Shown here one piece after another: positions 1 through 64,000 of a stretch of DNA of 64,000 nt. The DNA lies in the IMG/VR virus record IMGVR_UViG_3300014838_000016, positions 1 through 64,000 of that record; one strand, given 5' to 3'. Below the pieces are notes generated by a model. That model searched no databases. It had not been told where the DNA came from and was given only the letters and a program-made list of their open reading frames with translations. The stretch is from a virus. The position numbers and the translations under genes were made by a program. Every line of letters starts with the position of its first letter. The first letter of the stretch is position 1.

Positions 1-677
1 CGCCAAAAAGGTTCGCCGAGTGTGCTCAGGTAGAGTGGGTGCGGGTATTCACTAAGCACCCACTTGAACTTGGCCTTCAAAAGCATCTCAACCATTGCTT
101 TGTGATTGACGGTATCGTTGTCGTAAGCCCGAACGTCGCATTCAAGATAGGGAGGATCGAGGTAGACGAAATCGTCAGTCCCCAACGTCTGCCAATCCAT
201 TGCAGCCCAATCGAGTGAGGTTAAGCGCGGGTTTGTAGTGGTTAAAATGGTGTGGCAGTCCCGAATCTTCCGTTGGTAAGTTTCGGTGCTTTGACTTTTA
301 GCACTCCACCCCGGGCCGCCGTTACGGTAGCCCCCACCTGAAAAAGATAGATAGGGCTCAAGGATGATCCTCTGAGGGTCATCTTTCTCAGTGGCGTCCC
401 GCATCTCGTAGTACAGTTGTTTGGATCGTGGGGGGATTACAACATCCTTCCCAATGGAAAATACCGCCTGAAAGAAGGGCATCGTTGCAAAATCATTCAA
501 CCACCACTCTTGGAAAGAACAACGGTTGGCGGCTGTCCAAAAGACGTTGGCGAGTCCGACAAACGGCTCGACGTATATGCGCCCTGACTTTGGGGCTGCG
601 TCGATGATGGTTTTGGCGAGTCGCCCTTTGCCCCCGGGGTATGGTAGGCAGGGGATTTTCGATGTAATACTTCCCAT
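1..677 (-). CDS. dam: DNA adenine methyltransferase, D12/Dam class (partial)
   Basis: This enzyme would transfer a methyl group from S-adenosylmethionine to N6 of adenine in DNA. About 225 residues are visible and the reading frame runs off the window at base 1, so the C-terminus is missing. The N-terminal PYPGGKG at residues 12-18 is the cofactor-binding motif of the D12 class. EPFVG follows at 37-41, and the catalytic DPPY sits at 174-177. I chose the ATG at 677 because it leads straight into the PGGK motif. A longer overlapping frame that starts at 691 is out of register and is a shadow. Phages use such enzymes to protect DNA from host restriction or to mark it. The family call is firm; the target sequence is unknown. 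Confidence 0.92.
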   Translation of the reverse strand, partial: MGSITSKIPCLPYPGGKGRLAKTIIDAAPKSGRIYVEPFVGLANVFWTAANRCSFQEWWLNDFATMPFFQAVFSIGKDVVIPPRSKQLYYEMRDATEKDDPQRIILEPYLSFSGGGYRNGGPGWSAKSQSTETYQRKIRDCHTILTTTNPRLTSLDWAAMDWQTLGTDDFVYLDPPYLECDVRAYDNDTVNHKAMVEMLLKAKFKWVLSEYPHPLYLSTLGEPFW

Positions 678-728
678 TCAAACACCTTCATACAGGCGCT
701 TGGAAGTCAAACTTTAGAATTCTTTGGT

Positions 729-1106
729 ATGGACCGCACAAATCAGACTGGTGAGATCATGGCCGACCTGCTAAAAGTAGCCGACGCCATGCCATATAGA
801 GAGGGGCATAAGGATGTTGGGGTGTGGAAAGGTAAGCCTTTTTGGATCGGTGCGTGCTCCACATTAGACGGTCAGATTGAAGAAGTTTATACCTACGCGG
901 AAGCCGAGGCCGTAGATTTCCAGCACAAAATGCTGTTCAGCCCTGAAATTTTGGATAGGGAGCCGTGGGATGACGATGATCCTTCGCCCGTGGCGGTTTT
1001 CTGGCTCGAAGCTGACGGCGATATCAAAAGCCTGCGACAAAACCTCACACCCGCAATCAAGCAACGTATCAAAGAGCAAATTACCTCCAGCAGACGCTCA
1101 AGGTAG
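729..1106 (+). CDS. hypothetical protein, 125 aa
   Basis: This is an acidic, soluble-looking protein of unknown function, rich in Asp and Glu, with no membrane segment. It starts at the ATG at 729, eight bases after a TAGAAT box (715-720), which fits the short-leader promoter pattern used across the window. A second ATG at 759 has a weak GGTGAG ahead of it and could be the true start. It faces away from the methyltransferase and precedes the giant virion-type gene. I do not recognise a family. Confidence 0.6.
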   Translation: MDRTNQTGEIMADLLKVADAMPYREGHKDVGVWKGKPFWIGACSTLDGQIEEVYTYAEAEAVDFQHKMLFSPEILDREPWDDDDPSPVAVFWLEADGDIKSLRQNLTPAIKQRIKEQITSSRRSR

Positions 1107-1123
1107 GTTTTTCGGCTTTTCTC

Positions 1124-1131
1124 CGTATTAA
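1124..1131 (+). promoter_or_regulatory. phage-type extended -10 promoter (CGTATTAA)
   Basis: CGTATTAA matches the recurring (G/A)GTATTA box. It lies 17 bases ahead of the TTG start at 1149, with AGGGG as ribosome binding site between them. Confidence 0.45.
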
Positions 1132-1148
1132 GTAGGGGATCAACCGAC

Positions 1149-1412
1149 TTGCTTACCACACTCGACACACAATCTTGGGCAAAAGAATTAGTAACTGGAA
1201 ATGCCCAATTTATTGAGGTTTCCGCAGGCAGTCCGCCCGCTCTGACGATCTATGTCGTCTCGAACGTCAGGGCGGACAACAGCTTCGCCATCCTGCATTC
1301 CATCCCCCCACCGCCCGCAGGCTTCGCCCCGGGCCCCGGCTCCAACTTCCTCACGGTAGCCGCATACACGTTCTCTAGGCCAAACAGCGGCTTCGATCCT
1401 GTCGTAGCCTAA
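1149..1412 (+). CDS. N-terminal segment of the giant Ig-like protein, cut by an in-frame TAA
   Basis: This is the first 87 codons of the giant structural gene. It begins at a TTG at 1149, preceded by AGGGG (1134-1138) and a GTATTAA promoter box. The frame ends at a TAA at 1410-1412, but the same frame stays open immediately afterwards and runs to 6221 with no frame change. The sequence on each side (PVVA before, DSGTGLL after) reads like one continuous protein. Either a single C-to-T change turned a Gln codon into TAA, or the stop is read through. Other genes here end normally in TAA, so a general reassignment of TAA is unlikely. Confidence 0.6.
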   Translation: MLTTLDTQSWAKELVTGNAQFIEVSAGSPPALTIYVVSNVRADNSFAILHSIPPPPAGFAPGPGSNFLTVAAYTFSRPNSGFDPVVA

Positions 1413-1427
1413 GATTCGGGCACTGGG

Positions 1428-4400
1428 TTGCTGCACATCATCGGGACGCAGAACAATGCGATCAACTCCCGCTACTCGGACCTGATTAAGTTCACTTTCG
1501 ACACGAACACCCAGACCCTCTCAGGACCGCACATCCTGACAACCGCTTCGGCGGTTCGCGATGGGTACGACATGGTGGTGTTGGCTAACGGACACCGTTT
1601 CATTGCTGTGTCGGTTCTAGACGCCGAAGTACCGCCCCTGTTCCAAGCTCCGATCACGTTTGTGAGTATCGCTACCACGGGAACGCCCGCAGAAACCACG
1701 CTGACGATCACAGCAAGCAACACGTTCTCGGAAGGTCAATTGGCTACCCTGACGGGGCTGACCAACGCCACGTTCCTTAACGGTGTGACGGTGCAGGTCT
1801 TGGATGCATCACCGACCCAGTTCACTGCGGCATTCACCACCAATTTCCCCGACTACTCCGCACCCGATACGGGTCTGGCAACTCCGTTCTATTCTGGCGA
1901 AAACCTGCTCGCATTCGAACTGGATACCAGCGATAACTACGTTACGGGCTCGCTCCACATCGTCGCGTCTTCGCCCGACCGCTCTGGCAATACATTCAGT
2001 GCCGTAAGTTTGGTGACCCCCGATGGGCTGGACATCGAACTTTACTACGGAGCGCACCCGAAGGTTTACAACTTCAAAGATCAGTTGTTTACGATCAACC
2101 TCATCAACCGCACTACGACACTCAGTCCTCCCGTCTCGGGTGTTTGGGATGCCGCGCCGACCAATCTCTTTACGTTCACGTCACGCTACGCCGACGATAG
2201 CCTGACCGTCATACCTGATTTATTTGGCAACCGATATCTTAGCTGGTCATTTTGGACACAGAGCAATCACCCCGAAGGGCTCATCGGTAACGTGGTACTT
2301 GGAACCTTGCAAGTGGGGAATCCATGGCTCTTTAGCCCGATTTATGGTACTTCGCTCAACGGTTCAGTCGTTCAAGCAACCCTGTCGGTCACGCAGTTCG
2401 GCTCTGTGAGCTTGGCGTATCTGCTGGAGCCATTCAATTTAGTGACTCCAATCCCCGCGATGGGGACGTTCCCCGCATACCCGCTTTACGTGGCGACCGT
2501 CACCCCGACATTGGGCATCACAAACACCGCAGGGTGGTACAACCAACAGGTCTTCACATGGCTACGGGGAACAAACGTACCTCTCGATGATGCGAGCACG
2601 TGGGCGTTTGTTGGCGAGGCATCCCGAATCATCCCGGTTACCAATGAGGTACAGACGATCCCAGCCTCGGGGGTGGTTCAGGTAGACAATTTCTCCGATA
2701 CCCCGTTTTCCAACTACTGGGAAAATGTGGGGGTTACTTATTCGCAGACTGGTGTGCCGCTGGTTGAAGTTGCGACTGCACCCGCACAGGGGCAGTATCA
2801 AGTGGAGCCCACCAACGGGCTTTATATCTTTAATTTGGCGGATGTCGGAGCAGGCGTACAGATCAGCTACAGCTACGTGGGCATGATCCTTCCCGTGTAC
2901 GTCTCGCTGTTCAATGTTCCACCGATTGTTGGGATGGAACCGCCCTCGTCGCTGTGTGGTCCGCCTCTGATTGTGTATCGTGATACGGGTTCGCCACTGG
3001 GTCAGCCAGTCACGCTCAGTGCGGCGGGAACCGTAGACCCCGATCAAGACGCCATCGAATATTGGTGGTCAGATAACGATACGTCGGGATTTGTGACACT
3101 GACTCCCAGCGGGTTTTGGACGCTTAGTGATACCTCCGTCCTCTCGGTCAGCCCATTGATTGACAGGCCAGCGGTTGCTTTCAACGTTGGAGTCGCGGCG
3201 GTAGACCTTTACCTCGATCTCACCACGCAACGTCATCCACCCCTGAACGTGTCGGCGTACCAAATACTGAACGCTAGCCCTCTGATGGTTGAGTTCACAG
3301 TGAGCAATACCCCCGTTGGCAACCCGCCTACCAACACCCCAACTTTGCCGCTGGCGATAGGCGAAGAAGTCATGACTTGGAACATTATGGCGCTCAGCCC
3401 ACCGTCGATTATTCAGTCGTTGAACGATCAATTATGGTATGTGACGGCATCAACATCCACGACTTTTACGGCAGTGCCGCTTTGTGACATGGGGGGCAGT
3501 CCTCCATCACCCCCGCCGCCATCTCCAGTCACCACGGAGCTAGGCTCAGCGGCAAACTACGCCCTACTCGCTTACAGCGGGATCACGAATGCCGACCCAT
3601 CAACCTCGATTTCTGGGGGTGTTATTGGCTCAGCCCCAATCATGAGCATCACGGGCTTTAATCCCCCTACGGCGACCGTAGACAACGCCGATGCCCCAGC
3701 CGCACGTACTGCGGGTAATGCGGCATTTCTCTACTACAGTGGGTTGACCCCAACTCAGACGGGTCTTGCAGACCTCAGCACGAATGATGGTGGGGGCGGT
3801 GTGGGCGTCTATCACGCGGGGGTTTTCTCAGGCGGTGCCTTGGACATGCCTACCAGTATCACCCTTGACGCTCAAGGCGACCCGAATGCTGTGTTTGTAT
3901 TCATCAGCGCATCCACCACAGTTCTTGAGAGTGGTGCATCGATTATCCTCGCCAATGGTGCCCAAGCTTCGAATGTGGTCTGGGTGGTTGGTAGTTCTTT
4001 CACTTCTATTTGGAATGGCATCTCGTCGAACATGGTCGGTAACATCCTCGCCTATGCCAGTATCACCCTTGGCGGCGGAATTTTGGATGGTAGAGCCCTC
4101 GCTGTAGGCGGTGGTAATGGAGCAGTCACTATCGCGGTCGCCGAGGCGGTCACTGTGCCCGCGAGCGGCCCGCCGCCGAGCCCAGTTATCGGCGTGACGG
4201 GGTATGCGATCCCACAGTTCCAGTTCTCCGTGATTACAGTAGAAGTGCCGTACAACGCACCCCCCGAGATCGTGTTCCCAAGCCCCGTATGGGAGGCTGT
4301 CGGCTCACCGCCAACAAGCTTTATCCTTCTGGAGCCTGTAACGGTTACTCGGAACACTGAAATTACCATTACGCCCGACGCGATCACCAATCCTGCTGTA

Positions 4401-6221
4401 CAGTTCCCAGTGGAGTACTTCGGCATCTATGACCCAGATGACGTTGTTACTTACTCATGGGCACAAACATCAGGCACCCCCGTTACCATCGTCGGTAGCT
4501 CGAATTTGCCGACGTTTACATTCAAAACGAATGGCATGGCGATACAGGGTGAGAGTCTCATATTTGAACTTACGCTTTGCGATGGGATTGGTTTCGCCCC
4601 TTGCACCACAGTCGAGTTCACGATTCCCGTCGCTGGGTACGATTTCTCGTGTTTTATCGACACCCTTCAGTTGTCGCGGTCGGTTTTCTCAAACAACATT
4701 TCCCAACGTAATTGTCAGGGGACGTGGGGAGATGTGGATATTTCAATTCTCTATAACGACCTCGCCGCCATCAAACGGAATTCGGTAAACGACGGCACTG
4801 ACCGCTACCTTGTGATTTCGCCCTACTCGGTACTCGTGTACGGCGGCATCTATTTGAGCAGCCAGAATCCCATGGTTCTGTTGCGGAAGTTGTTCACCCC
4901 TAACCAGACAAAGATCATAGACGCCGTTCATACCGAGGACGACTATACGCTGGTGCTCGATGAAGCAGGCAACGTGTTTCGTTACACCACAGCCGCCTTT
5001 ATTTACACGGATAATCCCGACACAGTAATCAACCTGTCAAGCATTTCCACATTCACGTTCAACCGCATCCTCTGCACATACAGCTACGCTAATCAGCGAG
5101 TTTTAATGTTCGGTGGACCCGATGGTGTCCTGCTTTTACAAGTCAGAAATGACACCTTGCAGACAACGGGAATCATGGAAATCGACGTTGCATCGAATCA
5201 GTTGTACGGAGCTAATAACGTGCAATTTATTCGTACCGTTGGCGTCGAAAGTCTACGTTCGGGGCAAATCTTGATTGGAAGCATTTTGAACGCACAGGCC
5301 AAAATCACAAGCATTGAGATCGTGAACAACACACTGACGGTGATTTGTGACAATAATTTCCAAATCGGCGATACTGTTATTTTGAATGGACTTCAGCCCT
5401 CGGGCTCCCCACCGTTCACCTCACCCCTGAACGGTCTCGGTGTTCAAGTCATCGCGGCAACAAACTTGTGGTTTCAAGCGTCAATTGTTTATCCAGACTC
5501 CACCGCTTGCACACCCGTGCCCCCAGCACCCGGCATAACCCTGAACATAACTTCGGTAGCCCCCACTGGTGGTGACTTCGCCATCTATACGGGCACAATC
5601 ACGGGTGGTGCTAATAACGCTTATTTTGGGCTCATGGCGACAATTTTGGGGTTCACGAATCCTACGAATAACGGGGTATTTCTTTGCTCAGGCTCCACCG
5701 CCACTACCATGACATTTAACAACGCGGCGGCGGTAACCGAAGGACCATCTCCCGGTACGGTTACGTTGGCCGTTACAGAGACGGGTACTGCAATCGCTAC
5801 GAACGACGGACAGACGTATGAAACCCTCATCAGCTTAGCTCAAGGGGTCATCATCGGTACGTGGAATTCTTCCAAGCTGAAGAATCAATTCGTGAACACG
5901 GGTGAAATCTTGTTTGATCCTAACAGCCAGTACACGGGCTACCCGTTACCTCCAGCCGATGTCACGGCTACCTCCAAATTCACCGCGAATGGAACCGTTG
6001 TGACCATCAGTTGGGTACAGCAGCGTTCCGACCTCGTGTCTTCGTACAACGTTCAGTATTCCACAGATGGAATCAATTTCCCCCAGCTTCAACTGGTGGG
6101 TTCTGGCAATATTCAAAGTATAAACGTACAGTTGGCACCCGGGACGTACTATTTCCGAGTTCAGGCGTTTTCATTGGACGGCACCTCGGATTTTTCAAAC
6201 GTGGCTACAATAACCATCTAA
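1428..6221 (+). CDS. giant Ig/FN3-like virion protein with ice-binding-like DUF3494 domain
   Basis: This is a very large beta-rich secreted or virion-type protein, probably a tail or surface adhesin. A TTG at 1428 gives 1597 residues; read from 1149 the frame would hold about 1690. Early in it is a module with the motif NATFLNG, which also occurs at the N-terminus of the fibre encoded at 44614-49122. The middle, at about bases 3532-4168, carries a full DUF3494 (ice-binding-like) domain, opening with LGSAANYALL and containing ITLDAQGDP and ANGAQASNVVW. Ig/PKD-like segments follow. The last 90 or so residues look like a fibronectin type III domain (ISWVQQ, YNVQYS, YYFRVQAFS). I see no enzymatic motif. 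The domain calls are good; the virion role is inferred from the context. Confidence 0.85.
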   Translation: MLHIIGTQNNAINSRYSDLIKFTFDTNTQTLSGPHILTTASAVRDGYDMVVLANGHRFIAVSVLDAEVPPLFQAPITFVSIATTGTPAETTLTITASNTFSEGQLATLTGLTNATFLNGVTVQVLDASPTQFTAAFTTNFPDYSAPDTGLATPFYSGENLLAFELDTSDNYVTGSLHIVASSPDRSGNTFSAVSLVTPDGLDIELYYGAHPKVYNFKDQLFTINLINRTTTLSPPVSGVWDAAPTNLFTFTSRYADDSLTVIPDLFGNRYLSWSFWTQSNHPEGLIGNVVLGTLQVGNPWLFSPIYGTSLNGSVVQATLSVTQFGSVSLAYLLEPFNLVTPIPAMGTFPAYPLYVATVTPTLGITNTAGWYNQQVFTWLRGTNVPLDDASTWAFVGEASRIIPVTNEVQTIPASGVVQVDNFSDTPFSNYWENVGVTYSQTGVPLVEVATAPAQGQYQVEPTNGLYIFNLADVGAGVQISYSYVGMILPVYVSLFNVPPIVGMEPPSSLCGPPLIVYRDTGSPLGQPVTLSAAGTVDPDQDAIEYWWSDNDTSGFVTLTPSGFWTLSDTSVLSVSPLIDRPAVAFNVGVAAVDLYLDLTTQRHPPLNVSAYQILNASPLMVEFTVSNTPVGNPPTNTPTLPLAIGEEVMTWNIMALSPPSIIQSLNDQLWYVTASTSTTFTAVPLCDMGGSPPSPPPPSPVTTELGSAANYALLAYSGITNADPSTSISGGVIGSAPIMSITGFNPPTATVDNADAPAARTAGNAAFLYYSGLTPTQTGLADLSTNDGGGGVGVYHAGVFSGGALDMPTSITLDAQGDPNAVFVFISASTTVLESGASIILANGAQASNVVWVVGSSFTSIWNGISSNMVGNILAYASITLGGGILDGRALAVGGGNGAVTIAVAEAVTVPASGPPPSPVIGVTGYAIPQFQFSVITVEVPYNAPPEIVFPSPVWEAVGSPPTSFILLEPVTVTRNTEITITPDAITNPAVQFPVEYFGIYDPDDVVTYSWAQTSGTPVTIVGSSNLPTFTFKTNGMAIQGESLIFELTLCDGIGFAPCTTVEFTIPVAGYDFSCFIDTLQLSRSVFSNNISQRNCQGTWGDVDISILYNDLAAIKRNSVNDGTDRYLVISPYSVLVYGGIYLSSQNPMVLLRKLFTPNQTKIIDAVHTEDDYTLVLDEAGNVFRYTTAAFIYTDNPDTVINLSSISTFTFNRILCTYSYANQRVLMFGGPDGVLLLQVRNDTLQTTGIMEIDVASNQLYGANNVQFIRTVGVESLRSGQILIGSILNAQAKITSIEIVNNTLTVICDNNFQIGDTVILNGLQPSGSPPFTSPLNGLGVQVIAATNLWFQASIVYPDSTACTPVPPAPGITLNITSVAPTGGDFAIYTGTITGGANNAYFGLMATILGFTNPTNNGVFLCSGSTATTMTFNNAAAVTEGPSPGTVTLAVTETGTAIATNDGQTYETLISLAQGVIIGTWNSSKLKNQFVNTGEILFDPNSQYTGYPLPPADVTATSKFTANGTVVTISWVQQRSDLVSSYNVQYSTDGINFPQLQLVGSGNIQSINVQLAPGTYYFRVQAFSLDGTSDFSNVATITI

Positions 6222-6225
6222 CCTC

Positions 6226-6233
6226 GGTATTAA
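6226..6233 (+). promoter_or_regulatory. phage-type extended -10 promoter (GGTATTAA)
   Basis: GGTATTAA lies just after the giant gene stops and 14 bases ahead of the clamp-like gene. AGAGGG supplies a ribosome binding site before the ATG at 6248. Confidence 0.6.
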
Positions 6234-6247
6234 AGGTAGAGGGTGCC

Positions 6248-7294
6248 ATGGAATTAGCTACGCAATTGACGGAATTGGAATCCGTCCCCGTATCGTCCGA
6301 CAAGACTGACCTGCAAAAGACCCTGAAACTCCTGTCATCGTTCGACCCCATTGGGTCTCCCTATGTTGCCGTCCAATTCGTCGAAGGGAAGCCCGAGTTC
6401 TATCGCTCAAGCGCCAACGGGTTTGCTCACACCAAGAATTTTCAGGTCGAAGAGATTTTCGTGGACCTGCAACACTTCATTGAATATCTGAAGTACCTAC
6501 CAGACAACGTGGAAGTTAGTGTGGCACCGAACGGTGTCCTACGGCTGTATGCCGTCAGGGATAATTTCCCCACCAACATGTATGTCCACACTGTCCTAAA
6601 GGGGCAAGCTGGGCAAATACGGCATATACCCGTAGGGCGGTCGCTCGAACTCAAACCCAACACGTTTTCGGGTTTGGACGTGCGCCACATCACCAATCTT
6701 TCGGGGCATCCCACGGTTATGAACGGAATGGTTATGATTCCCACGAATACGGGAGCCTTAGTTTATAGCGGTGCCGCCGAGTTCCTGCCGCCAACGAGTG
6801 ACTTCAGCCCCAAGTTCTCATTCCTGAAGCTTGTCAGCGGCGGCGTGGTGGTTGATGACCTGTATGTCTCCCAGAACGGCTATTGGCGTGTGGCGGTTGA
6901 AGGTTTGACGGTCTATATGATGGGACAAGGCCCAGATGCCCGTCTATTCCGTCGAATGACGCTTCCGGGCACTGAAGTCTGCCAGTTCACCGCCAGTGCT
7001 CTGCTTTGGGGGTTATCGGCAGCCACAGGTTTGATCGGGGATACGGAATACGTGGGTATGAGTCCGAGAGATGGCATCACGATTCAGGACAAATTCGGCA
7101 ACCCCGCACAGTGGGCTTTGGATGAGGGGCTGGACTGGCCGAAGTTCCGCATAAACGGCGGGCAGGCAAAGCTGATCGTCAACACCCTCAAGCAGGCTCA
7201 GGACGACAAAATCGTGTTTTATGACGTGCCAAACGACACGTCCCCGCTGCTTCGGTTCACCCGTGGCAATTTTGCTGTCAATGTTTCGCTGTAA
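6248..7294 (+). CDS. DNA polymerase sliding-clamp-like protein
   Basis: This 348-residue protein resembles phage sliding clamps (beta/gp45 type), which encircle DNA and tether the polymerase. The evidence is its length, a repeated alpha/beta pattern with alternating hydrophobic strands, and a C-terminus (LLRFTRGNFAVNVSL) like the closing strand of clamp domains. A DnaX-type clamp loader encoded at 18776-20167 makes a phage clamp expected. The ATG at 6248 has a good ribosome binding site; the open frame extends upstream into the giant gene but that part is not coding. It starts a run of replication genes. The similarity is structural rather than motif-based, so a different beta-rich protein is possible. 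Confidence 0.55.
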   Translation: MELATQLTELESVPVSSDKTDLQKTLKLLSSFDPIGSPYVAVQFVEGKPEFYRSSANGFAHTKNFQVEEIFVDLQHFIEYLKYLPDNVEVSVAPNGVLRLYAVRDNFPTNMYVHTVLKGQAGQIRHIPVGRSLELKPNTFSGLDVRHITNLSGHPTVMNGMVMIPTNTGALVYSGAAEFLPPTSDFSPKFSFLKLVSGGVVVDDLYVSQNGYWRVAVEGLTVYMMGQGPDARLFRRMTLPGTEVCQFTASALLWGLSAATGLIGDTEYVGMSPRDGITIQDKFGNPAQWALDEGLDWPKFRINGGQAKLIVNTLKQAQDDKIVFYDVPNDTSPLLRFTRGNFAVNVSL

Positions 7295-7297
7295 TCC

Positions 7298-7305
7298 AGT
7301 ATTAA
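7298..7305 (+). promoter_or_regulatory. phage-type extended -10 promoter (AGTATTAA)
   Basis: AGTATTAA lies directly behind the clamp-like gene. The predicted transcript start is near 7312, followed by GGAGG at 7313-7317 and an ATG at 7323. Confidence 0.6.
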
Positions 7306-7322
7306 GCATCATGGAGGCTCGT

Positions 7323-7712
7323 ATGAGCGTTGGAGATGAGCTTGACGGATACCCAGAAGGCATGGAAGACGTAGATATGGAAGACATCACCTTTGATGAC
7401 GCACCGCCGCAGGACAAGGCGGAAGTCGTCGCTAAGGCAGTAGAGGCGACGAAGACACTGATCGCCGCCAAAGCAGTAAAGGTAACAAAGGCGGCACCAT
7501 CACCTAAACCCAAAAAAACGAGGAAACCAACCGTGGCAAAAGCAGCTACCGCAACCGCAAAGAGCAAGCACCGCGTAAACACCGTTGACAGCAACAAGCT
7601 TGAAGCCTATCTGGACAATCTTGTCAATGTCGAGGGCTACACCTTGATCTCCGTGACAGGTTCATCGAGCATCATGGGCGCATTCAGCGTCGTGTCCGTC
7701 AAAGTCGGCTAA
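7323..7712 (+). CDS. hypothetical protein with Ala/Lys-rich linker, 129 aa
   Basis: The N-terminal 35 residues are very acidic. A low-complexity Ala/Lys/Pro linker follows (about residues 45-90), then a compact C-terminal domain of about 40 residues. The shape suggests a tethered adaptor or DNA-associated protein, but I recognise no family. GGAGG at 7313-7317 fixes the start at the second ATG (7323) rather than 7311. It is followed after 2 bases by the next gene. Confidence 0.7.
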   Translation: MSVGDELDGYPEGMEDVDMEDITFDDAPPQDKAEVVAKAVEATKTLIAAKAVKVTKAAPSPKPKKTRKPTVAKAATATAKSKHRVNTVDSNKLEAYLDNLVNVEGYTLISVTGSSSIMGAFSVVSVKVG

Positions 7713-7714
7713 CC

Positions 7715-7954
7715 ATGACTCCGACACTACCAAAAGCGAATTTCACGCAAAGTGATGAATTCAGCCTGATCTCCCACAAGGAGTTGGCTACGCTTCTGCG
7801 GGAAACGGCGACCATGCTCGAACAGGGCGATCTAGCAGGCCGAGGCGGTGCTGTTATCGCTGTCGGCAAGATCGGCGAACCCGGGTCCATCAGGGTCGAT
7901 TTTGACTTCACTGTAGGTGGAGAAGTTCGCAGCATTGGCCTCGGAAGTAAGTAA
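7715..7954 (+). CDS. hypothetical protein, 79 aa
   Basis: This is a small soluble protein with an amphipathic helix near residues 20-40 (HKELATLLRETATMLEQG) and a beta-rich C-terminal half. It starts 2 bases after the preceding stop and ends 11 bases before the Rad50-like gene, so it is probably co-transcribed with both. It has no recognisable family. Confidence 0.65.
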   Translation: MTPTLPKANFTQSDEFSLISHKELATLLRETATMLEQGDLAGRGGAVIAVGKIGEPGSIRVDFDFTVGGEVRSIGLGSK

Positions 7955-7965
7955 CTCGGAACAAC

Positions 7966-8655
7966 ATGGATGCAGCACTGGTTTCGCGCATTGCTTCCGT
8001 CCGCTCTACTGTTGAACGTCTCGACCAACAGTTGGAGTATGAGGAGTCGTCGATACATCGTCTTACGGAAAGAATAAAAACCCTAGAGTCGGAAAAGGTT
8101 TTGTTGGTAAAAGCTGTCGGACTCATCGACCGCTGCATCCAAGTCATCTCAGCCAACGGCATCGGCAAGATCGAAAGCATCGTGAGCGACGGCCTGCGTC
8201 GTGTCTTTGATGACCCCACCTTGACCCTCGTTGTCGATAAGAAGTCGGGGGCACGAGGCAACACTTACAGCCTTCTGGTCAGTAAGGACGGCGGCGAGCC
8301 CTACGATCCAATGAAATCCTACGGCGGGGGCGTAGCAAATGTTGTGAGTCTTTTGCTACGTTTGATTTTGATAAAACGGTTTCGTCTAGCTAAACTCCTT
8401 GTGCTAGATGAGCAATTCAATAACGTGTCCGTTGATTACCTACCCGCTGTCTCGGCCCTTCTTAAAACACTGACGGATAGGCATGACTACACTATCTTAG
8501 CAGTAACCCACCAGCCCATTCTCGCACTCGAAGCTGACCGCATCTACCAATTACACACAGTTAATGGGTTTCCGACTTTGAGGACTATGGGTAAAGAAGA
8601 AATTTACGGAGCCATGCGTGATGCCTCGAAAACGGAAGAGCCCGATTCGCTTTGA
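7966..8655 (+). CDS. Rad50/SMC-type ATPase C-terminal half (no Walker A)
   Basis: This protein looks like the C-terminal half of a Rad50/SbcC/gp46-type ATPase, which acts in DNA end processing. Residues 1-60 form a coiled coil. An ABC signature-like SYGGGVANV starts at 118, Walker B LLVLDEQ is at 144-150, and a His-switch VTHQ is at 180-183. I see no Walker A P-loop in its 229 residues, so it cannot bind ATP in the usual way alone. It would need a partner lobe from elsewhere in the genome, or it may be regulatory. It lies in the replication run between small unknown genes. Confidence 0.75.
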   Translation: MDAALVSRIASVRSTVERLDQQLEYEESSIHRLTERIKTLESEKVLLVKAVGLIDRCIQVISANGIGKIESIVSDGLRRVFDDPTLTLVVDKKSGARGNTYSLLVSKDGGEPYDPMKSYGGGVANVVSLLLRLILIKRFRLAKLLVLDEQFNNVSVDYLPAVSALLKTLTDRHDYTILAVTHQPILALEADRIYQLHTVNGFPTLRTMGKEEIYGAMRDASKTEEPDSL

Positions 8656-8676
8656 TCCAAAGAATAGATGGGGTAT

Positions 8677-8684
8677 GGTATAAT
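8677..8684 (+). promoter_or_regulatory. extended -10 promoter (GGTATAAT), leaderless type
   Basis: GGTATAAT ends seven bases before the ATG at 8692, so transcription should start at or next to the start codon. No ribosome binding site is present. Confidence 0.7.
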
Positions 8685-8691
8685 CAAATCC

Positions 8692-8901
8692 ATGAATGAA
8701 CCTACCTATTTAGGGACGAAAGTCTACGAAAACGGGCGGAACTTCGCGCATGAAATCGGCGAGATTATTCGATCAGGTAAGGACGGATTTATTACCCGTG
8801 CGGTCGCCAAGGAACGGATCAAGGCCATCCTGATGAAGGACGCTGAGATGTTGGAGCCTGAATCTGAAGAATCCAAATTTCTCGAAAGACTGATGAAATA
8901 A
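8692..8901 (+). CDS. hypothetical protein, 69 aa
   Basis: This is a small charged protein, mostly helical in appearance, with no known family. An in-frame ATG at 8668 lies upstream of the promoter box at 8677-8684 and would not be transcribed from it. The ATG at 8692 is therefore the likely start and gives a leaderless message. Confidence 0.65.
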   Translation: MNEPTYLGTKVYENGRNFAHEIGEIIRSGKDGFITRAVAKERIKAILMKDAEMLEPESEESKFLERLMK

Positions 8902-8919
8902 CGTTGAAGAGCTTCCTCC

Positions 8920-9525
8920 ATGAACGATCCGCTGCTGAAGAAGATCAAGCTCAAGTCGCCTGAGGAAATTATAACTCGCGCCAGAGATATTATTAGCAGA
9001 CACCGCCGTCGCTTCCTCTCGCGGAATCTTCACCCCTGCCCCGGAAATTGCGCTATGGCGGAAATGATGGGCCGTAGGGTCACGGGTTGTTCTGGCTGTG
9101 AATCCATTGACCCAAACAAATGCCTCCGTCCCGACAAATTCAAGCCCGCGTATTCCAAGGAAGAACTTGCGGCTCAGTTTGCCGAAGAGCTTCGAGACCC
9201 GGGAACCCTTCTCAGGGACTATCGAGATGTGGTAGTATTCTTCTGGGTGCTAGGTGCGTTTGACGAGGAAAAACGAGTAGACGAAGAGATCGTTTCGAAA
9301 GTGGAGAAAAAACATGTGGAAGCTGGAAGTTCCGCTGCAAACCCAAGTCGAGATGGGTCAACTGCGATACCATCTCAGGACGTACCGACTGATAGCCATC
9401 CTCCTGATCGGCGGGATAACGACGCTGGCACTGGTGATGCGGACGCAGAACCAAACTATAACAGGGCAGAGAGCAACTATTCGTCAGTTGATGCAAGATT
9501 GTCCAGTCGCACCAAAGTGACATAA
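8920..9525 (+). CDS. Cys-rich hypothetical protein with a dual-coding tail
   Basis: The first 130 residues look like a real folded protein, with a Cys cluster at about residues 45-68 (CPGNCAMAEMMG, CSGCES, NKCL) that could bind zinc or an iron-sulphur cluster. From about residue 132 the frame turns into a hydrophilic low-complexity Ser/Asp/Asn/Pro tail. That tail overlaps another reading frame (9314-9520) which looks more like true coding sequence. The stop TAA overlaps the ATG of the next gene at 9525. The tail may be real dual coding or a run-on after loss of an earlier stop. Confidence 0.6.
   Translation: MNDPLLKKIKLKSPEEIITRARDIISRHRRRFLSRNLHPCPGNCAMAEMMGRRVTGCSGCESIDPNKCLRPDKFKPAYSKEELAAQFAEELRDPGTLLRDYRDVVVFFWVLGAFDEEKRVDEEIVSKVEKKHVEAGSSAANPSRDGSTAIPSQDVPTDSHPPDRRDNDAGTGDADAEPNYNRAESNYSSVDARLSSRTKVT
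9314..9520 (+). CDS. small single-pass membrane protein embedded in the preceding gene
   Basis: This 68-residue protein has one clear membrane segment (about residues 27-43, IAILLIGGITTLALVM) flanked by Arg, with a short hydrophilic C-terminal part ending CPVAPK. It lies wholly inside the end of the previous gene, in another frame. Its third codon positions are rich in G and C, unlike the overlapping frame, which argues it is real. The GGAG at 9302-9305 offers a ribosome binding site. Its shape would fit a spanin-like or other small phage membrane protein, but nothing proves a function. Confidence 0.5.
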   Translation: MWKLEVPLQTQVEMGQLRYHLRTYRLIAILLIGGITTLALVMRTQNQTITGQRATIRQLMQDCPVAPK

Positions 9526-10250
9526 TGGAACCAGTTAACATCCCGCTGCTTATGGAGAAGGTGGACGCCCTCTACGAGGATGCGGTCAAGCGTGGGAAGC
9601 CATTCACCAAACTGAGCGCCACTCGGGACAAGATCATCGCCGAGCGTGGATGGAAGCCCGCCGCCAGTTACATCGACGCCAACTTTGATCGGGTGTTGAC
9701 CGAATTCAAGATCACCTACATTCCCAAGGTTCTATCCCCCGGCCCAATGTTCCTGTTTCCCATCACGGACACAGAGGGTGAGATCAATTACGCCCAGACC
9801 AAGCCACTTCTCGGCAGCCCGTACTACGGCAAGAAATACTACCGATTGGGTATAGAGCCCACAGGCCCACAATGGCTGGGGAACAGTATGCGTGCCATTC
9901 GCACCATCGTTGAGACGGGTGTGGCGGGACTGGTGGAGGGGCCGTTCGACTGGCTGGCGTGCAAGCTTCTCTTCCCCGACTCCCCCGTACTCTGTCCGCT
10001 GACGAAGCGCATCGGGAAAGATCACCAAGCCTATCTGCGATTGCTCGGGATTCACACCCTGTATTTCATGTACGACAATGAAGCGGATTTGAAAGGGTAC
10101 TCGGCTGCCCGCAGTCAGTCACGGGATTTTCAAGCCATCCCCATGATGAAGTGTCACAACCTGCCGTGTCCCGCACCCGACCCCAGCGAGGCTCTCAAGA
10201 ACTACGACACAGCGCAGCAGCTTAAAACGTTGCTAAAAGGCTTGCGTTAA
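9525..10250 (+). CDS. TOPRIM-domain DNA primase-like protein
   Basis: This 241-residue protein carries a TOPRIM fold like the catalytic centre of DnaG-type primases. The first acidic motif is LVEGPFD at 136-142 (Glu138, Asp142). The second is MYDNEADLKG at 182-191, in place of the usual DxD. No zinc-binding N-terminal domain and no helicase domain are visible, so it is shorter than classical primases. Its start overlaps the previous stop by one base (TAATG). It groups with the clamp-like, clamp-loader and Rad50-like genes. It could instead be a topoisomerase-like or OLD-type accessory TOPRIM protein. Confidence 0.7.
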   Translation: MEPVNIPLLMEKVDALYEDAVKRGKPFTKLSATRDKIIAERGWKPAASYIDANFDRVLTEFKITYIPKVLSPGPMFLFPITDTEGEINYAQTKPLLGSPYYGKKYYRLGIEPTGPQWLGNSMRAIRTIVETGVAGLVEGPFDWLACKLLFPDSPVLCPLTKRIGKDHQAYLRLLGIHTLYFMYDNEADLKGYSAARSQSRDFQAIPMMKCHNLPCPAPDPSEALKNYDTAQQLKTLLKGLR

Positions 10251-10260
10251 CCCCGTGTTT

Positions 10261-10268
10261 GGTATTAG
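10261..10268 (+). promoter_or_regulatory. extended -10 promoter (GGTATTAG), leaderless type
   Basis: GGTATTAG ends six bases before the ATG at 10275. No ribosome binding site lies between them. Confidence 0.7.
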
Positions 10269-10274
10269 GATAGT

Positions 10275-10646
10275 ATGAGCGACCTAAGTAAAACAGACCT
10301 GATCGAGGTTCTTCAGGTCAATGCGGAAGTTCGAAACGATCCTAACAGGCCAACTTTCGCCCGCGAGATTCAAGCTTTCGACGAAATTGATTGTGAGATA
10401 GCCCTCTACGAAGCCGACCATCTGGTTGATGAGTACATGGAGCAATACCGCGCTCGCTTCTCGAATCCAGAGATGTTCGAGGAATTCGTCAAGGTCTACC
10501 GTGGAAAATTCCGTGAAGATATCAAGGAGTTTATTTCCACGGCACGGGAGGCTTTGAAAGCTGCTGGTCACGGTCCCAAAGACACCACGTCGTGGGGTTG
10601 GGGCGATGACGGATATCACAAAGAGGATGACGATGGCGGCGTCTAA
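10275..10646 (+). CDS. hypothetical protein, 123 aa
   Basis: This is an acidic helical protein with a Gly/Trp/Asp-rich C-terminal tail (WGWGDDGYHKEDDDGG). It is read from its own leaderless-type promoter and overlaps the next gene by 14 bases. I recognise no family. Confidence 0.65.
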   Translation: MSDLSKTDLIEVLQVNAEVRNDPNRPTFAREIQAFDEIDCEIALYEADHLVDEYMEQYRARFSNPEMFEEFVKVYRGKFREDIKEFISTAREALKAAGHGPKDTTSWGWGDDGYHKEDDDGGV

Positions 10647-10836
10647 CGAAGCACTGGCGAAAGTACACATGGCAATCATTTACATGGCGCAAGAAAGAGC
10701 GTTCGGACTGATTATCGATTTCCCTCCTGAAGTCAAGCATCTGGCGGACAAAAGGCTCGGTGATTTAACCGAGGAAGAGTGCGGACAATTGGCGAAAGCA
10801 GGCATGGAAGCCCACGCCAAAGCACTAGGGTTGTAG
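10633..10836 (+). CDS. hypothetical protein, 67 aa
   Basis: This is a small helical protein of unknown function. AAGAGG at 10621-10626 sits six bases before the ATG at 10633, so I prefer that start over the in-frame ATGs at 10606 and 10627. It ends 2 bases before the first GIY-YIG endonuclease gene. Confidence 0.6.
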   Translation: MAASNEALAKVHMAIIYMAQERAFGLIIDFPPEVKHLADKRLGDLTEEECGQLAKAGMEAHAKALGL

Positions 10837-10838
10837 AT

Positions 10839-11540
10839 ATGGGGCTGGTTTATCTCATCCGCAACAAAGTCACGGGCAAAGTCTATGTAGGCAAGACCAC
10901 TCGCACCGTGCTTCGACGTTGGACAACCCATATTTTCGCCGCCAAACGTGGAGAGCGTTCGAGATTCTATAACGCAATCCGTAAATACGGCAAAGATGCA
11001 TTTGAAGTAGAGATTTTAGGTAGCGCGTTGGATGGAGCCGCGTTGAATCGTTTGGAGATGGACTATATAGTGCTTTATGGTTCACGCAATCCTCAATGGG
11101 GGTACAACATAACGGTCGGCGGGGATGGGGCAGGTTCGGGACCTGACAACCCGAATTACGGAAAACCCGGTTCTAATCTGGGACGGAAATTTCCACCTGA
11201 GTTCGGTATAAACGTGAGTTTAGGAAAGAAGGGAATCAAGGTTTCCGAAGAGGCACGTCAGAACATTATCAACGGTTTGATGGGTCGCAGCCCAACGGAG
11301 ACTACGCGCCAGAAATTGGCTCAAGGGAAACTAGGTGCCCTCAATCCTAATTGGAAAAAACCTCATTCTACAGCATGGAAAGAGCGGAACAGCAAAACGT
11401 TTAAGGATCGAATTTGGATAAGTTATTTGGGCACGCCACTTGAAGTCAAACGAGTAAAATCTTCAGAGCTACAGCAGTATCTTGAGAAAGGTTGGGTACA
11501 AGGACGATGGAACCGAAGAGTACGCACATTGTCGAAATAG
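10839..11540 (+). CDS. GIY-YIG homing endonuclease
   Basis: This is a site-specific DNA endonuclease of the free-standing homing type. The N-terminal catalytic domain shows the VYLI...VYVGKT pair at residues 4-21, then a conserved Arg (RRW) and a Glu (RLEMDYI near residue 72). The C-terminal half contains NUMOD-like DNA-binding repeats (GRKFPPEFG, SEEARQNI, TETTRQKLAQGK). The 233-residue protein is complete. It lies directly before an RNA ligase gene and overlaps its start, which suggests the endonuclease moved in at this spot. Confidence 0.9.
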   Translation: MGLVYLIRNKVTGKVYVGKTTRTVLRRWTTHIFAAKRGERSRFYNAIRKYGKDAFEVEILGSALDGAALNRLEMDYIVLYGSRNPQWGYNITVGGDGAGSGPDNPNYGKPGSNLGRKFPPEFGINVSLGKKGIKVSEEARQNIINGLMGRSPTETTRQKLAQGKLGALNPNWKKPHSTAWKERNSKTFKDRIWISYLGTPLEVKRVKSSELQQYLEKGWVQGRWNRRVRTLSK

Positions 11541-12754
11541 TTCCTGTTACGCTAGAACCACATCCCGATCCAGAAACCACATCCCTTAGCATTGTTAAGG
11601 TGTATCAGTACGCGGTGGTCGTTAGGACAGAAGACTGGATTGGTGCCAATAAAGCCGCGTATGTGCCCCCAGACAACATTTTGCCCGACAAGCCCGAGTT
11701 CCGCTACCTGAAAATCACTGGCAACACCCAAAAGGAGTTGAAGGAGATTGACGGCCTTGAACAAAACCTTAGGGATGGCGTGTCTTTCTGCCGTGCAATC
11801 CACGGTCGCGATAATGATGACGATGGCGTCTGCCGCTGCAATGAACGGTATGCGGACGAACTCATCTTACGTCGTGCGGCTCTTGAAGCCAAGATCGACG
11901 CCAACACCAAGTACCTGCGTGTCGCCGTGAAGAAGCTGCGCGGCGTAATATCCATGGGAATGCTACTTCCCTGCCCAGAAGGTGCGGAGATCGGCGACGA
12001 CGTGGCTGAGCTTCTCGGCATCACGCACTACGAGCCCCCGACAATGGATGAGATCGAGGGCGGGCGTAAGCACGCGGGCGACGACGTGGCTTCCCCGCCA
12101 GCGGGCGTGTACGCCCCAATATACGACGTGGAGAGCGTGTACAAGTACGCCGACCTGTTTGAGCCGGGCGAATTGGTCTACGTTTCTGAGAAGCTTGACG
12201 GACAGAACGCCCGATTCGTGGCATCGTCGGGTAACAACGAGAGCTACGTCGAGCGTAGCGAGAGCGGACGTGTGCAAACGTGCACCAACGTGGATATGCA
12301 CGCTGGGTCCCGCAAGGAATGGAAGAAAAAAGGCGGCTCCAACTGGTGGAGGGTGCAAGATCAGAACCCTTGGATTCCAAAATGGTGCCACGAAAATCAG
12401 GAGCAAGTCCTGTACGGGGAGAACTTCGGCTGGGTGAGCGAACTCAAGTACGGGGCAAAGCAAGGTCAACTGTGGTTCCGTTCCTTCGACATCTTGATCG
12501 GTAGCGAGTGGATGGACGCCGAGCCGTTCAGGGCAGCTTTCTACCCTGACCAACGTGTGCCCGATTTCGGGATCATGCCGTTTGACTTCGAGAAGCTTCA
12601 GAAGCTCGCCGATGGACCGTCTCTCATTCTGGGAGCGAACCACATGCGTGAGGGGATTGTAATCAAGCCCCTCAAGGAACGCCGTCACTACAAACTGGGG
12701 CGTGTCATGGTCAAAATGGTGAGTAATAGTTACTTGGAGAAGAAGGCAAGGTAA
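11507..12754 (+). CDS. RNA ligase, DRB0094 (DraRnl/Rnl5) family
   Basis: This 415-residue enzyme would seal RNA ends with ATP. It has the arrangement of the Deinococcus DraRnl family: an N-terminal OB-like domain (about 1-170), here with a charged helical insertion around 73-135, then the nucleotidyltransferase domain. The nucleophile motif is SEKLDGQNARF, with Lys229. Motif IV is REGIVIKP and motif V is VMVKMVS near the C-terminus. The start is ambiguous: ATG 11507, or an in-frame TTG at 11492 with GAGAAAGG close ahead. It overlaps the preceding GIY-YIG gene by 34 bases. With the kinase/phosphatase and Rnl1-type ligase further on, it suggests RNA repair. Confidence 0.88.
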   Translation: MEPKSTHIVEIVPVTLEPHPDPETTSLSIVKVYQYAVVVRTEDWIGANKAAYVPPDNILPDKPEFRYLKITGNTQKELKEIDGLEQNLRDGVSFCRAIHGRDNDDDGVCRCNERYADELILRRAALEAKIDANTKYLRVAVKKLRGVISMGMLLPCPEGAEIGDDVAELLGITHYEPPTMDEIEGGRKHAGDDVASPPAGVYAPIYDVESVYKYADLFEPGELVYVSEKLDGQNARFVASSGNNESYVERSESGRVQTCTNVDMHAGSRKEWKKKGGSNWWRVQDQNPWIPKWCHENQEQVLYGENFGWVSELKYGAKQGQLWFRSFDILIGSEWMDAEPFRAAFYPDQRVPDFGIMPFDFEKLQKLADGPSLILGANHMREGIVIKPLKERRHYKLGRVMVKMVSNSYLEKKAR

Positions 12755-13017
12755 TGAGCATCCCCATTCTCCGGCAAGTCTACGCTTACGGCGGGCTACT
12801 TGTTGTCATCGCTGGCGGCGTAGGCTTTTGCGAGCTTATTAGCTGGCTCTTTCCGCCCCGAAAGGACGGCGGGTCGTGGGGCTTCGGTCATGGGTTTGAC
12901 TGGATACCACGAGGGCCTGACGGGAAGCCCGACTGGAAGAAATTCCACGATGAACTCGACGAAATCGGCAAAACCGTAAAAATCGAAGAGGAAGAGATGA
13001 CAGCTTCCGCAAAATAG
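12754..13017 (+). CDS. small membrane protein, 87 aa
   Basis: One N-terminal membrane helix (about residues 12-33, with LLVVIAGGVGFCELI) is followed by a Gly/Trp/Pro segment and a charged cytoplasmic-type tail. It is translationally coupled to the RNA ligase through a TAATG overlap. The function is unknown. Confidence 0.7.
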   Translation: MSIPILRQVYAYGGLLVVIAGGVGFCELISWLFPPRKDGGSWGFGHGFDWIPRGPDGKPDWKKFHDELDEIGKTVKIEEEEMTASAK

Positions 13018-13025
13018 GGTATTAG
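13018..13025 (+). promoter_or_regulatory. extended -10 promoter (GGTATTAG), leaderless type
   Basis: GGTATTAG overlaps the end of the previous gene's stop region and ends five bases before the ATG at 13031. Confidence 0.7.
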
Positions 13026-13030
13026 GCATT

Positions 13031-13279
13031 ATGAGCCGAGGATGTCCAATCGACGACGAAACGCAGTACAGCCGCCACAGCAATTACCCCCCAGCTTTGA
13101 AGGTGGAGATGTCACACGGGCAGTTGCGGGAGTTAGGCAAGTCTGTCCGCAAGGAAGAGTTCACCACCGCTCAAGTGCAGGCATTTCTCGCCCTGTATCA
13201 ACGCGAACTGGACGAGTTGTTAGGTCAGACAGTTCGCGAATTCATCATCAAGAAGATAGGAAAACAGTATGGCAACTGA
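13031..13279 (+). CDS. hypothetical protein, 82 aa
   Basis: This is a soluble helical protein with a charged C-terminal helix (VREFIIKKIGKQYGN). It is read from a leaderless-type promoter and overlaps the next gene by 11 bases. I recognise no family. Confidence 0.65.
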   Translation: MSRGCPIDDETQYSRHSNYPPALKVEMSHGQLRELGKSVRKEEFTTAQVQAFLALYQRELDELLGQTVREFIIKKIGKQYGN

Positions 13280-13592
13280 ACCACGCGACGTAGAGACCTG
13301 CGTAACAACCCGCGTTGAAGTCTATAAAGCTATCGACTCGGAGCGCGATTTCCAAGATAATTTCGTTATGCCAGAGCGTCGTTACTATCGCACTCACACG
13401 CTGGGTGAATTTGTCCTGATGCTCAATCAGTACGCGGCCCAAGCGCAGGACAAGTGGACGCACCACACCGACGCGGCCAGTCCTGACGAGTTCCCCATTT
13501 CACTGCACGAGGTCCGTAAGATTGCGGCGTTAGCCGTTCGCTGTATGGAACAGCATGGAGCACCGCACAGAGTTGTAGCCGCTGGCAAGTAG
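13269..13592 (+). CDS. hypothetical protein with a MazG/DUF550-like helical pattern
   Basis: This 107-residue protein has the pattern KAIDSERDFQDNF, then HTLGEFVLMLNQYA and LHEVRKIAALAVRCMEQHG. A similar pattern is seen in small all-helical phage proteins related to nucleotide pyrophosphohydrolases. The EXXE metal-binding pairs of true MazG enzymes are not obvious, so catalytic activity is doubtful. AGGAAAAC ahead of the ATG is a fair ribosome binding site. Confidence 0.6.
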   Translation: MATEPRDVETCVTTRVEVYKAIDSERDFQDNFVMPERRYYRTHTLGEFVLMLNQYAAQAQDKWTHHTDAASPDEFPISLHEVRKIAALAVRCMEQHGAPHRVVAAGK

Positions 13593-13593
13593 T

Positions 13594-13601
13594 GGTAGAA
13601 T
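13594..13601 (+). promoter_or_regulatory. extended -10 promoter (GGTAGAAT), leaderless type
   Basis: GGTAGAAT ends eight bases before the ATG at 13610, so the transcript should begin at or just before the start codon. Confidence 0.6.
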
Positions 13602-13609
13602 GAGGTATT

Positions 13610-13912
13610 ATGCGAATTGAAGGTTCTCCAAAATCCAAAGCCATGAAGCGCGGCACCGATAAACAGGTCGCCGCCGCGCTTGGTGTTGATCTCTGCCTAA
13701 CTAAGATGGTCGGTAAGCTGGAACTCAATGCCACACAATCAACGGATTTCGCTCTCCTCAGAGAACTCTTCTGGGTGTTTATGGGCGGTGGTGCTGGTGG
13801 TGGGGGAAGCATCGACATCACCAATGCCAAGGGTGAGAAATTCACCTACACGAGTCCGAACAAAGAAGAACTCAAGAAACTCAAATCCAAGAAATCAGTA
13901 GGGGTGAACTAA
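13610..13912 (+). CDS. hypothetical protein with Gly-rich linker, 100 aa
   Basis: A basic N-terminal part is joined through a poly-Gly stretch (GGGAGGGG, about residues 59-66) to a lysine-rich C-terminus. The Gly linker suggests two short functional parts. The stop overlaps the ATG of the next gene (TAATG). Confidence 0.65.
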   Translation: MRIEGSPKSKAMKRGTDKQVAAALGVDLCLTKMVGKLELNATQSTDFALLRELFWVFMGGGAGGGGSIDITNAKGEKFTYTSPNKEELKKLKSKKSVGVN

Positions 13913-14235
13913 TGGGACTCCAGCAGATCGCCAATCAATACGACAATAAAGCCAACCATCTCGCTCTCCGATACGGGGGCGAGTTGAATAGAGTGGTTGG
14001 TCACACGCGGAAAGACGGGAAACCTGTCTCAGTGACTCTGGCCGATGTTATTCAGAACTACCGCACCAATGCGGACAGGGTGCGGGCTTTGATCCTCCCC
14101 GAGGATGAAGTTACCGCCGAGACGCAGTGGCAGCTTGAGGGCGAAGAAGCGATGGCTCTCGCATCGGGCAAAAAGGTAACCGCAAAAGACAAAGTTGCCA
14201 ACCCCAAGGAACTAATCGAGAAGGCGAATAAATGA
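13912..14235 (+). CDS. hypothetical protein, 107 aa
   Basis: This is a soluble protein of unknown function that starts on the stop of the previous gene. It is followed by the second GIY-YIG endonuclease after 4 bases, so it borders a homing insertion. Confidence 0.65.
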   Translation: MGLQQIANQYDNKANHLALRYGGELNRVVGHTRKDGKPVSVTLADVIQNYRTNADRVRALILPEDEVTAETQWQLEGEEAMALASGKKVTAKDKVANPKELIEKANK

Positions 14236-14239
14236 GAGA

Positions 14240-14869
14240 ATGGGAATTAGTCACTTGGCGATAGTTTATCTCATTGAGAACTCGCTTAATGGCAAGGTTT
14301 ATGTTGGAAAGACGGAGCGAGGACTGCTAGCTAGGTGGAAACAGCACATTAAGGCCGCAGAAAAGGGCAGTTCACTGTTGTTACACCGAGCTATTTGTAA
14401 GCATGGTGTGGAGAATTTTACCGTTAATGCCCTGTGTGAAGTCCCAGTTGTAGGGTTGAATGAAGCCGAACGGATGTATATCACCCAGTACAAATCCTAC
14501 CCACCCAACCGAGGTTTTGGGTATAATATGAGCCCGGGAGGGGATGGTGGGGTAGAGATAGGGAAAATTTCTGGAAGCCGCCCTCGGTCTGATCGTCAGA
14601 AAGAACAGACCCGTAAGTTGAATGAGTTGCAGCGACAGCCGATTTCCGATGAGACACGTCGTTTATTGAGTGAGTGGCAGCGAGGGGATAAGAATCCACG
14701 TTTCGGTAAGAATTATGTTATGCCAAAATCGACAAAACAAAAGATCGCTGAAGCCCAATTACAGGTCTACCGTGACCCACAAATGCGTCTTAAACAATCC
14801 ACAGCACAGAAAAAACGAGTATTGAGTAATGAAGCGTTGCTAAGAATATGCAGGTATTACCAAACCTAA
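14240..14869 (+). CDS. GIY-YIG homing endonuclease with a frameshifted C-terminus
   Basis: The catalytic GIY-YIG domain is intact: AIVYLIENS and VYVGKTERG are followed by LARWKQH and NEAERMYI. NUMOD-type DNA-binding repeats follow (SDETRRLLSEWQRG, PKSTKQKIAEAQL). The frame stops at 14869 with an odd ending (RICRYYQT). In the +1 frame, from about 14844 to the TGA at 14964-14966, the text reads as one more NUMOD repeat (KPKSTKTRQRMSASAK) and ends one base before the next gene's ATG. A single indel near 14841-14853 therefore seems to have cut the last 38 or so residues. The catalytic part may still work. Confidence 0.85.
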   Translation: MGISHLAIVYLIENSLNGKVYVGKTERGLLARWKQHIKAAEKGSSLLLHRAICKHGVENFTVNALCEVPVVGLNEAERMYITQYKSYPPNRGFGYNMSPGGDGGVEIGKISGSRPRSDRQKEQTRKLNELQRQPISDETRRLLSEWQRGDKNPRFGKNYVMPKSTKQKIAEAQLQVYRDPQMRLKQSTAQKKRVLSNEALLRICRYYQT

Positions 14870-14967
14870 AAGTACAAAAACACGTCAACGAATGAGCGCC
14901 TCAGCGAAATTGAGGGCATTGAGAAATGTTCGCAATTCAAAAGGGCAATTCGTGGGAGTAAAATGAG

Positions 14968-16170
14968 ATGTTTTCACGTTCCAATTGGGCAGTATTCGGC
15001 ATCAAGCAGTCCACAGAACAAGCTGTCATCGACGGTCTTGGTGACTTCCCTAGTCAGGAAACAGCCGTTGAGAAAGCCAAGGCGGACAAAATTCCGACCT
15101 TCGGTATCAACCCATTTGCACAGCCCCGTTTGGACGAGAACGGCTCTCTTGGAATCATCACCAGCAAGGACTTCCAACTAAGCGACCACGCTTACGGATT
15201 CTGGCTCTGCCTCAATAACCAGAAAGATGTAACCGACGCCGCCTCGAAGAAAGAACAGATTGCTTACGACGAGATGGGCAAGCCATTCAAGTTTCTAAAC
15301 AAGGAGGAGAAGGCGGCTGTCGAACTGGCGGTCACCGCATCCGCCGTTGTGGAGCGCAAGCAGTTTCCAGTGCTCGTGGACTTCGCGAACGAACGGGTCT
15401 ACGCCGCCGCTACAGCCGAGGAAGACGTTGAAACGGTTCGGGCCGTCTTACAGGAACTCGGAGCCGAAACCTTTGCCGTCGCGTGGCAATTCGGCGGTTA
15501 CGATTGGGTGACTAGATTCCTCAACATCGTCAACGAGAAGACGAAATTCGTTGATGAAATGGCGAGTCGAGCCGAAGAACTCCAGCGTTTCCGCAAGGAT
15601 GAGATCGAGAAGATGGACGACAAAGCGATGGAAAGCATCGTCAGCAACTTCTACGCCCTGAGCGAATTGGAAACAAGTCAATGGTGCGGTCTCACCACAC
15701 CTGCCCGCATTCGTATGTATAAGCCCGCCGACCCCATAGGAACAGCAGGGCCTAGTCTGACGTTCAGCCTTCTGCGACTCAGCGATGATTCGGAAGTGGC
15801 GGCATCCGCCGTGGTCTTCCAGTCCCTCACTTCCAAATTCATCAAGAAAACGGATGAAGAGAAGCAGGTCCGCAAGGATTTATTCACCCTCGATCTGAAC
15901 GACAACATCAATCTATTGGAAGCGGGTGCGGGATTGCTTCGTGGCTTTGATTTGCCGGGATTCAAGAAAGAGATCAAGACGGCAATTAAGGCGCAAACCT
16001 CTCCGCTGGAGATTTCTGATTACTGGAAGCTCTGGCTTACAGACATGCGGGAAGCTGTCGCCATGTTTGTGGACAACGTGACCGAGACCCTCGGCCTTGA
16101 CAAAAAGAAGTTTGGCTTGCTTCCCTTTACGGAAGAGAGCTTACCGAAAGAGACCGTGGAGGTCGCATGA
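14968..16170 (+). CDS. RdgC-like exonuclease/recombination-associated protein (tentative)
   Basis: This 400-residue protein has features reminiscent of RdgC, a ring-forming DNA-binding protein that modulates RecA. These are an N-terminal strand-rich region, a segment QFPVLVDFANERVYAAA followed by a helix, and an acidic second half. The match is weak and RdgC is usually shorter (about 300 residues). It is followed by a coupled 89-residue protein (ATGA overlap). Its place between a homing endonuclease and a Nudix gene fits nucleic-acid metabolism. It could equally be an unknown phage protein. Confidence 0.4.
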   Translation: MFSRSNWAVFGIKQSTEQAVIDGLGDFPSQETAVEKAKADKIPTFGINPFAQPRLDENGSLGIITSKDFQLSDHAYGFWLCLNNQKDVTDAASKKEQIAYDEMGKPFKFLNKEEKAAVELAVTASAVVERKQFPVLVDFANERVYAAATAEEDVETVRAVLQELGAETFAVAWQFGGYDWVTRFLNIVNEKTKFVDEMASRAEELQRFRKDEIEKMDDKAMESIVSNFYALSELETSQWCGLTTPARIRMYKPADPIGTAGPSLTFSLLRLSDDSEVAASAVVFQSLTSKFIKKTDEEKQVRKDLFTLDLNDNINLLEAGAGLLRGFDLPGFKKEIKTAIKAQTSPLEISDYWKLWLTDMREAVAMFVDNVTETLGLDKKKFGLLPFTEESLPKETVEVA

Positions 16171-16436
16171 AACCACAGGAAATAGATCAGGAGAAGTTTC
16201 TCAACTGGATTAAGGCGTACCTTGAGCGGTCGGCGAAGGACCTTGAAGCGATGCGTGATGCGTTCTACGACTTTGTTAACGCCGGACTAGACGAGCAGGC
16301 AGAGCAACAGCTAAAGGACATGATCGTTAAGCAGGGTGTTCATGCGATGCTTCTTGATGAAGTTATGGAAGCCGAAGAGTACGCTGGGCTGCTGGAAGTT
16401 GTGCAGAAGATGTCCGAAGGCGCACCCAAGGCATAA
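16167..16436 (+). CDS. hypothetical helical protein, 89 aa
   Basis: This is an acidic, almost wholly helical protein. It is translationally coupled to the RdgC-like gene by an ATGA overlap and may work with it. No family is recognised. Confidence 0.65.
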   Translation: MKPQEIDQEKFLNWIKAYLERSAKDLEAMRDAFYDFVNAGLDEQAEQQLKDMIVKQGVHAMLLDEVMEAEEYAGLLEVVQKMSEGAPKA

Positions 16437-16441
16437 CGATT

Positions 16442-16609
16442 ATGAAAACTCAAGTCGTCCCGTCGTACCATGACCCAAAGCTGTTCGCCGTAGAGATTAG
16501 TCAGGGAGTTCAATCCTTTCGGCTGGATTACACGGCGACAAAAGAAGAGTGCCTGTGGATGGCGAAGATGTTCCGAAAGGCACTGAAGGCTCACGACGAG
16601 GCGAAATGA
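16442..16609 (+). CDS. small hypothetical protein, 55 aa
   Basis: This short gene fits exactly between its neighbours, 5 bases after the preceding stop. The protein begins MKTQVVPSYHDPKLF and ends in a helix rich in Lys and Ala. Good codon usage and tight spacing support it despite its size. Confidence 0.6.
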   Translation: MKTQVVPSYHDPKLFAVEISQGVQSFRLDYTATKEECLWMAKMFRKALKAHDEAK

Positions 16610-16622
16610 AAGGAAGAACAAC

Positions 16623-17111
16623 ATGTCTGAAAATTTACCCCGTGTCGGAGTGGCGACCATCGTAGTGAACGTGGGACATAATGTCCTGCTGGGCCGCTCC
16701 ACCAAAGAACAAACCAAGGGCCAGTGGATCATACCGGGCGGTAAGATCGAGCCGTTTGAGACCATTCAAGAAGCCTCTACCCGCGAGACTCTTGAGGAGA
16801 CGGGCATTCAGGTCGATAGTCAGGAGATGCTCTTTGTTTCCGAAAGAGTTAACCCGCCCATTGAGCACCGCATTGTGGTCTACGTGAGCGGACAGGCAGT
16901 CGGCGGCGTGTTGCGCTCGACCTTTACCGAGGAAGATGAACTAAGCGAAGTCCGTTGGGTAGACCCCCGCGATCTCGGCTTTTACCAACATGAGATGAGT
17001 GAGATGACCATCGAAGCTTTTTTGAAGTACAGCTACGTGCTGAGGGCGAAAGCTGCCCAACAAGTGCAACAGATGGCACAGAATCCACCGAACCAAGGAG
17101 CGCCTAATTGA
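16623..17111 (+). CDS. Nudix hydrolase
   Basis: Nudix enzymes hydrolyse nucleoside diphosphates linked to another group, such as oxidised nucleotides, NADH, ADP-ribose or RNA caps. The full Nudix box is present: Gly40, Glu46, then RETLEETGI at 54-62, matching GX5EX7REUXEEXGU. The 162-residue length is usual. AAGGAAG lies ahead of the ATG at 16623. The C-terminus has a Gln/Asn/Pro-rich extension. The substrate cannot be told from sequence; phage Nudix proteins may clean nucleotide pools or act on RNA 5' ends. Confidence 0.9.
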   Translation: MSENLPRVGVATIVVNVGHNVLLGRSTKEQTKGQWIIPGGKIEPFETIQEASTRETLEETGIQVDSQEMLFVSERVNPPIEHRIVVYVSGQAVGGVLRSTFTEEDELSEVRWVDPRDLGFYQHEMSEMTIEAFLKYSYVLRAKAAQQVQQMAQNPPNQGAPN

Positions 17112-17264
17112 CTCTTGAAGACCAACTCGTAGATCGAACGAGCAAGCTGGTGAAGATCGCCTGCCCGAATCTCAGCCGTTCAAAAGCACGACGAGACGGT
17201 TGCTAACATTGTGAAGATGGCCTTTGAGAAAATCGGTCAATTCCAATTTCAGGGGAACGCATGA
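17108..17264 (+). pseudogene. small gene broken by a frameshift
   Basis: A TTG at 17108, overlapping the Nudix stop, opens a frame reading TLEDQLVDRTSKLVKIACPN and then fails. From about 17175 the +1 frame reads VQKHDETVANIVKMAFEKIG and ends at a TGA (17262-17264) that overlaps the next ATG at 17261. Joined, the two parts make a sensible protein of about 51 residues with proper overlaps at both ends. A single-base change near 17171-17178 is the simplest explanation; sequence error is possible. Confidence 0.45.
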
Positions 17265-17464
17265 AAACGCCGATTACCGACCTTATCACAAGAGAAATCA
17301 AATGGTGCGAAGCTCATCGACACGACCCTGCTTTTGAGTTTCAAGAGGGGTTTATCGCGGGATTGGAACAGGCTCGCGCCCTTGCTAGGCAAGCTGAAAG
17401 ATTGAGTGCGAAAGCTGAAAAACAGCGTGACGCGGTTTCCGTGCATCATGAGGAGTGCGACTGA
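17261..17464 (+). CDS. hypothetical helical protein, 67 aa
   Basis: This is a small charged protein with a long C-terminal helix rich in Ala, Arg and Glu. GGGG at 17252-17255 is a ribosome binding site. It overlaps both neighbours slightly, indicating coupled translation. Confidence 0.65.
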   Translation: MKTPITDLITREIKWCEAHRHDPAFEFQEGFIAGLEQARALARQAERLSAKAEKQRDAVSVHHEECD

Positions 17465-17655
17465 TGTTGACCTACAAGCATGTTGACGACGGTTGGTTCT
17501 GCAAGGGGTACTGGATATTCGATGGGGACGACGTGCGTTTTGCTGAAGCCGACACAGAAGATGCAGCCATAGAAATTGTGGATGCGATTAACACCGCACG
17601 TTACGGAGAACCCGTTAACCCCGCTCGGGCGGCGGAATTGAGGAAACGTGCCTGA
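17464..17655 (+). CDS. hypothetical protein, 63 aa
   Basis: A short protein of alternating strands and helix, beginning MLTYKHVDDGWFCKGYWIF. GAGGAG ahead of the ATG at 17464 decides the start over the ATG at 17455. The function is unknown. Confidence 0.65.
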   Translation: MLTYKHVDDGWFCKGYWIFDGDDVRFAEADTEDAAIEIVDAINTARYGEPVNPARAAELRKRA

Positions 17656-17706
17656 GTCAATTTTCTGTCGATGGAGGGTCAAGACATTGGTTCAGTTGGG
17701 GATCGC

Positions 17707-18354
17707 ATGAAAGATCAAGAACTGTTTCAGGCGTGTACCACTCAGTGCGTTTGGTGCAAGGAACAATGGCCGATCAAGGCGACAGGCGGGCACATGCTTC
17801 ACGTCGGTCCCTTCACTCAGGACAAACTCCTTTTCTCAACCGTCTGCAAGGCGGAAACGATCCGACAAGCATTTGAGTACGTCGGCTACAAGGGCGGCAA
17901 GCAGGTCAAGTTCAAGGCTCGAAGCCCCGAGGTCCTCAAAAGGATCATCGATGACTACTACGAGGTGAACCGTAAGGGTAAGGGGCTGGGTATGCACATT
18001 GACAGCCCGAAGAATCGTAGCTTCTGGCGAACGGGCATCCGATGCACGCTGGATGTAGCGGAATGGCCGAAGTGGATGCGTTCCACCAGCTACAACGGTG
18101 AGCAAAAGGAGGACACGTACACCCCTGAGCGACTGAAGAACTGTCGCAATGAATTGCGGTTCTTTGACGAATGCGATTTCATCACCCGCCTAGAGTGTAC
18201 GGAAGGTCAGCAGTATCGCCCCGTTGAACCCGGCCCGCACAATGGGAAGTCGAACATGAACGAGCCCACCTGCAACGGCGGCTTCGGCTGCACCACCTGC
18301 TGGGAACGGTACGAGAAGGCTTACGACAAGATGTCGGAAGCATGGTGTGACTAA
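17707..18354 (+). CDS. Cys-rich hypothetical protein, possible zinc binding
   Basis: This roughly 215-residue protein has scattered Cys residues: a pair near the N-terminus (CTTQCVWC) and a dense C-terminal set (CNGGFGCTTCWERY). Together they suggest metal binding. I chose the ATG at 17707, which has TGGGG close ahead; an in-frame ATG at 17671 would add 12 residues. The stop overlaps the next start. No family is recognised. Confidence 0.6.
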   Translation: MKDQELFQACTTQCVWCKEQWPIKATGGHMLHVGPFTQDKLLFSTVCKAETIRQAFEYVGYKGGKQVKFKARSPEVLKRIIDDYYEVNRKGKGLGMHIDSPKNRSFWRTGIRCTLDVAEWPKWMRSTSYNGEQKEDTYTPERLKNCRNELRFFDECDFITRLECTEGQQYRPVEPGPHNGKSNMNEPTCNGGFGCTTCWERYEKAYDKMSEAWCD

Positions 18355-18764
18355 TGAACCCGTTCGAAATTTGCCCACAGTGCCCCCATCCGACAGTTGA
18401 GGAATTCTGTACCGTTCACCACTTGGTTCAACCCAAAGAAGAGCCGTGGTTTAACCAAGACACTCTGGGGAAGCTAATGAAGCTGCCAAAGACGGGGATC
18501 GGGGTATTCTTCATGATGTTCAGCGTGGAGCTATCCGCATTTTTTGTTTGTGTCGTATCTGGGCGGGCAGTAGCGCAGGCGAACTACCTTTGGGCTGCTA
18601 TTGGCACCACCCTACTCATTACGCAAAACTTCGCAATCATTAAGATCATGGCGGATGACCCTCGGGGTAGGTCGTGGACTGCGGGCTTCGGCTGTGTGGC
18701 TGGGGCCGTGCTCGGCACAACCCTAAGCATCTACATCACTAAACACTATTTGCTCGGCAGCTAG
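18354..18764 (+). CDS. membrane protein with N-terminal Cys motif, 136 aa
   Basis: The first 25 residues hold a CPQC pair plus His and Cys residues, like a small zinc ribbon. Three membrane helices follow (about residues 50-70, 80-98 and 108-128). It is coupled to the previous gene by overlap. It may be an inner-membrane phage protein; the function is unknown. Confidence 0.7.
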   Translation: MNPFEICPQCPHPTVEEFCTVHHLVQPKEEPWFNQDTLGKLMKLPKTGIGVFFMMFSVELSAFFVCVVSGRAVAQANYLWAAIGTTLLITQNFAIIKIMADDPRGRSWTAGFGCVAGAVLGTTLSIYITKHYLLGS

Positions 18765-18770
18765 TATCAT
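18763..18770 (+). promoter_or_regulatory. extended -10 promoter (AGTATCAT), leaderless type
   Basis: AGTATCAT overlaps the end of the membrane-protein gene and ends five bases before the ATG of the clamp-loader gene. Confidence 0.6.
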
Positions 18771-18775
18771 AGAGT

Positions 18776-20167
18776 ATGAACCTCATCGCCCAACGGCCTA
18801 ATTTTTGGAATGAAGTGGTAGGACAGCCACGTTCGATCCGGGTTCTCCAAGCCATCCTGAACAACAAGCACTTGATGCTCCGAGGATTCCTCTTCCATGG
18901 TTTCATTGGCGTTGGTAAGACTACAACATCCTACCTGTTGGCTCGTGCCCTCATGTGCAATGGCGATGATCCCCTCGGTTGTGGTAAGTGTGACTCCTGT
19001 CTCAGGATAGCGGAAACTGGAATTGATAGTCACTCCGACTTTAAGGAAATCGACGCCGCCCTGTATTCGGGAGTGGACAAAGCTCGCGAAATTATGGAAC
19101 TTTGGGGCACCCAAACTCCAAATTTCAGTAAACGTCGGGTCATAGTGATTGATGAGGCCCACCGCCTTAGCTCCGAGGCTTGGGATGTATTCCTCAAGCC
19201 ATTGGAACAAGGAAACTTTCGCACGAGCATCATCTTTGTGAGCAACAAGGTGGATACCATCGCGGGCACCATCAGGAGCCGCTGTACCCAGATTCCTTTC
19301 GAATTAGTTCACCACGATACCATCGTTGGTTTGCTGGCAAATGTCGCCAACCGTAACAACATCACCTACGAATTGGACGCCTTGCGGTTGATTGCCCGTC
19401 AATCCAAAGGTATCATCAGGGATGCGATCAACGTTCTCGGCTCCGCAGCCGCTCTCGGGTTGGTGAGTATTGAACATGTCAAGCTCATCCTCGATACGAG
19501 CCTCGAAGACGTATGCATCAAGCTCATGCTGGCTATCGCGGCGAAAAACCAAGCGACGGCGATTCAACTGGCGGATGAGGTCGGTAGGAAGGCCCGTCCA
19601 GCCAAAGTGATTGAGATGATGTTCAGTATCTACGGCAGGGCGGTATTCGCCGAATCCGACCCCGGCATCCTGCCAATCTACGTGGGACTGCCTGAAACGG
19701 GGGATGTCACCGCCCTGTTCATCAAATGGGCTACAACGCCCAACCTACCATCCAATATCATGCCTCTGGTAGCGTTTGAGCTTCTGAAGCTCCACGGCTC
19801 CCCAGCCGAGAGGAAAGCCCGCCAGCGGGCTCAGAAAGCGCAGGGCGGGGCATTGGGAAGCACGGCGGGCACAATCAAGGAGCTTTTGCGTGTCGCACCG
19901 CCTGAGGGCGTGGCAGCGGAAGACATCCCTCCGACTAAGCCGTCAGAGATGCCCGATGCCATCACGCCTCAAGTGGCAGCGCCCGAAGAGATCGCGGCGT
20001 TCCTGAGCGACGAACCTGAGGATGTGATGCTGGACGGTCCCGTGAAAGACATGGTGGAAGTGGCTGCCAAGGGCATCATTGTCGAAGAGAATGAACCCGT
20101 AGCCGCCGAGCGGCATGTCTTCGTGCCATCTGGCGATGCTGAGGGGTATGAAGATGAGCCAATGTGA
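18776..20167 (+). CDS. dnaX: DNA polymerase III gamma/tau-like clamp loader ATPase
   Basis: This 463-residue AAA+ protein should load the sliding clamp onto DNA using ATP. The Walker A motif GFIGVGKT is at 42-49. A zinc module has Cys at 61, 69, 72 and 75. Walker B VIVIDEAH is at 122-129, and the arginine-finger motif SRC is at 168-170. AAA+ lid and collar domains run to about residue 330, and an acidic low-complexity tail follows, as in tau-type extensions. It has its own leaderless-type promoter. Most large phages use the gp44/62 type, so a bacterial-style DnaX is notable. It would partner the clamp-like protein encoded at 6248-7294. Confidence 0.93.
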   Translation: MNLIAQRPNFWNEVVGQPRSIRVLQAILNNKHLMLRGFLFHGFIGVGKTTTSYLLARALMCNGDDPLGCGKCDSCLRIAETGIDSHSDFKEIDAALYSGVDKAREIMELWGTQTPNFSKRRVIVIDEAHRLSSEAWDVFLKPLEQGNFRTSIIFVSNKVDTIAGTIRSRCTQIPFELVHHDTIVGLLANVANRNNITYELDALRLIARQSKGIIRDAINVLGSAAALGLVSIEHVKLILDTSLEDVCIKLMLAIAAKNQATAIQLADEVGRKARPAKVIEMMFSIYGRAVFAESDPGILPIYVGLPETGDVTALFIKWATTPNLPSNIMPLVAFELLKLHGSPAERKARQRAQKAQGGALGSTAGTIKELLRVAPPEGVAAEDIPPTKPSEMPDAITPQVAAPEEIAAFLSDEPEDVMLDGPVKDMVEVAAKGIIVEENEPVAAERHVFVPSGDAEGYEDEPM

Positions 20168-20372
20168 CGATGACGAGGTAATGGCGCTTTCGTGCGAGAT
20201 CATCGACTCCCTGAATGGGTTTGTTGGGGACAAAATCACGCCTCAGTTGATAGAGACGGTCAGAGACATCTGCCTTTCCCGCCTGCGAGAACATGGCATC
20301 TTTGAATCCGAGGCACTCGACTCGGCTTTAGAGAAACTGGCGCAAAAGATGCGGCCTAAGTTTCCTCAATAA
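20154..20372 (+). CDS. hypothetical helical protein, 72 aa
   Basis: This is a small acidic-to-neutral helical protein beginning MSQCDDDEVMAL. GAGGGG at 20141-20146 places the start at the ATG at 20154 rather than 20148. It overlaps the clamp-loader gene end by 14 bases and is probably co-expressed with it. Confidence 0.6.
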   Translation: MSQCDDDEVMALSCEIIDSLNGFVGDKITPQLIETVRDICLSRLREHGIFESEALDSALEKLAQKMRPKFPQ

Positions 20373-20375
20373 CCC

Positions 20376-20383
20376 AGTATTAG
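20376..20383 (+). promoter_or_regulatory. phage-type extended -10 promoter (AGTATTAG)
   Basis: AGTATTAG is followed by a leader of about 35 bases with CAGGAG just before the ATG at 20425. This one has a normal leader, unlike the leaderless group. Confidence 0.6.
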
Positions 20384-20424
20384 ACATCAGGTCACCAAAA
20401 GTAAGACGGGACCTCAGGAGCAAC

Positions 20425-21414
20425 ATGTACACCCACATTCAAGGCACCAAACCCCTCCTTTCGGAGGAGGTTCTCTTCTCTCTTTGCGACAACTCTGATT
20501 TCGGCCAGTATGCCGTCACCCACCAAGCAATCCACGAATGGTTTTTAGCTACCCGCGAAGCGGGAGTTTTACGGCGACTCGTGGAGCACACTCAGCTAAA
20601 CGACCGTTACCCCATATTTGGACGAGTCGGGGATGTCTTTACCAAAAATACCATTGGGTTCAACTGGAACAAGGGAGACACCAAGAAGAAAAGGGTGACT
20701 ATCCCCGCTTTCGACATCGGCTGCCATCCAATCGTCCCGGCAAAATGGTTTCGCCAACGCAGGGTAGACGAGCTTCAAAAAGTTTTCCAAGAATCTGTGG
20801 ATGCCATGAACCTCGCGGAGTTGGAATACTTCTACTCGCTTCTCAAGACAGCCTCAGCTTACAGCGAATACTACCCCAAGATGGTTCTGGAGGGGGAGTT
20901 GACTTGCGACTATTTGAAGAGAGCGACCGCAGCTATGCCAATGATGGGCATCGAGCCCGCAGCGATTTTTATGCATAGCACGGACGTAGAGGCGACTCGC
21001 GTGGCCGTGGAACAAACGGGGATGCAATTGATTTCGCACTCGGGATCGGACTGGGATCGTTCTTTCTACATCTTCGGTAAGTCGGAAGACCTCGACTACT
21101 CTACGGCCCACATCATAGACAACACCTCTCAATTCCGAGTCAAAAATGCCCCCTACCCGCCCAACGAATGGAACGAGCCCGTGGGTCTGAAATTTGTAGA
21201 AAACGTGGGATTTTTGGTAGCTCGTGCGGGCGTTTTGAAGATCACTCGGAACCTAAAACCCGTAAAACCGCCCAAGCCGTCTCGTGTTCAAGCTTTTGTG
21301 GTCGGGGAAGCAGGCGAGATCGATACCGCCGTCCTCATAGAGGATGTTTTCTATCCTGTGGGTTGGGATGAGAAGACCAAACAGCACGCAGGTATGACCG
21401 TGAACAACGGTTAA
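20425..21414 (+). CDS. hypothetical structural-type protein, possibly capsid-like
   Basis: This 329-residue soluble protein has its own promoter, a strong ribosome binding site and a strong terminator behind it, so it forms a single-gene, high-expression unit. A long helical stretch (about residues 110-150, EYFYSLLKTASAYSEYY) and a late hydrophobic segment (GFLVARAGVLKI) resemble the layout of HK97-type capsid proteins. I see no decisive motif. The capsid idea is only a hypothesis, and it could be any abundant phage protein. Confidence 0.6.
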   Translation: MYTHIQGTKPLLSEEVLFSLCDNSDFGQYAVTHQAIHEWFLATREAGVLRRLVEHTQLNDRYPIFGRVGDVFTKNTIGFNWNKGDTKKKRVTIPAFDIGCHPIVPAKWFRQRRVDELQKVFQESVDAMNLAELEYFYSLLKTASAYSEYYPKMVLEGELTCDYLKRATAAMPMMGIEPAAIFMHSTDVEATRVAVEQTGMQLISHSGSDWDRSFYIFGKSEDLDYSTAHIIDNTSQFRVKNAPYPPNEWNEPVGLKFVENVGFLVARAGVLKITRNLKPVKPPKPSRVQAFVVGEAGEIDTAVLIEDVFYPVGWDEKTKQHAGMTVNNG

Positions 21415-21423
21415 TACAGCCCG

Positions 21424-21615
21424 CTACGACCTAATCGGCTCCAAGATTATCCGTATCCTAAACCCAGACAGTTCGATTACCCCCTCCGCAGCTTGGAGGG
21501 GGGTTTTCTTGCATTCAGGGCATTTCTTGGCAGGCCCGCCCAAGAAAGCGTGACCGACAGGACATGTGCGGGGCTTGACGCCGCTATTCTCTTTGCCCCA
21601 CTCTTTTCGATCCAT
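21424..21615 (-). CDS. possible zinc-ribbon protein, 63 aa
   Basis: On the minus strand a short frame reads MDRKEWGKENSG and then CPVGHAFLGGPAKKCPECKK, a plausible zinc ribbon. It runs through the terminator hairpin at 21480-21510, and the surrounding genes lie on the other strand. It could be a chance frame in an otherwise empty 260-base gap. Confidence 0.3.
   Translation of the reverse strand: MDRKEWGKENSGVKPRTCPVGHAFLGGPAKKCPECKKTPLQAAEGVIELSGFRIRIILEPIRS
21480..21510 (+). terminator. rho-independent terminator
   Basis: CCCCCTCC (21480-21487) pairs with GGAGGGGG (21495-21502) around a seven-base loop, and TTTTCTT follows. It ends the single-gene unit at 20425-21414. Confidence 0.9.
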
Positions 21616-21661
21616 CAACTCAATATATCTCAATTTTTATCGAAAATCAACTCAAAACCTC

Positions 21662-21669
21662 AGTATTAC
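21662..21669 (+). promoter_or_regulatory. extended -10 promoter (CAGTATTAC), leaderless type
   Basis: AGTATTAC ends five bases before the ATG of the NusG-like gene at 21675. No ribosome binding site is present. Confidence 0.65.
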
Positions 21670-21674
21670 CTGTC

Positions 21675-22991
21675 ATGGTACTTGAATACGGCGATACCAA
21701 CAAATTAAAGGGTGTGCGGTGGTACATGGCTGAGTTGCGAAGCGACAAGACCGTGGAGCCGACCATGAAGCGACTGGGAAGAGAAGTCGGGGGCATATTC
21801 CGTGAGGAGCCCCTCGAAGTCTTCATCCCCGTCCAAAGACGTGACCTCGATGTCTTCGAACTCGGCACAGTGCAGTACGTGTTCGTTCGCAGCACCAGCT
21901 TCCCCGCCCTGTTACGTCTCAAACAGATCACGGGCATTTGCGGTCTGGTGACCGAGGGCGATTGCAACCGTCCATCCAAAGCCATCTTTGTAGACGACTC
22001 CTACGTTCAAAGCCTCATCTCCCTAGCCGAAGAAGAGCATCGGCAGCGAGCGATAGGGATCGAGGTCGGTAGCTTTGTCCGCATCCTGAATGGCGAGTGC
22101 CGCGATTTCTGTGGCGTTGTGGAGGTCATCGGCGATGGTTCAGCGATGGTCCGTATCACCCTCCGCACCAAGTACATTCTGCAAGAAACCCCGATCCGCA
22201 ACCTCTTGAATCAGCCTAACGTCCCCGAGAACCGCAAGGTCTATTACTATGGCCCGATGGTGGATGCCCTTTTCGATGAACTGGGTGAGGAGATCGCGTC
22301 GGCGTTGATCGCAGAGGATTTGCATCTGGACGAGACCATGCCCACGGTCGAGGTATTGGAAGAGCAGGCTAAAGAGCCGAAGCGTCACTCGCGCCAACGC
22401 ACGGTGACCGCCCTCGTCAAAAAGCTCGTGCTGATCGAGGGTAAGCACAATCCGCTGGAGATCGCCAAGGTTGTGATGCAGAACCTCAAATCAGGGGAGA
22501 TCAAGGCCCCGAAGAACCTGTTCATCATCTACTGCATCATCAAAGATCGGTTGATGAAGGACTACTTCAAGAAGCAGGACCCCGAGCTTAACACCTATCG
22601 CGACGTGATCCACAAGCACGGCAAGGAATTCAAGTTTTCTGCCAATCAAATCGCTAAATTGGATACTGAGTGCAAAATCCCAGTATTAACCCAAGAAGTC
22701 TGCAAAGACGGGCGTTCAAAAGAGGCCCGCAAAGGCAAGGACATTAAAGAGGTCGCCGCGACTGAGGTCAAGGTCGTCGAAAAGAAAACCCGAGGCCCGA
22801 AGAAGCGTAAGAAGTTGGGCACCGATACGTGCAACACCTGCTACCACACACGATCAGAGCATAAGGTCACCTCGAAGGGTAGCTGGGGTCGGTGCGGTGG
22901 GACCAGCAACCACAAGATTCATTCATGGGTTGCCAAGAACTACTCAGGCCCATGCACCTGCGTTCGGTTTAAGGAGCGGGCAACGAAGTAA
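21675..22991 (+). CDS. NusG-like transcription elongation factor with C-terminal zinc extension
   Basis: NusG-family proteins bind RNA polymerase and control pausing, termination or antitermination. Residues 13-118 resemble an NGN domain (GVRWYMAELRS, VFIPVQRRD, VQYVFVRS). Residues 129-178 form a KOW domain (VGSFVRILNGECRDFCGVVE). Ordinary NusG is about 180 residues; this protein has 438. The extra part is a helical domain (about 240-330), a Lys-rich linker and a Cys/His cluster near the C-terminus (CNTCYHTRSEHK, CTCVRF) that could bind zinc or nucleic acid. It has a leaderless-type promoter and stands apart from its neighbours. It may redirect host RNA polymerase to phage genes; that role is inferred. 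Confidence 0.72.
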   Translation: MVLEYGDTNKLKGVRWYMAELRSDKTVEPTMKRLGREVGGIFREEPLEVFIPVQRRDLDVFELGTVQYVFVRSTSFPALLRLKQITGICGLVTEGDCNRPSKAIFVDDSYVQSLISLAEEEHRQRAIGIEVGSFVRILNGECRDFCGVVEVIGDGSAMVRITLRTKYILQETPIRNLLNQPNVPENRKVYYYGPMVDALFDELGEEIASALIAEDLHLDETMPTVEVLEEQAKEPKRHSRQRTVTALVKKLVLIEGKHNPLEIAKVVMQNLKSGEIKAPKNLFIIYCIIKDRLMKDYFKKQDPELNTYRDVIHKHGKEFKFSANQIAKLDTECKIPVLTQEVCKDGRSKEARKGKDIKEVAATEVKVVEKKTRGPKKRKKLGTDTCNTCYHTRSEHKVTSKGSWGRCGGTSNHKIHSWVAKNYSGPCTCVRFKERATK

Positions 22992-23008
22992 AACTGCTTT
23001 GAAAAACT

Positions 23009-23016
23009 AGTATTGA
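23009..23016 (+). promoter_or_regulatory. phage-type extended -10 promoter (AGTATTGA)
   Basis: AGTATTGA is followed by GAGAGG and then the ATG at 23029, giving a short leader with a ribosome binding site. Confidence 0.5.
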
Positions 23017-23028
23017 GAGGTAAAACCC

Positions 23029-23814
23029 ATGGCAACAGCAATATCACCAACCACAGGCGGGGAAATCGGAAAGATTCGCACGTTTTTGCTTGACCACGAG
23101 AAGCTTCTCATCGTCTTGATCGCCGCCGTTGTCCTATGGTGGGGCTACGGGAAGTACGCACAGATTCGCCTCGACCACGATAACGCCGCCCTACAGCAAC
23201 AGAAGCTCGTTGTCGCCGCGCAGGTACAGCAGAACGCGGCTCTGGCGGTACAGGCCCAGAAGGATGCGGTTCAAGCCGCTCAAGACAAAGCGGCACTTCA
23301 GGCGCTTTCCGACAAGATAGCCGCACAGAACCAGCAGCTTGTGGCGGCGAACACTGCTTTGGCTACCGCCCTGACGAAGCAACAGCACACGGATGCTTCG
23401 CTTCCTGTTCCTGATCTCGTCAACCGTTGGGCGCAACTAGCTCCCGGCACAAACTTCACTGGTGCTATCGGGTCTGGCAACAACGTCGCCGTCACGCCGT
23501 CAAACGCTCTCGCCACGGTTCAACAGTTGGAGAAAGTTCCAGTTCTAACACAGCAGCTTGCCAACGAGACGACTTTAAAGACGAATGACGATCAGTTGAT
23601 CGTTTCCCAGAACAAGAGCATCTTCGACCTCAACACGGAAGTGGGTGGATTGAATGCTTCGCTTGTGGGAGCGTTCAAACTAGACACAGATCATCAGGCT
23701 CAGTGCGTGGATCAAATCAAGGTCGTGAAGGATGAAGCTCGCAAATCGAAGCGTCGTTGGTTCACGGCGGGCTTCATACTCGGGTTCATCGCGGAACACG
23801 CCTTGAAACTGTAA
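23029..23814 (+). CDS. membrane-anchored coiled-coil protein
   Basis: An N-terminal cytoplasmic stretch is followed by a membrane helix at about residues 25-42 (LLIVLIAAVVLWWGYG). A long Ala/Gln-rich coiled coil follows (about 50-110), then a Thr/Asn-rich region and a short basic-hydrophobic C-terminus (WFTAGFILGFIAEHALKL). The shape resembles inner-membrane spanins or tail-associated membrane proteins. No signal cleavage site is evident. The function is not established. Confidence 0.7.
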   Translation: MATAISPTTGGEIGKIRTFLLDHEKLLIVLIAAVVLWWGYGKYAQIRLDHDNAALQQQKLVVAAQVQQNAALAVQAQKDAVQAAQDKAALQALSDKIAAQNQQLVAANTALATALTKQQHTDASLPVPDLVNRWAQLAPGTNFTGAIGSGNNVAVTPSNALATVQQLEKVPVLTQQLANETTLKTNDDQLIVSQNKSIFDLNTEVGGLNASLVGAFKLDTDHQAQCVDQIKVVKDEARKSKRRWFTAGFILGFIAEHALKL

Positions 23815-23842
23815 AAATAATCCCTAGTTTTTCGTAAAATCT

Positions 23843-23850
23843 GGTATTAG
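23843..23850 (+). promoter_or_regulatory. phage-type extended -10 promoter (GGTATTAG)
   Basis: GGTATTAG lies ahead of GAGGAG and the ATG at 23872. An AT-rich run (TAGTTTTTCGTAAAAT) precedes it. Confidence 0.6.
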
Positions 23851-23871
23851 GTAATGAGGAGAGCAACAACC

Positions 23872-24246
23872 ATGAAAATCGTATTTCTATTCGACCAAAC
23901 CGACGCCGATGGGAAAGTTGTAGCAACTGAAACCATTCCCTTCGTCACAACGCCCGACAAGCTTAACCTGCGGCAGCTTCAGCCCGGGGTATCGTCTCTT
24001 GGGGTGCTTTTCGAGCAGAAGGATGAGAAGGGCGAGAACCAGCAATATTTCCGCCAGATCATCAATTTCCCCATCGATTTGAAGAAGCCCGAACCCCCCG
24101 TGGTAGCTGCGGTCGGCACCGATGCCCAAGCTCCAGCGGCAACACCTGCGGCAGAGGCTCCAGCAACGCCGACCAACGGCGCGGCCACGGAAGTGACCAA
24201 GCCAGTGGTCAAGAAGGCGAAGAAGAGCGCGAAAGTCACACAGTAA
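23872..24246 (+). CDS. hypothetical protein with Ala/Pro-rich tail, 124 aa
   Basis: A folded N-terminal half of about 70 residues (MKIVFLFDQTDADG) is joined to a disordered Ala/Pro/Thr linker and a Lys-rich end. GAGGAG decides the start at 23872 over an in-frame ATG at 23854. It is coupled to the next gene by TAATG. Confidence 0.65.
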   Translation: MKIVFLFDQTDADGKVVATETIPFVTTPDKLNLRQLQPGVSSLGVLFEQKDEKGENQQYFRQIINFPIDLKKPEPPVVAAVGTDAQAPAATPAAEAPATPTNGAATEVTKPVVKKAKKSAKVTQ

Positions 24247-24458
24247 TGAAGCTGGAATTCTGTCCAACCATCGGGGAACGGCTCTACTACCTTGGCGATG
24301 CCGAGGACGAGAACGCCCCGATGTTGGAGCTTCGGTTTCAAAACGAATTTGCGACGGCTTTGACTGGCGATAGAAAGCGTGAAATTGCCAGAAAAACACT
24401 GAATTTCGCACTCACTCTGATGGATCAATCCTCGGTGGACATCGCTACGGAACTGTAA
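24246..24458 (+). CDS. hypothetical protein, 70 aa
   Basis: This is a small soluble protein of unknown function with a strand-rich first half and a helical second half. It begins on the stop of the previous gene, so both are probably made together. Confidence 0.65.
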   Translation: MKLEFCPTIGERLYYLGDAEDENAPMLELRFQNEFATALTGDRKREIARKTLNFALTLMDQSSVDIATEL

Positions 24459-24472
24459 GAGTAGGGACACTT

Positions 24473-25126
24473 ATGAAGGTCGAAAAAACAAACGTACATC
24501 GGCTAAGCGTGGAGCGTGAATGCGGCTGTCGAGCAGTAAGAGAGTTTTCTGACCCGCAATACAAAGACGCCATCGCCGAAGCCGTCTACTCGCCTTGCAA
24601 GAAACACAAGGCGAACAAAGACCTCGCCGACATGATGACGATGATTATGGTTGAGGACGTGAACCGTGAAGCCGAGACACAATCGGCTGTGCCCGTTCAT
24701 TTGCACCCCATCCCCGTCGCCACTACGACGACCCTTGACGGCTCGTCTGGTGAAACCGTCACCAGTATACCCATCAGCCGTCCGCGACCTCGTGTACAAA
24801 TCGCTGCCGCAGGGGGCAATGGTGGTGGAGCCCAAGCTCCGCAGAACGGTCCACGTCGTGACCCAACGCAAGTTCGCACCATCAACCGTGACCATAATGT
24901 CGGTCGCCGTGCGGCTGTAACGGGCAGGACGCCTGTCACGGGGGTTACTGTTACGAATCCCGCAGGTCCACGTCGGCCTAACACAGTTCAAGTAGGTGAA
25001 ATCGAACTCGAAACTCCGGGTATGGACATCCTCGATATGGACGGTGTTGCAGAAGACCCACGTGTAACACGTCTCACAGAAGATGCCCTTCTGCCAGACC
25101 TCGAAGACGATCCAAGTCAGGCATAA
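24473..25126 (+). CDS. hypothetical protein with Cys motif and disordered middle, 217 aa
   Basis: The first 50 residues contain Cys and His residues (ECGCRAV, SPCKKHK) that might bind a metal. The middle is low-complexity, rich in Arg, Pro, Gly and Thr. The last 50 residues are acidic. The mix resembles phage structural or scaffold-associated proteins, but I recognise no family. Confidence 0.6.
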   Translation: MKVEKTNVHRLSVERECGCRAVREFSDPQYKDAIAEAVYSPCKKHKANKDLADMMTMIMVEDVNREAETQSAVPVHLHPIPVATTTTLDGSSGETVTSIPISRPRPRVQIAAAGGNGGGAQAPQNGPRRDPTQVRTINRDHNVGRRAAVTGRTPVTGVTVTNPAGPRRPNTVQVGEIELETPGMDILDMDGVAEDPRVTRLTEDALLPDLEDDPSQA

Positions 25127-25133
25127 GGACACC

Positions 25134-25520
25134 ATGCAAACCAACAAGAAATCAATCCGCAAAGACAAGGACGTAAAGCATTCTTCGAACTACGTCAACC
25201 TCATCTTCGTTATCGCCCCCGACATCCCAACCTCGGAAGTCACGGCCTTGGAATGTCATTACGCGGAAGCACTCAACGATTCGAGATATACCGTCGTCAC
25301 GAACTACGATGTCGCTACGGTGAATATGTGTTGGGATCGAAAAATTGAGTTCCTTTCAATCAACGCCCCCGGCATCCCAACTTCGGAAGTGAAGATGTTG
25401 AAAAAGAAAGTCAAGCGTGCAATCGCACTCGCACACAAGACAAAGAGACCAGCCTTCGTCGTCACGAATTACAATCTCGCACTTGAGACTCGCCCATCCA
25501 ACGGCGTAGTCGTTAATTAA
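25134..25520 (+). CDS. hypothetical protein with an internal duplication, 128 aa
   Basis: The protein contains two copies of a unit of about 45 residues. The first copy has APDIPTSEV and ends VVTNYDVAT; the second has APGIPTSEV and ends VVTNYNLAL. AAGGACACC ahead of the ATG at 25134 supports the start. The repeat may form a two-lobed fold. The function is unknown. Confidence 0.65.
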   Translation: MQTNKKSIRKDKDVKHSSNYVNLIFVIAPDIPTSEVTALECHYAEALNDSRYTVVTNYDVATVNMCWDRKIEFLSINAPGIPTSEVKMLKKKVKRAIALAHKTKRPAFVVTNYNLALETRPSNGVVVN

Positions 25521-25528
25521 GGAGCACC

Positions 25529-26056
25529 ATGGCAACATCAATCGTTCCACAGGCAGTCCCCGCAGTTGTCGTGAAGAACCCTGACGGCACATACTCCGTC
25601 CGCGTCCAGCACACGCTGGAAGGCAACGTCACTGAAGTTCAGTTCCACAATCATGTTTTCGGCGAGGCATTGGCTAAGGCTTATGCCGCTTTTCTGAATG
25701 GCGAAGCGAAGGTTGAAGCTGAGATCGAAAAGGTTCTTCCGAAGGCAAAGACCGACGTAGCCGATGCTAAGGCCGAAGCCAAAAAGATCATCGCTGACGC
25801 CGAAGCTGAGGCTCAGAAGATCGTTGACGATACCAAAGCGCAGGTCAAGAAGCTCGTCGCCGACGCGAAGACGGAAGCTCAGGTTTGGATTGACGCCACC
25901 ATCGCCGACGCCGCAGTTGTGGCCGATGGGATCAAAGCCGATGCGAAAGCCGAAGCCGCGAAGCTTGTCGCCGATGCCAAGGCAGTCGTGCCCGCTATCG
26001 AAGCCGACGCAAAGGAAGTTGTTGCTGACGTAAAGGCTGAAGTCGAGAAGCTGTAA
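25529..26056 (+). CDS. Ala-rich helical repeat protein, 175 aa
   Basis: About 60 residues of beta-type sequence are followed by a long run of Ala/Lys/Glu/Asp repeats (VADAKAEAKKII and similar, roughly every 11 residues). This predicts a long amphipathic or coiled helix like those of LEA-type or stalk proteins. AAGGAGC is the ribosome binding site. It may be a fibrous structural or membrane-binding protein; no function is shown. Confidence 0.65.
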   Translation: MATSIVPQAVPAVVVKNPDGTYSVRVQHTLEGNVTEVQFHNHVFGEALAKAYAAFLNGEAKVEAEIEKVLPKAKTDVADAKAEAKKIIADAEAEAQKIVDDTKAQVKKLVADAKTEAQVWIDATIADAAVVADGIKADAKAEAAKLVADAKAVVPAIEADAKEVVADVKAEVEKL

Positions 26057-26262
26057 TGGCGGACGATCTTCCAGAGAGCACTTGTCATTTCAACGAAGAG
26101 TACCCCGTCGATCTCTACGACAAACCCATCGACCTGCGTCCTGTCCCGAAGGACGCCACACCCGAACAAATCCGTGAAGCTGCCATCCATGAATGCATTG
26201 ATTTTCTTCGGCAGAACTGTGATTATTTCGGTGTCACCCTCCTGAACGACCATCTTGGCTAA
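26056..26262 (+). CDS. hypothetical protein, paralogue of the 52705-53010 product
   Basis: This 68-residue protein shares the core DLYDxPIDLxPVPKD, then TPEQ, QNCDYFGV and a LL/LG ending with the product of 52705-53010. Even the bases after both stops are alike. The two are clear duplicates 26.7 kb apart. No family is recognised. It starts on the stop of the Ala-rich gene. Confidence 0.7.
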   Translation: MADDLPESTCHFNEEYPVDLYDKPIDLRPVPKDATPEQIREAAIHECIDFLRQNCDYFGVTLLNDHLG

Positions 26263-26276
26263 ACTTGGGGTTTTCT

Positions 26277-26284
26277 GGTATCTT
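26277..26284 (+). promoter_or_regulatory. possible promoter (GGTATCTT)
   Basis: GGTATCTT follows GGGGTTTTCT, similar to the upstream part of the strong TTGGTATAAT promoters. AGGTAGGGA then leads to the ATG at 26299. Confidence 0.4.
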
Positions 26285-26298
26285 TAGGTAGGGACCCC

Positions 26299-26697
26299 AT
26301 GAAGAAGACCAAGAAAATCCTCGAAGCCCACGCTAAAGCAGCCGCCGAAGAGCGGTACAGCATTGTGCTGAACAAAGAAGCTCGCCGCGAGATCGTTCAG
26401 AAAATCCAGACAGGGGAAGCCGACTTCGTATCCCGCACATCCAATAACCGCACACTCTGGAAGGTAGATCACCACGAAACGAGCCTGAACGTTGTTTACG
26501 ACAAGGCACGTCACGCGCTCGCCACAGTGCTGCCGCAGAATGCTTGGGAGTTCCAAACACCGCAGGCGGAAGTCAGTTGCAGTGTCACACCATCCACCAC
26601 TACACCAACCACGCAGCCGACATCAAGTGGCTGCATTGAATGCCCCGATAACCCATGCTCTTGCCCGGGTAATTGGAGCGACTGGAGCGACAAATAA
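26299..26697 (+). CDS. hypothetical protein with Thr/Cys-rich tail, 132 aa
   Basis: The N-terminal 85 residues are charged and helical. They are followed by a Thr/Pro/Ser linker and a Cys-rich end (CIECPDNPCSCPG) that may bind a metal. The stop overlaps the next start (TAATG). No family is recognised. Confidence 0.65.
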   Translation: MKKTKKILEAHAKAAAEERYSIVLNKEARREIVQKIQTGEADFVSRTSNNRTLWKVDHHETSLNVVYDKARHALATVLPQNAWEFQTPQAEVSCSVTPSTTTPTTQPTSSGCIECPDNPCSCPGNWSDWSDK

Positions 26698-26891
26698 TGT
26701 GGGTCGATAGATTAGGACAACGCCGACACGAAGACGAAGACTACGACTCCGTAGAAGCGGACATCAAGAGAAGGTACGCACCTGAGCCATCCGTGTACTG
26801 CACCAAATGCCATCTGCCGATAGCCGCCAAGTGGGGTATCACGCAACACAAAGTGTGCCCCGAAACAACGTCGAATCAGGACGGGCGATGA
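26697..26891 (+). CDS. small zinc-finger-like protein, 64 aa
   Basis: The second half carries CTKC followed by an H and C pair (TQHKVCPE), a likely zinc site. It is coupled to both neighbours by overlaps: TAATG in front, and the ATGA of the peptidyl-tRNA hydrolase gene behind. Confidence 0.6.
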   Translation: MWVDRLGQRRHEDEDYDSVEADIKRRYAPEPSVYCTKCHLPIAAKWGITQHKVCPETTSNQDGR

Positions 26892-27157
26892 AAAAGTTGA
26901 AGCTGCTGATTCGTAAGAACCTCAAGATGAGTGCGAACAAAATAGGTGGGCAGTGCGCCCATGCCGCCATCGGTCTGTACAAGAAAGACCCGCAAGAGCA
27001 CCACAAGTGCATCGTACTGGACGCCAGCGACAAGAAGTTCGATGAGGCTAAGGCCGCTCGCAATCCCTCGAAATACTACATCGTGGTGGACGCCGGTTAC
27101 ACCGAGGTTCCCGCAGGCAGCGAGACCGTCATGGCTTGGTGGGAAGACGATATTTAG
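26888..27157 (+). CDS. pth2: peptidyl-tRNA hydrolase, PTH2 family
   Basis: PTH2 enzymes release the peptide from peptidyl-tRNA that has dropped off the ribosome, recycling tRNA. The family's N-terminal pattern is clear: LLIRKNLKMSANKIGGQCAH with the catalytic His25, then YYIVVDAGYTEVPAGSETVM with Asp68. At 89 residues it is shorter than the usual 115 or so, lacking part of the middle. This family is typical of archaea and eukaryotes and also found in phages. Together with peptide deformylase (57166) it suggests phage care of late translation steps. Confidence 0.85.
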   Translation: MKKLKLLIRKNLKMSANKIGGQCAHAAIGLYKKDPQEHHKCIVLDASDKKFDEAKAARNPSKYYIVVDAGYTEVPAGSETVMAWWEDDI

Positions 27158-27426
27158 TAGGGGATGCTCCAGTCGATCATACAGGGAGCAGGTGTGTCGG
27201 CTCCATCCAGTTTCCGCAGGAGCCCGATATGCCACTGCAAGAAGGCGTTGAGTTCTTCGAGGCTCGTGAACCATGGCGTCATGACGAAGCTGACTTCATC
27301 GGTGCGGGAACCGAGGGCGACCGTGGGTCTGTAGCGAACGTCCCAATTGATCCTGTCGGCAATGGGCTCGATGTCGCACAGGATTTCTACGTCGAATAGG
27401 TTGCAAACTTCATCGATGAATCGCAT
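27154..27426 (-). CDS. hypothetical protein, 90 aa
   Basis: This is the last gene of a four-gene minus-strand operon, and it converges with the PTH2 gene by a 4-base overlap. The protein is acidic and Trp-rich with no membrane segment (MRFIDEVCNLFDVEIL at the start). No family is recognised. Confidence 0.65.
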   Translation of the reverse strand: MRFIDEVCNLFDVEILCDIEPIADRINWDVRYRPTVALGSRTDEVSFVMTPWFTSLEELNAFLQWHIGLLRKLDGADTPAPCMIDWSIPY

Positions 27427-27427
27427 C

Positions 27428-27577
27428 TCACCACGCCCTTTCGTAGGCCACTATCGCCATCACTAGCCACATTCCCTGCGTGCCCGCCTGTAGGTTAATC
27501 AGGCGAGATACGAGACACGCCGCCATCGCCAACGTTCCGACCCACCACATCAGATCGTTCTTAACAGGAGGAATCAT
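27428..27577 (-). CDS. small membrane protein, 49 aa
   Basis: A short minus-strand gene encodes MIPPVKNDLMWW followed by two hydrophobic stretches with small residues, so it is probably a one- or two-pass membrane protein. It lies one base before the next gene in the operon and 12 bases after the previous one. This tight fit supports it. Confidence 0.55.
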   Translation of the reverse strand: MIPPVKNDLMWWVGTLAMAACLVSRLINLQAGTQGMWLVMAIVAYERAW

Positions 27578-27589
27578 GGTTCTTTCCAG

Positions 27590-27916
27590 TTACTTCGCGT
27601 ACTGTGACATCCCGAGGTCTTGCACGGCCCTGCGCGGAATCTGCAACTCGGGGTGGTCGAGATAACGAGTTCCAGCAATCACCAGCATCGCCGTGAAGCG
27701 GTCGCTAACCTTGCGTTTGCCGCCCATCTTCGCCTCAGCTTCCATCATCAACTCGCTCATTTCCACGCCCTTGAAGTAGGGCAGGTTGTTCAACGCCATC
27801 TTTACCCTGTCGGAGATATGCGGTGCGAGTTGAAGCGTCCCGCCCGCCGCAAACGGCATCCTGTCTTCGGGGGTAACACTACCACTGCTAGCGAATTCCA
27901 TTCCATTGTATGTCAT
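27590..27916 (-). CDS. hypothetical protein, 108 aa
   Basis: A soluble protein with Met-rich helices (MSELMMEAEAKMGG) and a C-terminal end MSQYAK. A clear ribosome binding site (CAGGAGATTACT) precedes its ATG. It is the second gene of the minus operon led by the DUF6011-like gene. No family is recognised. Confidence 0.7.
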   Translation of the reverse strand: MTYNGMEFASSGSVTPEDRMPFAAGGTLQLAPHISDRVKMALNNLPYFKGVEMSELMMEAEAKMGGKRKVSDRFTAMLVIAGTRYLDHPELQIPRRAVQDLGMSQYAK

Positions 27917-27947
27917 AGTAATCTCCTGTACTGAATTTTGTGATCGA

Positions 27948-28778
27948 TTAACGAGCTTCCATCTCCGCGAGTTCGGCGGGAGTTAGTGGTTGCTTTTTGT
28001 AGCGGCGAAACCAAAACTTGCGAGCCTGCGACTCTTCCATTTCGCCGTCCATCGAGAAGTTCTCGGGGGCGAAGTTGCGGAGAGCGTTGATCATACGATT
28101 TACATCGGTATCGCTCGGCTCGTTGCTACCAACCTCATGTGCTCCACCGTGCATGGAGATCGGACAACGAACTGCACGACCAGACGCCTGTACCATGTTA
28201 TCCATCGCGGTGTAGTTGCTTAGGTCAGCGGGAATCGGTTGCTGTGAGCCGACGATAGGGGCCTGTCCTGCCGCCGCACCGACCTTGGTGATGCACTCGG
28301 GGCCGAAGCCGTTGTGCACCGAGGTCGGAACTGTCAGCTTGCGACCGCACCGAGCGCAGTGTGACGAGGGCCAGAATTCGAGTTTGTCAGGTACGATGTT
28401 GCCGACGAAGTTCGAAAACGCCCATGAGAACGCCTTCACTGAGGGGCTGTCCACGCGGTACCCCGCCTTGGGGCTGAACTTGAAGGTCTTGCGCTCGAAG
28501 ATGGTGCCGACGAAACTGAAATTGTCGCTGTTGTCGGGTCCAGTGAGGACCGAGACGAAGAAGACTGGAGGACGGTTGTCGCCCGCCCGCTTTGCGGATT
28601 CCGAAATCTTGTAGGTGAAACGCTCACCCGATGCCACACTTTGAAGAGTGAACGTGCTCTTGCCGCCGAAGATGTATTGCAGGATGACTTGGGCGTCGGT
28701 GAAAGCCTTTGGCGCATACCGCTCTTGAGCGTCAGCGATTCGGGTTTCAATGTTCTCGGCGTTAAGGTTGTCTTCCAT
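27948..28778 (-). CDS. DUF6011-like zinc protein
   Basis: This 276-residue protein has a central zinc-binding motif CARCGRKLTVPTSVHNGFGP followed by Cys, the hallmark of DUF6011 domains found in phage and plasmid proteins of unknown role. The first half is strand-rich (FVSVLTGPDNSDNFSFVG). It leads the short minus operon from a leaderless-type promoter at 28785-28792 and faces the lysis-type cluster divergently. Confidence 0.75.
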   Translation of the reverse strand: MEDNLNAENIETRIADAQERYAPKAFTDAQVILQYIFGGKSTFTLQSVASGERFTYKISESAKRAGDNRPPVFFVSVLTGPDNSDNFSFVGTIFERKTFKFSPKAGYRVDSPSVKAFSWAFSNFVGNIVPDKLEFWPSSHCARCGRKLTVPTSVHNGFGPECITKVGAAAGQAPIVGSQQPIPADLSNYTAMDNMVQASGRAVRCPISMHGGAHEVGSNEPSDTDVNRMINALRNFAPENFSMDGEMEESQARKFWFRRYKKQPLTPAELAEMEAR

Positions 28779-28784
28779 GTGCCT

Positions 28785-28792
28785 ATTATACC
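28785..28792 (-). promoter_or_regulatory. extended -10 promoter (GGTATAAT), leaderless type, minus strand
   Basis: On the minus strand GGTATAAT ends six bases before the ATG at 28778. It is divergent from the promoter at 28898-28905. Confidence 0.75.
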
Positions 28793-28897
28793 CAAAAGGG
28801 AGGCGGAAACGATAGGAATTTTTTACCTATATTTGTTTTGTTTTCAACACATTATAGATACACGTATGTTTGAGTTTGTCGGGAACTGATTGTCTGG

Positions 28898-28905
28898 TAT
28901 ATAAT
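28898..28905 (+). promoter_or_regulatory. extended -10 promoter (TATATAAT), leaderless type
   Basis: TGGTATATAAT carries a TATAAT box ending seven bases before the ATG at 28913. Confidence 0.7.
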
Positions 28906-28912
28906 AGGGTTC

Positions 28913-29638
28913 ATGAGACGCGGCCTGATGCTGTTCGCAGTACTGTCGCTGGTGCCATTCGCTGGTGCCGTGCGGGTCGTCGTCCGCCGCCCACCCGTCC
29001 AAGTTGGCTGGCGGCACAAGCGTAAACCAAAACTCCTTCTTTATCGAGCGTTCCCACCCACCCATGAATCCTTAGTGCTTCAGAACGCCGAGGCGAACCG
29101 TCTGGGACTCGAACGATACGCCGACAACAAGGCGATGGATGCGGCCATCGAGCGAGAAGAGTTGGTGCCCCTGCCCCTGAGCGTCAGCTTGGCGGTTGAC
29201 AGGCGGCTGGACCCGAAGCGGCGGTATTGCCGCCCGTGGGTCGCCGCGTTTCTGACCGACCTGAGTGACGCTTTCTACCGAGAATACCACCAGCCCCTTC
29301 TTATAGACTCGGCTGTCCGCACGGTGAAAGTCCAGCGGAGCCTATTGCGGTGGAACAAGAACGCTGCCCCCGCGCATGGAGAACTCGAATCGGTTCACAT
29401 TGCGGGGATTGCCGTGGACATCGCTCGCCGTCCGTTGACCGGCAGCCAGATTCGTTGGTTGGAATGGCGGCTACTTTACTACCATGCATTGGGACTGGTG
29501 ATCGCCGAAGAGGAACTCAAGCAGCCGTGCTTCCACATCGTTGTCAGCGGGGATTACCCAAATGGTTCAATTGGTGTACAATTGATTGAGTCGCCCGTGA
29601 CGGTCGATACGATACCTGAGGAGGAACTGCCGCAGTGA
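28913..29638 (+). CDS. secreted M15-like (DUF5715-type) peptidase, likely endolysin
   Basis: This should be a cell-wall peptidase that cuts peptidoglycan cross-links. An N-terminal signal-type segment (LMLFAVLSLVPFAGA) would export it. The catalytic domain shows the M15/DUF5715 pattern: SVHIAGIAVDI at 160-170 (His162, Asp169) and CFHIVV with His208 as metal or active-site residues. A signal-bearing lysin could work without a classical holin. It is the first gene of a cluster with a tiny lipoprotein next to it and a membrane-anchored protein further on, which fits lysis. Its exact bond specificity is unknown. Confidence 0.78.
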   Translation: MRRGLMLFAVLSLVPFAGAVRVVVRRPPVQVGWRHKRKPKLLLYRAFPPTHESLVLQNAEANRLGLERYADNKAMDAAIEREELVPLPLSVSLAVDRRLDPKRRYCRPWVAAFLTDLSDAFYREYHQPLLIDSAVRTVKVQRSLLRWNKNAAPAHGELESVHIAGIAVDIARRPLTGSQIRWLEWRLLYYHALGLVIAEEELKQPCFHIVVSGDYPNGSIGVQLIESPVTVDTIPEEELPQ

Positions 29639-29766
29639 AATGGTATTCGATTCTTGTGTTCGCATTAGCAGGTTGTTTGTTGTATGCTTTGTGGACAGCC
29701 AAGTCGGGGCGCGATTGCAGGCCCGACTATAGGCAGCGAGATTCAATGGCGGTAAATTGCAAATGA
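29635..29766 (+). CDS. tiny lipoprotein or membrane peptide, 43 aa (possible o-spanin)
   Basis: A GTG start overlaps the peptidase stop (GTGA). The product reads MKWYSILVFALAGCLLY: a hydrophobic signal with a lipobox LAGC, then a short Cys-containing tail. Such tiny lipoproteins next to a lysin gene are often outer-membrane spanins. It could also be a plain membrane peptide, because the hydrophobic run continues past the Cys. Confidence 0.5.
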   Translation: MKWYSILVFALAGCLLYALWTAKSGRDCRPDYRQRDSMAVNCK

Positions 29767-29957
29767 AAGAGTTATCCGAAGCTGGCAAGGAAGAACTCGC
29801 GTTGGCGCTTCTCCTGTTGAAGGATTTCAAGAGTCAGGGCAAGATGGATTGGGAAGTGAGCATGATGGTGATCGGGCTCGCAGATCATTTGGGCGTGCGG
29901 GCACAGTTCGATAAGTTGATGCCTATCGTTCCGCCAATGAGAATCGAGCCAAGATAA
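29763..29957 (+). CDS. hypothetical helical protein, 64 aa
   Basis: This is a small all-helical soluble protein. It starts at the ATG at 29763, which overlaps the preceding TGA, and ends on the ATG of the next gene (TAATG). The function is unknown. Confidence 0.6.
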   Translation: MKELSEAGKEELALALLLLKDFKSQGKMDWEVSMMVIGLADHLGVRAQFDKLMPIVPPMRIEPR

Positions 29958-30139
29958 TGCCTATTTGCCCACCAAGACCGAAGGAAGAGCGCAAGAAAGA
30001 CCGATGGGAGAACGTCGTCGGCAAGGCCCTTAAGAATTGGGTCACGGCAGTGATGGAGAAACGCGGCGTCACCCGCGAAGTGGCACGCAAGATTGTGCTG
30101 GACGATATCAAGATCATTGCGCTACAGGATGGGGTATGA
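29957..30139 (+). CDS. hypothetical basic protein, 60 aa
   Basis: A Lys/Arg-rich helical protein (PRPKEERKKDRWENVVG at the start) that could bind nucleic acid. It is coupled to both neighbours by stop-start overlaps. Confidence 0.6.
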   Translation: MPICPPRPKEERKKDRWENVVGKALKNWVTAVMEKRGVTREVARKIVLDDIKIIALQDGV

Positions 30140-30447
30140 ACTACAAAGACGGAGACGGAACCTACCGCTTGGGCGACGACCGACGTGTCAAGGCGTCCGA
30201 ATTAAAGGCGGGAGAAAGCATTGTCGTCGTTAACGGCAACAGTTCGTTGTACACCGTCTACCGTCCGCCGCGTCGGAAGAACGAGAGCCCAATCCAGTAT
30301 TACAAGCGCACGGGCTGCGTTGACAACCGCTACTATTTCAGGCACCAAGGGCGTTACTACTGCAATCCTGCCCACTGCCGTGTGACGTGGAAGGACAAGA
30401 AGAAGCGCGATGAACATCTTGGCATGGCCTATGCAATCCTCAGATAA
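30136..30447 (+). CDS. hypothetical basic protein with Cys/His residues, 103 aa
   Basis: A Tyr/Arg/Lys-rich protein with CNPAHC near residues 75-80, a possible metal site. The ATG at 30136 overlaps the previous stop. No family is recognised. Confidence 0.6.
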   Translation: MNYKDGDGTYRLGDDRRVKASELKAGESIVVVNGNSSLYTVYRPPRRKNESPIQYYKRTGCVDNRYYFRHQGRYYCNPAHCRVTWKDKKKRDEHLGMAYAILR

Positions 30448-30622
30448 TTTTTGGAAAGAATACGCTGGTGGAGCCTACCTTTCGCCTGAGGGCGTGATTC
30501 TCCCAGCGTGGATATACATTCGCCCAGAAGATATTAAGCCGCCAAAAAAGCACGCAACGCCTCTGCAAGGAGGATTCCAATGCCTCTCGGCGGGGGTTAA
30601 CAGTCGCCATGGAATCATGTAA
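30410..30622 (+). CDS. hypothetical protein, 70 aa
   Basis: A small protein overlapping its upstream neighbour by 38 bases. An in-frame ATG at 30431 (MQSSDNFWKEYAGG) is an alternative start with less overlap. No motif is recognised. Confidence 0.5.
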   Translation: MNILAWPMQSSDNFWKEYAGGAYLSPEGVILPAWIYIRPEDIKPPKKHATPLQGGFQCLSAGVNSRHGIM

Positions 30623-30639
30623 GCTCAAGGAAGGACCTC

Positions 30640-30975
30640 ATGAACTACGACTCACCAGAAAACAGCATCAGTTTCAACATCAGCCTCGGTCTGCTCCCAA
30701 CAGTGATCTTTGCCGTTGCTGTCGTAGCCAGTGCTCTTATGTTGGCCGCTCGTAAGCCCCAGCAGATCACGATACTGCCCGCCCCCGTGGTTTTACAGCC
30801 CATCGAAGTCCAAGTCCACAACCAGACGACTGTCCGCCCGCGTATCACTATCAAGAGGGTGGTTGTTCCCAAGGGAGCCCTGACACCCGATCCTGTGTTC
30901 CTGCACCGCACACCGATTATTCCAGATTCGTTGAAGAAAACGTCGGTCGTCATTGGGTTCGTCAATGCAGGCTGA
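30640..30975 (+). CDS. membrane-anchored proline-rich protein, 111 aa
   Basis: One N-terminal membrane helix (about residues 14-36, LGLLPTVIFAVAVVASALML) is followed by a Pro/Val-rich extension that would lie in the periplasm. The layout resembles TonB- or spanin-type envelope proteins. AAGGAAGGA is a strong ribosome binding site. Its position after the peptidase cluster is consistent with a lysis or envelope role, but no motif proves it. Confidence 0.65.
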   Translation: MNYDSPENSISFNISLGLLPTVIFAVAVVASALMLAARKPQQITILPAPVVLQPIEVQVHNQTTVRPRITIKRVVVPKGALTPDPVFLHRTPIIPDSLKKTSVVIGFVNAG

Positions 30976-31003
30976 GCCTAGCTGTTCTTAACCGTACTCA
31001 TTT

Positions 31004-31032
31004 TGGGTACAGTTGTACCCACTTTGGGTACA
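31004..31032. promoter_or_regulatory. operator-like palindrome plus a third half-site
   Basis: TGGGTACA (31004-31011) and TGTACCCA (31014-31021) form a perfect inverted repeat with a 2-base spacer. A third TGGGTACA lies at 31025-31032, just before the ribosome binding site of the gene at 31042. Two TGTACCCA copies also lie at 54087-54094 and 54114-54121. This looks like a repressor or activator binding site. Confidence 0.5.
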
Positions 31033-31041
31033 GAGGGATTC

Positions 31042-31227
31042 ATGGGAACTAAAAAGCAAGCACGAGCCAAACTCAAAGCGATGAACATGAGGATCAAGAC
31101 GGCACTACATGTCTGGATTAAGAAGGGCGAAGACCTCGAAATCTTGATAGACAAGCGGGATCGTTTTCTCAAGAAATACAAGAAATTCATCGGGTCAGTC
31201 CCGAAACGTGGTATTAAAAAGGTATGA
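31042..31227 (+). CDS. small basic protein, 61 aa
   Basis: This is a very Lys/Arg-rich helical protein (MGTKKQARAKLKAMNM) that may bind DNA or RNA. CAGAGGG ahead of the ATG at 31042 fixes the start. The palindrome at 31004-31032 lies directly upstream and may control it. Confidence 0.6.
   Translation: MGTKKQARAKLKAMNMRIKTALHVWIKKGEDLEILIDKRDRFLKKYKKFIGSVPKRGIKKV
31210..31217 (+). promoter_or_regulatory. extended -10 promoter (GGTATTAA), leaderless type
   Basis: GGTATTAA lies inside the end of the previous gene and ends six bases before the ATG at 31224. Confidence 0.65.
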
Positions 31228-31604
31228 GGAAAGTTCCGTGCTTTAACCCCGACTGCTGGTCCCGCCGCATACACCATGAACGGCCCGACGAGCCCCGGGG
31301 TCAACGGTTCGTCGAAGTCCCCGATGATTGGGACGGCTCGCACGCATTTTGCTCCATGACGTGTGCAGTTGAATCGGGATTCATGTCACTGGTGCCTGCC
31401 GCTTACGGTCCCTGCAAGAAGTGTTTTGTGGCGGTCAAGGGTGAGGATGTCATTTACCATCATGGGACTTGGAAGTGCGTAAGGCCCGAGGTCACCGAGG
31501 AAGAGTTCCAGCGGCTTTGGATCGAGCGCGAAGAGCGGATGCAGAGATTTCGCGAGAAGTATCCGACTCCGACAGCGGAAGAGAGTCATGGACACGGGGT
31601 TTAA
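31224..31604 (+). CDS. zinc-finger-type hypothetical protein, 126 aa
   Basis: Several Cys pairs (CFNPDCW, CSMTC, CKKC) and His residues suggest one or two zinc sites in the first 90 residues. A charged helical tail follows. It is read from its own leaderless-type promoter. The function is unknown. Confidence 0.65.
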   Translation: MRKVPCFNPDCWSRRIHHERPDEPRGQRFVEVPDDWDGSHAFCSMTCAVESGFMSLVPAAYGPCKKCFVAVKGEDVIYHHGTWKCVRPEVTEEEFQRLWIEREERMQRFREKYPTPTAEESHGHGV

Positions 31605-31627
31605 CTATGAGAGAATGGGGGGCTAGC

Positions 31628-31810
31628 ATGAGTGTTATTTGCGGATCGCCGCACCCAAAGACGGGTGCTCTTTGCATAAAAGAAGAAGGTCACATCAATG
31701 ACCAAGACGCTCGGGTACAGCAGCATTTAGCGGCAGGCAACCTGAAGTGGCCTACGCTGCACGAACTCGACCCGAATGAAGGCTTTAACGACTACGTAAC
31801 CCGTCTGTAA
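31628..31810 (+). CDS. small Cys/His protein, 60 aa
   Basis: The protein starts MSVICGSPHPKTGALC, with a Cys pair and a following EEGH that may bind zinc. A GGGGGG run just before the ATG at 31628 decides this start over an in-frame ATG at 31607. Confidence 0.6.
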   Translation: MSVICGSPHPKTGALCIKEEGHINDQDARVQQHLAAGNLKWPTLHELDPNEGFNDYVTRL

Positions 31811-31861
31811 CCCTTTCTCGTCTTCCCGTCCCTCTAGTAGGTGTGGGTCGGGAGGACGATC

Positions 31862-32086
31862 TTGTCTCAGAGGCTTGTACTGGAAATCCACCAAAAGTGC
31901 GAAGTCATCATTGAAGCCGTTGGGCGAGATCATGTCCGAATCCGTATCACAGAAACCAACCCTGAATTACTCTCTCCGACCGATTTTGAAATAGAGGGTG
32001 ACCCGTGCCACATTTGGGAGGTCTTCACTTCTGCCGCGCTTGTCCTTGCCAATCTCGAAGAAATTTCACGGAGTAACCCCAGCTAA
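31862..32086 (+). CDS. hypothetical protein, 74 aa
   Basis: GGGAGG at 31849-31854 points to a TTG start at 31862; an in-frame GTG at 31841 is an alternative. The protein is strand-rich (VLEIHQKCEVIIEAVG, VRIRITET). No family is recognised. Confidence 0.55.
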   Translation: MSQRLVLEIHQKCEVIIEAVGRDHVRIRITETNPELLSPTDFEIEGDPCHIWEVFTSAALVLANLEEISRSNPS

Positions 32087-32090
32087 GTTT

Positions 32091-32351
32091 ATGCTCAGGA
32101 CCTTCTGCTGCTTTTACTGCGGTCGCGAGTTAAGTAGGAAGAAGAAGACCCGTGACCATAAACAGCCCAAGAGCCGCAACGGTTCGGGTGGTAACGGTAA
32201 CATCGTTGACGCCTGCCGTCCTTGCAATCAATTGAAGGGTTGTCTTTCTCTTGAAGAATTCCGTTTGGTGATCGCGTATCAACGCGGACTCGTCAAACCT
32301 TCGACGATGCTCTTTCCCGGCGAAGAAAAACGTAAAGCCGCGAACGCTTAA
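32091..32351 (+). CDS. HNH endonuclease, 86 aa
   Basis: This compact HNH nuclease has CCFYCG, then TRDHKQPKS with the catalytic Asp-His, and CRPCNQLKG completing the zinc and HNH core. Its small size matches minimal phage HNH enzymes, which can nick DNA for homing or help packaging. It is the last gene of this plus-strand block and ends 5 bases from the converging fibre cluster. Confidence 0.85.
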   Translation: MLRTFCCFYCGRELSRKKKTRDHKQPKSRNGSGGNGNIVDACRPCNQLKGCLSLEEFRLVIAYQRGLVKPSTMLFPGEEKRKAANA

Positions 32352-32356
32352 GTGTT

Positions 32357-33052
32357 TTACCCCTGCATGAATGGCGGCATTTGCCACCAGCCAGAACCAG
32401 CGTTGCCTGCTGTTGGGGCGTAAAACGCCATTCCCATGCAGTGCCAAGAGGACTGGTTTTGGGTAAAGTCGGCACTGACTGCACCGTTGACGTTCAACTG
32501 ATATTCGCTCATGTCGCCGTTTTGGATGCCGCCCGGAGCGCCCGTCCAACCTCCCAATGTGCCGCCTGCGGTTGGAGCGGTGATGGTTCCGCCTGAACCT
32601 GCCGCCATATAGACAAGGGAATTGGCGAAGTTGGGCGTGATGGTTGGCCCGTTAACGGTTGTGCTGCCCGGGCTGGCAAGCTGCTGTGCGGCGTCTTGGT
32701 CAAATTGCCACGCACCATCGGCGTGAAACTCATCAACGTACATGACCAAGTTCGAACCCGTCGTCCAAGACGCCGTTACGGTCGAACCCGACGTTGAGGC
32801 TGCATTGAGGTTGTAGAGCAAATAGGTACTCGCCGTGAAGCCCGTGAGAACCGTGGGGGAATGGGGTGTGAGGACGTAACTGAAGCTGCTACCGTCTGTT
32901 ACGGTCAATGCAGTCACAGCTAACGCCATCTGAATCGCGACGAGGACAAGGTTGCCAGCGGTGATGGCACTGCCCAGCGTGACGGACATGGTTGTGACCG
33001 TCGCAGGAGCTACGTTGAAGTTGCCCCCGCCCTGTACGTGATTCATCGCCAT
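32357..33052 (-). CDS. virion/fibre-associated protein, 231 aa
   Basis: A beta-rich Thr/Ser/Gly/Ala-dominated protein typical of tail-tip or fibre parts, with no enzymatic motif. It starts on the stop of the large repeat fibre gene (TAATG), so the two are made together. The end GSGWWQMPPFMQG is aromatic, like the tips of some receptor-binding proteins. The role is inferred from composition and neighbours. Confidence 0.6.
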   Translation of the reverse strand: MAMNHVQGGGNFNVAPATVTTMSVTLGSAITAGNLVLVAIQMALAVTALTVTDGSSFSYVLTPHSPTVLTGFTASTYLLYNLNAASTSGSTVTASWTTGSNLVMYVDEFHADGAWQFDQDAAQQLASPGSTTVNGPTITPNFANSLVYMAAGSGGTITAPTAGGTLGGWTGAPGGIQNGDMSEYQLNVNGAVSADFTQNQSSWHCMGMAFYAPTAGNAGSGWWQMPPFMQG

Positions 33053-36000
33053 TAGCTGTTATCCTCTTCCCACTCGTAACTTACGGTAACAGTCTGGGTT
33101 GCGATGACGGCTCCAAGGTTGATGCAAAGCTGCTGAGCTACACCACGCAGGACGATGCAAGCAGCCCCACCGCGAGTACCGAAGTCCCAAAGCCATGTGT
33201 TGGCACCCGTCGTCGCGTTGGAATCGTCGAAGAACTGGATACCGCGAATTGTGCCAACGGCGGTGCCCAAGGTCGGAGCAGCCGTGTAACGGAGCGGGGC
33301 GGCTGAGGCGGCGGCATAGGCGCTGTCGTGAGGTACTGCGGTCATCGCTGCGGAAGTTCCACCCGTGTCCGCCGCTGAACGCTTGACCAACGTAACCGCT
33401 TCCACGCCAGCCGTGCCACTGGTGCTCATGGAGACTTCCACGCGGGTGATACGGATGGTCTTCGAGGCTGAACCCGGAAGCACGGCGATGTCGCCAGCGA
33501 CAGGGGTGAAAGTGGCGAAGCAAGAATAGGTTTGCTTACGACCTTCGATGTTGACATAGAGTGCGCCCGTGGTGTCAGACTGTAACGCCCCGGCCTGCCC
33601 TGCTGTAAGAACAAGTGGCGTGGTGTTGTACTCTGCGGATGTGAGGAGAGCATTCGTTGGAGCAGTTGCACCACCAGCGGCGGAATCCACCGAAGCTCCA
33701 GTGCCGCCTGAGATGCCGACCTTCTGGACGCCAGCGGATGCGGCGACCGCAGCTACCGTGCCGATGAACAGGGAAGAGTTGACGCTTCCAGCGATCACTG
33801 CTCCCGGAGTTGTACCGAAGTTTGCGGGTGCGCCGAGGGCAGTGCCAGCCCATGCTTGCACGTCACTATTCAAAGCACCATGCAAATCTGTAACAGGCAG
33901 AACTTGGTCACCAGTTGTGTAGGTGATGGTGCTGTACGCGGTTTCAGCGACGGCGGGTAATACGCCTACGTTGAAAGCGTTTGGAGCGGCGTTGTTATTT
34001 GTGAGGTTGCCTTGGAACGACCACGGAGCCCCACCTTGCTGTACGGTCCACGTACCAGACTGAGTGACGGCTACAGTTCCAGTGATGGTTGTAGAGGCGA
34101 GCGAGACTACCCATGGAGACGTGGATTGGGTGACAGCGACCGTGCCGCTGACTGTGACCGCAGGGGAGTTAGTGATGAAAGCGTTGACAGCGGGGACAGG
34201 TACCGCCGCAGGCGAGCCGCCGTAATTGACAACAGCGGTTGCGCCCAATGCCGTACCAGCCACAGCTTGTAAATCTTGGTTAAGAGCACCATGCAAATCG
34301 GTGACAGGCAATACCATGTCGCCAGTTGCATAGGTGACGGTGCTGTATGCAGTCTCAGCAATCGCAGGGAGGACGCCAAGGAGTGTCGCCGTGGGAGCCG
34401 CATTGTTGTTGGTAAGCGCACCGTCCACGGCAACCGTACCCGTGATCGTGGTAGACGCTAGCGAAACAACCCATGGGCTCGTGCTCTGGGTGACGGCCAC
34501 TGTTCCAGTGATGGCTGTAGATGCAAGTGAAACGACCCAAGGAGATGTGCCTTGGAAACAGTAGGCATTGACACCAATGACTTCTTCACCCGTTGGAGCG
34601 GTTGCCCAAATTGTCGGACCACCAAGAGCCGTACCAGCAAGAGCTTGCAAATCAGTGTTGACAGCGCCGTGCAGGTCAGTGACAGCCAAAACTTGGTTGC
34701 CCGTGGTGTAGGTGTTGGTCGTGTATGCAGTCGCGGCGAGGTAGCCGAGGCTGCCTTGGTTGTTGGCGGCAGGCGCAGCGGTGTTGTTCGATAGGTTTCC
34801 GCCGGGGAATCCAGTGACGTTGACGTTCAACGCACCACCCGTATTCGTCAAGGCGGTCGTACCAGAGAACAAGGAAGCATTGACTGCTGGAACGTTGACG
34901 GCAGCGGGTGCCGTGCCGAAAGCAGTTACAGCCGTTGCACCAAGCTGAACTCCAGCAACAGCTTGTAAGTCTTGGTTCAAAGCGCCGTGCAAGTCTGTAA
35001 CGGGCAATACCATGTCGCCCGTGGTGTAGGTGACAGTGTTGTACGCAGTCTCGGCAATTGCGGGGAGGACACCCAACAGTGTTGCAGTTGGAGCCGCGTT
35101 GTTATTGCTCAATGCGCCGTCAACGGCCACTGTGCCCGTGATAGTTGTAGACGCGAGAGACACAACCCAAGGGGACGTACTCTGGGTGACAGCGACCGTG
35201 CCTGTGATGCCAAAAGTCGTCGGGAAGTTCGTTACGTCAACGTAAATTGGGTTGCCTAAAGCATTCGCCGCAGTGGTAGCGGAGATCGGCACAGGTGCCG
35301 TACCCGATACAGCGTTCTGACCAACGAAGAGTTCCGCGTTGACCGCAGGAACCAGAACGGACGTTGCAGGAGCGGTACCCCAATCAGTAGGTGCTGCGAT
35401 GGTTGCGGTTACAGTACCGCTCACTACCCAAGGAGAAGTCGATTGCGTTACGGCTACAGTGCCAGTGATTGTTGTTGAAGCCATCGTCACAGGCACAGTG
35501 TTAGTGATGAAAGCGTTGACCGCAGGCACATTTACGGCGGCAGGCGTGGAACCATAACCTACGACGGCTGTGGCACCTAATGCGACTCCAGCAACAGCCG
35601 CCAAATCGCTGAACAGAGCACCGTGAAGGTCGGTTGCGGGTAGAACTTGGTCGCCAGTCGTATAGGTAAGGTTTGTGTACGCGGACTCAGCGATGGCTGG
35701 TAGGACGCCGACGTTTGTGGTGTTGGGAGCGGCATTGTTGTTGGTGAGTGTTCCAACGAATGACCATGGTGCCCCACCCTGCTGTACGGTCCACGTACCA
35801 CTTTGAGCAGCTTGTACGGCGAAGGTTCCCGCGTTGGTGACAGCGATAGTTTGACCAGCCGAAATCCCGACTGTCCAAGCGCCCGACTGCGTGACGGCGA
35901 CCGTCCCAGATACGGCTACGGTCCCGCTTACGACCCATGGCGAAGTTCCTTGGAAGCAGTAGGCGTTGACGCCTTGAACTTCCTCACCAGTTGGGGCAGT

Positions 36001-36939
36001 CGCCCAAATCGTAGGACCACCGAGTGCCGCACCAGCTAGTGCTTGCCAATCGACGTTCATGGCACCATGAAGATCGGTGACGGGGAGGACTTGATCGCCC
36101 GTCGTGTAGGTGACGGTTGCATACGCAGTCTCAGCGATTGCTGGCAATACGCCGAGGTTGAAGGCGTTCGGTGCTGCGTTGTTATTGGTGAGGTTTCCAG
36201 CGACCGTGCTGCTCGTTGGATTGACCACGTTGACGTAGATTGGATTGCCAGCGTTGTTTGCCGCAGTTGTAGCCGAGACAGGAACAGGCGATGCCCCAGA
36301 CACGGCGTTCTGACCCACAAACATTTCGGCATTGACGGCTGGAACCAACACATTTGTGGCCGGTGCAGTACCCCAATCTGTGGGTGTGGGAATAGTTACG
36401 GACCACGGAGCCCCACCTTGCTGTACGGTCCATGTTCCAGATTGAGTTGCGGCTACAGTCCAAGCGCCTGATTGAGTGACAGCAACAGTTCCCGTTACCC
36501 CTACTGACCAAGCCCCACTTTGGATGGCGTTTACAGTCCAAGTTCCGCCCTGATCGGCGACAATCGTGCCGCTTACGACCCATGGCGATGTGCATTGAGT
36601 GACACATATCGAGGCGTTGCTGATGGCGACGGTGCCGCTTACAACCCATGGCGAGGTAGCTTGCGTGACGGGAAGCGAGGACTCAGTGAAGGTGACGGTC
36701 AGCGGATTGACCACGTTGACGTTTAATGCCTCAACTGGCGGGCTTCCAGCCAGTGTTGCGGTGAGGGCTGTGCACGATCCAACGAAGAGCGAGGCATTGA
36801 CGGGGATTGCGGCTGTAACGCTGGAGCAGCAACCTACGTCGGGGCAGGTGCCAAACGCGCTCGGAGGGCTGAGTGGGGTGTTATCCCACTGCGTTATGTT
36901 GCCCGAAAACGATAGACCAAATGGGTTTTGAACTGGAAT
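33052..36939 (-). CDS. long repeat tail-fibre protein, non-canonical start likely
   Basis: This is a fibre-type protein built from many near-identical modules. TSPWVVS occurs about eight times, GTWTVQQGGAPWS three times and TDLHGA six times, each within larger units of about 80-100 residues. The C-terminal domain of about 150 residues (starting near TGALYVNIEGRK) is shared with the protein at 43367-44605. The first canonical start is a GTG at 36714, yet clear coding continues upstream to a stop at about 36973. The only start fitting a ribosome binding site (AAGGGAGAG) is an ATT at 36937-36939, which gives 1295 residues. Confidence 0.8.
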   Translation of the reverse strand: MPVQNPFGLSFSGNITQWDNTPLSPPSAFGTCPDVGCCSSVTAAIPVNASLFVGSCTALTATLAGSPPVEALNVNVVNPLTVTFTESSLPVTQATSPWVVSGTVAISNASICVTQCTSPWVVSGTIVADQGGTWTVNAIQSGAWSVGVTGTVAVTQSGAWTVAATQSGTWTVQQGGAPWSVTIPTPTDWGTAPATNVLVPAVNAEMFVGQNAVSGASPVPVSATTAANNAGNPIYVNVVNPTSSTVAGNLTNNNAAPNAFNLGVLPAIAETAYATVTYTTGDQVLPVTDLHGAMNVDWQALAGAALGGPTIWATAPTGEEVQGVNAYCFQGTSPWVVSGTVAVSGTVAVTQSGAWTVGISAGQTIAVTNAGTFAVQAAQSGTWTVQQGGAPWSFVGTLTNNNAAPNTTNVGVLPAIAESAYTNLTYTTGDQVLPATDLHGALFSDLAAVAGVALGATAVVGYGSTPAAVNVPAVNAFITNTVPVTMASTTITGTVAVTQSTSPWVVSGTVTATIAAPTDWGTAPATSVLVPAVNAELFVGQNAVSGTAPVPISATTAANALGNPIYVDVTNFPTTFGITGTVAVTQSTSPWVVSLASTTITGTVAVDGALSNNNAAPTATLLGVLPAIAETAYNTVTYTTGDMVLPVTDLHGALNQDLQAVAGVQLGATAVTAFGTAPAAVNVPAVNASLFSGTTALTNTGGALNVNVTGFPGGNLSNNTAAPAANNQGSLGYLAATAYTTNTYTTGNQVLAVTDLHGAVNTDLQALAGTALGGPTIWATAPTGEEVIGVNAYCFQGTSPWVVSLASTAITGTVAVTQSTSPWVVSLASTTITGTVAVDGALTNNNAAPTATLLGVLPAIAETAYSTVTYATGDMVLPVTDLHGALNQDLQAVAGTALGATAVVNYGGSPAAVPVPAVNAFITNSPAVTVSGTVAVTQSTSPWVVSLASTTITGTVAVTQSGTWTVQQGGAPWSFQGNLTNNNAAPNAFNVGVLPAVAETAYSTITYTTGDQVLPVTDLHGALNSDVQAWAGTALGAPANFGTTPGAVIAGSVNSSLFIGTVAAVAASAGVQKVGISGGTGASVDSAAGGATAPTNALLTSAEYNTTPLVLTAGQAGALQSDTTGALYVNIEGRKQTYSCFATFTPVAGDIAVLPGSASKTIRITRVEVSMSTSGTAGVEAVTLVKRSAADTGGTSAAMTAVPHDSAYAAASAAPLRYTAAPTLGTAVGTIRGIQFFDDSNATTGANTWLWDFGTRGGAACIVLRGVAQQLCINLGAVIATQTVTVSYEWEEDNS

Positions 36940-37079
36940 TAGAGTCTCTCCCTTTGAGCCGCTCGTCTTGCTTCAGACCACGGCTTTCCTTTTGCCCTGA
37001 GTAAGTAAATTATCATGTTCAGTTTGTTCCCATGGTGTGGGACATCAAAACGCTCTCTTATTAGGGATTACATAGTCTT

Positions 37080-37862
37080 TTACTGGAATTCCTGAATGCT
37101 CAACAGCGCACAAAAAGTGGGCGGACTACCGCAACAATTATCGGTGTACGAAAGCCCACTATCGGCTATGGCGTTCACCGCAGCGGTCGTGAAATCACTA
37201 CTATCCATCCAAAACGTGCCTCCGGGTGCCAGCGTGATCCCAGCAAAGAGGATGGCTGGATTGCTACCAAAAGCAATGCTCATCGTGACGTAAGACATAT
37301 TCGTCAAATTCAGCCCCTTTCTTGAGGGGTTCGACGCCAATATAACCGTCGATGATGTGTTCACGCATATAGATTCAGGTGCATTGGCGACAGTGGCGGT
37401 CTGCGGGCAACAGGGGGGTGCGGTGGTGACGAACGAATCCGCCGAGTAACCGAAGACCACCGAACCGCAGACGGGCGGGCTTCCACAGGCTGTTCCCGTG
37501 ATCGGACTGAGGAGGATGACCTGAAAATACGGTATGGCGGTGAGGTTGAATTCAGCCGCTAGAAAGGTATTAGCTTGGAGATCGTAAACTGGGCCGACCG
37601 CCCCGCCGATTCCCGGCACATAACCCGTGAGGGGGAACCAGTTCACGCCATCGGTGCTGCCTTGGAACTGAACCGCTCCACCAGTGATGCAGCCTTGATC
37701 TAGGGTGACGATTAGGGTGTTGTACGAGTAGTCGTTGTTTACTATTGTGGCCGTCGTACTGACTGGCGTGGCGCATTCCCATGGCGGAAATGTCGCACCA
37801 CATTGAGTGTTTTCGCCGACACTCAGAACTGCGGAAATACTGTATTGTGACTCGACGTGCAT
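37080..37862 (-). CDS. virion protein, 260 aa, Cys-containing beta-rich
   Basis: A beta-rich protein with several Cys pairs (CGSPPVCGS, PPCCPQT, DNCCGSPP) unusual for cytoplasmic phage proteins. Segments such as VQFQGSTDGVNWFPLTG resemble carbohydrate-binding or Ig-like phage modules. GGGG ahead of the ATG acts as ribosome binding site. It lies upstream of the repeat fibre gene in the same direction and is probably part of the same host-contact apparatus. Confidence 0.6.
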   Translation of the reverse strand: MHVESQYSISAVLSVGENTQCGATFPPWECATPVSTTATIVNNDYSYNTLIVTLDQGCITGGAVQFQGSTDGVNWFPLTGYVPGIGGAVGPVYDLQANTFLAAEFNLTAIPYFQVILLSPITGTACGSPPVCGSVVFGYSADSFVTTAPPCCPQTATVANAPESICVNTSSTVILASNPSRKGLNLTNMSYVTMSIAFGSNPAILFAGITLAPGGTFWMDSSDFTTAAVNAIADSGLSYTDNCCGSPPTFCALLSIQEFQ

Positions 37863-37942
37863 TCTAATCCCCTATAAATGGGCGGCAAAGCTTAAAAACG
37901 TGCGAACCGTCAAAATCCTAATTTTATTGAGAAAATGAGAGC

Positions 37943-38092
37943 TTACCTCATGCAGTTGCACAATTTTTCCTTGCGCTTGGTGGTCGCTTTACGGGCATCC
38001 GCACACGTGTTACAGTGATAGGTCACACTGCCATCTTGGTTGTAGACACGCCATTGAGCTTGTTGACCGCACGAACATATTACTTTTGCCAT
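37943..38092 (-). CDS. small zinc-ribbon protein, 49 aa
   Basis: The protein starts MAKVICSCGQQAQW and has CNTC and a final CNC, giving a compact zinc ribbon with a Lys/Arg-rich stretch between. It overlaps the glycosyltransferase end by 13 bases. A role in nucleic-acid binding is possible. Confidence 0.55.
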   Translation of the reverse strand: MAKVICSCGQQAQWRVYNQDGSVTYHCNTCADARKATTKRKEKLCNCMR

Positions 38093-38733
38093 AGCTTTTG
38101 AATTGTCTCCCATGATTCGGGTTTGTAGTCCTTGCTCAGGTGCTTCCTGCAAGCATTGGCCGTATGGATCGCCGCTACGACCAAGGCAGGATCGTTCAGA
38201 TCGTACCTCGCTGCAACAGGCGTCTTCTTTTGAAAATTGTAGTCGGCTCCCGAGTTGATGTTGTCGAACTTGTTTTTCTCCCAAGCGGATTTGCGTATCG
38301 CGATAGATGCCATCCATCCGATCCCTTTTGGACTCGTGTATCGGTACGCCAACGCGCTGCCGTGCTGGTAGTAGTAGAGGGTGCTCGTCCCCGAGACGTG
38401 CAGTGCGGGGTTCTCAATGAGCGGTGTGATCTGGCGGGTGATTCGATTCGCTGGGTACCAGTCATCGTCATCCCAAATAATTCCGAATTCCCCGCTCGAT
38501 AGCTCAAAGCACCTATTTATTTTCGCCCCATGATGTTTTTTCGGGCTTTCATGGAAATATTTGACCCTCGGGTCGGCGGGCAGGAGGTCTTGAATTGGTT
38601 CCGCACCGTCATCCAATATGATTAGTTCGAGGTTGGGGTAGTCCTGAGAAAGAAAACACTCTATGGCCCGAGGAAAGAATGCCCTACGGTTGAAGGTTGG
38701 CGTCAGTGCGCTTACGAGGGGAAAATCAGACAT
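38080..38733 (-). CDS. glycosyltransferase family 2
   Basis: GT2 enzymes transfer a sugar from a nucleotide-sugar donor. The N-terminus shows the GT-A fold pattern (VSALTPTFNRR), then LIILDDGAEP. The metal-binding acidic motif WDDDDW lies at about residues 87-92. The 217-residue length fits a minimal soluble enzyme with no membrane anchor. Lying among fibre genes, it may glycosylate virion proteins or modify the host surface; that target is inferred. Confidence 0.88.
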   Translation of the reverse strand: MSDFPLVSALTPTFNRRAFFPRAIECFLSQDYPNLELIILDDGAEPIQDLLPADPRVKYFHESPKKHHGAKINRCFELSSGEFGIIWDDDDWYPANRITRQITPLIENPALHVSGTSTLYYYQHGSALAYRYTSPKGIGWMASIAIRKSAWEKNKFDNINSGADYNFQKKTPVAARYDLNDPALVVAAIHTANACRKHLSKDYKPESWETIQKLWQK

Positions 38734-39565
38734 GGCATAACCTACAATTTGGGTTGATTATCCCACGCCTGACATGCCAACGAATATGACTAGCGGCTCG
38801 TCCGCCTAAGACCGTAATACGAGCTAAGTGTCCATTTTCAATGTTCTTTCGTCCTTGAGCACGTCCTAAAGATTGTATATGCCCATTTTCGACATTCTTA
38901 CAGCCTTGAATACGCCCAAGCTCTTGTATGTGCCCGCTTTCAACATTCTTGCGTCCCTGAATAGGGCCACTAATTCGTCCGCCAATACTGCCGCCGACAT
39001 GACCGAACTTGGACCGTTGTTCTGGTGTAAGCGAAAGGGCGGCTAGTCGGCGTATCCTATCCAAGTGTCCACTTTCCACATTCTTGCGATGTAGAGCTTG
39101 CATGTGCCCGCTTTCAACATTCTTGCGTCCTTGGATGCGCCCGTTTTCAGCGTTCTTGCGCCCTAAGGCTTGTATTTGCCCGCTCTCAGCGTTTTTGCGC
39201 CCTAACGCTCTAGTTTTCTCAACTAATTTCACCCTGCCCCTTTCATAGATTTCGGCGTAGCGAGGCAACTCATCCACGGCTACCTGATAAACACTTTTCC
39301 TGTTCGCCATGAGATAGAACACCTTCTCAAATTCTGAAGCACACATCGCCAACCAGTAGTGAGCCCTGAAATGGTCCGCAGGCGATACCCGCATGATGTT
39401 GCTTGTATCCCTAGTTAATTCAGGGAATTCTTTCCTCGGGAGGATGTGGTGCTTGTGCCCTACGCTTGCTTTCGACAAAGACTCGATGAATGTAAAGTAT
39501 AATGTGAAGTCCACGTCGGGGAAACGGACGGACAAAATTTCACGAAGATGTATGGGAACGGTCAC
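38726..39565 (-). CDS. HNH endonuclease with tandem NUMOD-like repeats
   Basis: The N-terminal part has an HNH core: HKHHILPRKEFPEL, then NIMRVSPADHFRAHYWL. The C-terminal two thirds consist of about nine copies of a 10-14 residue motif around RKNVESGH with IQALG spacers. It ends in a His/Cys segment. Such repeats are taken to read DNA in homing nucleases. The start is a GTG at 39565, right after the upstream stop. It overlaps the glycosyltransferase by 8 bases and is probably mobile. Confidence 0.82.
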   Translation of the reverse strand: MTVPIHLREILSVRFPDVDFTLYFTFIESLSKASVGHKHHILPRKEFPELTRDTSNIMRVSPADHFRAHYWLAMCASEFEKVFYLMANRKSVYQVAVDELPRYAEIYERGRVKLVEKTRALGRKNAESGQIQALGRKNAENGRIQGRKNVESGHMQALHRKNVESGHLDRIRRLAALSLTPEQRSKFGHVGGSIGGRISGPIQGRKNVESGHIQELGRIQGCKNVENGHIQSLGRAQGRKNIENGHLARITVLGGRAASHIRWHVRRGIINPNCRLCHV

Positions 39566-39566
39566 G

Positions 39567-39860
39567 TTAGTCCTCTATGCACTTCTTCATTATAGCCGCC
39601 ACGACTTGAGAAAGCATAACGACCACAAACACTCGTACAATGTAGTCGGCAACGCTGTGGCACAAGGATTTGCGGTATATTAACACCAAAATCATTGCTA
39701 CCCAGTGCGAAACGCACCATGTACATGACAATAATTCGTCTAAAAATGGGAATTTTGATGCCAGCCAGTCGTGGGGTTTGGCAAAAATCTTCCCCTTGGC
39801 TACGACCAAACTGAGCGCCCCGCACGCAACGCCGAGTTCCAGCAAGACAGCAAGAATCAT
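39567..39860 (-). CDS. DUF1360-type membrane protein, 97 aa
   Basis: This small membrane protein matches the DUF1360 pattern: an N-terminal helix, then a conserved DELLSCTWCVSHWVAMIL with the Cys-x2-Cys, and a further helix. Family members occur in phages and spore-forming bacteria; their role is unknown. It is the first gene after the bidirectional terminator and is read from a leaderless-type promoter at 39866-39873. Confidence 0.75.
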   Translation of the reverse strand: MILAVLLELGVACGALSLVVAKGKIFAKPHDWLASKFPFLDELLSCTWCVSHWVAMILVLIYRKSLCHSVADYIVRVFVVVMLSQVVAAIMKKCIED

Positions 39861-39865
39861 ATTGG

Positions 39866-39873
39866 ATAATACT
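39866..39873 (-). promoter_or_regulatory. extended -10 promoter (AGTATTAT), leaderless type, minus strand
   Basis: On the minus strand AGTATTAT ends five bases before the ATG at 39860. It sits directly behind the terminator at 39884-39903. Confidence 0.65.
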
Positions 39874-39883
39874 CAAAAAGAAA

Positions 39884-39903
39884 GGGATGCTGGGCAGCAT
39901 CCC
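39884..39903. terminator. bidirectional rho-independent terminator
   Basis: GGGATGCT (39884-39891) pairs with AGCATCCC (39896-39903) around GGGC. On the minus strand TTTCTTTTT follows and ends the fibre gene at 39926; on the plus strand CTTTTGTTTT follows. Confidence 0.88.
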
Positions 39904-39925
39904 CTTTTGTTTTCAACCGTTAAAA

Positions 39926-42460
39926 TTAGCCGCAGATCGAAGTCTGTTCGCTCCATCTACATTGTGCAACGGCCTTGGCGCATCCCCTGAAGCTCTTGCC
40001 GGCAATCGTGTAAGTCTTGCCGTTCAAGCAGTCCATGAGACCGTCGTAGTTGCGTGGGAAAGCTGCCGCGTAGCCAGCCCAGACGATGGTGCCGCCCGTG
40101 ACGCCAGTTGATGCGGTATCCACATTGACGTTGCCCGGACCAGCCGCGAATGCGGAACCAGTGAGCGTCCCGCCTTCGATAAGCTGGAACAGAACCGTGG
40201 AGCCGTCCGTGAAGACCTGAATTTCGCGGAGTAGCTGTACAAGAGCCGCCGTGCCATTGCCTTGAATCGACCACAGCGGGACGAACGCAGTCGTCATGAC
40301 CTGAGTGTCGAACGCCGCACCGCTGTCGTAGGAGTAGTACTGGATCGAGCAAGCAAACTGCTCGTCCGCAGGGATGGTGACGAGTGCGCCCGATGGTGAG
40401 AGCGACAAGTCCTGATTCGAGCCGAGCGGGAAGGTGTTCGGCCCGCAAATGACCGTTGCCAGTTCGAGCACTGGGGTTGGCATACCACCCGTGATAAAGA
40501 CGTTGAGAGATGTCTCAGCGGGGCTGCCCATGGTCGTGTAGGTGTTGCCGCATACGTTGAGACAGGTGTTGGTAATATCAACGAAGAGCGGGGTGTCAAT
40601 GGTGTTGGTGACAGTGACGGTGCCCGTGACGGTGACCGTACCAGTGACGCTTACGGTGCCGCCTGTGATATCGACATAGATCGGAGTGTCGAAGGTGTTT
40701 GCAACGTTGACGTTAAGGAAAGACTCTGCTGGGCTGCCGAGCGTTGTGAAAGTCGCCCCGCATACGTTGAGGCAAGCGTTGGTAACGTCAACGTAGATCG
40801 GAGTGTCGGGTGTGTTTGAGTTGAGGGTGACATCACCGCCAGTAACGAAAACGTTGAGTGAAGACTCCGCTGGGCTACCTGAAGCTGTGAACGTCGCACC
40901 AGTGAGGCCGACCGTCCAAGTACCCGCCTGATTTACGAACCAATCGCCGCACTGTGTAGCGCATACCGTGCCGCCAACGCTGAAGACGTTGAGTCCTGTT
41001 TCCGCAGGGCTTCCAACAGTCGTCGTGCCGACGCCCGTGATGTTGATCGTGCCGCCCGTAACATCGACATAAATCGGGGTATCGATGGTGTTCGAGACGG
41101 TAATGTCGCCGCCCGTAACAAAGGTGTTGAGGGAGGATACCGCAGGACTACCAACCTCCGAGAAGGTTGCTCCGCACACATTGATGCAAGCGTTGGTGAT
41201 GTTTACATCGACCGTGTTGCCGATGTCAACGGTGCCAGTGACGGTGATGGCTCCACCCGGCCCCGTACCAGTGACGGTTACGACGCCAGTGATGGTATCA
41301 ATCGTGCCGCCCTCAACGAAGACGTTGAGTGAGGATACCGCTGGGCTACCAGCGACCGTGAAGGTTTGTCCGCATACGTCGATGCAGGCATTGGTTATGT
41401 CAACGTAGATCGGGGTTTCTGGCGTGTTCGAGTTGAGGGTAACATCGCCGCCGAGGACGAAAACGTTAAGACCTGCTTCGGCTGGGCTGCCTACGAGAGT
41501 CGTTCCAATAGGAACGCCGCCAATTTCAGTGATGTTGGTGACCCACGGGGATGTGCACTGGGTGACGCAAATCTCGCCGCCAGTTACAAATGTGTTGAGG
41601 CCGCATACCTGAACAGTAGCGCAATCGGGAGTGGTGACGATTTCCGCAGCCGAGATTGTGACCGCACCATTGTTGGCGAGTGCACGACCAGTAAGTGTAC
41701 CGCCGCCGAGAGTGATGCTTGCAACGGCGAGGATGGTGCCTTCAGTGATTGCACCCGGCCCGATGGATGTCCAAGAACTTCCAGCGACCCAAACGATGTT
41801 GCACGCCTGTGCTCCGTTAGCCAAGAGGATCGTGCCAGCAATCTGCTGAGTGATGCCACTGCCAGCGAGGAACACGAACACTGCATCAGGGTTGCCCTGT
41901 GCATCAAGAGTAATCGGTGTGTTGATGGCGAGGGTTGAGCCGCTCGAATAAACGCCCGGGTAGTAAGTCCCAACGGGGGCACCGATGGAGTTCTGCGTGC
42001 CCATGTCCGCCGTGGTGAGTACCGTTCCCGGCCCCAGACCTTGGTAATAAGCGATGGCGTTTGCTACAGCCGTCTGATCTCCAGCCGTGGCGGTGACAAT
42101 CGCCGCAGGAGCGACAACTACGCCCGGTGGGAATCCGATAATTGAATTTGTTGGGTACGAACCGACATTATCGCCCGAGATGACCGAGGAGCCCGAGTTC
42201 GTTACGCCGCTGGAGCCGAGGAGGGCGTAGTTTGCTGCTGAGCCGAGGTGAGAAAGTGTAGGGGAGATTCCACCCGTGCAAGTTGTTCCCACCCCTTGGA
42301 TGGTGACTTCTGGGATGTTGATGACGCCGACATTGATCGAGGCGACAGCGGGGCTGCCCGAGACTGTAATGAGGGGACAACCCGTAGTATCGTCGTAGAT
42401 ACCAAAGACGGAGATTCCCGTGTACAGCCCGCCCGCACAAGATGAACAATTTTCTGGCAT
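39926..42460 (-). CDS. fibre-type virion protein with ice-binding-like DUF3494 domain
   Basis: This 844-residue protein is a repeat fibre with a complete DUF3494 (ice-binding-like) domain at about residues 68-272. That domain opens LGSAANYALL and contains ITLDAQGNPDAVFVFLAG and ILLANGAQACNIVW. After it come many copies of a 45-residue unit with LNVFVTGGD, TPIYVDIT and CLNVCG. A distinct C-terminal domain of about 170 residues follows (from about CGPNTFPLGS) and ends with a Cys-containing tail. AAGGAAATC is the ribosome binding site. The second DUF3494 domain lies in the 1428-6221 protein. Ice, sugar or surface binding would all fit; ice binding is not shown. Confidence 0.85.
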   Translation of the reverse strand: MPENCSSCAGGLYTGISVFGIYDDTTGCPLITVSGSPAVASINVGVINIPEVTIQGVGTTCTGGISPTLSHLGSAANYALLGSSGVTNSGSSVISGDNVGSYPTNSIIGFPPGVVVAPAAIVTATAGDQTAVANAIAYYQGLGPGTVLTTADMGTQNSIGAPVGTYYPGVYSSGSTLAINTPITLDAQGNPDAVFVFLAGSGITQQIAGTILLANGAQACNIVWVAGSSWTSIGPGAITEGTILAVASITLGGGTLTGRALANNGAVTISAAEIVTTPDCATVQVCGLNTFVTGGEICVTQCTSPWVTNITEIGGVPIGTTLVGSPAEAGLNVFVLGGDVTLNSNTPETPIYVDITNACIDVCGQTFTVAGSPAVSSLNVFVEGGTIDTITGVVTVTGTGPGGAITVTGTVDIGNTVDVNITNACINVCGATFSEVGSPAVSSLNTFVTGGDITVSNTIDTPIYVDVTGGTINITGVGTTTVGSPAETGLNVFSVGGTVCATQCGDWFVNQAGTWTVGLTGATFTASGSPAESSLNVFVTGGDVTLNSNTPDTPIYVDVTNACLNVCGATFTTLGSPAESFLNVNVANTFDTPIYVDITGGTVSVTGTVTVTGTVTVTNTIDTPLFVDITNTCLNVCGNTYTTMGSPAETSLNVFITGGMPTPVLELATVICGPNTFPLGSNQDLSLSPSGALVTIPADEQFACSIQYYSYDSGAAFDTQVMTTAFVPLWSIQGNGTAALVQLLREIQVFTDGSTVLFQLIEGGTLTGSAFAAGPGNVNVDTASTGVTGGTIVWAGYAAAFPRNYDGLMDCLNGKTYTIAGKSFRGCAKAVAQCRWSEQTSICG

Positions 42461-42564
42461 GATGATTTCCTTATGAATCTAGTTTTGTATTTGGCGGGCG
42501 TACCCACCCCAGAAAACTTTCCTTACTTTAGAAAACGGAAGTTTGAAAATATCCAAACCCCCAA

Positions 42565-43365
42565 CTAAAACGGTTCCGTCCATTGTATTGAAGCACTTAC
42601 ACAATTTGCCAGCGATCCCATCTGAGTGACCACTAGAGTGTATCGGCTGCCGACTAGAACCGGGGGACTTCCTACCTCCACAAAAGCGTATGGAAAATAT
42701 AATCCTGACTGTAGCGTCACCTCATTAAGTTGCATATAGCCGCTGTTCACAACACGGCCTCCAGAGATTGCCGAGGCTGATGTGTCGTAAACCATAACGG
42801 ACTCCGAGTCAACGCTCTTGAAAGTCGCGCCGATCAATGTTCCGTCTAGCACTATTTGCCAAAGCACCCTTGACCCGTTTCCAGCTAGGTTGAAACCGCC
42901 GAGCAGGGGGAAGTTTAGGGTAATCAATGCAGTGTCGGGCTGGAGAGAGATCAAGGGGACTGGGGTAAGACTGGGTATGATGGTCGGGGTTGTCCCCGTG
43001 TTCACCGAAAATGGATTTCCAGTCAAACCTGCCTGAATAACGGTCGTCGCTAATATGGGGCTGTTGCTGGTCGCGGCTGCGCTGACGTAAACCAACTGTA
43101 TGTCGAACGCTTGGATGACTCCAGCAGCTATAGGCGTGAACAGTGTGAGCGTAAAATTGCTGTTGGCATCTACTGTGGCGGTTCCAGCAGGCGACCCCAT
43201 TGATGAGATATTTATCGCAGTTGGCGGGACGTAACCCTGATTTGATAGGAGGGTGACCGATCCTGTTCCGACTTGCAAAATATCGGAAAGCGGGAAGGTG
43301 AATACGGTTGAAACACCGTCGCCCTGCAACAAGAGTGTGATCGGGACTATTTGTTGTAGTGGCAT
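42565..43365 (-). CDS. virion protein, 266 aa
   Basis: A beta-rich, Thr/Ser/Val-dominated protein with the look of a baseplate or fibre-adaptor component (LLLQGDGVSTVFTFPL at the start). The end SIQWTEPF resembles the last strand of the C-terminal domains of the neighbouring proteins (RITWTEE). It follows the next upstream gene by one base. The role is inferred from position. Confidence 0.6.
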   Translation of the reverse strand: MPLQQIVPITLLLQGDGVSTVFTFPLSDILQVGTGSVTLLSNQGYVPPTAINISSMGSPAGTATVDANSNFTLTLFTPIAAGVIQAFDIQLVYVSAAATSNSPILATTVIQAGLTGNPFSVNTGTTPTIIPSLTPVPLISLQPDTALITLNFPLLGGFNLAGNGSRVLWQIVLDGTLIGATFKSVDSESVMVYDTSASAISGGRVVNSGYMQLNEVTLQSGLYFPYAFVEVGSPPVLVGSRYTLVVTQMGSLANCVSASIQWTEPF

Positions 43366-43366
43366 C

Positions 43367-44605
43367 TTATTCCTCTGTCCATGTAATTCTGACGGTCATT
43401 AGCGAACCCGCTATCGCAAGATTAGAAACGCTGATACCTACAAAGTCGTTTACGCCCCTGAGCGTAATCGCTTGAACACTGTTCACACCGAAATTAAGTT
43501 CAATAGGGGTAGGTCCCACCAACGTGCTCGTGTTGGTGATCCATTGCATAGCCTCGGCTCCTATAACGCCCGCGTTGTAAGTCGTTGTCGTCGGTAGCGT
43601 CGTCCACTGACTCACTATTGCTGTGACTGTTGGGTTCACTGGATCGTCAGGTACAGAAACCACGGTGGTGAATGTTCCTCCAGTGATGGCTGTGAAGCGG
43701 TTTATGACTATCACGCTAGGTCCAGAATTGCCTGTGCTGCAAGCCCAAGAAATTTTCATGTGGCGAATCCTGATTACCTTTGTTGCGGAACCCTGAATCG
43801 TGAAAAACGGCTTGATGGGATCAGCTACGGGTACGAAGTTAATTTGACACGCACGATACGTTGCTTTACGTCCCGTGTCATCCACATACAACGCACCCGT
43901 TGAATCTAAAGTCAATGGCAAAACCGTTCCCGCAGCATAATCGGGTACGGAAATGGACTCCACGACGCCGCCGACTTCCACAGTCAGTGGATTGACAACA
44001 TTTACATCAAGCGCGAACGTTGCTGGGCTACCAGAGTAGCTTCCTTGCAGCCATTGAAGATCGCCATTCGGGTCCTGTATGCCGATACCGATGGGTTGCT
44101 GGCATGTTGGCGGGGCGTAAGCTGGTGCGGGACAAATGGGACTTCCCGCTGGATACAGACCTTGCACTTGTGGATCAGCCCAAACCGCGCTAGTATTTCC
44201 GGGTTGGGAGATGAGAAGCTGACCAGCATGTGTTGGATGGCTGAGGTCTACTTCTACTTTTGTTCCAACTTCGTCAGTGCAGAGATACGCCGCACTCCCG
44301 CACGCCACAATGCCTGTGGCGTCGAAGATGTAGCCACAGTCTGGACTGTAGGTGATGTTGATGCCAGTACCGGGGATGAAGTTGAGGATGTCTTGACACG
44401 GCGACGGAACGCCGTTGATTTCTATTACGACCCCCGTTGATAACGGCAAAAGGCATGGGTCAATTTTGCAGTCAGGTCCAAGCAGAACGATAGCGCCGGG
44501 TTCCGCAGGGCAGCAGCCGCTTACCATAGGTATGCGGTACTCCGTCCAGAACTGCTGGTTCGCTTTGTCCTTACGATCTGCGATTACACTATATATCGTG
44601 GACAT
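43367..44605 (-). CDS. fibre-type virion protein sharing a C-terminal domain
   Basis: The first 210 residues are Cys/Pro-rich (CCPAEPGAIVLLGPDC). The last 180 or so are clearly related to the C-terminal domain of the 33052-36939 fibre: TGALYVDDTGRKATYRAC, then SATKVIRIRHMKIS, and a final TVRITWTEE. This shared domain probably binds a common partner or receptor. It lies 8 bases after the giant fibre gene in the same direction. Confidence 0.65.
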   Translation of the reverse strand: MSTIYSVIADRKDKANQQFWTEYRIPMVSGCCPAEPGAIVLLGPDCKIDPCLLPLSTGVVIEINGVPSPCQDILNFIPGTGINITYSPDCGYIFDATGIVACGSAAYLCTDEVGTKVEVDLSHPTHAGQLLISQPGNTSAVWADPQVQGLYPAGSPICPAPAYAPPTCQQPIGIGIQDPNGDLQWLQGSYSGSPATFALDVNVVNPLTVEVGGVVESISVPDYAAGTVLPLTLDSTGALYVDDTGRKATYRACQINFVPVADPIKPFFTIQGSATKVIRIRHMKISWACSTGNSGPSVIVINRFTAITGGTFTTVVSVPDDPVNPTVTAIVSQWTTLPTTTTYNAGVIGAEAMQWITNTSTLVGPTPIELNFGVNSVQAITLRGVNDFVGISVSNLAIAGSLMTVRITWTEE

Positions 44606-44613
44606 TATTCCTC

Positions 44614-47600
44614 TTAGTTCGGGTTTCCCGTGACCATACAGTTAAATGTTTGTGCCCCGCTCGTGGCGTAGGTGATGGTAAAGCCGCTGTTGCTTGACGC
44701 CGATATATAGAAAGCGCCCGCGTTCGTTGTCGGCGTCACTACGACGATAGGCGTACTGGTGTAGTTCACCGCGTACGTCTTGCTCACGGTCGTGCCCGAC
44801 CCCGAGGTTATGACGCCTGCGGTGTCCCCGTTTGCCGCCGACACGTTGCCGTGACCCGCCTGCATGACGTTGCCCTTGTTGTCAACACTGAACACTTCGG
44901 TCGTCCCCGCCGCACCTGCAAAACAGTCGATCAATTTGTTCGCAGTGCCGAGCAACGCAGTCTCAGTGACGGCGACCTTTAGAGCCGTGTAAGAGCCCGA
45001 TGCCGTAAGGGTCTGGTTGATGGTGGGGGCGATTTGCATGGCAGTGAAGGTGCCAGCACCAGCCGTGGGTGCCCAGTTCAGATGCACGGAGTTGTTCCCG
45101 CCGAGGCTAACCTCTGCGCCGACGTTGATGCCTATGTATGGACCTGCCCCAGTTGTTGCCCATGTTGATCCACCATGCCCCAAGCTAACAAGAGGTTTTC
45201 CACCCGTGTAAGTAGCTGATGGAGACTGGGCGCTGCCAATCTCGGCGGTCCCCAACGCCAATTGATTGTACAAACCAAAGCTAACGCTTGTGCTTTGCGA
45301 CGTTATGCTGCCTTGATTAGTACCTCCTTGATAGCCACGCATTATGTCCACACTGCCAGCAATCGTAGCCACTAAGAGTGGGAAACTAGCATTGCCCCCA
45401 ATGCTAATTCCGCAAGTAGCTCCCGCTGGACCGATGATCTGTGGATCGGTAACGCCGTAGCTTAGCGGCGTCGGTAACTGAATCTGCGCTGCACCTGTCG
45501 TTCCTGTGTGTGCGATGGTCAAGGTGCTGATGGCGTTCGTGCCCGCTGTCATCACCGAGCCTATCGTCCATTGATCGTTGGCTGACGCGCCGTTCCAGTA
45601 CTGTGCAGAAAATCCATGCAGCGGCGATGCGTTGGTCGTGATCGCCGATGCAGTGGTTGTATTCTCCCAATCCCAAAGCACGGCTGAAGTCTGGTTAAAT
45701 GTCGTCGTGAAGCCAGCGTTGGCAAGCGTGAGGTTCCCCGTGGCGTTGGTCAGCGCAGACCATGCGTTGGTGATGGTTGGAGTGCCGCTCAACGCGGCGT
45801 ATGCGATGGAGCCCGCAGCAAAGGAAGTCGTGCCACTGACGGTGATGTTGGCAAAAGCTGCGGTGCCAGTGAATGTGGGAGAAGCTAATGGAGCAGCGCC
45901 TGTGACTTGAGCCACAGTGTAATCGCCTGATGTTGCTACGACTGCACCAGTACGACCGAAGACGCTGGTTACAGGAGCGGTCAAAGCTGTGATATAGCCT
46001 TGAGCTTGCACGTATGCTGTTGTTGCAATTTTTGTGCTGTTATCCGCCGTTGCAGGAGTGGTTGATGTTGGCACTCCAGTGAAAGCAACGTTGCCTGTGA
46101 GGGTAGGAGCACCGGCCCACGATCCGCTTATGGTGCCGCCGCTGGAAGTTAATGTGCCAGAGACAGTTTCCGTGCCAGACATCGTGTAGGCACCGCTCAT
46201 GGTTCCTGTAAACGCCCATGTGCCTGTAGTTGCGAAGGCTGTTACAACTAAGGAGCCAGCCGCAAAAGCTGCCGTGCCTGATACTGCGATGTTATTTGCG
46301 AACGTCACTGTACCACTGAAAGTCGGAGATGCAAGAGGTGCAAGCAAAGCTTCGGCGGCTATAGCACGTCCTCTTTCAACTGAAACTGCGGAGTCCGCGT
46401 AAGCTGTAGTTGCAATCTGAGTGTTGGCTGTTAGCGGTGATGCAGTTGGTGCGGTTGGAATTCCAGTGAACGCGGGGGATACCAACGGTGCCGCGCCAGT
46501 AACTTGAGCTACAGTGTAGTCACCACTTACCGCTATGACCGCACCAGTGCGACCAAAGACCGAAGTGACGAGGCTGCTGGCTGCCGTCAAATACCCCTGT
46601 GCTTGCACGTAGGCTGTCGTCGCAATCCTCGTGCTGTTGTCGCTGGTCAAGGGCGTGGTAGACAACGGTGTTCCAGTGAACGTTGGGGATACTAGGGACG
46701 CTGCACCCGTAACCATGGCGACGGTGTAGTCGCCGCTTACGGCGATAACTACGCCAGTTCTCCCGAAGACCGATTGCACTGGTGCTCCGGCCGAAGTAAT
46801 ATAGCCCTGCGCCTGCACGTAAGCAGTTGTCGCTATTTTTGTGGAGTTGTCCACTGTTGCTGGCGTAGAGGATGTCGGTGCTCCTGTGAAGTTCACGTTG
46901 CCATTTAACGTGGTGATTGTCGCCGTAGTGATAGCAGCGGTCGGAATTGTCACCGTCCCAATGAAAGTCGGAGACGCCAGATATGCGAGCGACGTGTAAT
47001 CACTCAGGTCGGTTGATGCGGGCTGAGTCGCCGTGAACAGCCCTGTGATCGCGGAGTAGGAGTTCAGCCACTCATGCGTGATGGCACCAAAAGTCGAGGG
47101 TAACACAGTGGTGTTTGATAGAGCGTCGGTGATGCCGTACCCAGCAAGCGTAGTCGGATGAGACGACAAGTCCGTGAATGCCAAATCCACCACGCCAATA
47201 AATCCGTTGACGCTTGTGACGGCGGCTGGGGGAAACAGGAGTTCCACCCAATTGCTGAGCACAGAAGCAGGTGTAGCAGCAAGAATGAACGTTTCGTTGA
47301 CATCCGTCCGTACAGCAACTTCCCCCTGAGTATCGGGCAAGGCAAGCATTGCGGCTTGGCTCGCAACTACGTAAGTATTGGTGAGCGGGATAACAGGAAG
47401 CTGCGACGTGGGAACCAATCCGCCAGCGTCCAATGACGCATAGCCGTTCGGTTGCCCCTTCTGTGACAAAGGTTGGAGTAACGTTTCGGCGGCTTCCGCT
47501 CGTGAAGTTTCAACCCCTACCGCTGAATCAACATAGGCTGTCGTCGCGATCTGGTTGTTGTCTGTTAGAGGAGCGGCTGTCGGTGCAACAGGAATTCCTG

Positions 47601-49122
47601 TAAATACAGGGGAAGCCAAGGGTGCTGCGCCCGTAACTTGAGCTACGGTATAGTCACCTGTTGCGGCAACGACCGCGCCTACTCTTCCGAAGACCGAGGC
47701 GACGGGGACAGATGATACAGTGATGAAACCTTGCGACAGGACAAAGGCTGTCGTGGCTATTTGACCCGTGCTGGTTCCGGGCGCGGCGGTTGGTGCCGTG
47801 GGGATACCCGTGAACGCGGGCGAGGCGAGTATTGCCACACTTGCTAGTGAGACGTTGGAGTCCTGCACATTGCCGAACCCGTCCGACGAGATGATGTCGC
47901 CCGCTGGCGCGGTGGACACGTTTGGTAGAGTAGTTGCCGCGACAAAAGTGTTGCCCGATCCAAGCACGGTGATCGAACCTGTGGATGTTACCGTGCCCGT
48001 GGCGATGCCCGCGCCTGATATGGAGATCACCCCAGTAGGAGGCGGTGCCGCCCAGATCGTGATACCCGTTCCGTCCGTTTGCAATACCTGCCCTAACGAT
48101 CCAGCGTTCGTGGGCAGGGTGAGGGTCCACGTGCCTGCGTTCGCTTGTTCGCTGATCGTGACGCCGCCGCTTACCGACCCCTTGAGAATCAATTGCCCTG
48201 ATACCGGACCACCAAGCGTTATGGTACCGTTAGAGTAGTAAGCTTCGGGGGTGCCACTTACCATTGTTCCTGTCGTAGCATAATAAGCAAGCTGTCCCGC
48301 TAGGCCGTTGCTTACAAATCCACTGGACCCAGCCCCACTCTGTGAGGCACCCATTCCCGCCCAGAGAGCCTCCATGTCGTTGAGGAACGCCTGCGCGGGA
48401 GCGCCTTTGAGGATGTAAGCTCGCTCGGAAGTGCTGACATTGGTTTCGGCGTAGTAAAGCCAAACTGTTCGGCTGGATGTATCGGACGCTGCTCCTGAAT
48501 CTGCTGTGCTGTAACCATCCGTGTTGAGTACGGCTACGCCGCTGTCGTTCCCATCACCACAGCCAGCCGTACCGTAGTCGGCGTGGTTGAAATCTGCCGT
48601 AAAACTGGCAAAACCTGAGGGGCTGGCAAAATCGGTGGAGACACTTGTGATGGTCACGGTCTGACCATTAAGGAATGTGGCGTTTACCAAATTCGGGAAG
48701 GTTACGGTCATGCCGACCGTAAAGGTGTTGTTCGCGGTCACCGTCAACACGTTCCCAAGGATTTGAATTCGTGATATTTCGGCGGAAATCGGCGGCATGG
48801 TCGCCGTGAACTGTGCGGGGGTTGCGGTTCGCACATGGACGATCAAGCCATTGAGGAACGTGGCGTTTCCCAACCCGCTGAGAGCCGCGTTCATGCCAGA
48901 TTTGAAGGAGTTGTTGCCAGTTACGGTGAGGGTGCCGCCCGAAATCGCTATGCCAGTGATGCCGGGCATCAGGTTGGCAGGTTGATTGGATTCAAGGTAT
49001 TGGAGGTCGTTTAGATTGACCATGACCTCTTTGGCGATTGGGTCAAAGAGTGGGTCTGGTTTCCAAATCCAGAAAGCAGCGTGAATTGTAGTGTTGCTTT
49101 GGAACCCAAAACGATTAGCCAT
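44614..49122 (-). CDS. giant tail fibre with classic phage repeats
   Basis: This 1502-residue protein carries the classic phage fibre repeats: VFGRTGAVVA-type units (four copies) and IATTAYV-type units (six copies), separated by ITVPTAPTA-like spacers. The N-terminus has two modules with NATFLNG, also present in the 1428-6221 protein. A late domain (ATSGAQTFNCMVTGNPN at the very end) would be the tip. GGAG ahead of the ATG at 49122 decides the start; a longer frame from 49185 lacks one. It is the first gene of the minus-strand fibre block and very likely a host-recognition fibre. Confidence 0.88.
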   Translation of the reverse strand: MANRFGFQSNTTIHAAFWIWKPDPLFDPIAKEVMVNLNDLQYLESNQPANLMPGITGIAISGGTLTVTGNNSFKSGMNAALSGLGNATFLNGLIVHVRTATPAQFTATMPPISAEISRIQILGNVLTVTANNTFTVGMTVTFPNLVNATFLNGQTVTITSVSTDFASPSGFASFTADFNHADYGTAGCGDGNDSGVAVLNTDGYSTADSGAASDTSSRTVWLYYAETNVSTSERAYILKGAPAQAFLNDMEALWAGMGASQSGAGSSGFVSNGLAGQLAYYATTGTMVSGTPEAYYSNGTITLGGPVSGQLILKGSVSGGVTISEQANAGTWTLTLPTNAGSLGQVLQTDGTGITIWAAPPPTGVISISGAGIATGTVTSTGSITVLGSGNTFVAATTLPNVSTAPAGDIISSDGFGNVQDSNVSLASVAILASPAFTGIPTAPTAAPGTSTGQIATTAFVLSQGFITVSSVPVASVFGRVGAVVAATGDYTVAQVTGAAPLASPVFTGIPVAPTAAPLTDNNQIATTAYVDSAVGVETSRAEAAETLLQPLSQKGQPNGYASLDAGGLVPTSQLPVIPLTNTYVVASQAAMLALPDTQGEVAVRTDVNETFILAATPASVLSNWVELLFPPAAVTSVNGFIGVVDLAFTDLSSHPTTLAGYGITDALSNTTVLPSTFGAITHEWLNSYSAITGLFTATQPASTDLSDYTSLAYLASPTFIGTVTIPTAAITTATITTLNGNVNFTGAPTSSTPATVDNSTKIATTAYVQAQGYITSAGAPVQSVFGRTGVVIAVSGDYTVAMVTGAASLVSPTFTGTPLSTTPLTSDNSTRIATTAYVQAQGYLTAASSLVTSVFGRTGAVIAVSGDYTVAQVTGAAPLVSPAFTGIPTAPTASPLTANTQIATTAYADSAVSVERGRAIAAEALLAPLASPTFSGTVTFANNIAVSGTAAFAAGSLVVTAFATTGTWAFTGTMSGAYTMSGTETVSGTLTSSGGTISGSWAGAPTLTGNVAFTGVPTSTTPATADNSTKIATTAYVQAQGYITALTAPVTSVFGRTGAVVATSGDYTVAQVTGAAPLASPTFTGTAAFANITVSGTTSFAAGSIAYAALSGTPTITNAWSALTNATGNLTLANAGFTTTFNQTSAVLWDWENTTTASAITTNASPLHGFSAQYWNGASANDQWTIGSVMTAGTNAISTLTIAHTGTTGAAQIQLPTPLSYGVTDPQIIGPAGATCGISIGGNASFPLLVATIAGSVDIMRGYQGGTNQGSITSQSTSVSFGLYNQLALGTAEIGSAQSPSATYTGGKPLVSLGHGGSTWATTGAGPYIGINVGAEVSLGGNNSVHLNWAPTAGAGTFTAMQIAPTINQTLTASGSYTALKVAVTETALLGTANKLIDCFAGAAGTTEVFSVDNKGNVMQAGHGNVSAANGDTAGVITSGSGTTVSKTYAVNYTSTPIVVVTPTTNAGAFYISASSNSGFTITYATSGAQTFNCMVTGNPN

Positions 49123-49363
49123 TTTGCTCCGAGTTAGCTGAATGCAGACGGACGCCGACGTAAGCGCACTACGACCGCTGTTCATGCTTAGAAACGGCCT
49201 TGTGGTTGGGGTTCCGCCTCTATCTATGTGTCTGAAAAACTGGTTTTCGTTTCGCGGACAAAATTGGGAAAATCGTTGTCTGGTTCGAAGTCCATATACT
49301 GTAACCCGTTGAAAATAAGCCGTAAAAACTCACCAAAAACCTATCGGTTTTGCCATTTTTCTT

Positions 49364-49371
49364 GGTATAAT
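49364..49371 (+). promoter_or_regulatory. strong extended -10 promoter (TTGGTATAAT), leaderless type
   Basis: CTTGGTATAAT follows a TTTTGCCATTTTT tract and ends six bases before the ATG at 49378. The same upstream tract occurs at 56407 and 62906. The divergent 255-base gap 49123-49377 holds nothing else clear. Confidence 0.8.
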
Positions 49372-49377
49372 AGCCAC

Positions 49378-49737
49378 ATGATGGATAACGTCATCCTAGA
49401 TGTCATTCGAGCGATTCCTCAGCAGGCTCAGCGGCAGTATGGCACCGACGAACAGCTTCGCCTAGCAATGGCGGCTGCCAACAAGCTTGGCCTTTACGAC
49501 GCCGCCGACGTGATCCGCCGTCTGGCGGGGGACGACGAACTGGCGAACGCGGCGGAACGGCACGCGGGGCATGTGTGCACTTCCCCTTGTGAGCCGTGTT
49601 GCGAGAAAGACCCCGAATACGACATGGAGTTGCACGCGACTCAGCCGAAGAAGGATTGGCCGACCGTGAAGGCAGAAGCCAAGTTACGCGAAGACTGGCG
49701 TGACCGCAGGGCAGCACGAGATTTTCAGAGAGACTAA
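49378..49737 (+). CDS. hypothetical protein with Cys cluster, 119 aa
   Basis: The first 60 residues are helical, followed by a Cys/His group (HAGHVCTSPCEPCCEKD) that could bind zinc, then a charged helix. The ATG at 49378 follows the promoter box by six bases. No family is recognised. Confidence 0.65.
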   Translation: MMDNVILDVIRAIPQQAQRQYGTDEQLRLAMAAANKLGLYDAADVIRRLAGDDELANAAERHAGHVCTSPCEPCCEKDPEYDMELHATQPKKDWPTVKAEAKLREDWRDRRAARDFQRD

Positions 49738-49754
49738 TTCAAGGGGGTATCACT

Positions 49755-50108
49755 ATGGCACGAATTTGCTCAATTCCAGCAGAAGTTGGTCCTCAACCCA
49801 AGTTCCATGATTGCGACGGTGACTTCAAAAAGTACACCACCGCGACCGACAAGTGGATCAAGACGGTCGTCGAGTACGCCAAGAAGAACGGTTCTGGCGA
49901 ACTTGCTGGCGAGATCGTTCGCTTCCACGTGGCTGACGGCCACGCTCAGTACGTGGTGTTTTCGTCCAAGCCGCTGCAACTGATTCACCTGCCCGTCTAC
50001 GATGCGTGGCACTTCCAGTACGCCAACCGTCTGACGGTCAAGGACATCAAGGAAGAAGTTCGGCGTAACAAATCACTCAAGGCGATGTTCGCCTCGAAGG
50101 GGCAATAA
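49755..50108 (+). CDS. hypothetical protein, 117 aa
   Basis: A soluble alpha/beta protein with a clear ribosome binding site (AAGGGGG). It contains a strand-rich segment (QYVVFSSKPLQLIHLPVYD) and a basic C-terminal helix. Its stop overlaps the start of a tiny gene. The function is unknown. Confidence 0.65.
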   Translation: MARICSIPAEVGPQPKFHDCDGDFKKYTTATDKWIKTVVEYAKKNGSGELAGEIVRFHVADGHAQYVVFSSKPLQLIHLPVYDAWHFQYANRLTVKDIKEEVRRNKSLKAMFASKGQ

Positions 50109-50209
50109 TGGCAACCGATTACCTAGAATGCAAAGGCGGCAACGGGCGAAGCTGCTCTCAAGAGGCACTTGTAAGCGAAATCTCGGGGAAAAGGATAACT
50201 AAATCATGA
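50108..50209 (+). CDS. tiny hypothetical protein, 33 aa
   Basis: A 33-residue frame fits exactly between its neighbours, with a TAATG overlap in front and an ATGA overlap behind. It reads MATDYLECKGGNGRSC and has two Cys. The double overlap supports real translation or a coupling peptide. Confidence 0.45.
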   Translation: MATDYLECKGGNGRSCSQEALVSEISGKRITKS

Positions 50210-50574
50210 ACTTAGATAGCGTTCGCATTCAATTCCAATCGCAGAACCCACACAACACCCTGTTCCTGAAAGTGTGGGCCGACGTTAACAACGAGCCGAC
50301 CGAAATGTACGCGGCTTTGAACAAGGTCGGCTTTGCCGATGACGGTTGCCCGATGCCGCCGATTCCCGCCGAACATTGCTACGCGGCTGGCTACGCCAAG
50401 GGCGATCAGACGCAGATCGTCGAGCGAAGCTTTGTGAAGGGCGGTTCGGGCCTGTTCAACGGCTGGACGCCCGAAGAGAAGAAAGCGAACGTGCCTGCGG
50501 TTCGTAATGCGCTCCGCAAATTCGGCTTCGTCCGCATCGACCACCGCAAACTCAGACTTGAGGACATGCTGTGA
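50206..50574 (+). CDS. hypothetical protein, 122 aa
   Basis: A soluble protein with a strand-rich start (IQFQSQNPHNTLFLKVWAD) and a basic helical end. It overlaps the next gene's GTG by 4 bases. No family is recognised. Confidence 0.65.
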   Translation: MNLDSVRIQFQSQNPHNTLFLKVWADVNNEPTEMYAALNKVGFADDGCPMPPIPAEHCYAAGYAKGDQTQIVERSFVKGGSGLFNGWTPEEKKANVPAVRNALRKFGFVRIDHRKLRLEDML

Positions 50575-50738
50575 TTGCAAAGTGCCAAGACTGTAAGCGA
50601 CAAAGCATTAGCTCTCAGGTCACCTGCCCTGTATGCGGGGGAGCTATGGAGCAGCTTTGCGAGAACTGCAACGAACGTGTACGGTTGCCTCACAGCCTCC
50701 TGTGCGGCGATTGCGAAGAGACTAAAATCGTGGTATGA
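50571..50738 (+). CDS. double zinc-ribbon protein, 55 aa
   Basis: Four Cys pairs (CQDC, CPVC, CENC, CGDC) make two compact zinc ribbons, like small transcription- or ribosome-associated proteins. The GTG start overlaps the previous TGA. It lies ahead of the 305-residue unknown gene. Confidence 0.6.
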   Translation: MIAKCQDCKRQSISSQVTCPVCGGAMEQLCENCNERVRLPHSLLCGDCEETKIVV

Positions 50739-50739
50739 T
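50732..50739 (+). promoter_or_regulatory. possible promoter (GGTATGAT)
   Basis: GGTATGAT overlaps the previous stop. GAGGAG follows and the ATG at 50759 starts the next gene, so this unit has a short leader. Confidence 0.45.
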
Positions 50740-50758
50740 GTTTGAGGAGCAAACATAT

Positions 50759-51676
50759 ATGCGTAGAGGCAGCAATCCCGTATTTATCCACGTCGCCGAA
50801 GATGGGCTGATTCTCGCCCCAGACAAGCGCAATCGCGAGCAGAGTGCGGTTGTGGGGCTCGATCCGAGCACTCGCACCCTTGCCGTCAATCTCGGTGCCG
50901 ACTACTGTGCGGAGCATGAGTGGGGCATCAAAAAACTGTACGAGGCTTTCGGCGTCAAGTACGAGACCGGCACCTACGGCCTCAAGAAACGCAAGATCAG
51001 CAAGGTGCCCAAATCCCTCGTTTGGGTGAAGATGCCCGAGAAAGATGGGCGGCAGGGCTTCGCGTACCGAGATTTCTGGTTCAGGTCAGTGGAAGACTAT
51101 TTCATTGACGACAGCGATCTCAAGTCGTATGAGATATACGACCGCGAGAAGCGCAAGATGAAGGCCAACCCCGTTCAGTTGTGCTGTGCGTGGAGCGATG
51201 ACGATTTCGCCTGCCTGTCCAAAGACCCCACCGACATCAAGTATCTCCGCGAGATTTTCGACCAGTTCCAAAAGAAAAACATTATCTTCACGTTCTCGAA
51301 CGCCCTCCCCGCTTTTGAAAACCCGGGTCTCATCATCGCCATCGCGAATAGGATGCCGAAGGAAGCCGTCGAGATGCTCACGAAGGCGGACAAGGAAAAC
51401 CACGAGATCGAGAAATTCGTGGTCAAGAGCAAGGTTCGTGAACTGCTCAAGGAAAAGGGCAAAGGGTATTACGCTCTGTCTCCGAAGCGTTGGGAGGACG
51501 GCTCGATCAAGTTCTGGCTGAACCCTTACGACCAGCACAAGGTCAACTACGGTTGGTTCACGCTGGAGCAAGTCCGCCAATGGGCGGATGACAAGGGTCC
51601 GATTCCGATGTCACCTGCTCAGGTGATCGATTACCATGAGGCGCGTTCGGGCAAGAAAGTGAAGGCTATCCAGTGA
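50759..51676 (+). CDS. hypothetical protein, 305 aa
   Basis: A large soluble protein with alternating charged and hydrophobic segments and no membrane helix. GAGGAG just ahead of the ATG at 50759 decides the start over the ATG at 50735. It overlaps the next gene by 4 bases. I see no catalytic motif and recognise no family. Confidence 0.65.
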   Translation: MRRGSNPVFIHVAEDGLILAPDKRNREQSAVVGLDPSTRTLAVNLGADYCAEHEWGIKKLYEAFGVKYETGTYGLKKRKISKVPKSLVWVKMPEKDGRQGFAYRDFWFRSVEDYFIDDSDLKSYEIYDREKRKMKANPVQLCCAWSDDDFACLSKDPTDIKYLREIFDQFQKKNIIFTFSNALPAFENPGLIIAIANRMPKEAVEMLTKADKENHEIEKFVVKSKVRELLKEKGKGYYALSPKRWEDGSIKFWLNPYDQHKVNYGWFTLEQVRQWADDKGPIPMSPAQVIDYHEARSGKKVKAIQ

Positions 51677-52158
51677 TAATCACCATCTTGGCGTACAAGT
51701 CGGACGGCGTGGATGTCTGCCATGGCTGTGTTATGGCACACTATTCCTCGGACTTTCAATGGAAATCCTCTATGGATCGAGGAGAGATCGCCGAGTTCCT
51801 CGCGGGTCTCATGTTCGACAACAAGCATCTCGACACGAACGAGGGCGGGTACGAATTCACGTTCCTCTTCAACGGCGAAGAGTATAATGGTGAATGGGAT
51901 ATGGCCGTCCTCAGAAGTGAGATAGAGGAGAAAGCCACGGCGCTTTACAATCTCAAGGAGATCGACTTCCAACGGAAGGACGCCGAATCCAAGAAGCGAT
52001 CCGCCGACAAACAGCGGAAGGACATCGAGGAGCGCGAGCGCCAGCAGTTGGCTCAGCTTCAAGTCAAGTATGGAACCACGACCACCGTCGAGAACGGGGT
52101 TCGGAAGACCGTAGAGGTCACACCAGCAGGCACCCTGACAACGACCAAGCTGATTTAA
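51673..52158 (+). CDS. hypothetical protein with coiled-coil tail, 161 aa
   Basis: The first 85 residues form a compact domain with a CHGC pair near residue 16. A charged coiled coil follows (about 90-130, ESKKRSADKQRKDIEERER), then a Thr/Val end. The GTG start overlaps the previous stop. No function is assigned. Confidence 0.65.
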   Translation: MIITILAYKSDGVDVCHGCVMAHYSSDFQWKSSMDRGEIAEFLAGLMFDNKHLDTNEGGYEFTFLFNGEEYNGEWDMAVLRSEIEEKATALYNLKEIDFQRKDAESKKRSADKQRKDIEERERQQLAQLQVKYGTTTTVENGVRKTVEVTPAGTLTTTKLI

Positions 52159-52166
52159 GGAGCACT

Positions 52167-52457
52167 ATGCCAGCCAAGCAAATCCCGCTGACCGCTGAGC
52201 TTCTCGCACTCGCGGAGAAGTCTTACGATGAGTACAACACCGTCCTAACCGAGATCGTGACTCGCCTGCCGCTTGATGTGCAGGTGCGGACTTTCCAGCG
52301 GGTTCTAGGGGAGGAACTGTCTCTGACGACCGCCCGCCGAGCCTACCGTACCGCTATTCGGGTAGCCATGGGGGAGGAAAATGTTCCCCGCGAGTACAGC
52401 CCGAAGCCCGTAAAGCCGAGGAAGAAGCCCGCTAAAAGAATACCGTCGATACGATAG
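52167..52457 (+). CDS. hypothetical basic protein, 96 aa
   Basis: A helical protein with a Pro/Lys/Arg-rich C-terminus (KPVKPRKKPAKR) typical of nucleic-acid binding. AAGGAGC is the ribosome binding site. It is the last gene before the structured 247-base gap. Confidence 0.65.
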   Translation: MPAKQIPLTAELLALAEKSYDEYNTVLTEIVTRLPLDVQVRTFQRVLGEELSLTTARRAYRTAIRVAMGEENVPREYSPKPVKPRKKPAKRIPSIR

Positions 52458-52568
52458 GGATACGGGAAGTCAAACGAGAGAGCCAGAAAAAGTGGTTGCT
52501 AAAATTTCCTGAATACGAGTATTGTATTTAGAGAAGCTTTACGAAAACAAAAATTTTACAAGCTTAAG

Positions 52569-52692
52569 GTCGGGCTCCCCCGTGAGCACGCACCCGATGT
52601 ACGGAGCCGAAGCAGCGTGGAACGGGGAGATAACGCTCCGATTAAGTTTGCAAGAAGGACCTCGCGGATGAGTTGTAGCGTTTAGCTGCTAC
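52569..52692 (+). ncRNA. structured non-coding segment, possible regulatory RNA
   Basis: The gap 52458-52704 codes for nothing obvious but holds nested pairings. CTCCCCCGT (52575-52583) pairs with ACGGGGAG (52622-52629) with one bulge, and CACGC (52587-52591) pairs with GCGTG (52615-52619). GGAGC at 52603-52607 can pair either with GCTCC at 52574-52578 or with GCTCC at 52635-52639, so two shapes are possible. A second hairpin, TTGTAGC with GCTACGA, lies at 52673-52694, just before the next gene. An AT-rich stretch with GAGTATTGT lies upstream. I do not match it to a known riboswitch or ribozyme. Confidence 0.4.
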
Positions 52693-52704
52693 GACTGGAG
52701 AGCT

Positions 52705-53010
52705 ATGAGCACTGCGCCCGCCCATTGGGACCTACATCGCTGTAACTGGAAAACCGGTGCTGCTGGCGTTCAATGGTTTTGTCGAGGGAATCACCATAGG
52801 TCCGCCGATTGCGAGTGGGAACTCGCCACTGGAAATTTGGAAACGATGAAATCCATCGACCTTTACGATATGCCGATTGACCTGCAACCTGTTCCCAAAG
52901 ATTTAACTCCCGAGCAGGTTCGCAGGGAAGTCATCCAAGACTGCATCAAAACCCTCCAACAAAACTGCGATTATTTCGGTGTCTCGCTCCTCCGCGATCT
53001 ACTTGGCTAA
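52705..53010 (+). CDS. hypothetical protein, paralogue of the 26056-26262 product
   Basis: The last 54 residues match the 26056-26262 protein closely (DLYDMPIDLQPVPKD, QNCDYFGVSLL). This copy has about 47 extra N-terminal residues with Cys and Trp (WFCRGNHHRSADCEWE) that could bind a metal. An internal ATG at 52848 would give the short form only. It follows the structured segment directly. Confidence 0.65.
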   Translation: MSTAPAHWDLHRCNWKTGAAGVQWFCRGNHHRSADCEWELATGNLETMKSIDLYDMPIDLQPVPKDLTPEQVRREVIQDCIKTLQQNCDYFGVSLLRDLLG

Positions 53011-53058
53011 ATTGAGGGTTTCTGGTTGCATTTTCCCGTTGCATTTTCCCGTAGATGT

Positions 53059-53066
53059 GGTATTAT
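53059..53066 (+). promoter_or_regulatory. extended -10 promoter (GGTATTAT), leaderless type
   Basis: GGTATTAT ends seven bases before the ATG at 53074. A short direct repeat, GCATTTTCCCGT, lies upstream. Confidence 0.7.
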
Positions 53067-53073
53067 CTTTTAT

Positions 53074-53265
53074 ATGCCTAAGCTTATAAAACGGAAGATT
53101 AAGAAAAACGGAAAAGCCGTCACGATCAAGATTTGGAAAGACGGAGCGGACGGCACGGGTGTAACGCTGCCGTACACATGCGGTTTCTGTAGCGGGCCTA
53201 ACAACGAGGTTCACTTCCGATCCCGCCGTCAGCGTAACGACCATACGCAACATTGTCCTAAATAG
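53074..53265 (+). CDS. small zinc-finger protein, 63 aa
   Basis: A very basic N-terminus (MPKLIKRKIKKNGKAV) precedes a zinc finger with CGFC and two His residues followed by Cys at the end (HTQHCPK). This is a likely DNA- or RNA-binding protein, read from a leaderless-type promoter. Confidence 0.65.
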   Translation: MPKLIKRKIKKNGKAVTIKIWKDGADGTGVTLPYTCGFCSGPNNEVHFRSRRQRNDHTQHCPK

Positions 53266-53335
53266 CGTGGCTAGACTATAAACCCTGACTATGTGTCCAT
53301 GCTGAGTCTAAGGTTGGGGGCCACAATAAATTAGT

Positions 53336-53407
53336 GCGGGTGGTGATAGGGTCATCGGATACTTCTTTCATTGCAGAGAGTGCCCGAAAGGGCTACCCCG
53401 ATCCCGC
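53336..53407 (+). other. structured leader with a GNRA hairpin
   Basis: GCGGG (53336-53340) can pair with CCCGC near 53403-53407, and ATCGG with CCGAT lies inside it. GCCC-GAAA-GGGC at 53382-53393 makes a perfect GNRA tetraloop hairpin. The segment lies 30-100 bases before the ATG at 53439 and could be a leader element. The pairing was found by eye only. Confidence 0.3.
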
Positions 53408-53438
53408 TTGTTCCCCCGCCGTAATTTCTGGAGCTTCG

Positions 53439-53666
53439 ATGAAGCCATTGAGTATTGACGCCGCCATCGATCAGATCGAAACAGCCCTATTCGACCAAGG
53501 CGAGCCCGGGTGTGTGGATACGGAGTGGGGCGAATTGGTCATCAACTCCATTGGTCGCATTCGCCTGAAAGCGATCCTCAAACGCCTCCGTGTGGGGTAC
53601 ATCAAGCATACCCCCATCGAAGACATGGACCCCAGAGCCGTCGCCCTCCGACGTAAAAAGCGATGA
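53439..53666 (+). CDS. hypothetical protein, 75 aa
   Basis: A small soluble protein (MKPLSIDAAIDQIETALF at the start) with a basic C-terminus. GGAG ahead of the ATG at 53439 decides the start; an in-frame GTG at 53334 would include the hairpin segment. It overlaps the next gene by 4 bases. Confidence 0.6.
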   Translation: MKPLSIDAAIDQIETALFDQGEPGCVDTEWGELVINSIGRIRLKAILKRLRVGYIKHTPIEDMDPRAVALRRKKR

Positions 53667-54097
53667 GAACGCTAAAGCTAGGATTCACTGGCACTAGCAG
53701 AGGAATGACCTCTGGGCAAAAGGTCAGAGTTAAAGAACTCCTGTCACAAATCAAACTAGATCATCCTTCTGCAATCCTCGAATTTCATTTTGGACTTTGT
53801 ATAGGGGCTGATGAGCAGGCCGCTAAAATTGCAAAGGGTCTGGGGTTTTATATCATAGCCCATCCGGGTTACAGTCCTCGTAACCGCGAAGGTAGGATGT
53901 TTCGATCTGAATTTGATGGAAATGACGAAGTTCGTGAAGAAAAGCCGTTCTTAAAACGTGATGAAGATATCGTGAACGAGGTCGATGAGATGATTGCTAC
54001 ACCAGTGTCCAAAGAAGAGGAGATCAGATCAGGAACTTGGACGACGATAAGATTTGCTAGGCGTAGAAACAGGCCCATAGAAATCGTGTACCCATAG
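53663..54097 (+). CDS. SLOG/DprA-like nucleotide-binding protein
   Basis: The protein shows the Rossmann-like pattern of the SLOG superfamily (DprA, LOG and related): LGFTGTSRGMTSGQK at residues 6-20, then FHFGLCIGADEQAAKIAKG and IIAHPGYSPRN. A later EIRSGTWTTIRFARRR matches the conserved end of these folds. SLOG proteins bind nucleotides or DNA and often act in conflict systems. The gene is more A/T-rich than its neighbours, which suggests recent acquisition. The activity is not known. Confidence 0.7.
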   Translation: MRTLKLGFTGTSRGMTSGQKVRVKELLSQIKLDHPSAILEFHFGLCIGADEQAAKIAKGLGFYIIAHPGYSPRNREGRMFRSEFDGNDEVREEKPFLKRDEDIVNEVDEMIATPVSKEEEIRSGTWTTIRFARRRNRPIEIVYP

Positions 54098-54156
54098 TTA
54101 GTTGATTTTACGATGTACCCAAAACCGTTTAGTCATATCAAAGTCGATTCCATCTA

Positions 54157-54753
54157 ATGGAGCTTAAGTACAATCCGAAAGAGCCCACCAGCAAGAAGGG
54201 GACGCCCCGCGAGATGTTCATGAATTGGGCCGGCTGGTTCCCGCACCCTGAGCTTGATCGGGACATTCAACTTCATCCACGGGCTTTGACTGAAACCGAG
54301 CAAAAAACCGTCCAATCCCTACCTCCGATACCCCCTGCCGATAAGTATTTCATTCCAAACGGCATTTCCCTAGCCGAATTCCACCGCCATCGGGTAGAAT
54401 GTAGTGGGGGATCAATACTGGAAGCTCTCATAGGACACGTGACCCGCGATCAACTTATTCAGGTCGGAGCTACCGACAACGGCAAGGCATTAGCCCGCAG
54501 GAAGCCACTGGACGGCATCATCGCCTTCATCTGGCGGTACGCTCAGTATCACAGCGGGCAGGCCGCAGGCATCCCTGTGACGGCATTTTGGGATTTGGAC
54601 GACGGTATCAGCCGCTTGACGGGTGGTCTGGGCGGGGTAAGTGAGGAAGTGGTTGAGTTTCTGGAACAGAAGGCTCATGAGCTTGTGGAGATTACAGGCG
54701 GCGAGAAGAACGTCGCCGCACTTCGCTGGGCTCGTACCATGGGGAGGGTTTAG
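54157..54753 (+). CDS. hypothetical protein, 198 aa
   Basis: A soluble protein with a Pro-rich first third and a helical remainder. Two TGTACCCA copies at 54087-54121 lie in its upstream region, matching the operator-like palindrome at 31004. Its stop overlaps the next gene's GTG. No family is recognised. Confidence 0.6.
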   Translation: MELKYNPKEPTSKKGTPREMFMNWAGWFPHPELDRDIQLHPRALTETEQKTVQSLPPIPPADKYFIPNGISLAEFHRHRVECSGGSILEALIGHVTRDQLIQVGATDNGKALARRKPLDGIIAFIWRYAQYHSGQAAGIPVTAFWDLDDGISRLTGGLGGVSEEVVEFLEQKAHELVEITGGEKNVAALRWARTMGRV

Positions 54754-55001
54754 TGATCGTTAAAGTCTATCCGACGCATGATAATCGATGGGGGCTCTTC
54801 CTCATTGACGAAGACAAAATGTTTTTGGTGGGCGTGTCGAAGCACAGCTTCGATGTCGATCTAGCGGCTGAGCGGTTGGGGAAAGTCCTGCGAGGAATGA
54901 GCGAGGACCCGAGTCAAATCGTAGTTGACCACGCCGCCGCAGATCGTGCGGAGATTATGGCGTACCATGAAGCCGCCAAGAAAGAAGGGAAAAAGAAATG
55001 A
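54753..55001 (+). CDS. hypothetical protein, 82 aa
   Basis: A small protein with a strand-rich first half (VKVYPTHDNRWGLFLID) and a Lys-rich helical end. The GTG start overlaps the previous stop and the end overlaps the next ATG. The function is unknown. Confidence 0.6.
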   Translation: MIVKVYPTHDNRWGLFLIDEDKMFLVGVSKHSFDVDLAAERLGKVLRGMSEDPSQIVVDHAAADRAEIMAYHEAAKKEGKKK

Positions 55002-55468
55002 GATACGCAACGAACTTCGTTGATGACGCACAGAAAATACAACGTGAATACTATCTCGGAAATATTCAACACGACACGGCCATTGTGATGATGAGCGAAC
55101 TCATGCGACATCACGGGGTCATCGCCGAAAATGAAGTTTTGGTGGAGATTCCCGAGTGCTTCCGCTCCGCACCGCAGACGGGGTTCGTCGGAGAGTTTAC
55201 GGTTCGCCAGAAAGATTCCCCCTACACGTGGAAGCGTAGTTTCGCTCGCAACATGCCGATACCGCAACATATTCGTATTAAAGAAATTTCTTCTACGGAT
55301 GTTGAATTGATTCGTCGTTCGTATACTTCCCCCGCACTTCGGAAATTTGCAGCCTCGCCCCCGTTATCGGAAGAACAACGGAAGTTTTTCTGTGCTTACG
55401 AAAAACAACTATCGGTACCATCTGTAGACGAAGGGGAGTCTACAGATGAGGAATTCAAAACAAAATAA
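54998..55468 (+). CDS. hypothetical protein, 156 aa
   Basis: A soluble protein of unknown function with a helical N-terminus and an acidic C-terminus. It overlaps the following HNH endonuclease start by 23 bases. Confidence 0.65.
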   Translation: MRYATNFVDDAQKIQREYYLGNIQHDTAIVMMSELMRHHGVIAENEVLVEIPECFRSAPQTGFVGEFTVRQKDSPYTWKRSFARNMPIPQHIRIKEISSTDVELIRRSYTSPALRKFAASPPLSEEQRKFFCAYEKQLSVPSVDEGESTDEEFKTK

Positions 55469-55997
55469 CTCGAAATATTACGCCGTCCATCGTGAGGAAA
55501 TACTTGCTAAAGGGCGGGCGCGGTACCACGCTAATCATGAAAAATCTCTTGCGAGGAATAAGAAAAATCGCGAGGAGAACAGAGAGTATTTTCGTGAGTA
55601 CGGTCGAACGTCGAGGGTCAAGCTTAGAAAGCAGTGTATTGAGCATTACGGTGGTAAATGTGTTTGCTGCGGCGAAACGACCTACGAGTTTTTAGCATTC
55701 GATCATAAGAACAACGACGGCAATAAACAACGAGAAGAGACTAAGGTTTTGGGTTCTGGGTTTGTACGTTGGTTAATAGACAACAATTTCCCCGATGATA
55801 TTCAAATTTTGTGTCATAATTGCAATTGTGCGAGGGGATGGTACGGAACGTGCCCCCATCAACGAGTGAGGTCAAATGAAAACAATCATGATGATTCGCT
55901 GCTACAAGCAGAACGGGCACAAAGCATGGATCGCACTTCGCAACGTGGGCGATCATTACGACATCCTGATGGGAGTGATCCAGATCAACGAGGCTGA
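55446..55997 (+). CDS. HNH endonuclease with an overlapping run-on tail
   Basis: A basic helical N-terminus (about 60 residues) leads into an HNH core: CVCCG, then FLAFDHKNNDGNK with the catalytic Asp-His, and CHNCNCARGWYGTCPH. The last 40 residues (SLLQAERAQSMDRTSQRG) overlap the next gene in another frame and look like read-through after the natural end. The gene seems to have inserted just before the gene at 55876. Its A/T-rich codon usage also fits a mobile origin. Confidence 0.85.
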   Translation: MRNSKQNNSKYYAVHREEILAKGRARYHANHEKSLARNKKNREENREYFREYGRTSRVKLRKQCIEHYGGKCVCCGETTYEFLAFDHKNNDGNKQREETKVLGSGFVRWLIDNNFPDDIQILCHNCNCARGWYGTCPHQRVRSNENNHDDSLLQAERAQSMDRTSQRGRSLRHPDGSDPDQRG

Positions 55998-56148
55998 TCC
56001 TCAGGTCAGCATCAAACCTAACGGCAAAACCATCACGACGCTGGTGGAAGCCCTCGTGGACTTCAAGGCTCGCTGCAATTTCTACGTCGAGAGTGGCTGG
56101 CAGGCCGACTCCATATTCCAGAAACTCATGGACGGGTTAATCTCATGA
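55876..56148 (+). CDS. hypothetical protein, 90 aa
   Basis: A soluble alpha/beta protein (MKTIMMIRCYKQNGHKAW) with GC-rich codon usage unlike the preceding endonuclease. Its first 122 bases overlap the endonuclease frame. GTGAGG at 55866-55871 precedes the ATG. No family is recognised. Confidence 0.65.
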   Translation: MKTIMMIRCYKQNGHKAWIALRNVGDHYDILMGVIQINEADPQVSIKPNGKTITTLVEALVDFKARCNFYVESGWQADSIFQKLMDGLIS

Positions 56149-56378
56149 AGTTCATTGTTGACAATGGTCCGTGGGTAATCGCTGCTGTCGTTTGGCTTTT
56201 CATGCTGGGCATCATCGAGGCTCCGACCCCTAAGCTCCTCAGGATAAAACGCATCGTCGGCTACACCGTTATCACCCTGTGGATATGGGGAGCGATGATT
56301 TCGGGGCTATACGTCAACCAGCAACCCCCCGTTATTCAACAACATATCGACCCTCCCGCTCGCTGGTGGAAGGGCTGA
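56145..56378 (+). CDS. small two-pass membrane protein, 77 aa
   Basis: Two membrane helices (about residues 8-26 and 38-56) are separated by a short basic loop, with a Pro-rich hydrophilic tail. It overlaps the previous gene's stop (ATGA). It could be holin-like by shape, but no evidence ties it to lysis. Confidence 0.65.
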   Translation: MKFIVDNGPWVIAAVVWLFMLGIIEAPTPKLLRIKRIVGYTVITLWIWGAMISGLYVNQQPPVIQQHIDPPARWWKG

Positions 56379-56406
56379 AATTCCTAGCGATTTTCCCAGT
56401 TTTCTT

Positions 56407-56414
56407 GGTATAAT
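56407..56414 (+). promoter_or_regulatory. strong extended -10 promoter (TTGGTATAAT)
   Basis: TTTTCCCAGTTTTCTTGGTATAAT closely matches the promoters at 49364 and 62906. Here a normal leader follows, with GGAGG before the ATG at 56431. Confidence 0.85.
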
Positions 56415-56430
56415 AGGGCTGGAGGGACCT

Positions 56431-56775
56431 ATGTACACAGGGAAAATTATCAACGATGGCGTCATTAAGGACGTTGACCGCGTGGTCACCAACGGCAAGG
56501 GTAAAAGGCTTGATCTATACGCGAGCCTCAAAATGGTGAACCACTCCCCCACTGGGTTTTGTTGGGGCTACGGCGGCAGCGGTCCCGCTCAGCTTGCTCT
56601 CGCGATCCTGCTCGATCACTTTGACGGTGACAAGGAACGCGCTTTGTCCCTATATCAGGATTTCAAGTCCAAGGTCATCGCCGATCTGCCGATGGACAGC
56701 GATTTCGTTCTGACGGATGAACAGATCGAGAGTGCCATCAGTGAGATCGACGTGGAACGGATGAAAATCGCGTAA
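56431..56775 (+). CDS. DUF6166-like protein, 114 aa
   Basis: The sequence matches the DUF6166 pattern: LYASLKMVNHSPTGFCWGYGG, then SGPAQLALAILLDHFDGD. Members occur in phages and plasmids and have no known role. It has a strong promoter and GGAGG site and leads a dense operon that continues through peptide deformylase. The stop overlaps the next ATG. Confidence 0.75.
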   Translation: MYTGKIINDGVIKDVDRVVTNGKGKRLDLYASLKMVNHSPTGFCWGYGGSGPAQLALAILLDHFDGDKERALSLYQDFKSKVIADLPMDSDFVLTDEQIESAISEIDVERMKIA

Positions 56776-57176
56776 TGCCCGTCAAATTGCCATTGGCGAA
56801 AGTAGTGGCGTTGCGGAATCCGTACTCCGACTGTCCATGGGGACATTCCCCGATTCGCCCGTGGGAGATACGGAAGGCGATAGCGGAAAAGAGGCTCCGA
56901 GCCAAGCTAACGGATGGCTGGAGTGGTAACTTTTCGAGGAAAGAAAACATCGAGCGGATCGCTTACTTCGCAGTGCGAGGTTGGCGTACCGCAGTCGCGA
57001 TTGATGTGGGGGTGCCCGGATTGAGTTTCTTCGAGCCGGGCCTAACTGACGGATACCATCGATTGTCGGCGGCGATGTTTCGGAAGGATTCTCATATTCG
57101 AGCAATCGTGGATGGCGACTTAAACTTCGCCTTCGAATTGTTCGGGGTTAACTGCGAGGAAAAGCATGGCCGATAA
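56775..57176 (+). CDS. ParB/Srx-fold-like protein, 133 aa
   Basis: The segment TDGYHRLSAAMFR followed by AIVDGD resembles the active region of ParB-type nucleases and CTPases. The N-terminal ALRNPYSDCPW could be a substrate loop. It is short for ParB and lacks a helix-turn-helix domain. It is probably a phage member of the ParB/sulfiredoxin fold; the activity is open. It overlaps the deformylase gene by 11 bases. Confidence 0.5.
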   Translation: MPVKLPLAKVVALRNPYSDCPWGHSPIRPWEIRKAIAEKRLRAKLTDGWSGNFSRKENIERIAYFAVRGWRTAVAIDVGVPGLSFFEPGLTDGYHRLSAAMFRKDSHIRAIVDGDLNFAFELFGVNCEEKHGR

Positions 57177-57756
57177 ATTGATCGTGCGGTATTGGGATGA
57201 TCCAGTCCTGTCCACCCTTTGCGATGCGGTGGACGATAGCGAGTTCGGCCCGCAGTTGGGCGAGTTCGCAGTCTCGTTGCTGACAGCAATGGGCGATAGA
57301 AATGGTGTTGGTCTGGCGGCTCCGCAGGTGGGCATCACTAAGCGTATTTTTGCCATGTGTTTCCCTGACGACGAAGAAGTCAATCGTCGGTGGTCCGTCG
57401 CCGGACTACCAGCTAAAGTGAGGAAGGCAATCGTCGTGTGCAATCCGACGCTGGTATTTGAGGGCAAAACGGTGTATGCTCGTGAAGGTTGCCTATCGTT
57501 ACCCGGGATTCATGAACAGGTCTCCCGAGCCCAGACCGTAACGATGCAGTATCAGCAGACGGATGGCGTAGCGAAAGAAATCGTACTGACGGACATCAAT
57601 GCCCGAGTCGCACAGCATGAGTTCGATCACTTGAACGGCATCATGTTCTTCAACTACACGGACAAGCGTCCGCAGTACGGGACACGGATGTCAAAGCAGG
57701 TGAGCAAGCAAGTCCTGCGGGATTGGGAAAAGGAAAGATCGAAACGGGGTATCTAA
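57166..57756 (+). CDS. def: peptide deformylase
   Basis: Peptide deformylase removes the formyl group from the N-terminal Met of new proteins, a metal-dependent step at the ribosome exit. All three family motifs are present: GVGLAAPQ at 47-54, EGCLS at 107-111 (metal Cys109) and HEFDH at 151-155 (two metal His and catalytic Glu152). The 196 residues match full-length bacterial enzymes, with a C-terminal helix that many phage versions lack. It may keep formyl removal going during host takeover. Confidence 0.96.
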   Translation: MADKLIVRYWDDPVLSTLCDAVDDSEFGPQLGEFAVSLLTAMGDRNGVGLAAPQVGITKRIFAMCFPDDEEVNRRWSVAGLPAKVRKAIVVCNPTLVFEGKTVYAREGCLSLPGIHEQVSRAQTVTMQYQQTDGVAKEIVLTDINARVAQHEFDHLNGIMFFNYTDKRPQYGTRMSKQVSKQVLRDWEKERSKRGI

Positions 57757-57757
57757 C

Positions 57758-57982
57758 ATGGGTAGGTACGACTACTGGGGACAGGAAAACAGTCTGGATT
57801 TCGATCACCCGCATCTGACGCTGTTCGTAGGTGATGGCGTGGCGGTGATCGTGGGTAGCAAGACGTATCGCGGTACGCTGATGTTTGACGTAGATCGTTG
57901 GTATGTCAAGATCGCTGGCGTTGAGCCGGGAGAACCCGATGAGGTTGTGATCGTCGGCGGCAGAGGAATTGCAAAGCTCTAA
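57758..57982 (+). CDS. hypothetical protein, 74 aa
   Basis: A small strand-rich protein (LTLFVGDGVAVIVGSK, RWYVKIAGVEPGEP) resembling a compact beta-barrel. It starts one base after the deformylase stop. No family is recognised. Confidence 0.65.
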   Translation: MGRYDYWGQENSLDFDHPHLTLFVGDGVAVIVGSKTYRGTLMFDVDRWYVKIAGVEPGEPDEVVIVGGRGIAKL

Positions 57983-57991
57983 AGGGATAAT

Positions 57992-58204
57992 ATGATACTG
58001 CCTTGTGGATGCCCGCCGCCAGCCCCAGAGACATTCTGGACGCTGTTTCATGATTTAGCTCATTGGGAGTTCGAAATATTCCTGATGCTGATATTCGACG
58101 GCATCATCGGTGCGGGCGTTATCGGCTTCTGTTGGCCGCGTGTCAAGAAGCACTGGAAGCATCATCTCGAAAGAGATAAAGAAGAGGGAAAGAATGGGCA
58201 CTAA
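57992..58204 (+). CDS. small membrane protein, 70 aa
   Basis: One membrane helix (about residues 28-48, IFLMLIFDGIIGAGVIGF) is followed by a basic tail rich in His and Lys. A Cys pair and a Pro run lie near the start (CGCPPPAPE). AAGGGAT is the ribosome binding site. It overlaps the following endonuclease gene by 11 bases. Confidence 0.65.
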   Translation: MILPCGCPPPAPETFWTLFHDLAHWEFEIFLMLIFDGIIGAGVIGFCWPRVKKHWKHHLERDKEEGKNGH

Positions 58205-58889
58205 GATTGAAATGCGGGTGAGAGATGCAGAGATAACGATCCTCCACGCTGAGGGGTTTGCATCTCGGCATATCGCCGATAAACTGGGGCTTGCCCTGCA
58301 TATTATTCAGCAGCGATTAAAAGTTTTGGGATTAAATTCTAACCCGTACCACCATCAAATTATCATCAAGGATGATGGTTCGGTGGATTGCTCAAAGTGT
58401 GGTAAAAATTTACGTCTCGTAGACTTACCTATGCAGGTCCGCAAGAAGCATAGCTATAGATTGTCATACTGCCGAGATTGTCGCACCAATCAGACCAAGG
58501 CGGTTTTGGCGGGTGGTTTTGATTCGTGGGCGGCACAAAAATTCAGTAACGTTAAAAGTAGTGCTAAGCGGAGAGGAATTCCGTTCACGATTACCAAGGA
58601 AGAGATTTATCGTTTGTTTGAAAAGCAATCTGGAAAGTGCTTTTACACTGGCGTAGAGATGACGCTGCACGTCCAACGCGGGTGGAGCCCAGCCGCACTC
58701 TCATGGGATCGCGTGCGTTCAGTAGAAGGGTATGTAAGCGGAAACGTGGTGCTCTGCACAGCGCGAGCTAATGCCATTAAGCGTGATATGACGTTAGAAG
58801 AAATGCGGGAATGGATGCCCCATTGGTACGCTAGGGTCGTACAGTTCATGGAGGAAGGCGATGGGCGATTTTACAGAGCAACGGTTTGA
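58194..58889 (+). CDS. HTH-plus-HNH-type homing endonuclease
   Basis: This 231-residue protein has a helix-turn-helix-like start (ILHAEGFASRHIADKLG), a zinc ribbon (CSKCG ... CRDC) and an HNH-like catalytic end. The catalytic end has GKCFYTGVEMTL, SWDRVRSVEGYVSGNVVLC and ANAIKRDM. A close paralogue lies at 62230-62865. It sits directly before, and overlaps by 29 bases, the polynucleotide kinase gene. This mirrors the endonuclease that lies ahead of the RNA ligase at 11507. Confidence 0.8.
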   Translation: MGTKIEMRVRDAEITILHAEGFASRHIADKLGLALHIIQQRLKVLGLNSNPYHHQIIIKDDGSVDCSKCGKNLRLVDLPMQVRKKHSYRLSYCRDCRTNQTKAVLAGGFDSWAAQKFSNVKSSAKRRGIPFTITKEEIYRLFEKQSGKCFYTGVEMTLHVQRGWSPAALSWDRVRSVEGYVSGNVVLCTARANAIKRDMTLEEMREWMPHWYARVVQFMEEGDGRFYRATV

Positions 58890-59949
58890 TTATTCCGCTG
58901 GGCGTAAAGATGCCCCCGAGTTAGTCATCATGGTTGGCATTAGTGGATCAGGTAAATCCACGATTGCCAATAGCCGAGTGAATAGGGGGCGGGGTAATGT
59001 TGTGCGCCTGAACAGGGATAGTTTACGTGCTATGCTTTACGCCGATGTTCCATGGAGTTCCAAGCTCGAAACCTTGACTCGTACTTTAGAGCGGGAAGCC
59101 GCTAGGCTGGCTTTGCAAATGGGAAAGGATTGTGTAATTGATGACACCAATTGTCATCGAAATGTTCGCCAGAAATGGGAAGAGTTTGCGGTCGAGCAGA
59201 AGGTCAAGTTGTGTTTCTTGGTGATGGATGTTCCGTTGAAGGAGTGTGTTGAGCGGGACATTGCACGTGGAGTTCCTTGCCCAACCTGCGGGACACCGAA
59301 GGGTGTTATGGTTGGTGAAGTAATCATCCGCCGCCAGTACAAGGATTTGACGAGTTTCAATATGAGCAATCGAGACAACACGCCGCCGACCGCACCAACC
59401 CGAGCTTGGATGGAGCGGCAGGCCCTATTGAAGGGTGGGTTCGTACCCCGTCTCGTGGGGCGTCCATGGGTGCTCGTGGATGTTGATGGGACACTTGCCG
59501 ACCATACGGGGGTGAGAGGGCCATTTGAAGAACATAAAGTCCTGCTCGATAATCCTTACTCCGTAGTCGTTGAGTGGGTCAGGGCTTTATACCCATCCCA
59601 TAATGTTTGCGTGGTTTCTGGGAGGCATGACTTTTGCGGGGATGATACGGTGGAATGGCTGGAGGGACACGCCGTTCCTTTTGACCATATACTCATGCGA
59701 CACAATGGCGATAATCGTTCTGACGTAATTGTCAAACAGGAGATTCTTGATGAGCTTGCAGCAGTGATCGGCAAAGAAAATATTGCCTTCGCCATTGACG
59801 ATAGACCCCGTGTCGTGACTATGTGGAGGAACAACGGGGTCAAAGTATATCCCGTGCGCGGCACCACGGAACATTCGTCAAGCTGTACCCCCGACTACGA
59901 CTCGAAGCTACGGGTCTGTGTAAACTGTGGGGCTTTAGCGGATTTTTAG
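58861..59949 (+). CDS. pseT: T4 PseT-type polynucleotide 5'-kinase / 3'-phosphatase
   Basis: This enzyme repairs broken RNA ends: it adds a 5' phosphate and removes a 3' phosphate so that a ligase can seal the break. The N-terminal kinase has Walker A GISGSGKST at 26-34 and an IDDTNCHR motif at 93-100. The C-terminal HAD phosphatase has DVDGT at 207-211 and a late DDRP. A Cys pair near residue 140 (CPTC) and a Cys-rich end may bind zinc. The order kinase-phosphatase matches T4 PseT. With the ligase at 61104 it forms the classic tRNA repair pair. Confidence 0.92.
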   Translation: MGDFTEQRFDYSAGRKDAPELVIMVGISGSGKSTIANSRVNRGRGNVVRLNRDSLRAMLYADVPWSSKLETLTRTLEREAARLALQMGKDCVIDDTNCHRNVRQKWEEFAVEQKVKLCFLVMDVPLKECVERDIARGVPCPTCGTPKGVMVGEVIIRRQYKDLTSFNMSNRDNTPPTAPTRAWMERQALLKGGFVPRLVGRPWVLVDVDGTLADHTGVRGPFEEHKVLLDNPYSVVVEWVRALYPSHNVCVVSGRHDFCGDDTVEWLEGHAVPFDHILMRHNGDNRSDVIVKQEILDELAAVIGKENIAFAIDDRPRVVTMWRNNGVKVYPVRGTTEHSSSCTPDYDSKLRVCVNCGALADF

Positions 59950-59961
59950 ACGGAGGACACA

Positions 59962-60198
59962 ATGAAACACATGGCTGCTAATCTTATGGTGGATATGTCG
60001 CATCGCAACCGTTCGGAGAACACAATGAAACCTGCAATAGCTGAACTCGTGGCTGATCTCAGAAAAGAGTTCGATGAGTTGGTCGAAGTGCTCGAAGGCG
60101 ACGGCTTCTGCACGAAGCGGGAGTGCATGTGCGATCATGCGAAGCCCGTGGTGAAGATGAACGATCTCATCACGAAGCTGGAGCAGGAGGCAAACTGA
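59962..60198 (+). CDS. hypothetical protein with two possible starts
   Basis: Two in-frame ATGs (59962 and 60025) each carry nearly the same start region, GGAG followed by ACACAATGAAAC, so either may be used. The shorter form begins MKPAIAELVADLRKEF. The C-terminal half has CTKRECMCDH, a Cys/His group. No family is recognised. Confidence 0.6.
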   Translation: MKHMAANLMVDMSHRNRSENTMKPAIAELVADLRKEFDELVEVLEGDGFCTKRECMCDHAKPVVKMNDLITKLEQEAN

Positions 60199-60590
60199 TG
60201 GGGTACATGATCCTCAAGCTGAATGACGGTAAGCGGGATTTCTACATCGAATGGTCAACGCACACTGATGCCCCGCGAACCTTCGGCATGACGCTGAATG
60301 AGTTCACCGCGTTCTACCGTGACGAGTACGGTCGCAGTAGCATGTTGGAGTTTCAGGAGCGGATGGAACGGGTCGAAGCGAAAGGGACTTCCGACTACTG
60401 CGAGGAGTCTGTGGATGAGACTATCGCCCGCAATCATGCAGGCAAGGATGGCACCTGCCTGACGAAGGAACAGATCATCAAGGTTTACTGCCACGAACGT
60501 CAGAAGCCCGTAACGGAAGAGGGTGTTGACCCGTGGGCTGAGGAAAAGGCCGCAGAAGCGGCAATGGAAGCACGCAGAGGAGTAATCTGA
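60198..60590 (+). CDS. hypothetical protein, 130 aa
   Basis: A soluble acidic protein (MGYMILKLNDGKRDFYIEW) with a charged C-terminus. GGAGG precedes the ATG at 60198. It is coupled to both neighbours by overlaps. The function is unknown. Confidence 0.65.
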   Translation: MGYMILKLNDGKRDFYIEWSTHTDAPRTFGMTLNEFTAFYRDEYGRSSMLEFQERMERVEAKGTSDYCEESVDETIARNHAGKDGTCLTKEQIIKVYCHERQKPVTEEGVDPWAEEKAAEAAMEARRGVI

Positions 60591-60889
60591 TGTTGTGTTG
60601 GGGTGGTAATTCCAAGGAAACGTCGATCACTGTCGCGATGCAGCCGAACCTGTTTCAGCGAGGCGATAAGATTCGGGTCAGCGGGTTTGTGAACAGTAAT
60701 AACGGTTTGTTCGTAGTCAGGCGTGCGATGGGCACGAGCTACATCGTGCAGCCTGCCGATTGGTGGGATTATCTCACGCATTACGCCTCGAAGTTCTGGA
60801 ACGAAGTGCAGTGGAAGTTTTGGGGCGTGGTCAACAATCTGGAGGATGTATGGAACCGACTGCTGGAAAAACTAAAGCGATTACGCTGA
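60590..60889 (+). CDS. hypothetical protein, 99 aa
   Basis: A Trp-rich protein (WWDYLTHYASKFWNEVQWKFWG) with a basic amphipathic end, possibly peripheral on membranes. It begins on the previous stop and overlaps the lipoprotein gene by 40 bases. Confidence 0.6.
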   Translation: MLCWGGNSKETSITVAMQPNLFQRGDKIRVSGFVNSNNGLFVVRRAMGTSYIVQPADWWDYLTHYASKFWNEVQWKFWGVVNNLEDVWNRLLEKLKRLR

Positions 60890-61104
60890 TCGTTCTCGCA
60901 TTTTCGATGCTGCTCATGACGGGGTGCCAGATGAACTCTGCACCAAGGGGGTTGAAGGGCGGCGACATCACATATTTTCGTGACAGCCGAACGGACTTGT
61001 GTTTCGCGGCAATCAACAGCAATGCTTCGGGGTACAACGTCACCAGCATCACGAACGTGCCCTGCACTGATTTGGTCAACAAGGCAATAGCTGGAGGATC
61101 GTAA
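60850..61104 (+). CDS. lipoprotein, 84 aa
   Basis: An N-terminal signal (ITLIVLAFSMLLMTGC) ends in a lipobox MTGC, so the protein should be lipid-anchored and exported. The mature part is about 58 residues with two more Cys. GGAGG lies right before the ATG at 60850. It could be a superinfection-exclusion or spanin-type lipoprotein; nothing decides. The stop overlaps the ligase start. Confidence 0.7.
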   Translation: MEPTAGKTKAITLIVLAFSMLLMTGCQMNSAPRGLKGGDITYFRDSRTDLCFAAINSNASGYNVTSITNVPCTDLVNKAIAGGS

Positions 61105-62258
61105 TGCCTGTTTACTTGAAGGACGTTTTGCCTGTCGATCTGCTGCTCAAGCACATCGAGGACGGCGTAATCCGTAAGCAGGTCCATCCCGACTATCCCG
61201 ATCAGCTTTACATCCTGAATTACTCCGAGCAGGCTCAGTTCGGTCGCATCTGGGATGCGGCGACCAATGTGTGCCGTGGGTTGATCTGTGCCGTTCAGCC
61301 CGAGGGCGATATTGTGATCGCTCGCGGCTTCAACAAGTTCCACAACTACAACACGGAGTTCGTGCCCGAGACGTTGGACGCGAACCTGCCGAGCATCACG
61401 CCGCTGGCGACCCAGAAGTTGGATGGGTCGATGGGACTGCCGTATCGCTGGGATGGTAAGTGGTGGGTTGCAACTCGTGGCTCGTTTGCTTCGGATCAGG
61501 CGAAGTGGGCGACGGAGTGGCTCCGTCGCAGCTACCCGTCCTTCCATACGGGCACGCTTTCAACGCCCGTGTGCGAAGTAATCTACAAGGAAAACCGCAT
61601 TGTCGTTGACTACGACTTTGAGGGACTCGTATTGCTCGGCTTCGTGGACAAAGCGACGGGCTACGAACTCAGTCGGCTGTTCTGTGAGGACTGGGCATTC
61701 TCGCAATCTTTCCCTATCGTCAAGAAGTTCAACAAGACGTTGACGGAATGTGCTGCCGAGAACAACCTGAATGAAGAGGGCTACGTCTTGACTTACACGA
61801 CCCTTGCTGATGTACCGCCCCTGAAGATCAAGGTGAAGTTCGCGGACTATGTGCGCCTGCACCGCATCTTGACTGGCTTGAATCCCAAGGCGATCTGGGA
61901 AATGCTGGAGGCCGGGCAGAACGAGGCAATCGACACCATCATCGCCGACCCGACGATGCCCGCTCAATTCATCGAGTGGTTCGCTGGGTGGGTGGGGCAG
62001 TTGCGTGCTCGGTACGCTGAACTTGAGCGTAAAGCACTGGACGTGTTTAGCCTGCGGCCTTTCAAGGGTCCGTGGGCCTCGGAACCATCGAAGGAAGCCG
62101 TAGCGATGGTTCGTAAGGCGACGGCGTTGTACTTCCAGAAGACGCCCGAATTGTGCTCGATCCTGTTCGCGATGCTGGATAAAAAAGACTACGGAAGCAT
62201 TATATGGGGTAAGATCAAACCACGTGCCGATGCAACTTTCAAAAAAGATGGAGAGTGA
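61104..62258 (+). CDS. rnlA: T4 Rnl1-type RNA ligase
   Basis: This 384-residue enzyme seals RNA breaks, typically cut tRNA, using ATP. Motif I is TQKLDGSMG with the adenylated Lys105. Family features before it are VCRGLI and GFNKFHNY. Motif IV is NEEGYVLTY and motif V is LKIKVKFADYVRLH, followed by the Rnl1-type helical C-terminal domain. With the kinase/phosphatase at 58861 it would rebuild tRNA cut by host anticodon nucleases. Its end overlaps the start of an HNH endonuclease gene. Confidence 0.93.
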   Translation: MPVYLKDVLPVDLLLKHIEDGVIRKQVHPDYPDQLYILNYSEQAQFGRIWDAATNVCRGLICAVQPEGDIVIARGFNKFHNYNTEFVPETLDANLPSITPLATQKLDGSMGLPYRWDGKWWVATRGSFASDQAKWATEWLRRSYPSFHTGTLSTPVCEVIYKENRIVVDYDFEGLVLLGFVDKATGYELSRLFCEDWAFSQSFPIVKKFNKTLTECAAENNLNEEGYVLTYTTLADVPPLKIKVKFADYVRLHRILTGLNPKAIWEMLEAGQNEAIDTIIADPTMPAQFIEWFAGWVGQLRARYAELERKALDVFSLRPFKGPWASEPSKEAVAMVRKATALYFQKTPELCSILFAMLDKKDYGSIIWGKIKPRADATFKKDGE

Positions 62259-62865
62259 GGTTCTAGAATTTCACGCAGGGGGTCTTTGGTCTCATGAGAT
62301 TGCCCGTCGTACAGGTGTGTCTTACGGGGGAGTACAATACATACTGTCTCGTGCTGGGCTACAGCCTAATCCTAAAAATTACAAAGTTGAACGTAAAGGA
62401 AGCCTGATTGTATGCGGGACATGCCATAAACCGAAACTGGCGAAAGCATTCTATGCAAGATCAGGTTATAAACGATGCCGAAAATGCCTCAAACAGCATA
62501 GGATTGATCGGCTCAACTCCGACCCCGTATGGTTTTTTCGAGAACGATGCGTTGCAATTCGTAAGCGGGCGAGGACGAAGGTTGGTATCACCCCTGAGTT
62601 TTTGATGGGACTGTTCACAAAACAAGGGGGTAAATGTTTTTATACCGATGTCGATATGGTTTGTTTAGCGGGCCGAGGAAAAAATCAAGCAGCTACGTCG
62701 GTAGATCGGATTAGATCGAACAAAGGCTACACCAAAAATAATGTGGTGCTCTGCACCCTTAAAGCCAATACCGTTAAGAGTAATCTGACTCTCGCGGAGT
62801 TGCAAAGCTGGCTCCCCGACTGGTTTCAGCGGTTAGTAGATGCGGGGTTAGTTTCAAATACTTGA
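62230..62865 (+). CDS. HTH-plus-HNH-type homing endonuclease
   Basis: This is a paralogue of the protein at 58194: a helix-turn-helix-like start (HAGGLWSHEIARRTG), a zinc ribbon (CGTCH ... CRKC), then GKCFYTDVDMV, SVDRIRSNKGYTKNNVVLC and ANTVKSNL. The start could be the ATG at 62230, the GTG at 62224 or the ATG at 62248. It overlaps the 3' end of the RNA ligase gene by 29 bases. Its codon usage is A/T-rich compared with its neighbours, which fits a mobile gene. Confidence 0.8.
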   Translation: MQLSKKMESEVLEFHAGGLWSHEIARRTGVSYGGVQYILSRAGLQPNPKNYKVERKGSLIVCGTCHKPKLAKAFYARSGYKRCRKCLKQHRIDRLNSDPVWFFRERCVAIRKRARTKVGITPEFLMGLFTKQGGKCFYTDVDMVCLAGRGKNQAATSVDRIRSNKGYTKNNVVLCTLKANTVKSNLTLAELQSWLPDWFQRLVDAGLVSNT

Positions 62866-62905
62866 AACCAAAGGGGTTATTCCTGAAGTTTTCACCGGTT
62901 TCCTT

Positions 62906-62913
62906 GGTATAAT
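62906..62913 (+). promoter_or_regulatory. strong extended -10 promoter (TTGGTATAAT), leaderless type
   Basis: TTTTCACCGGTTTCCTTGGTATAAT ends six bases before the ATG at 62920, matching the promoters at 49364 and 56407. Confidence 0.8.
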
Positions 62914-62919
62914 ATGGGT

Positions 62920-63186
62920 ATGACACTCATCAAATCGCTGTTATCAATTTTGGGTCGTTGCACCCACAGACGGCATTCATGGCCCCAGACGATCAAGATA
63001 GGCGACGATAAAAAGACCACGGTCGCTTGTTTGGATTGTGGCAAAAGGGTGCCGTACGATTGGGCGGGATTAGGTAAGGAAGGGAAGATCAATCCGCCCC
63101 GACTTACAGCCCCGCGCCGAACGATTTTGGACAAGCCGGGGAAATACGATCTCAGCAGTACCGCCGCAGCAGGAGCCGAAAAATGA
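62920..63186 (+). CDS. zinc-binding hypothetical protein, 88 aa
   Basis: The first half holds RCTHRRHSWPQ and then VACLDCGKRVPYDW, a likely zinc ribbon seen in phage proteins of unknown role. The second half is Pro/Arg-rich and probably flexible. An ATG at 62914 directly abuts the promoter box, so I chose 62920. The stop overlaps the next start (ATGA). Confidence 0.7.
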   Translation: MTLIKSLLSILGRCTHRRHSWPQTIKIGDDKKTTVACLDCGKRVPYDWAGLGKEGKINPPRLTAPRRTILDKPGKYDLSSTAAAGAEK

Positions 63187-64000
63187 ACAGAGACGCGGCA
63201 CTGACAGCCATCCGAAAGCTACAGGCGAACGGCTTCGAAGCGTTCCTCGTCGGCGGCTGTGTGCGCGACATGATTCTCGGCAACGAGCCGAAAGATTTCG
63301 ACGTGACCACCAACGCTCTTCCACAGGACGTACAGGACATCTTCGAGAAGACCCTGCCCGTGGGTGCCAGCTTCGGCGTTGTCATCGTGGTTCTCGACGG
63401 ACACCAGATTGAGGTTGCTACTTACCGCACAGACGGTCTGTACTCGGACGGTCGCCGCCCTGACACAGTTGAGTTCGGTAAGACCGCAAAGGAAGACGTG
63501 GAACGTCGCGATTTCACCATGAACGGCTTGCTCCTGACAACGCCGATGGATTTCCCTGTCAAGGGCGTTACTGTCGAGGACCACGACATGTTCGACGGCT
63601 ACGGCATCGTTGACTTCGTAGGCGGGCGGGAGGACATCAAGGCCCGACTTATCCGCTGCATCGGCGATCCCAACAAGCGGTTCACGGAGGACGCCCTGCG
63701 TATGATGCGGGCGATGCGCTTCGCCGCGAAGCTTGGCTTCGACATCGAACCTGAGACATTGAAGGCGATCACCGTCAATGCATCGAAGATGATGAACATC
63801 AGCCGCGAGCGAGTGGCGATGGAACTGTTCAAGCTGCTGACGGCCCCGTTCCCTCTCAAGGGGCTCGTACCCCTGTTCGCCTCGGGGTTGGCGGCACACG
63901 TGTTCCCGAAGGAATTCATGGACAACGTTCTGCTAGGCCGCACGTTACGGCGGTTTACGGAATTCCCTACGCCGAATCCAACGCTGGCGATGGCGATGTT
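63183..64000 (+). CDS. cca: CCA-adding tRNA nucleotidyltransferase (partial)
   Basis: This enzyme adds or repairs the 3' CCA end of tRNA. The catalytic head is complete: GGCVRD at 24-29, DFDVTT at 38-43 with the two metal-binding Asp residues, and RRDFTMN later. The neck motif (FTEDALRMMRAMRFAAKLG) follows. About 272 residues are visible and the frame runs off the window at 64000. In this phage it would complete RNA repair begun by the kinase/phosphatase and ligases, restoring tRNA ends. A poly(A) polymerase of the same superfamily is the main alternative. Confidence 0.9.
   Translation, partial: MNRDAALTAIRKLQANGFEAFLVGGCVRDMILGNEPKDFDVTTNALPQDVQDIFEKTLPVGASFGVVIVVLDGHQIEVATYRTDGLYSDGRRPDTVEFGKTAKEDVERRDFTMNGLLLTTPMDFPVKGVTVEDHDMFDGYGIVDFVGGREDIKARLIRCIGDPNKRFTEDALRMMRAMRFAAKLGFDIEPETLKAITVNASKMMNISRERVAMELFKLLTAPFPLKGLVPLFASGLAAHVFPKEFMDNVLLGRTLRRFTEFPTPNPTLAMAM

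Follow-up and report, generated by a model that had tools for sequence, protein, structure and literature searches.

DUF3494 domains in tail-type proteins of a large soil phage: a probable class of exchangeable virion-surface domain

Proteins of the DUF3494 family (PF11999) are known from bacteria, fungi, algae and other organisms, and most of them are exported. The ice-binding domain of the Marinomonas primoryensis adhesin is not known to be a DUF3494 domain. As described (PMC5014055), it resembles the cases reported here in being part of a very long protein, but that protein is bacterial. PF11999 genes have also been found in Arctic vOTUs and interpreted as auxiliary metabolic genes (AMGs) for cryoprotection (PMC11515562). 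They share the Pfam family, the location on viral contigs and a cold environment with the genes described below, but were read as protecting the host, with no virion role proposed, whereas the carriers found here are tail-type proteins. Ig-like domains are known from phage structural proteins of several classes, where they are believed to help adhesion (Fraser et al., 2006, as cited in PMC9022992). They are beta-sandwiches, while DUF3494 is a beta-solenoid of about 200 residues which is also found inserted in a tail sheath; the two are alike in their promiscuity, in their occurrence in several virion protein classes, in gene-to-gene exchange and in the adhesion proposed for them. Searches of the open-licence literature gave no previous description of a phage tail protein with a DUF3494 domain, in agreement with a preliminary description of this DNA which knew of no established role for the domain in tails.

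The DNA analysed here (the window) comprises 64,000 nucleotides of an 87,698-bp linear IMG/VR virus record. A described phage with similar gene order is Tunturi_5 (PP885688), a 309-kb myovirus from Finnish tundra soil with the acidobacterium Tunturiibacter as host (PMC11924767). Counterparts of its gp8, gp9, gp14 and gp22–gp25 are collinear over 1.4–22.7 kb of the window as revealed by tblastn. Judged by these core genes, shared in order, the window phage is a large soil phage and a relative of Tunturi_5-like myoviruses. No counterpart of the Tunturi_5 terminase, head and sheath genes was detected in the window phage fragment. The sheath and the head protein of Tunturi_5 are common to close relatives of the window phage, the major head protein being found at 71–73% identity in the related phages G005, G014, G012, G015, G007, G008 and G009. 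Neither this head protein nor the terminase was found in the available sequence of the other domain carriers, which may represent different lineages or be incomplete. Tunturi_5 is like the window phage in core gene order and in the gp8 counterpart but, unlike it, showed no PF11999 match in its whole genome.

A PF11999 profile search of the record gave exactly two matches, both inside the window (Table 1). Both lie far above the curated Pfam cut-off of 28.7 bits and cover the profile almost fully, and neither domain contains a stop codon. The same profile had no match in 14 control genomes. AlphaFold models of the two domains (pLDDT 91.0 for domain 1 and 91.7 for domain 2) show solenoid coils with a helix between them. 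The significant PDB fold matches number 31 for each domain and consist entirely of ice-binding or antifreeze proteins, with 6eio and 7bwx at the top; sequence comparison of the two domains with 6eio gave E-values of 6.8e-25 and 9.3e-16. The known proteins 6eio (EfcIBP), 7bwx (AnpIBP), 5uyt and 4nu2 (FfIBP) are thus of the same family by profile, sequence and predicted fold. The predicted fold is the DUF3494 beta-solenoid, not an Ig-like fold (Big, I-set, FN3). The preliminary description had named two full DUF3494 domains and proposed a profile check; profile scores, models and fold matches all confirm them, and their coordinates had been given correctly to within a few tens of bases.

Table 1. 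Positions in the window of the DUF3494 domains, their carriers and neighbouring phage genes.
Feature	Position	Strand	Remarks
Upstream in-frame part of carrier 1	about 1149-1412	+	ends at TAA 1410-1412; Tyr codon there in the G001 orthologue
Carrier 1, 1597 aa	1428-6221	+	counterpart of Tunturi_5 gp8 'minor tail protein'
Exchanged DNA interval	3528-4147	+	blastn: 76% similarity to unrelated G005 gene, confined to this interval
DUF3494 (PF11999) domain 1	3567-4136	+	91.5 bits, E 2.5e-27, profile 2-203/208; inside carrier 1
Counterparts of Tunturi_5 gp9, gp14, gp22, gp23, gp24, gp25	6302-22697	+	tblastn; order kept
Repeat protein, 1220 aa	33052-36714	-	same cluster as carrier 2; conserved in G001
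Carrier 2, 844 aa	39926-42460	-	layout: short N-terminal part, DUF3494, fibre-type repeats, C-terminal domain
C-terminal domain of carrier 2	about 39929-40483	-	
Fibre-type repeats of carrier 2	about 40481-41638	-	
DUF3494 (PF11999) domain 2	41639-42220	-	120.3 bits, E 3.8e-36, profile 2-207/208; inside carrier 2
266-aa protein	42565-43365	-	PHROG 'virion structural protein' phrog_1645, E 4.3e-8
Tail fibre, 1523 aa, cluster head	44614-49185	-	PHROG tail fibre families, best E 4.7e-25

The plus-strand carrier 1 and Tunturi_5 gp8 are 29–43% identical in pieces along their length; gp8 has 929 residues and lacks DUF3494. An intact orthologue of 1712 residues is present in the related phage G001. 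In the window, an in-frame TAA removes about 87 N-terminal codons. Comparison with G001 shows that the reading frame is conserved on either side of this TAA, which could stem from a sequencing error as well as from a genuine nonsense change. The Ig/FN3-like flanks ascribed to this protein are weak in the window copy, where the regions after domain 1 reach 21.4 bits for a PKD-like domain and 20.9 bits for fn3, both under the cut-off; in the G001 orthologue, fn3 is above it with 31.2 bits.

Carrier 2 belongs to a minus-strand cluster which also contains the 1523-aa tail fibre and repeat proteins and is kept in G001. The short fibre repeats said to flank domain 2 are indeed present and come after the domain. 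The C-terminal domain of carrier 2 is distantly related to the adjoining 266-aa protein, as is visible via the G001 copies: the 266-aa protein has this domain in common with the carrier 2 orthologue of G001 (tblastn E 2e-6). From its position in the cluster, we infer that carrier 2 is a fibre. Both carriers are therefore of tail type as first supposed, one corresponding to a minor tail protein, the other lying in a fibre cluster. The cluster also contains a family 2 glycosyltransferase (38080–38733, minus strand; PF00535, 73.6 bits). It is adjoined by a 279-aa protein (38726–39565, minus strand) with many ‘RKNxESGHxQ’-type repeats and no Pfam match.

To describe the spread of the domain, viral contigs were scanned and domains counted on full records. 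PF11999 was found in 48 further viral records with one to six domains each. The non-identical set, including those of the window, comprises 57 carriers with 61 domains. Masking of the domains leaves 21 groups of carriers, some of which may be linked through short shared fibre repeats. The two carriers had been called unrelated, which is correct and understates the case, as the relatives show about 20 unrelated carrier families with a tail sheath among them. Other carriers in relatives are a DUF2793 fibre, a He_PIG Ig-rich protein of about 2080 residues and a fibre with the tailspike-like motif GAVGNGIHDDT. For most carriers, PHROG scans gave no named function. A group of phage proteins of roughly 400 residues (L131, L116, L118, L122, L125, L134, L135, L143), each with a central DUF3494, begins near ‘TTGLGVAxxVxLTGTGV’; two of these were scanned and had no PHROG match.

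The clearest case concerns a relative and not the window phage: by alignment, DUF3494 is cleanly inserted into the tail sheath of G014. This sheath, of 1447 residues, is the product of the first G014 open frame and matches the sheaths of many phages. It aligns with the Tunturi_5 sheath at 46.8% over 1–265 and at 42.9% over 508–1442, and DUF3494 fills the gap. The tail sheath of G005 has no DUF3494.

A tblastn search of 50,697 phage records with the two window domains, another phage domain and 6eio gave no match, and therefore no isolate among them has a close copy of the domain. No PF11999 match was obtained in Synechococcus phage S-SKS1, which one paper names as the source of a viral homologue. 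Among predicted viral structures (BFVD), the fold was matched only by three DUF3494 proteins, A0A3G5A745, A0A3G5AEI1 and A0A3G5ACG7 of the giant virus Hyperionvirus. A genome-collection scan for cellular copies found only 13 loci, none of them from Acidobacteriota. Identity to these is at most 36% where the match spans nearly the whole domain, and higher over short segments.

Several comparisons bear on the movement of the domain between genes. Between carrier 1 and its G001 orthologue, flank/domain/flank identities are 79/58/80%, and for the Ig-rich protein of G011 and G008 they are 77/42/70%. Window domain 1 is 85% identical to the domains of two unrelated G005 proteins. In nucleotide comparison, carrier 1 resembles an unrelated G005 gene only over an interval around the domain (Table 1), and the G001 orthologue matches carrier 1 on both sides but not within about 3590–3941. 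In a tree of 72 domain rows, well-supported branches split the carrier families, F1 for example requiring seven changes and F10 two, and those of three further families cluster with domain 1 at a support of 97/92. The domains move between genes, and we infer recombination through the conserved domain ends as the route. With about 20 carrier groups, an insertion into a sheath, and movement seen both in the tree and in the limits of DNA similarity, the domain behaves as a promiscuous one. In IMGVR_UViG_3300017448_000004, L125 (7773–8978) and L130 (4104–9065) are unrelated proteins whose DUF3494 domains are close in the tree, which suggests exchange inside one genome.

We consider it probable that the DUF3494 solenoid is a promiscuous, exchangeable virion-surface domain which is used like Ig-like domains and acts as an accessory adhesin. 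The domain would be translated as part of tail proteins (the minor tail protein, fibres and, in a relative, the tail sheath), would fold independently and would face outward on the particle, presumably also on that of the window phage. Copies would pass among unrelated virion genes through recombination at their conserved ends. The most likely work of the domain would be accessory adhesion of the particle, with low specificity, to a repetitive surface. What would be new is the DUF3494 fold in such a role; the domain family, and the same role for Ig-like domains, were known before.

The surface concerned may be sought on the outward face of the solenoid, which is laid out as the putative ice-binding face is in 7bwx and 6eio. 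In domain 2, its residues are SGTS/STAN/SGTQ/SSTG/ASTG/GATS, uncharged and 92% A/G/S/T. In domain 1, they are SGTA/-ADP/STVE/SSTG/ASTG/GATA, 83% A/G/S/T, and include Asp, Glu and Pro. The proven binders 6eio and 7bwx have 87% and 70%, respectively. The equivalents of S153 and T156 of AnpIBP are Ser and Thr in both window domains, and four Thr positions of the face are kept in 47–51 of 52 phage domains. A control, however, gave a similar composition for polar strand positions on other faces (23 of 29) and for the putative face (21 of 24). The putative face seemed better conserved than the remainder in a first comparison (p 0.006), but significance was lost under a stricter control of variability at other strand positions (p 0.12), and conservation is therefore not taken as proof of function. 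The flat Thr-rich face anticipated in the preliminary description is thus present as a flat Ser/Thr/Ala/Gly face, but is not clearly distinct from other faces in composition and conservation. Because strand positions on other faces look alike in both respects, ice binding by the window domains is only plausible.

Our leading, though tentative, candidate for the putative ligand is ice or the boundary between ice and water in freezing soil. The main alternative, a host polysaccharide at the cell surface or outside the cell, is also a real possibility, and a spacer without ligand is an improbable third option. It is conceivable, at a level short of an even chance, that in one lineage of soil phages the tails are covered with ice-binding domains. 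These would let the particles attach to ice surfaces and liquid veins, or persist there, in places in which the hosts also gather. A literature search for the site temperatures of the source metagenomes gave nothing usable.

A serious competitor, though we would not wager on it, is an adhesin for the host surface or matrix only, whose face would recognise polysaccharide or protein of the host; ice would play no part, and the exchange of variants would follow receptor changes. Placement of the domain in fibres, a tail sheath and a tailspike-like fibre fits such an adhesin, as do the exchange of domain variants between phages and the way in which phage Ig-like domains are thought to work. The constancy of the four Thr positions does not: a face that is not hypervariable makes a fast-changing host receptor a slightly less likely target. 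That the domain occurs in a sheath, and that one phage can have it in many of its proteins, also fits a general ligand better than a specific one.

Rather unlikely, in our opinion, is a neutral or structural passenger, that is, a stable beta-solenoid spreading by recombination among virion genes as a ligand-free spacer or stabiliser. Its promiscuity, and its presence or absence in otherwise close relatives, are what a passenger would show, and tail tube proteins can often do without their Ig-like domains (PMC9022992). Yet a plain spacer has no need of a face like that of proven ice binders, although fold constraints may account for part of this likeness, and the fold has been kept over 61 copies.

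Secretion of DUF3494 proteins by the infected host as a protection against ice, the interpretation given to the Arctic vOTU genes (PMC11515562), makes a prediction about the N-terminus. The highest hydrophobicity of any 10 residues within the first 40 was used as a signal test, a heuristic and not a trained signal-peptide predictor. The maximum over the 57 phage carriers was 2.48, while most of the sampled cellular carriers exceeded 2.5. By this test, none of the 57 has a signal-peptide-like N-terminus, whereas most sampled cellular carriers look exported. A secreted cryoprotection AMG is therefore very unlikely. The N-terminal test together with the insertion into a sheath, and the embedding of the domains in tail-type proteins, makes a role on the virion far more likely than secreted host protection. 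An artefact, through chimeric assembly or fusion of host DNA to phage genes, might be suspected from a linear metagenomic contig without end repeats and with an in-frame stop at 1410, but can practically be dismissed, as both genes have orthologues with the domain in a separate metagenome (G001) and the domain is found on many independent contigs which also hold core genes of the same phage lineage.

If DUF3494 is an exchangeable virion-surface domain as preferred here, tailed phages would have a second such class that is promiscuous and widespread, beside the Ig-like folds, and this one has a family-level tie to ice. Ice might then be an environmental anchor for a virus, in parallel to the adherence to mucus by Ig-like domains. 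Some viral PF11999 genes now called host cryoprotection genes are worth re-examining as virion parts. The domains also allow a direct test of ice binding by phages of frozen soil, which bears on virus survival and dispersal in thawing tundra.

Two minor observations concern other genes of the window. A GIY-YIG homing endonuclease (10779–11540, plus strand) is located directly 5' of an RNA ligase gene (11492–12754). A DUF5715 protein (28913–29638, plus strand) with a weak endolysin match is a candidate lysis gene.

Follow-up and report, generated by a model that had tools for sequence, protein, structure and literature searches.

A phage NusG-like protein with an additional conserved helical domain, encoded close to a DNA polymerase clamp loader gene

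Results

The NusG-like gene and its neighbourhood

The analyzed window covered 64 kb from the start of a viral contig of 87.7 kb. The NusG-like gene was located on the plus strand at positions 21675-22991 and encoded a protein of 438 amino acids, relatives of which were found in IMG/VR and in the phage Tunturi_5. The open reading frame started with ATG, and this start was supported by the fact that all relatives began at the same M(I/V)L..G position. When residues 240-438 were compared with the 97%-identical copy of locus L001, 43 codon differences were counted, all of them synonymous. Hence, the reading frame is under strong purifying selection, and this holds for the parts added to the NusG core as well.

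The protein consists of an NGN domain, a KOW domain, a conserved helical domain, a Lys-rich linker and a zinc-type module. The original prediction had described the region behind the KOW domain as a single extension of about 250 residues with a Lys-rich linker and a Cys/His cluster. All of these elements were present, but they made up three parts rather than one; the folded and conserved helical domain (residues 240-336) had been overlooked, and so had the restriction of the Cys/His module to one branch of the family.

Two conserved neighbours were recognized upstream on the same strand: a gene for the clamp loader of DNA polymerase (18776-20167; phrog_5846, E 6e-42) and, by comparison of loci, a gene for a 400-aa protein (14968-16170), whose Tunturi_5 homologue was annotated as exonuclease/recombination-associated. 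In most loci in which both sides were present, the NusG-like gene was preceded by the clamp loader and this in turn by the 400-aa protein, and the linkage to the clamp loader persisted down to about 22-26% clamp-loader identity. The clamp-loader and NusG-like genes overlapped by 1-4 bases in Tunturi_5, L023, L024 and L025. A small gene and a 329-aa ORF were inserted between them in the window, and a GIY-YIG-like ORF in L001. A terminator-like hairpin of 9 pairs with a T-rich tail, a candidate from a consensus scan only, was located upstream of the NusG-like gene (21480-21502, plus strand). No Rfam family was found at 15-30 kb of the window.

Several other features were recorded in these regions. 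Genes of GIY-YIG-type homing endonucleases were present in the window at 10779-11540 and 14240-14869, and the L001 NusG-like gene was flanked by a GIY-YIG-like ORF (5266-5838, minus strand) and an HNH-like ORF (7821-8333). A DUF5715 protein (28913-29638; Pfam E 2.6e-19) with weak endolysin similarity was encoded in the window and also near the NusG-like gene of L014. Proteins of 1523, 844 and 1220 aa with many diverged internal repeats were encoded on the minus strand at 33052-49185, the 1523-aa protein matching tail-fibre families.

Promoter-like elements

A putative -10 element, AGTATTA, was found at 21662-21668 (plus strand), 6 nt before the ATG of the NusG-like gene, an arrangement pointing to a near-leaderless start. 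A similar one was observed upstream of the L001, L007, L008 and L018 homologues. In the window, elements of this type peaked 12-13 nt before the starts of ORFs (9 of 128), and sites of this class adjoined the NusG-like and clamp-loader genes among others. The strict form, AGTATTA or AGTATCA separated from the ATG by exactly 6 nt, occurred at window positions 7298, 18763, 21662 and 39873 (minus strand) and at contig position 73247.

A second, repeated promoter-like element of ~45 bp had the form A(A/T)TCCTA(T)CG(T)TTT - about 14 nt - TTTTGGGTATAATAGG. Its copies were located at 14522, 49366, 56409 and 62908 on the plus strand and at 28784 on the minus strand of the window, and at 69065 and 71635 (plus strand) of the contig. 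The element mostly ended 4-6 nt before an ATG (15 nt in one copy), which implies leaderless or nearly leaderless mRNAs; an SD-like stretch was present in 56 of the 128 ORFs. The unusual promoter set invoked by the original prediction was real in that TATAATA and GTATTA classes adjoined start codons, but its tie to the NusG-like protein came down to one site before the protein's own gene.

NGN and KOW domains

The NGN domain was assigned to about residues 1-125 (21675-22049) and the KOW domain to about residues 127-180 (22053-22214), based on profile alignment, AlphaFold2 modeling and a Foldseek search. When a 12-member NGN+KOW profile of the family was aligned by hhalign to a six-member NusG profile, a match of 96.5% probability was obtained (E 8.4e-10, score 66.5, 162 columns). 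The best of 40 column-shuffled controls reached a score of 24.2 and at most 5.3%, and the reversed control 0.5%; judged from these sequence profiles, the match is far above chance. Sequence identity to NusG in the profile alignment was about 19%, and the FPGY signature of NusG was replaced by FELGTVQYVFVR in the phage protein.

The AlphaFold2 model built from an alignment of 20 sequences had a pLDDT of mostly 85-94 over residues 1-180, with the KOW region modeled as beta strands forming a barrel, a result that is not decisive on fold switching. A single-sequence model was discarded (pLDDT 33). In a Foldseek search of the PDB, 27 chains were recovered at E <= 1e-3, all of them NusG, RfaH or Spt5 by entry; the named viral top matches included phage NusG and RfaH. 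Whole-chain TM-scores were low because the relative placement of the domains was uncertain (pTM 0.46).

Searches with the single sequence stayed below threshold. The window protein alone found no PHROG family, its best PDB sequence was T. maritima NusG at E 0.03, below the threshold, and the Pfam NusG model PF02357 gave a misplaced hit of 15 bits, short of its cut-off of 22.2, and no match on the protein's own contig. The missed Pfam threshold is a limit of model sensitivity and not a structural feature of the NusG/Spt5 family. Among the members, 14 of 20 matched phrog_6386 (transcription antiterminator) weakly, the best at 3e-5; this family was confirmed as NusG by E. coli NusG, which matched it at 3e-39. 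The KOW5_SPT5 match of Pfam reached up to 8e-5 in family members.

Based on the agreement of profile, predicted structure and fold search, it was concluded that the predicted two-domain architecture is of the NusG/Spt5 type. The NGN and KOW domains named by the original prediction were thus borne out, and the structure comparison with NusG and RfaH that it had proposed recovered the NGN fold.

The helical domain and its inteins

The helical domain, residues 240-336 (22392-22682), was delimited from the A8 alignment and modeled with a pLDDT of about 80-88. By both alignment and codon comparison it was as conserved as the NusG part. The domain had no PDB match by sequence and did not resemble the NusG profile (0.2%), and in the phage collection it was found in Tunturi_5 only; as far as sequence comparison reaches, it is restricted to the NusG-like family of these phages. 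A bL21 match of the C-terminal half was dropped, as it vanished with a larger profile.

Two inteins with a LAGLIDADG endonuclease were present, in L011 (6001-8397) and in L012/L013 (3847-6114 and 4737-7004), at one identical site. The L011 intein matched LAGLIDADG_3 at 3.6e-9 and Intein_splicing at 3.8e-5, and that of L012 matched more weakly. The insertion point lay before the Cys of APKNLFI(V)Y^C(I/V)(I/V)KD, the most conserved motif of the helical domain; in the intein-free window protein it corresponds to Cys287 (22533-22535) in APKNLFIIY^CIIKD. Inteins tend to occupy functionally critical positions, which suggests that this motif is important.

The linker and the zinc-type module

Residues 341-382 (22695-22820) formed a Lys-rich linker, predicted to be disordered (pLDDT < 50). 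It was followed by a putative zinc-type module, residues 386-432 (22830-22970), modeled with low confidence and recognized by a conserved Cys5His3 pattern (C386, C389, H391, H396, C407, H416, C427 and C429) that was kept in the window and in 7 other loci. The members with this module made up one side of one tree branch (support 93/97), a distribution that would fit a single gain or loss. The zinc tail used alone as a query retrieved nothing from the phage collection.

Relatives

A single annotated relative was recovered by tblastn, gp25 of Tunturi_5, which was 46% identical and labelled 'transcription antiterminator'. Tunturi_5 is a 309-kb myovirus (jumbo phage) of the acidobacterium Tunturiibacter, and gp25 is not mentioned in the paper on it. 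Profile scans of IMG/VR yielded 23 loci on contigs of up to 463 kb, and a scan of MAGs added one short contig that had been binned as Geobacteraceae. About 20 relatives, that of Tunturi_5 included, were counted in phage contigs. The members had roughly their 340 N-terminal residues in common, the remainder being variable. No relative was found in a plasmid search, and Caulobacter phage matches (E = 5) were treated as chance. The NusG-like frame of L017 (6001-7190) was broken twice at homopolymers, probably by indels of the assembly rather than by biology.

The opinion that phages seldom carry NusG was broadly fair, but precedents do exist. E. coli NusG matched 46 records of the phage collection, some of which were host DNA; records with NusG beside secE and rplK (e.g. 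MaAM05) were of that kind and were not counted. The precedents were cyanophage S-CRM01 g104, Rhizobium phage PPF1, Sinorhizobium phage phi3LM21 and huge phages, so phage NusG is already known as a kind of protein. A search of the open-access literature for 'phage NusG' and similar phrases returned nothing, and there seems to be no earlier description of the jumbo-phage lineage with three domains, of its zinc branch and inteins, or of its linkage to the clamp loader.

Discussion

We consider it likely that the protein is a phage-specialized NusG paralogue that works on host RNA polymerase and suppresses pausing and termination without recruiting Rho. In NusG, the loop I164-F165-G166 contacts Rho, and it is lost in RfaH (PMC7593976). 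Nearly all members of the phage family had L, K/R and T at the aligned positions (L163-R164-T165 in the window protein), and this altered loop makes a Rho-blind NusG-like factor of elongation and antitermination the likeliest reading. A bacterial-type RpoB domain was not found in 4 records, although divergent phiKZ-type subunits might escape the models, nor a bacterial-type RpoC domain in 10 records, most relatives being fragments. The T7-type RNA polymerase model gave no match, but its built-in controls gave none either. Sigma-70 region 2 was detected in three relatives, including Tunturi_5. The sigma factors, together with the lack of a recognizable phage RNA polymerase in the sampled relatives, would fit the use of host RNA polymerase.

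Of the two roles in the original prediction, antitermination, or control of elongation on host RNA polymerase, is the better supported one, and we infer it from the altered Rho loop, the relatives' sigma factors and the lack of a recognizable phage polymerase. Less likely is a role in switching host RNA polymerase to phage promoters, since elongation, and not promoter choice, is the step at which NusG/Spt5 proteins act.

The following mechanism was proposed, in which polymerase binding, antitermination, blindness to Rho and whatever the helical and zinc parts may do are all inferred. The NusG-like gene would be expressed along with the replication module. NGN domains attach to the beta' clamp helices and the beta gate loop (PMC7819879), and the phage NGN domain would dock there on the elongation complex of the host polymerase. 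Pausing and termination would be suppressed on long phage transcription units. As the KOW domain would carry no Rho-recruiting loop, the phage protein in place of host NusG may shield phage transcripts from Rho. Further contacts, be it with the polymerase, with nucleic acid or with a phage partner, may come from the helical domain and, in one branch, also from the zinc module.

The neighbourhood of the gene allows a different reading, in which the protein couples replication to transcription, the NGN domain sitting on the elongation complex and the helical domain on the clamp or clamp loader. Most relatives have the clamp-loader gene directly in front of the NusG-like gene, and in several the two overlap; this linkage survives great divergence, and the helical domain equals the NusG part in conservation. 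Simple co-expression would also explain the adjacency, no clamp-binding motif was identified, and one or two genes intervene in the window's branch; we regard the coupling as unlikely. Its stronger form, a physical bridge between the host polymerase and the clamp or clamp loader of the phage by which replication would license elongation, is slightly less probable still. T4 late transcription depends on the gp45 clamp via gp33/gp55. A clamp link, if true, would be a NusG-based counterpart of it, by analogy only, since gp33 and gp55 do not have a NusG fold.

It is also rather improbable that the KOW domain, besides or instead of antitermination, recruits ribosomes to leaderless phage mRNAs without SD elements, as RfaH might suggest. 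Genes controlled by RfaH likewise have no SD elements (PMC7819879), and the -10-like elements 12-13 nt before the starts of several phage genes, the NusG-like gene included, point to near-leaderless mRNAs. The family kept an aromatic residue at position 145 (NusG F144) and a basic one at 166 (NusG R167), but the positions of NusG F141 and F165 were not aromatic, and SD-like stretches were not rare in the window.

We give still less weight to a host-takeover role, in which the protein would displace host NusG and disturb host transcription, with loss of Rho-dependent termination and coupling, rather than serve phage operons. The NGN fold implies that the protein would compete with host NusG for the clamp helices, and the Rho loop is altered, but the large conserved extra domain, like the linkage to replication genes, points to a function dedicated to the phage. 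Least probable is an NGN/KOW-shaped nucleic-acid-binding protein for replication or recombination: the location in a replication module, the low identity to NusG and the missing FPGY would allow it, but no other family reached comparable scores in the fold search, and the alignment spanned all of NusG with the KOW domain directly behind the NGN domain, an arrangement that, to our knowledge, occurs only in NusG/Spt5 proteins.

The proposed Rho-blind NusG paralogue can be placed among known systems. Its orthologue, Tunturi_5 gp25 (XOB77468.1), has the same NGN-KOW-helical layout and directly follows the clamp loader, but at 344 aa it is without the Lys-rich linker and the zinc module. Housekeeping NusG of E. 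coli, T. maritima and Aquifex shares the NGN and single KOW with a matching fold over the 162 aligned columns, whereas it has neither helical domain nor zinc tail, possesses FPGY and the I164-F165-G166 loop, both changed in the phage family, and is encoded in a secE-nusG-rplK context instead of beside a clamp loader. As with RfaH and other specialized NusG paralogues (NusG-SP), the phage protein would be a second NusG beside that of the host, with the Rho loop lost; the extra helical domain sets it apart from them. RfaH has an alpha-helical autoinhibited KOW, where the phage model gave a beta-barrel and no evidence of a fold switch, and is recruited at a specific DNA site (ops). The weakly matching NusGs of phrog_6386 (S-CRM01 g104, PPF1, phi3LM21 and huge phage LR756501) are likewise phage-borne, but at about 180-220 aa they have no extra domain and are closer to bacterial NusG.

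No transcription factor other than NusG is universally conserved, and the specialized copies of NusG decide which foreign genes escape Rho. The conserved jumbo-phage lineage, with a domain of its own, a changed Rho loop and a clamp-loader neighbour, is a testable case of how large phages without a recognizable RNA polymerase may keep the host polymerase running on phage genes. As the isolated pair of Tunturi_5 and Tunturiibacter carries an orthologue, the lineage is open to such testing.
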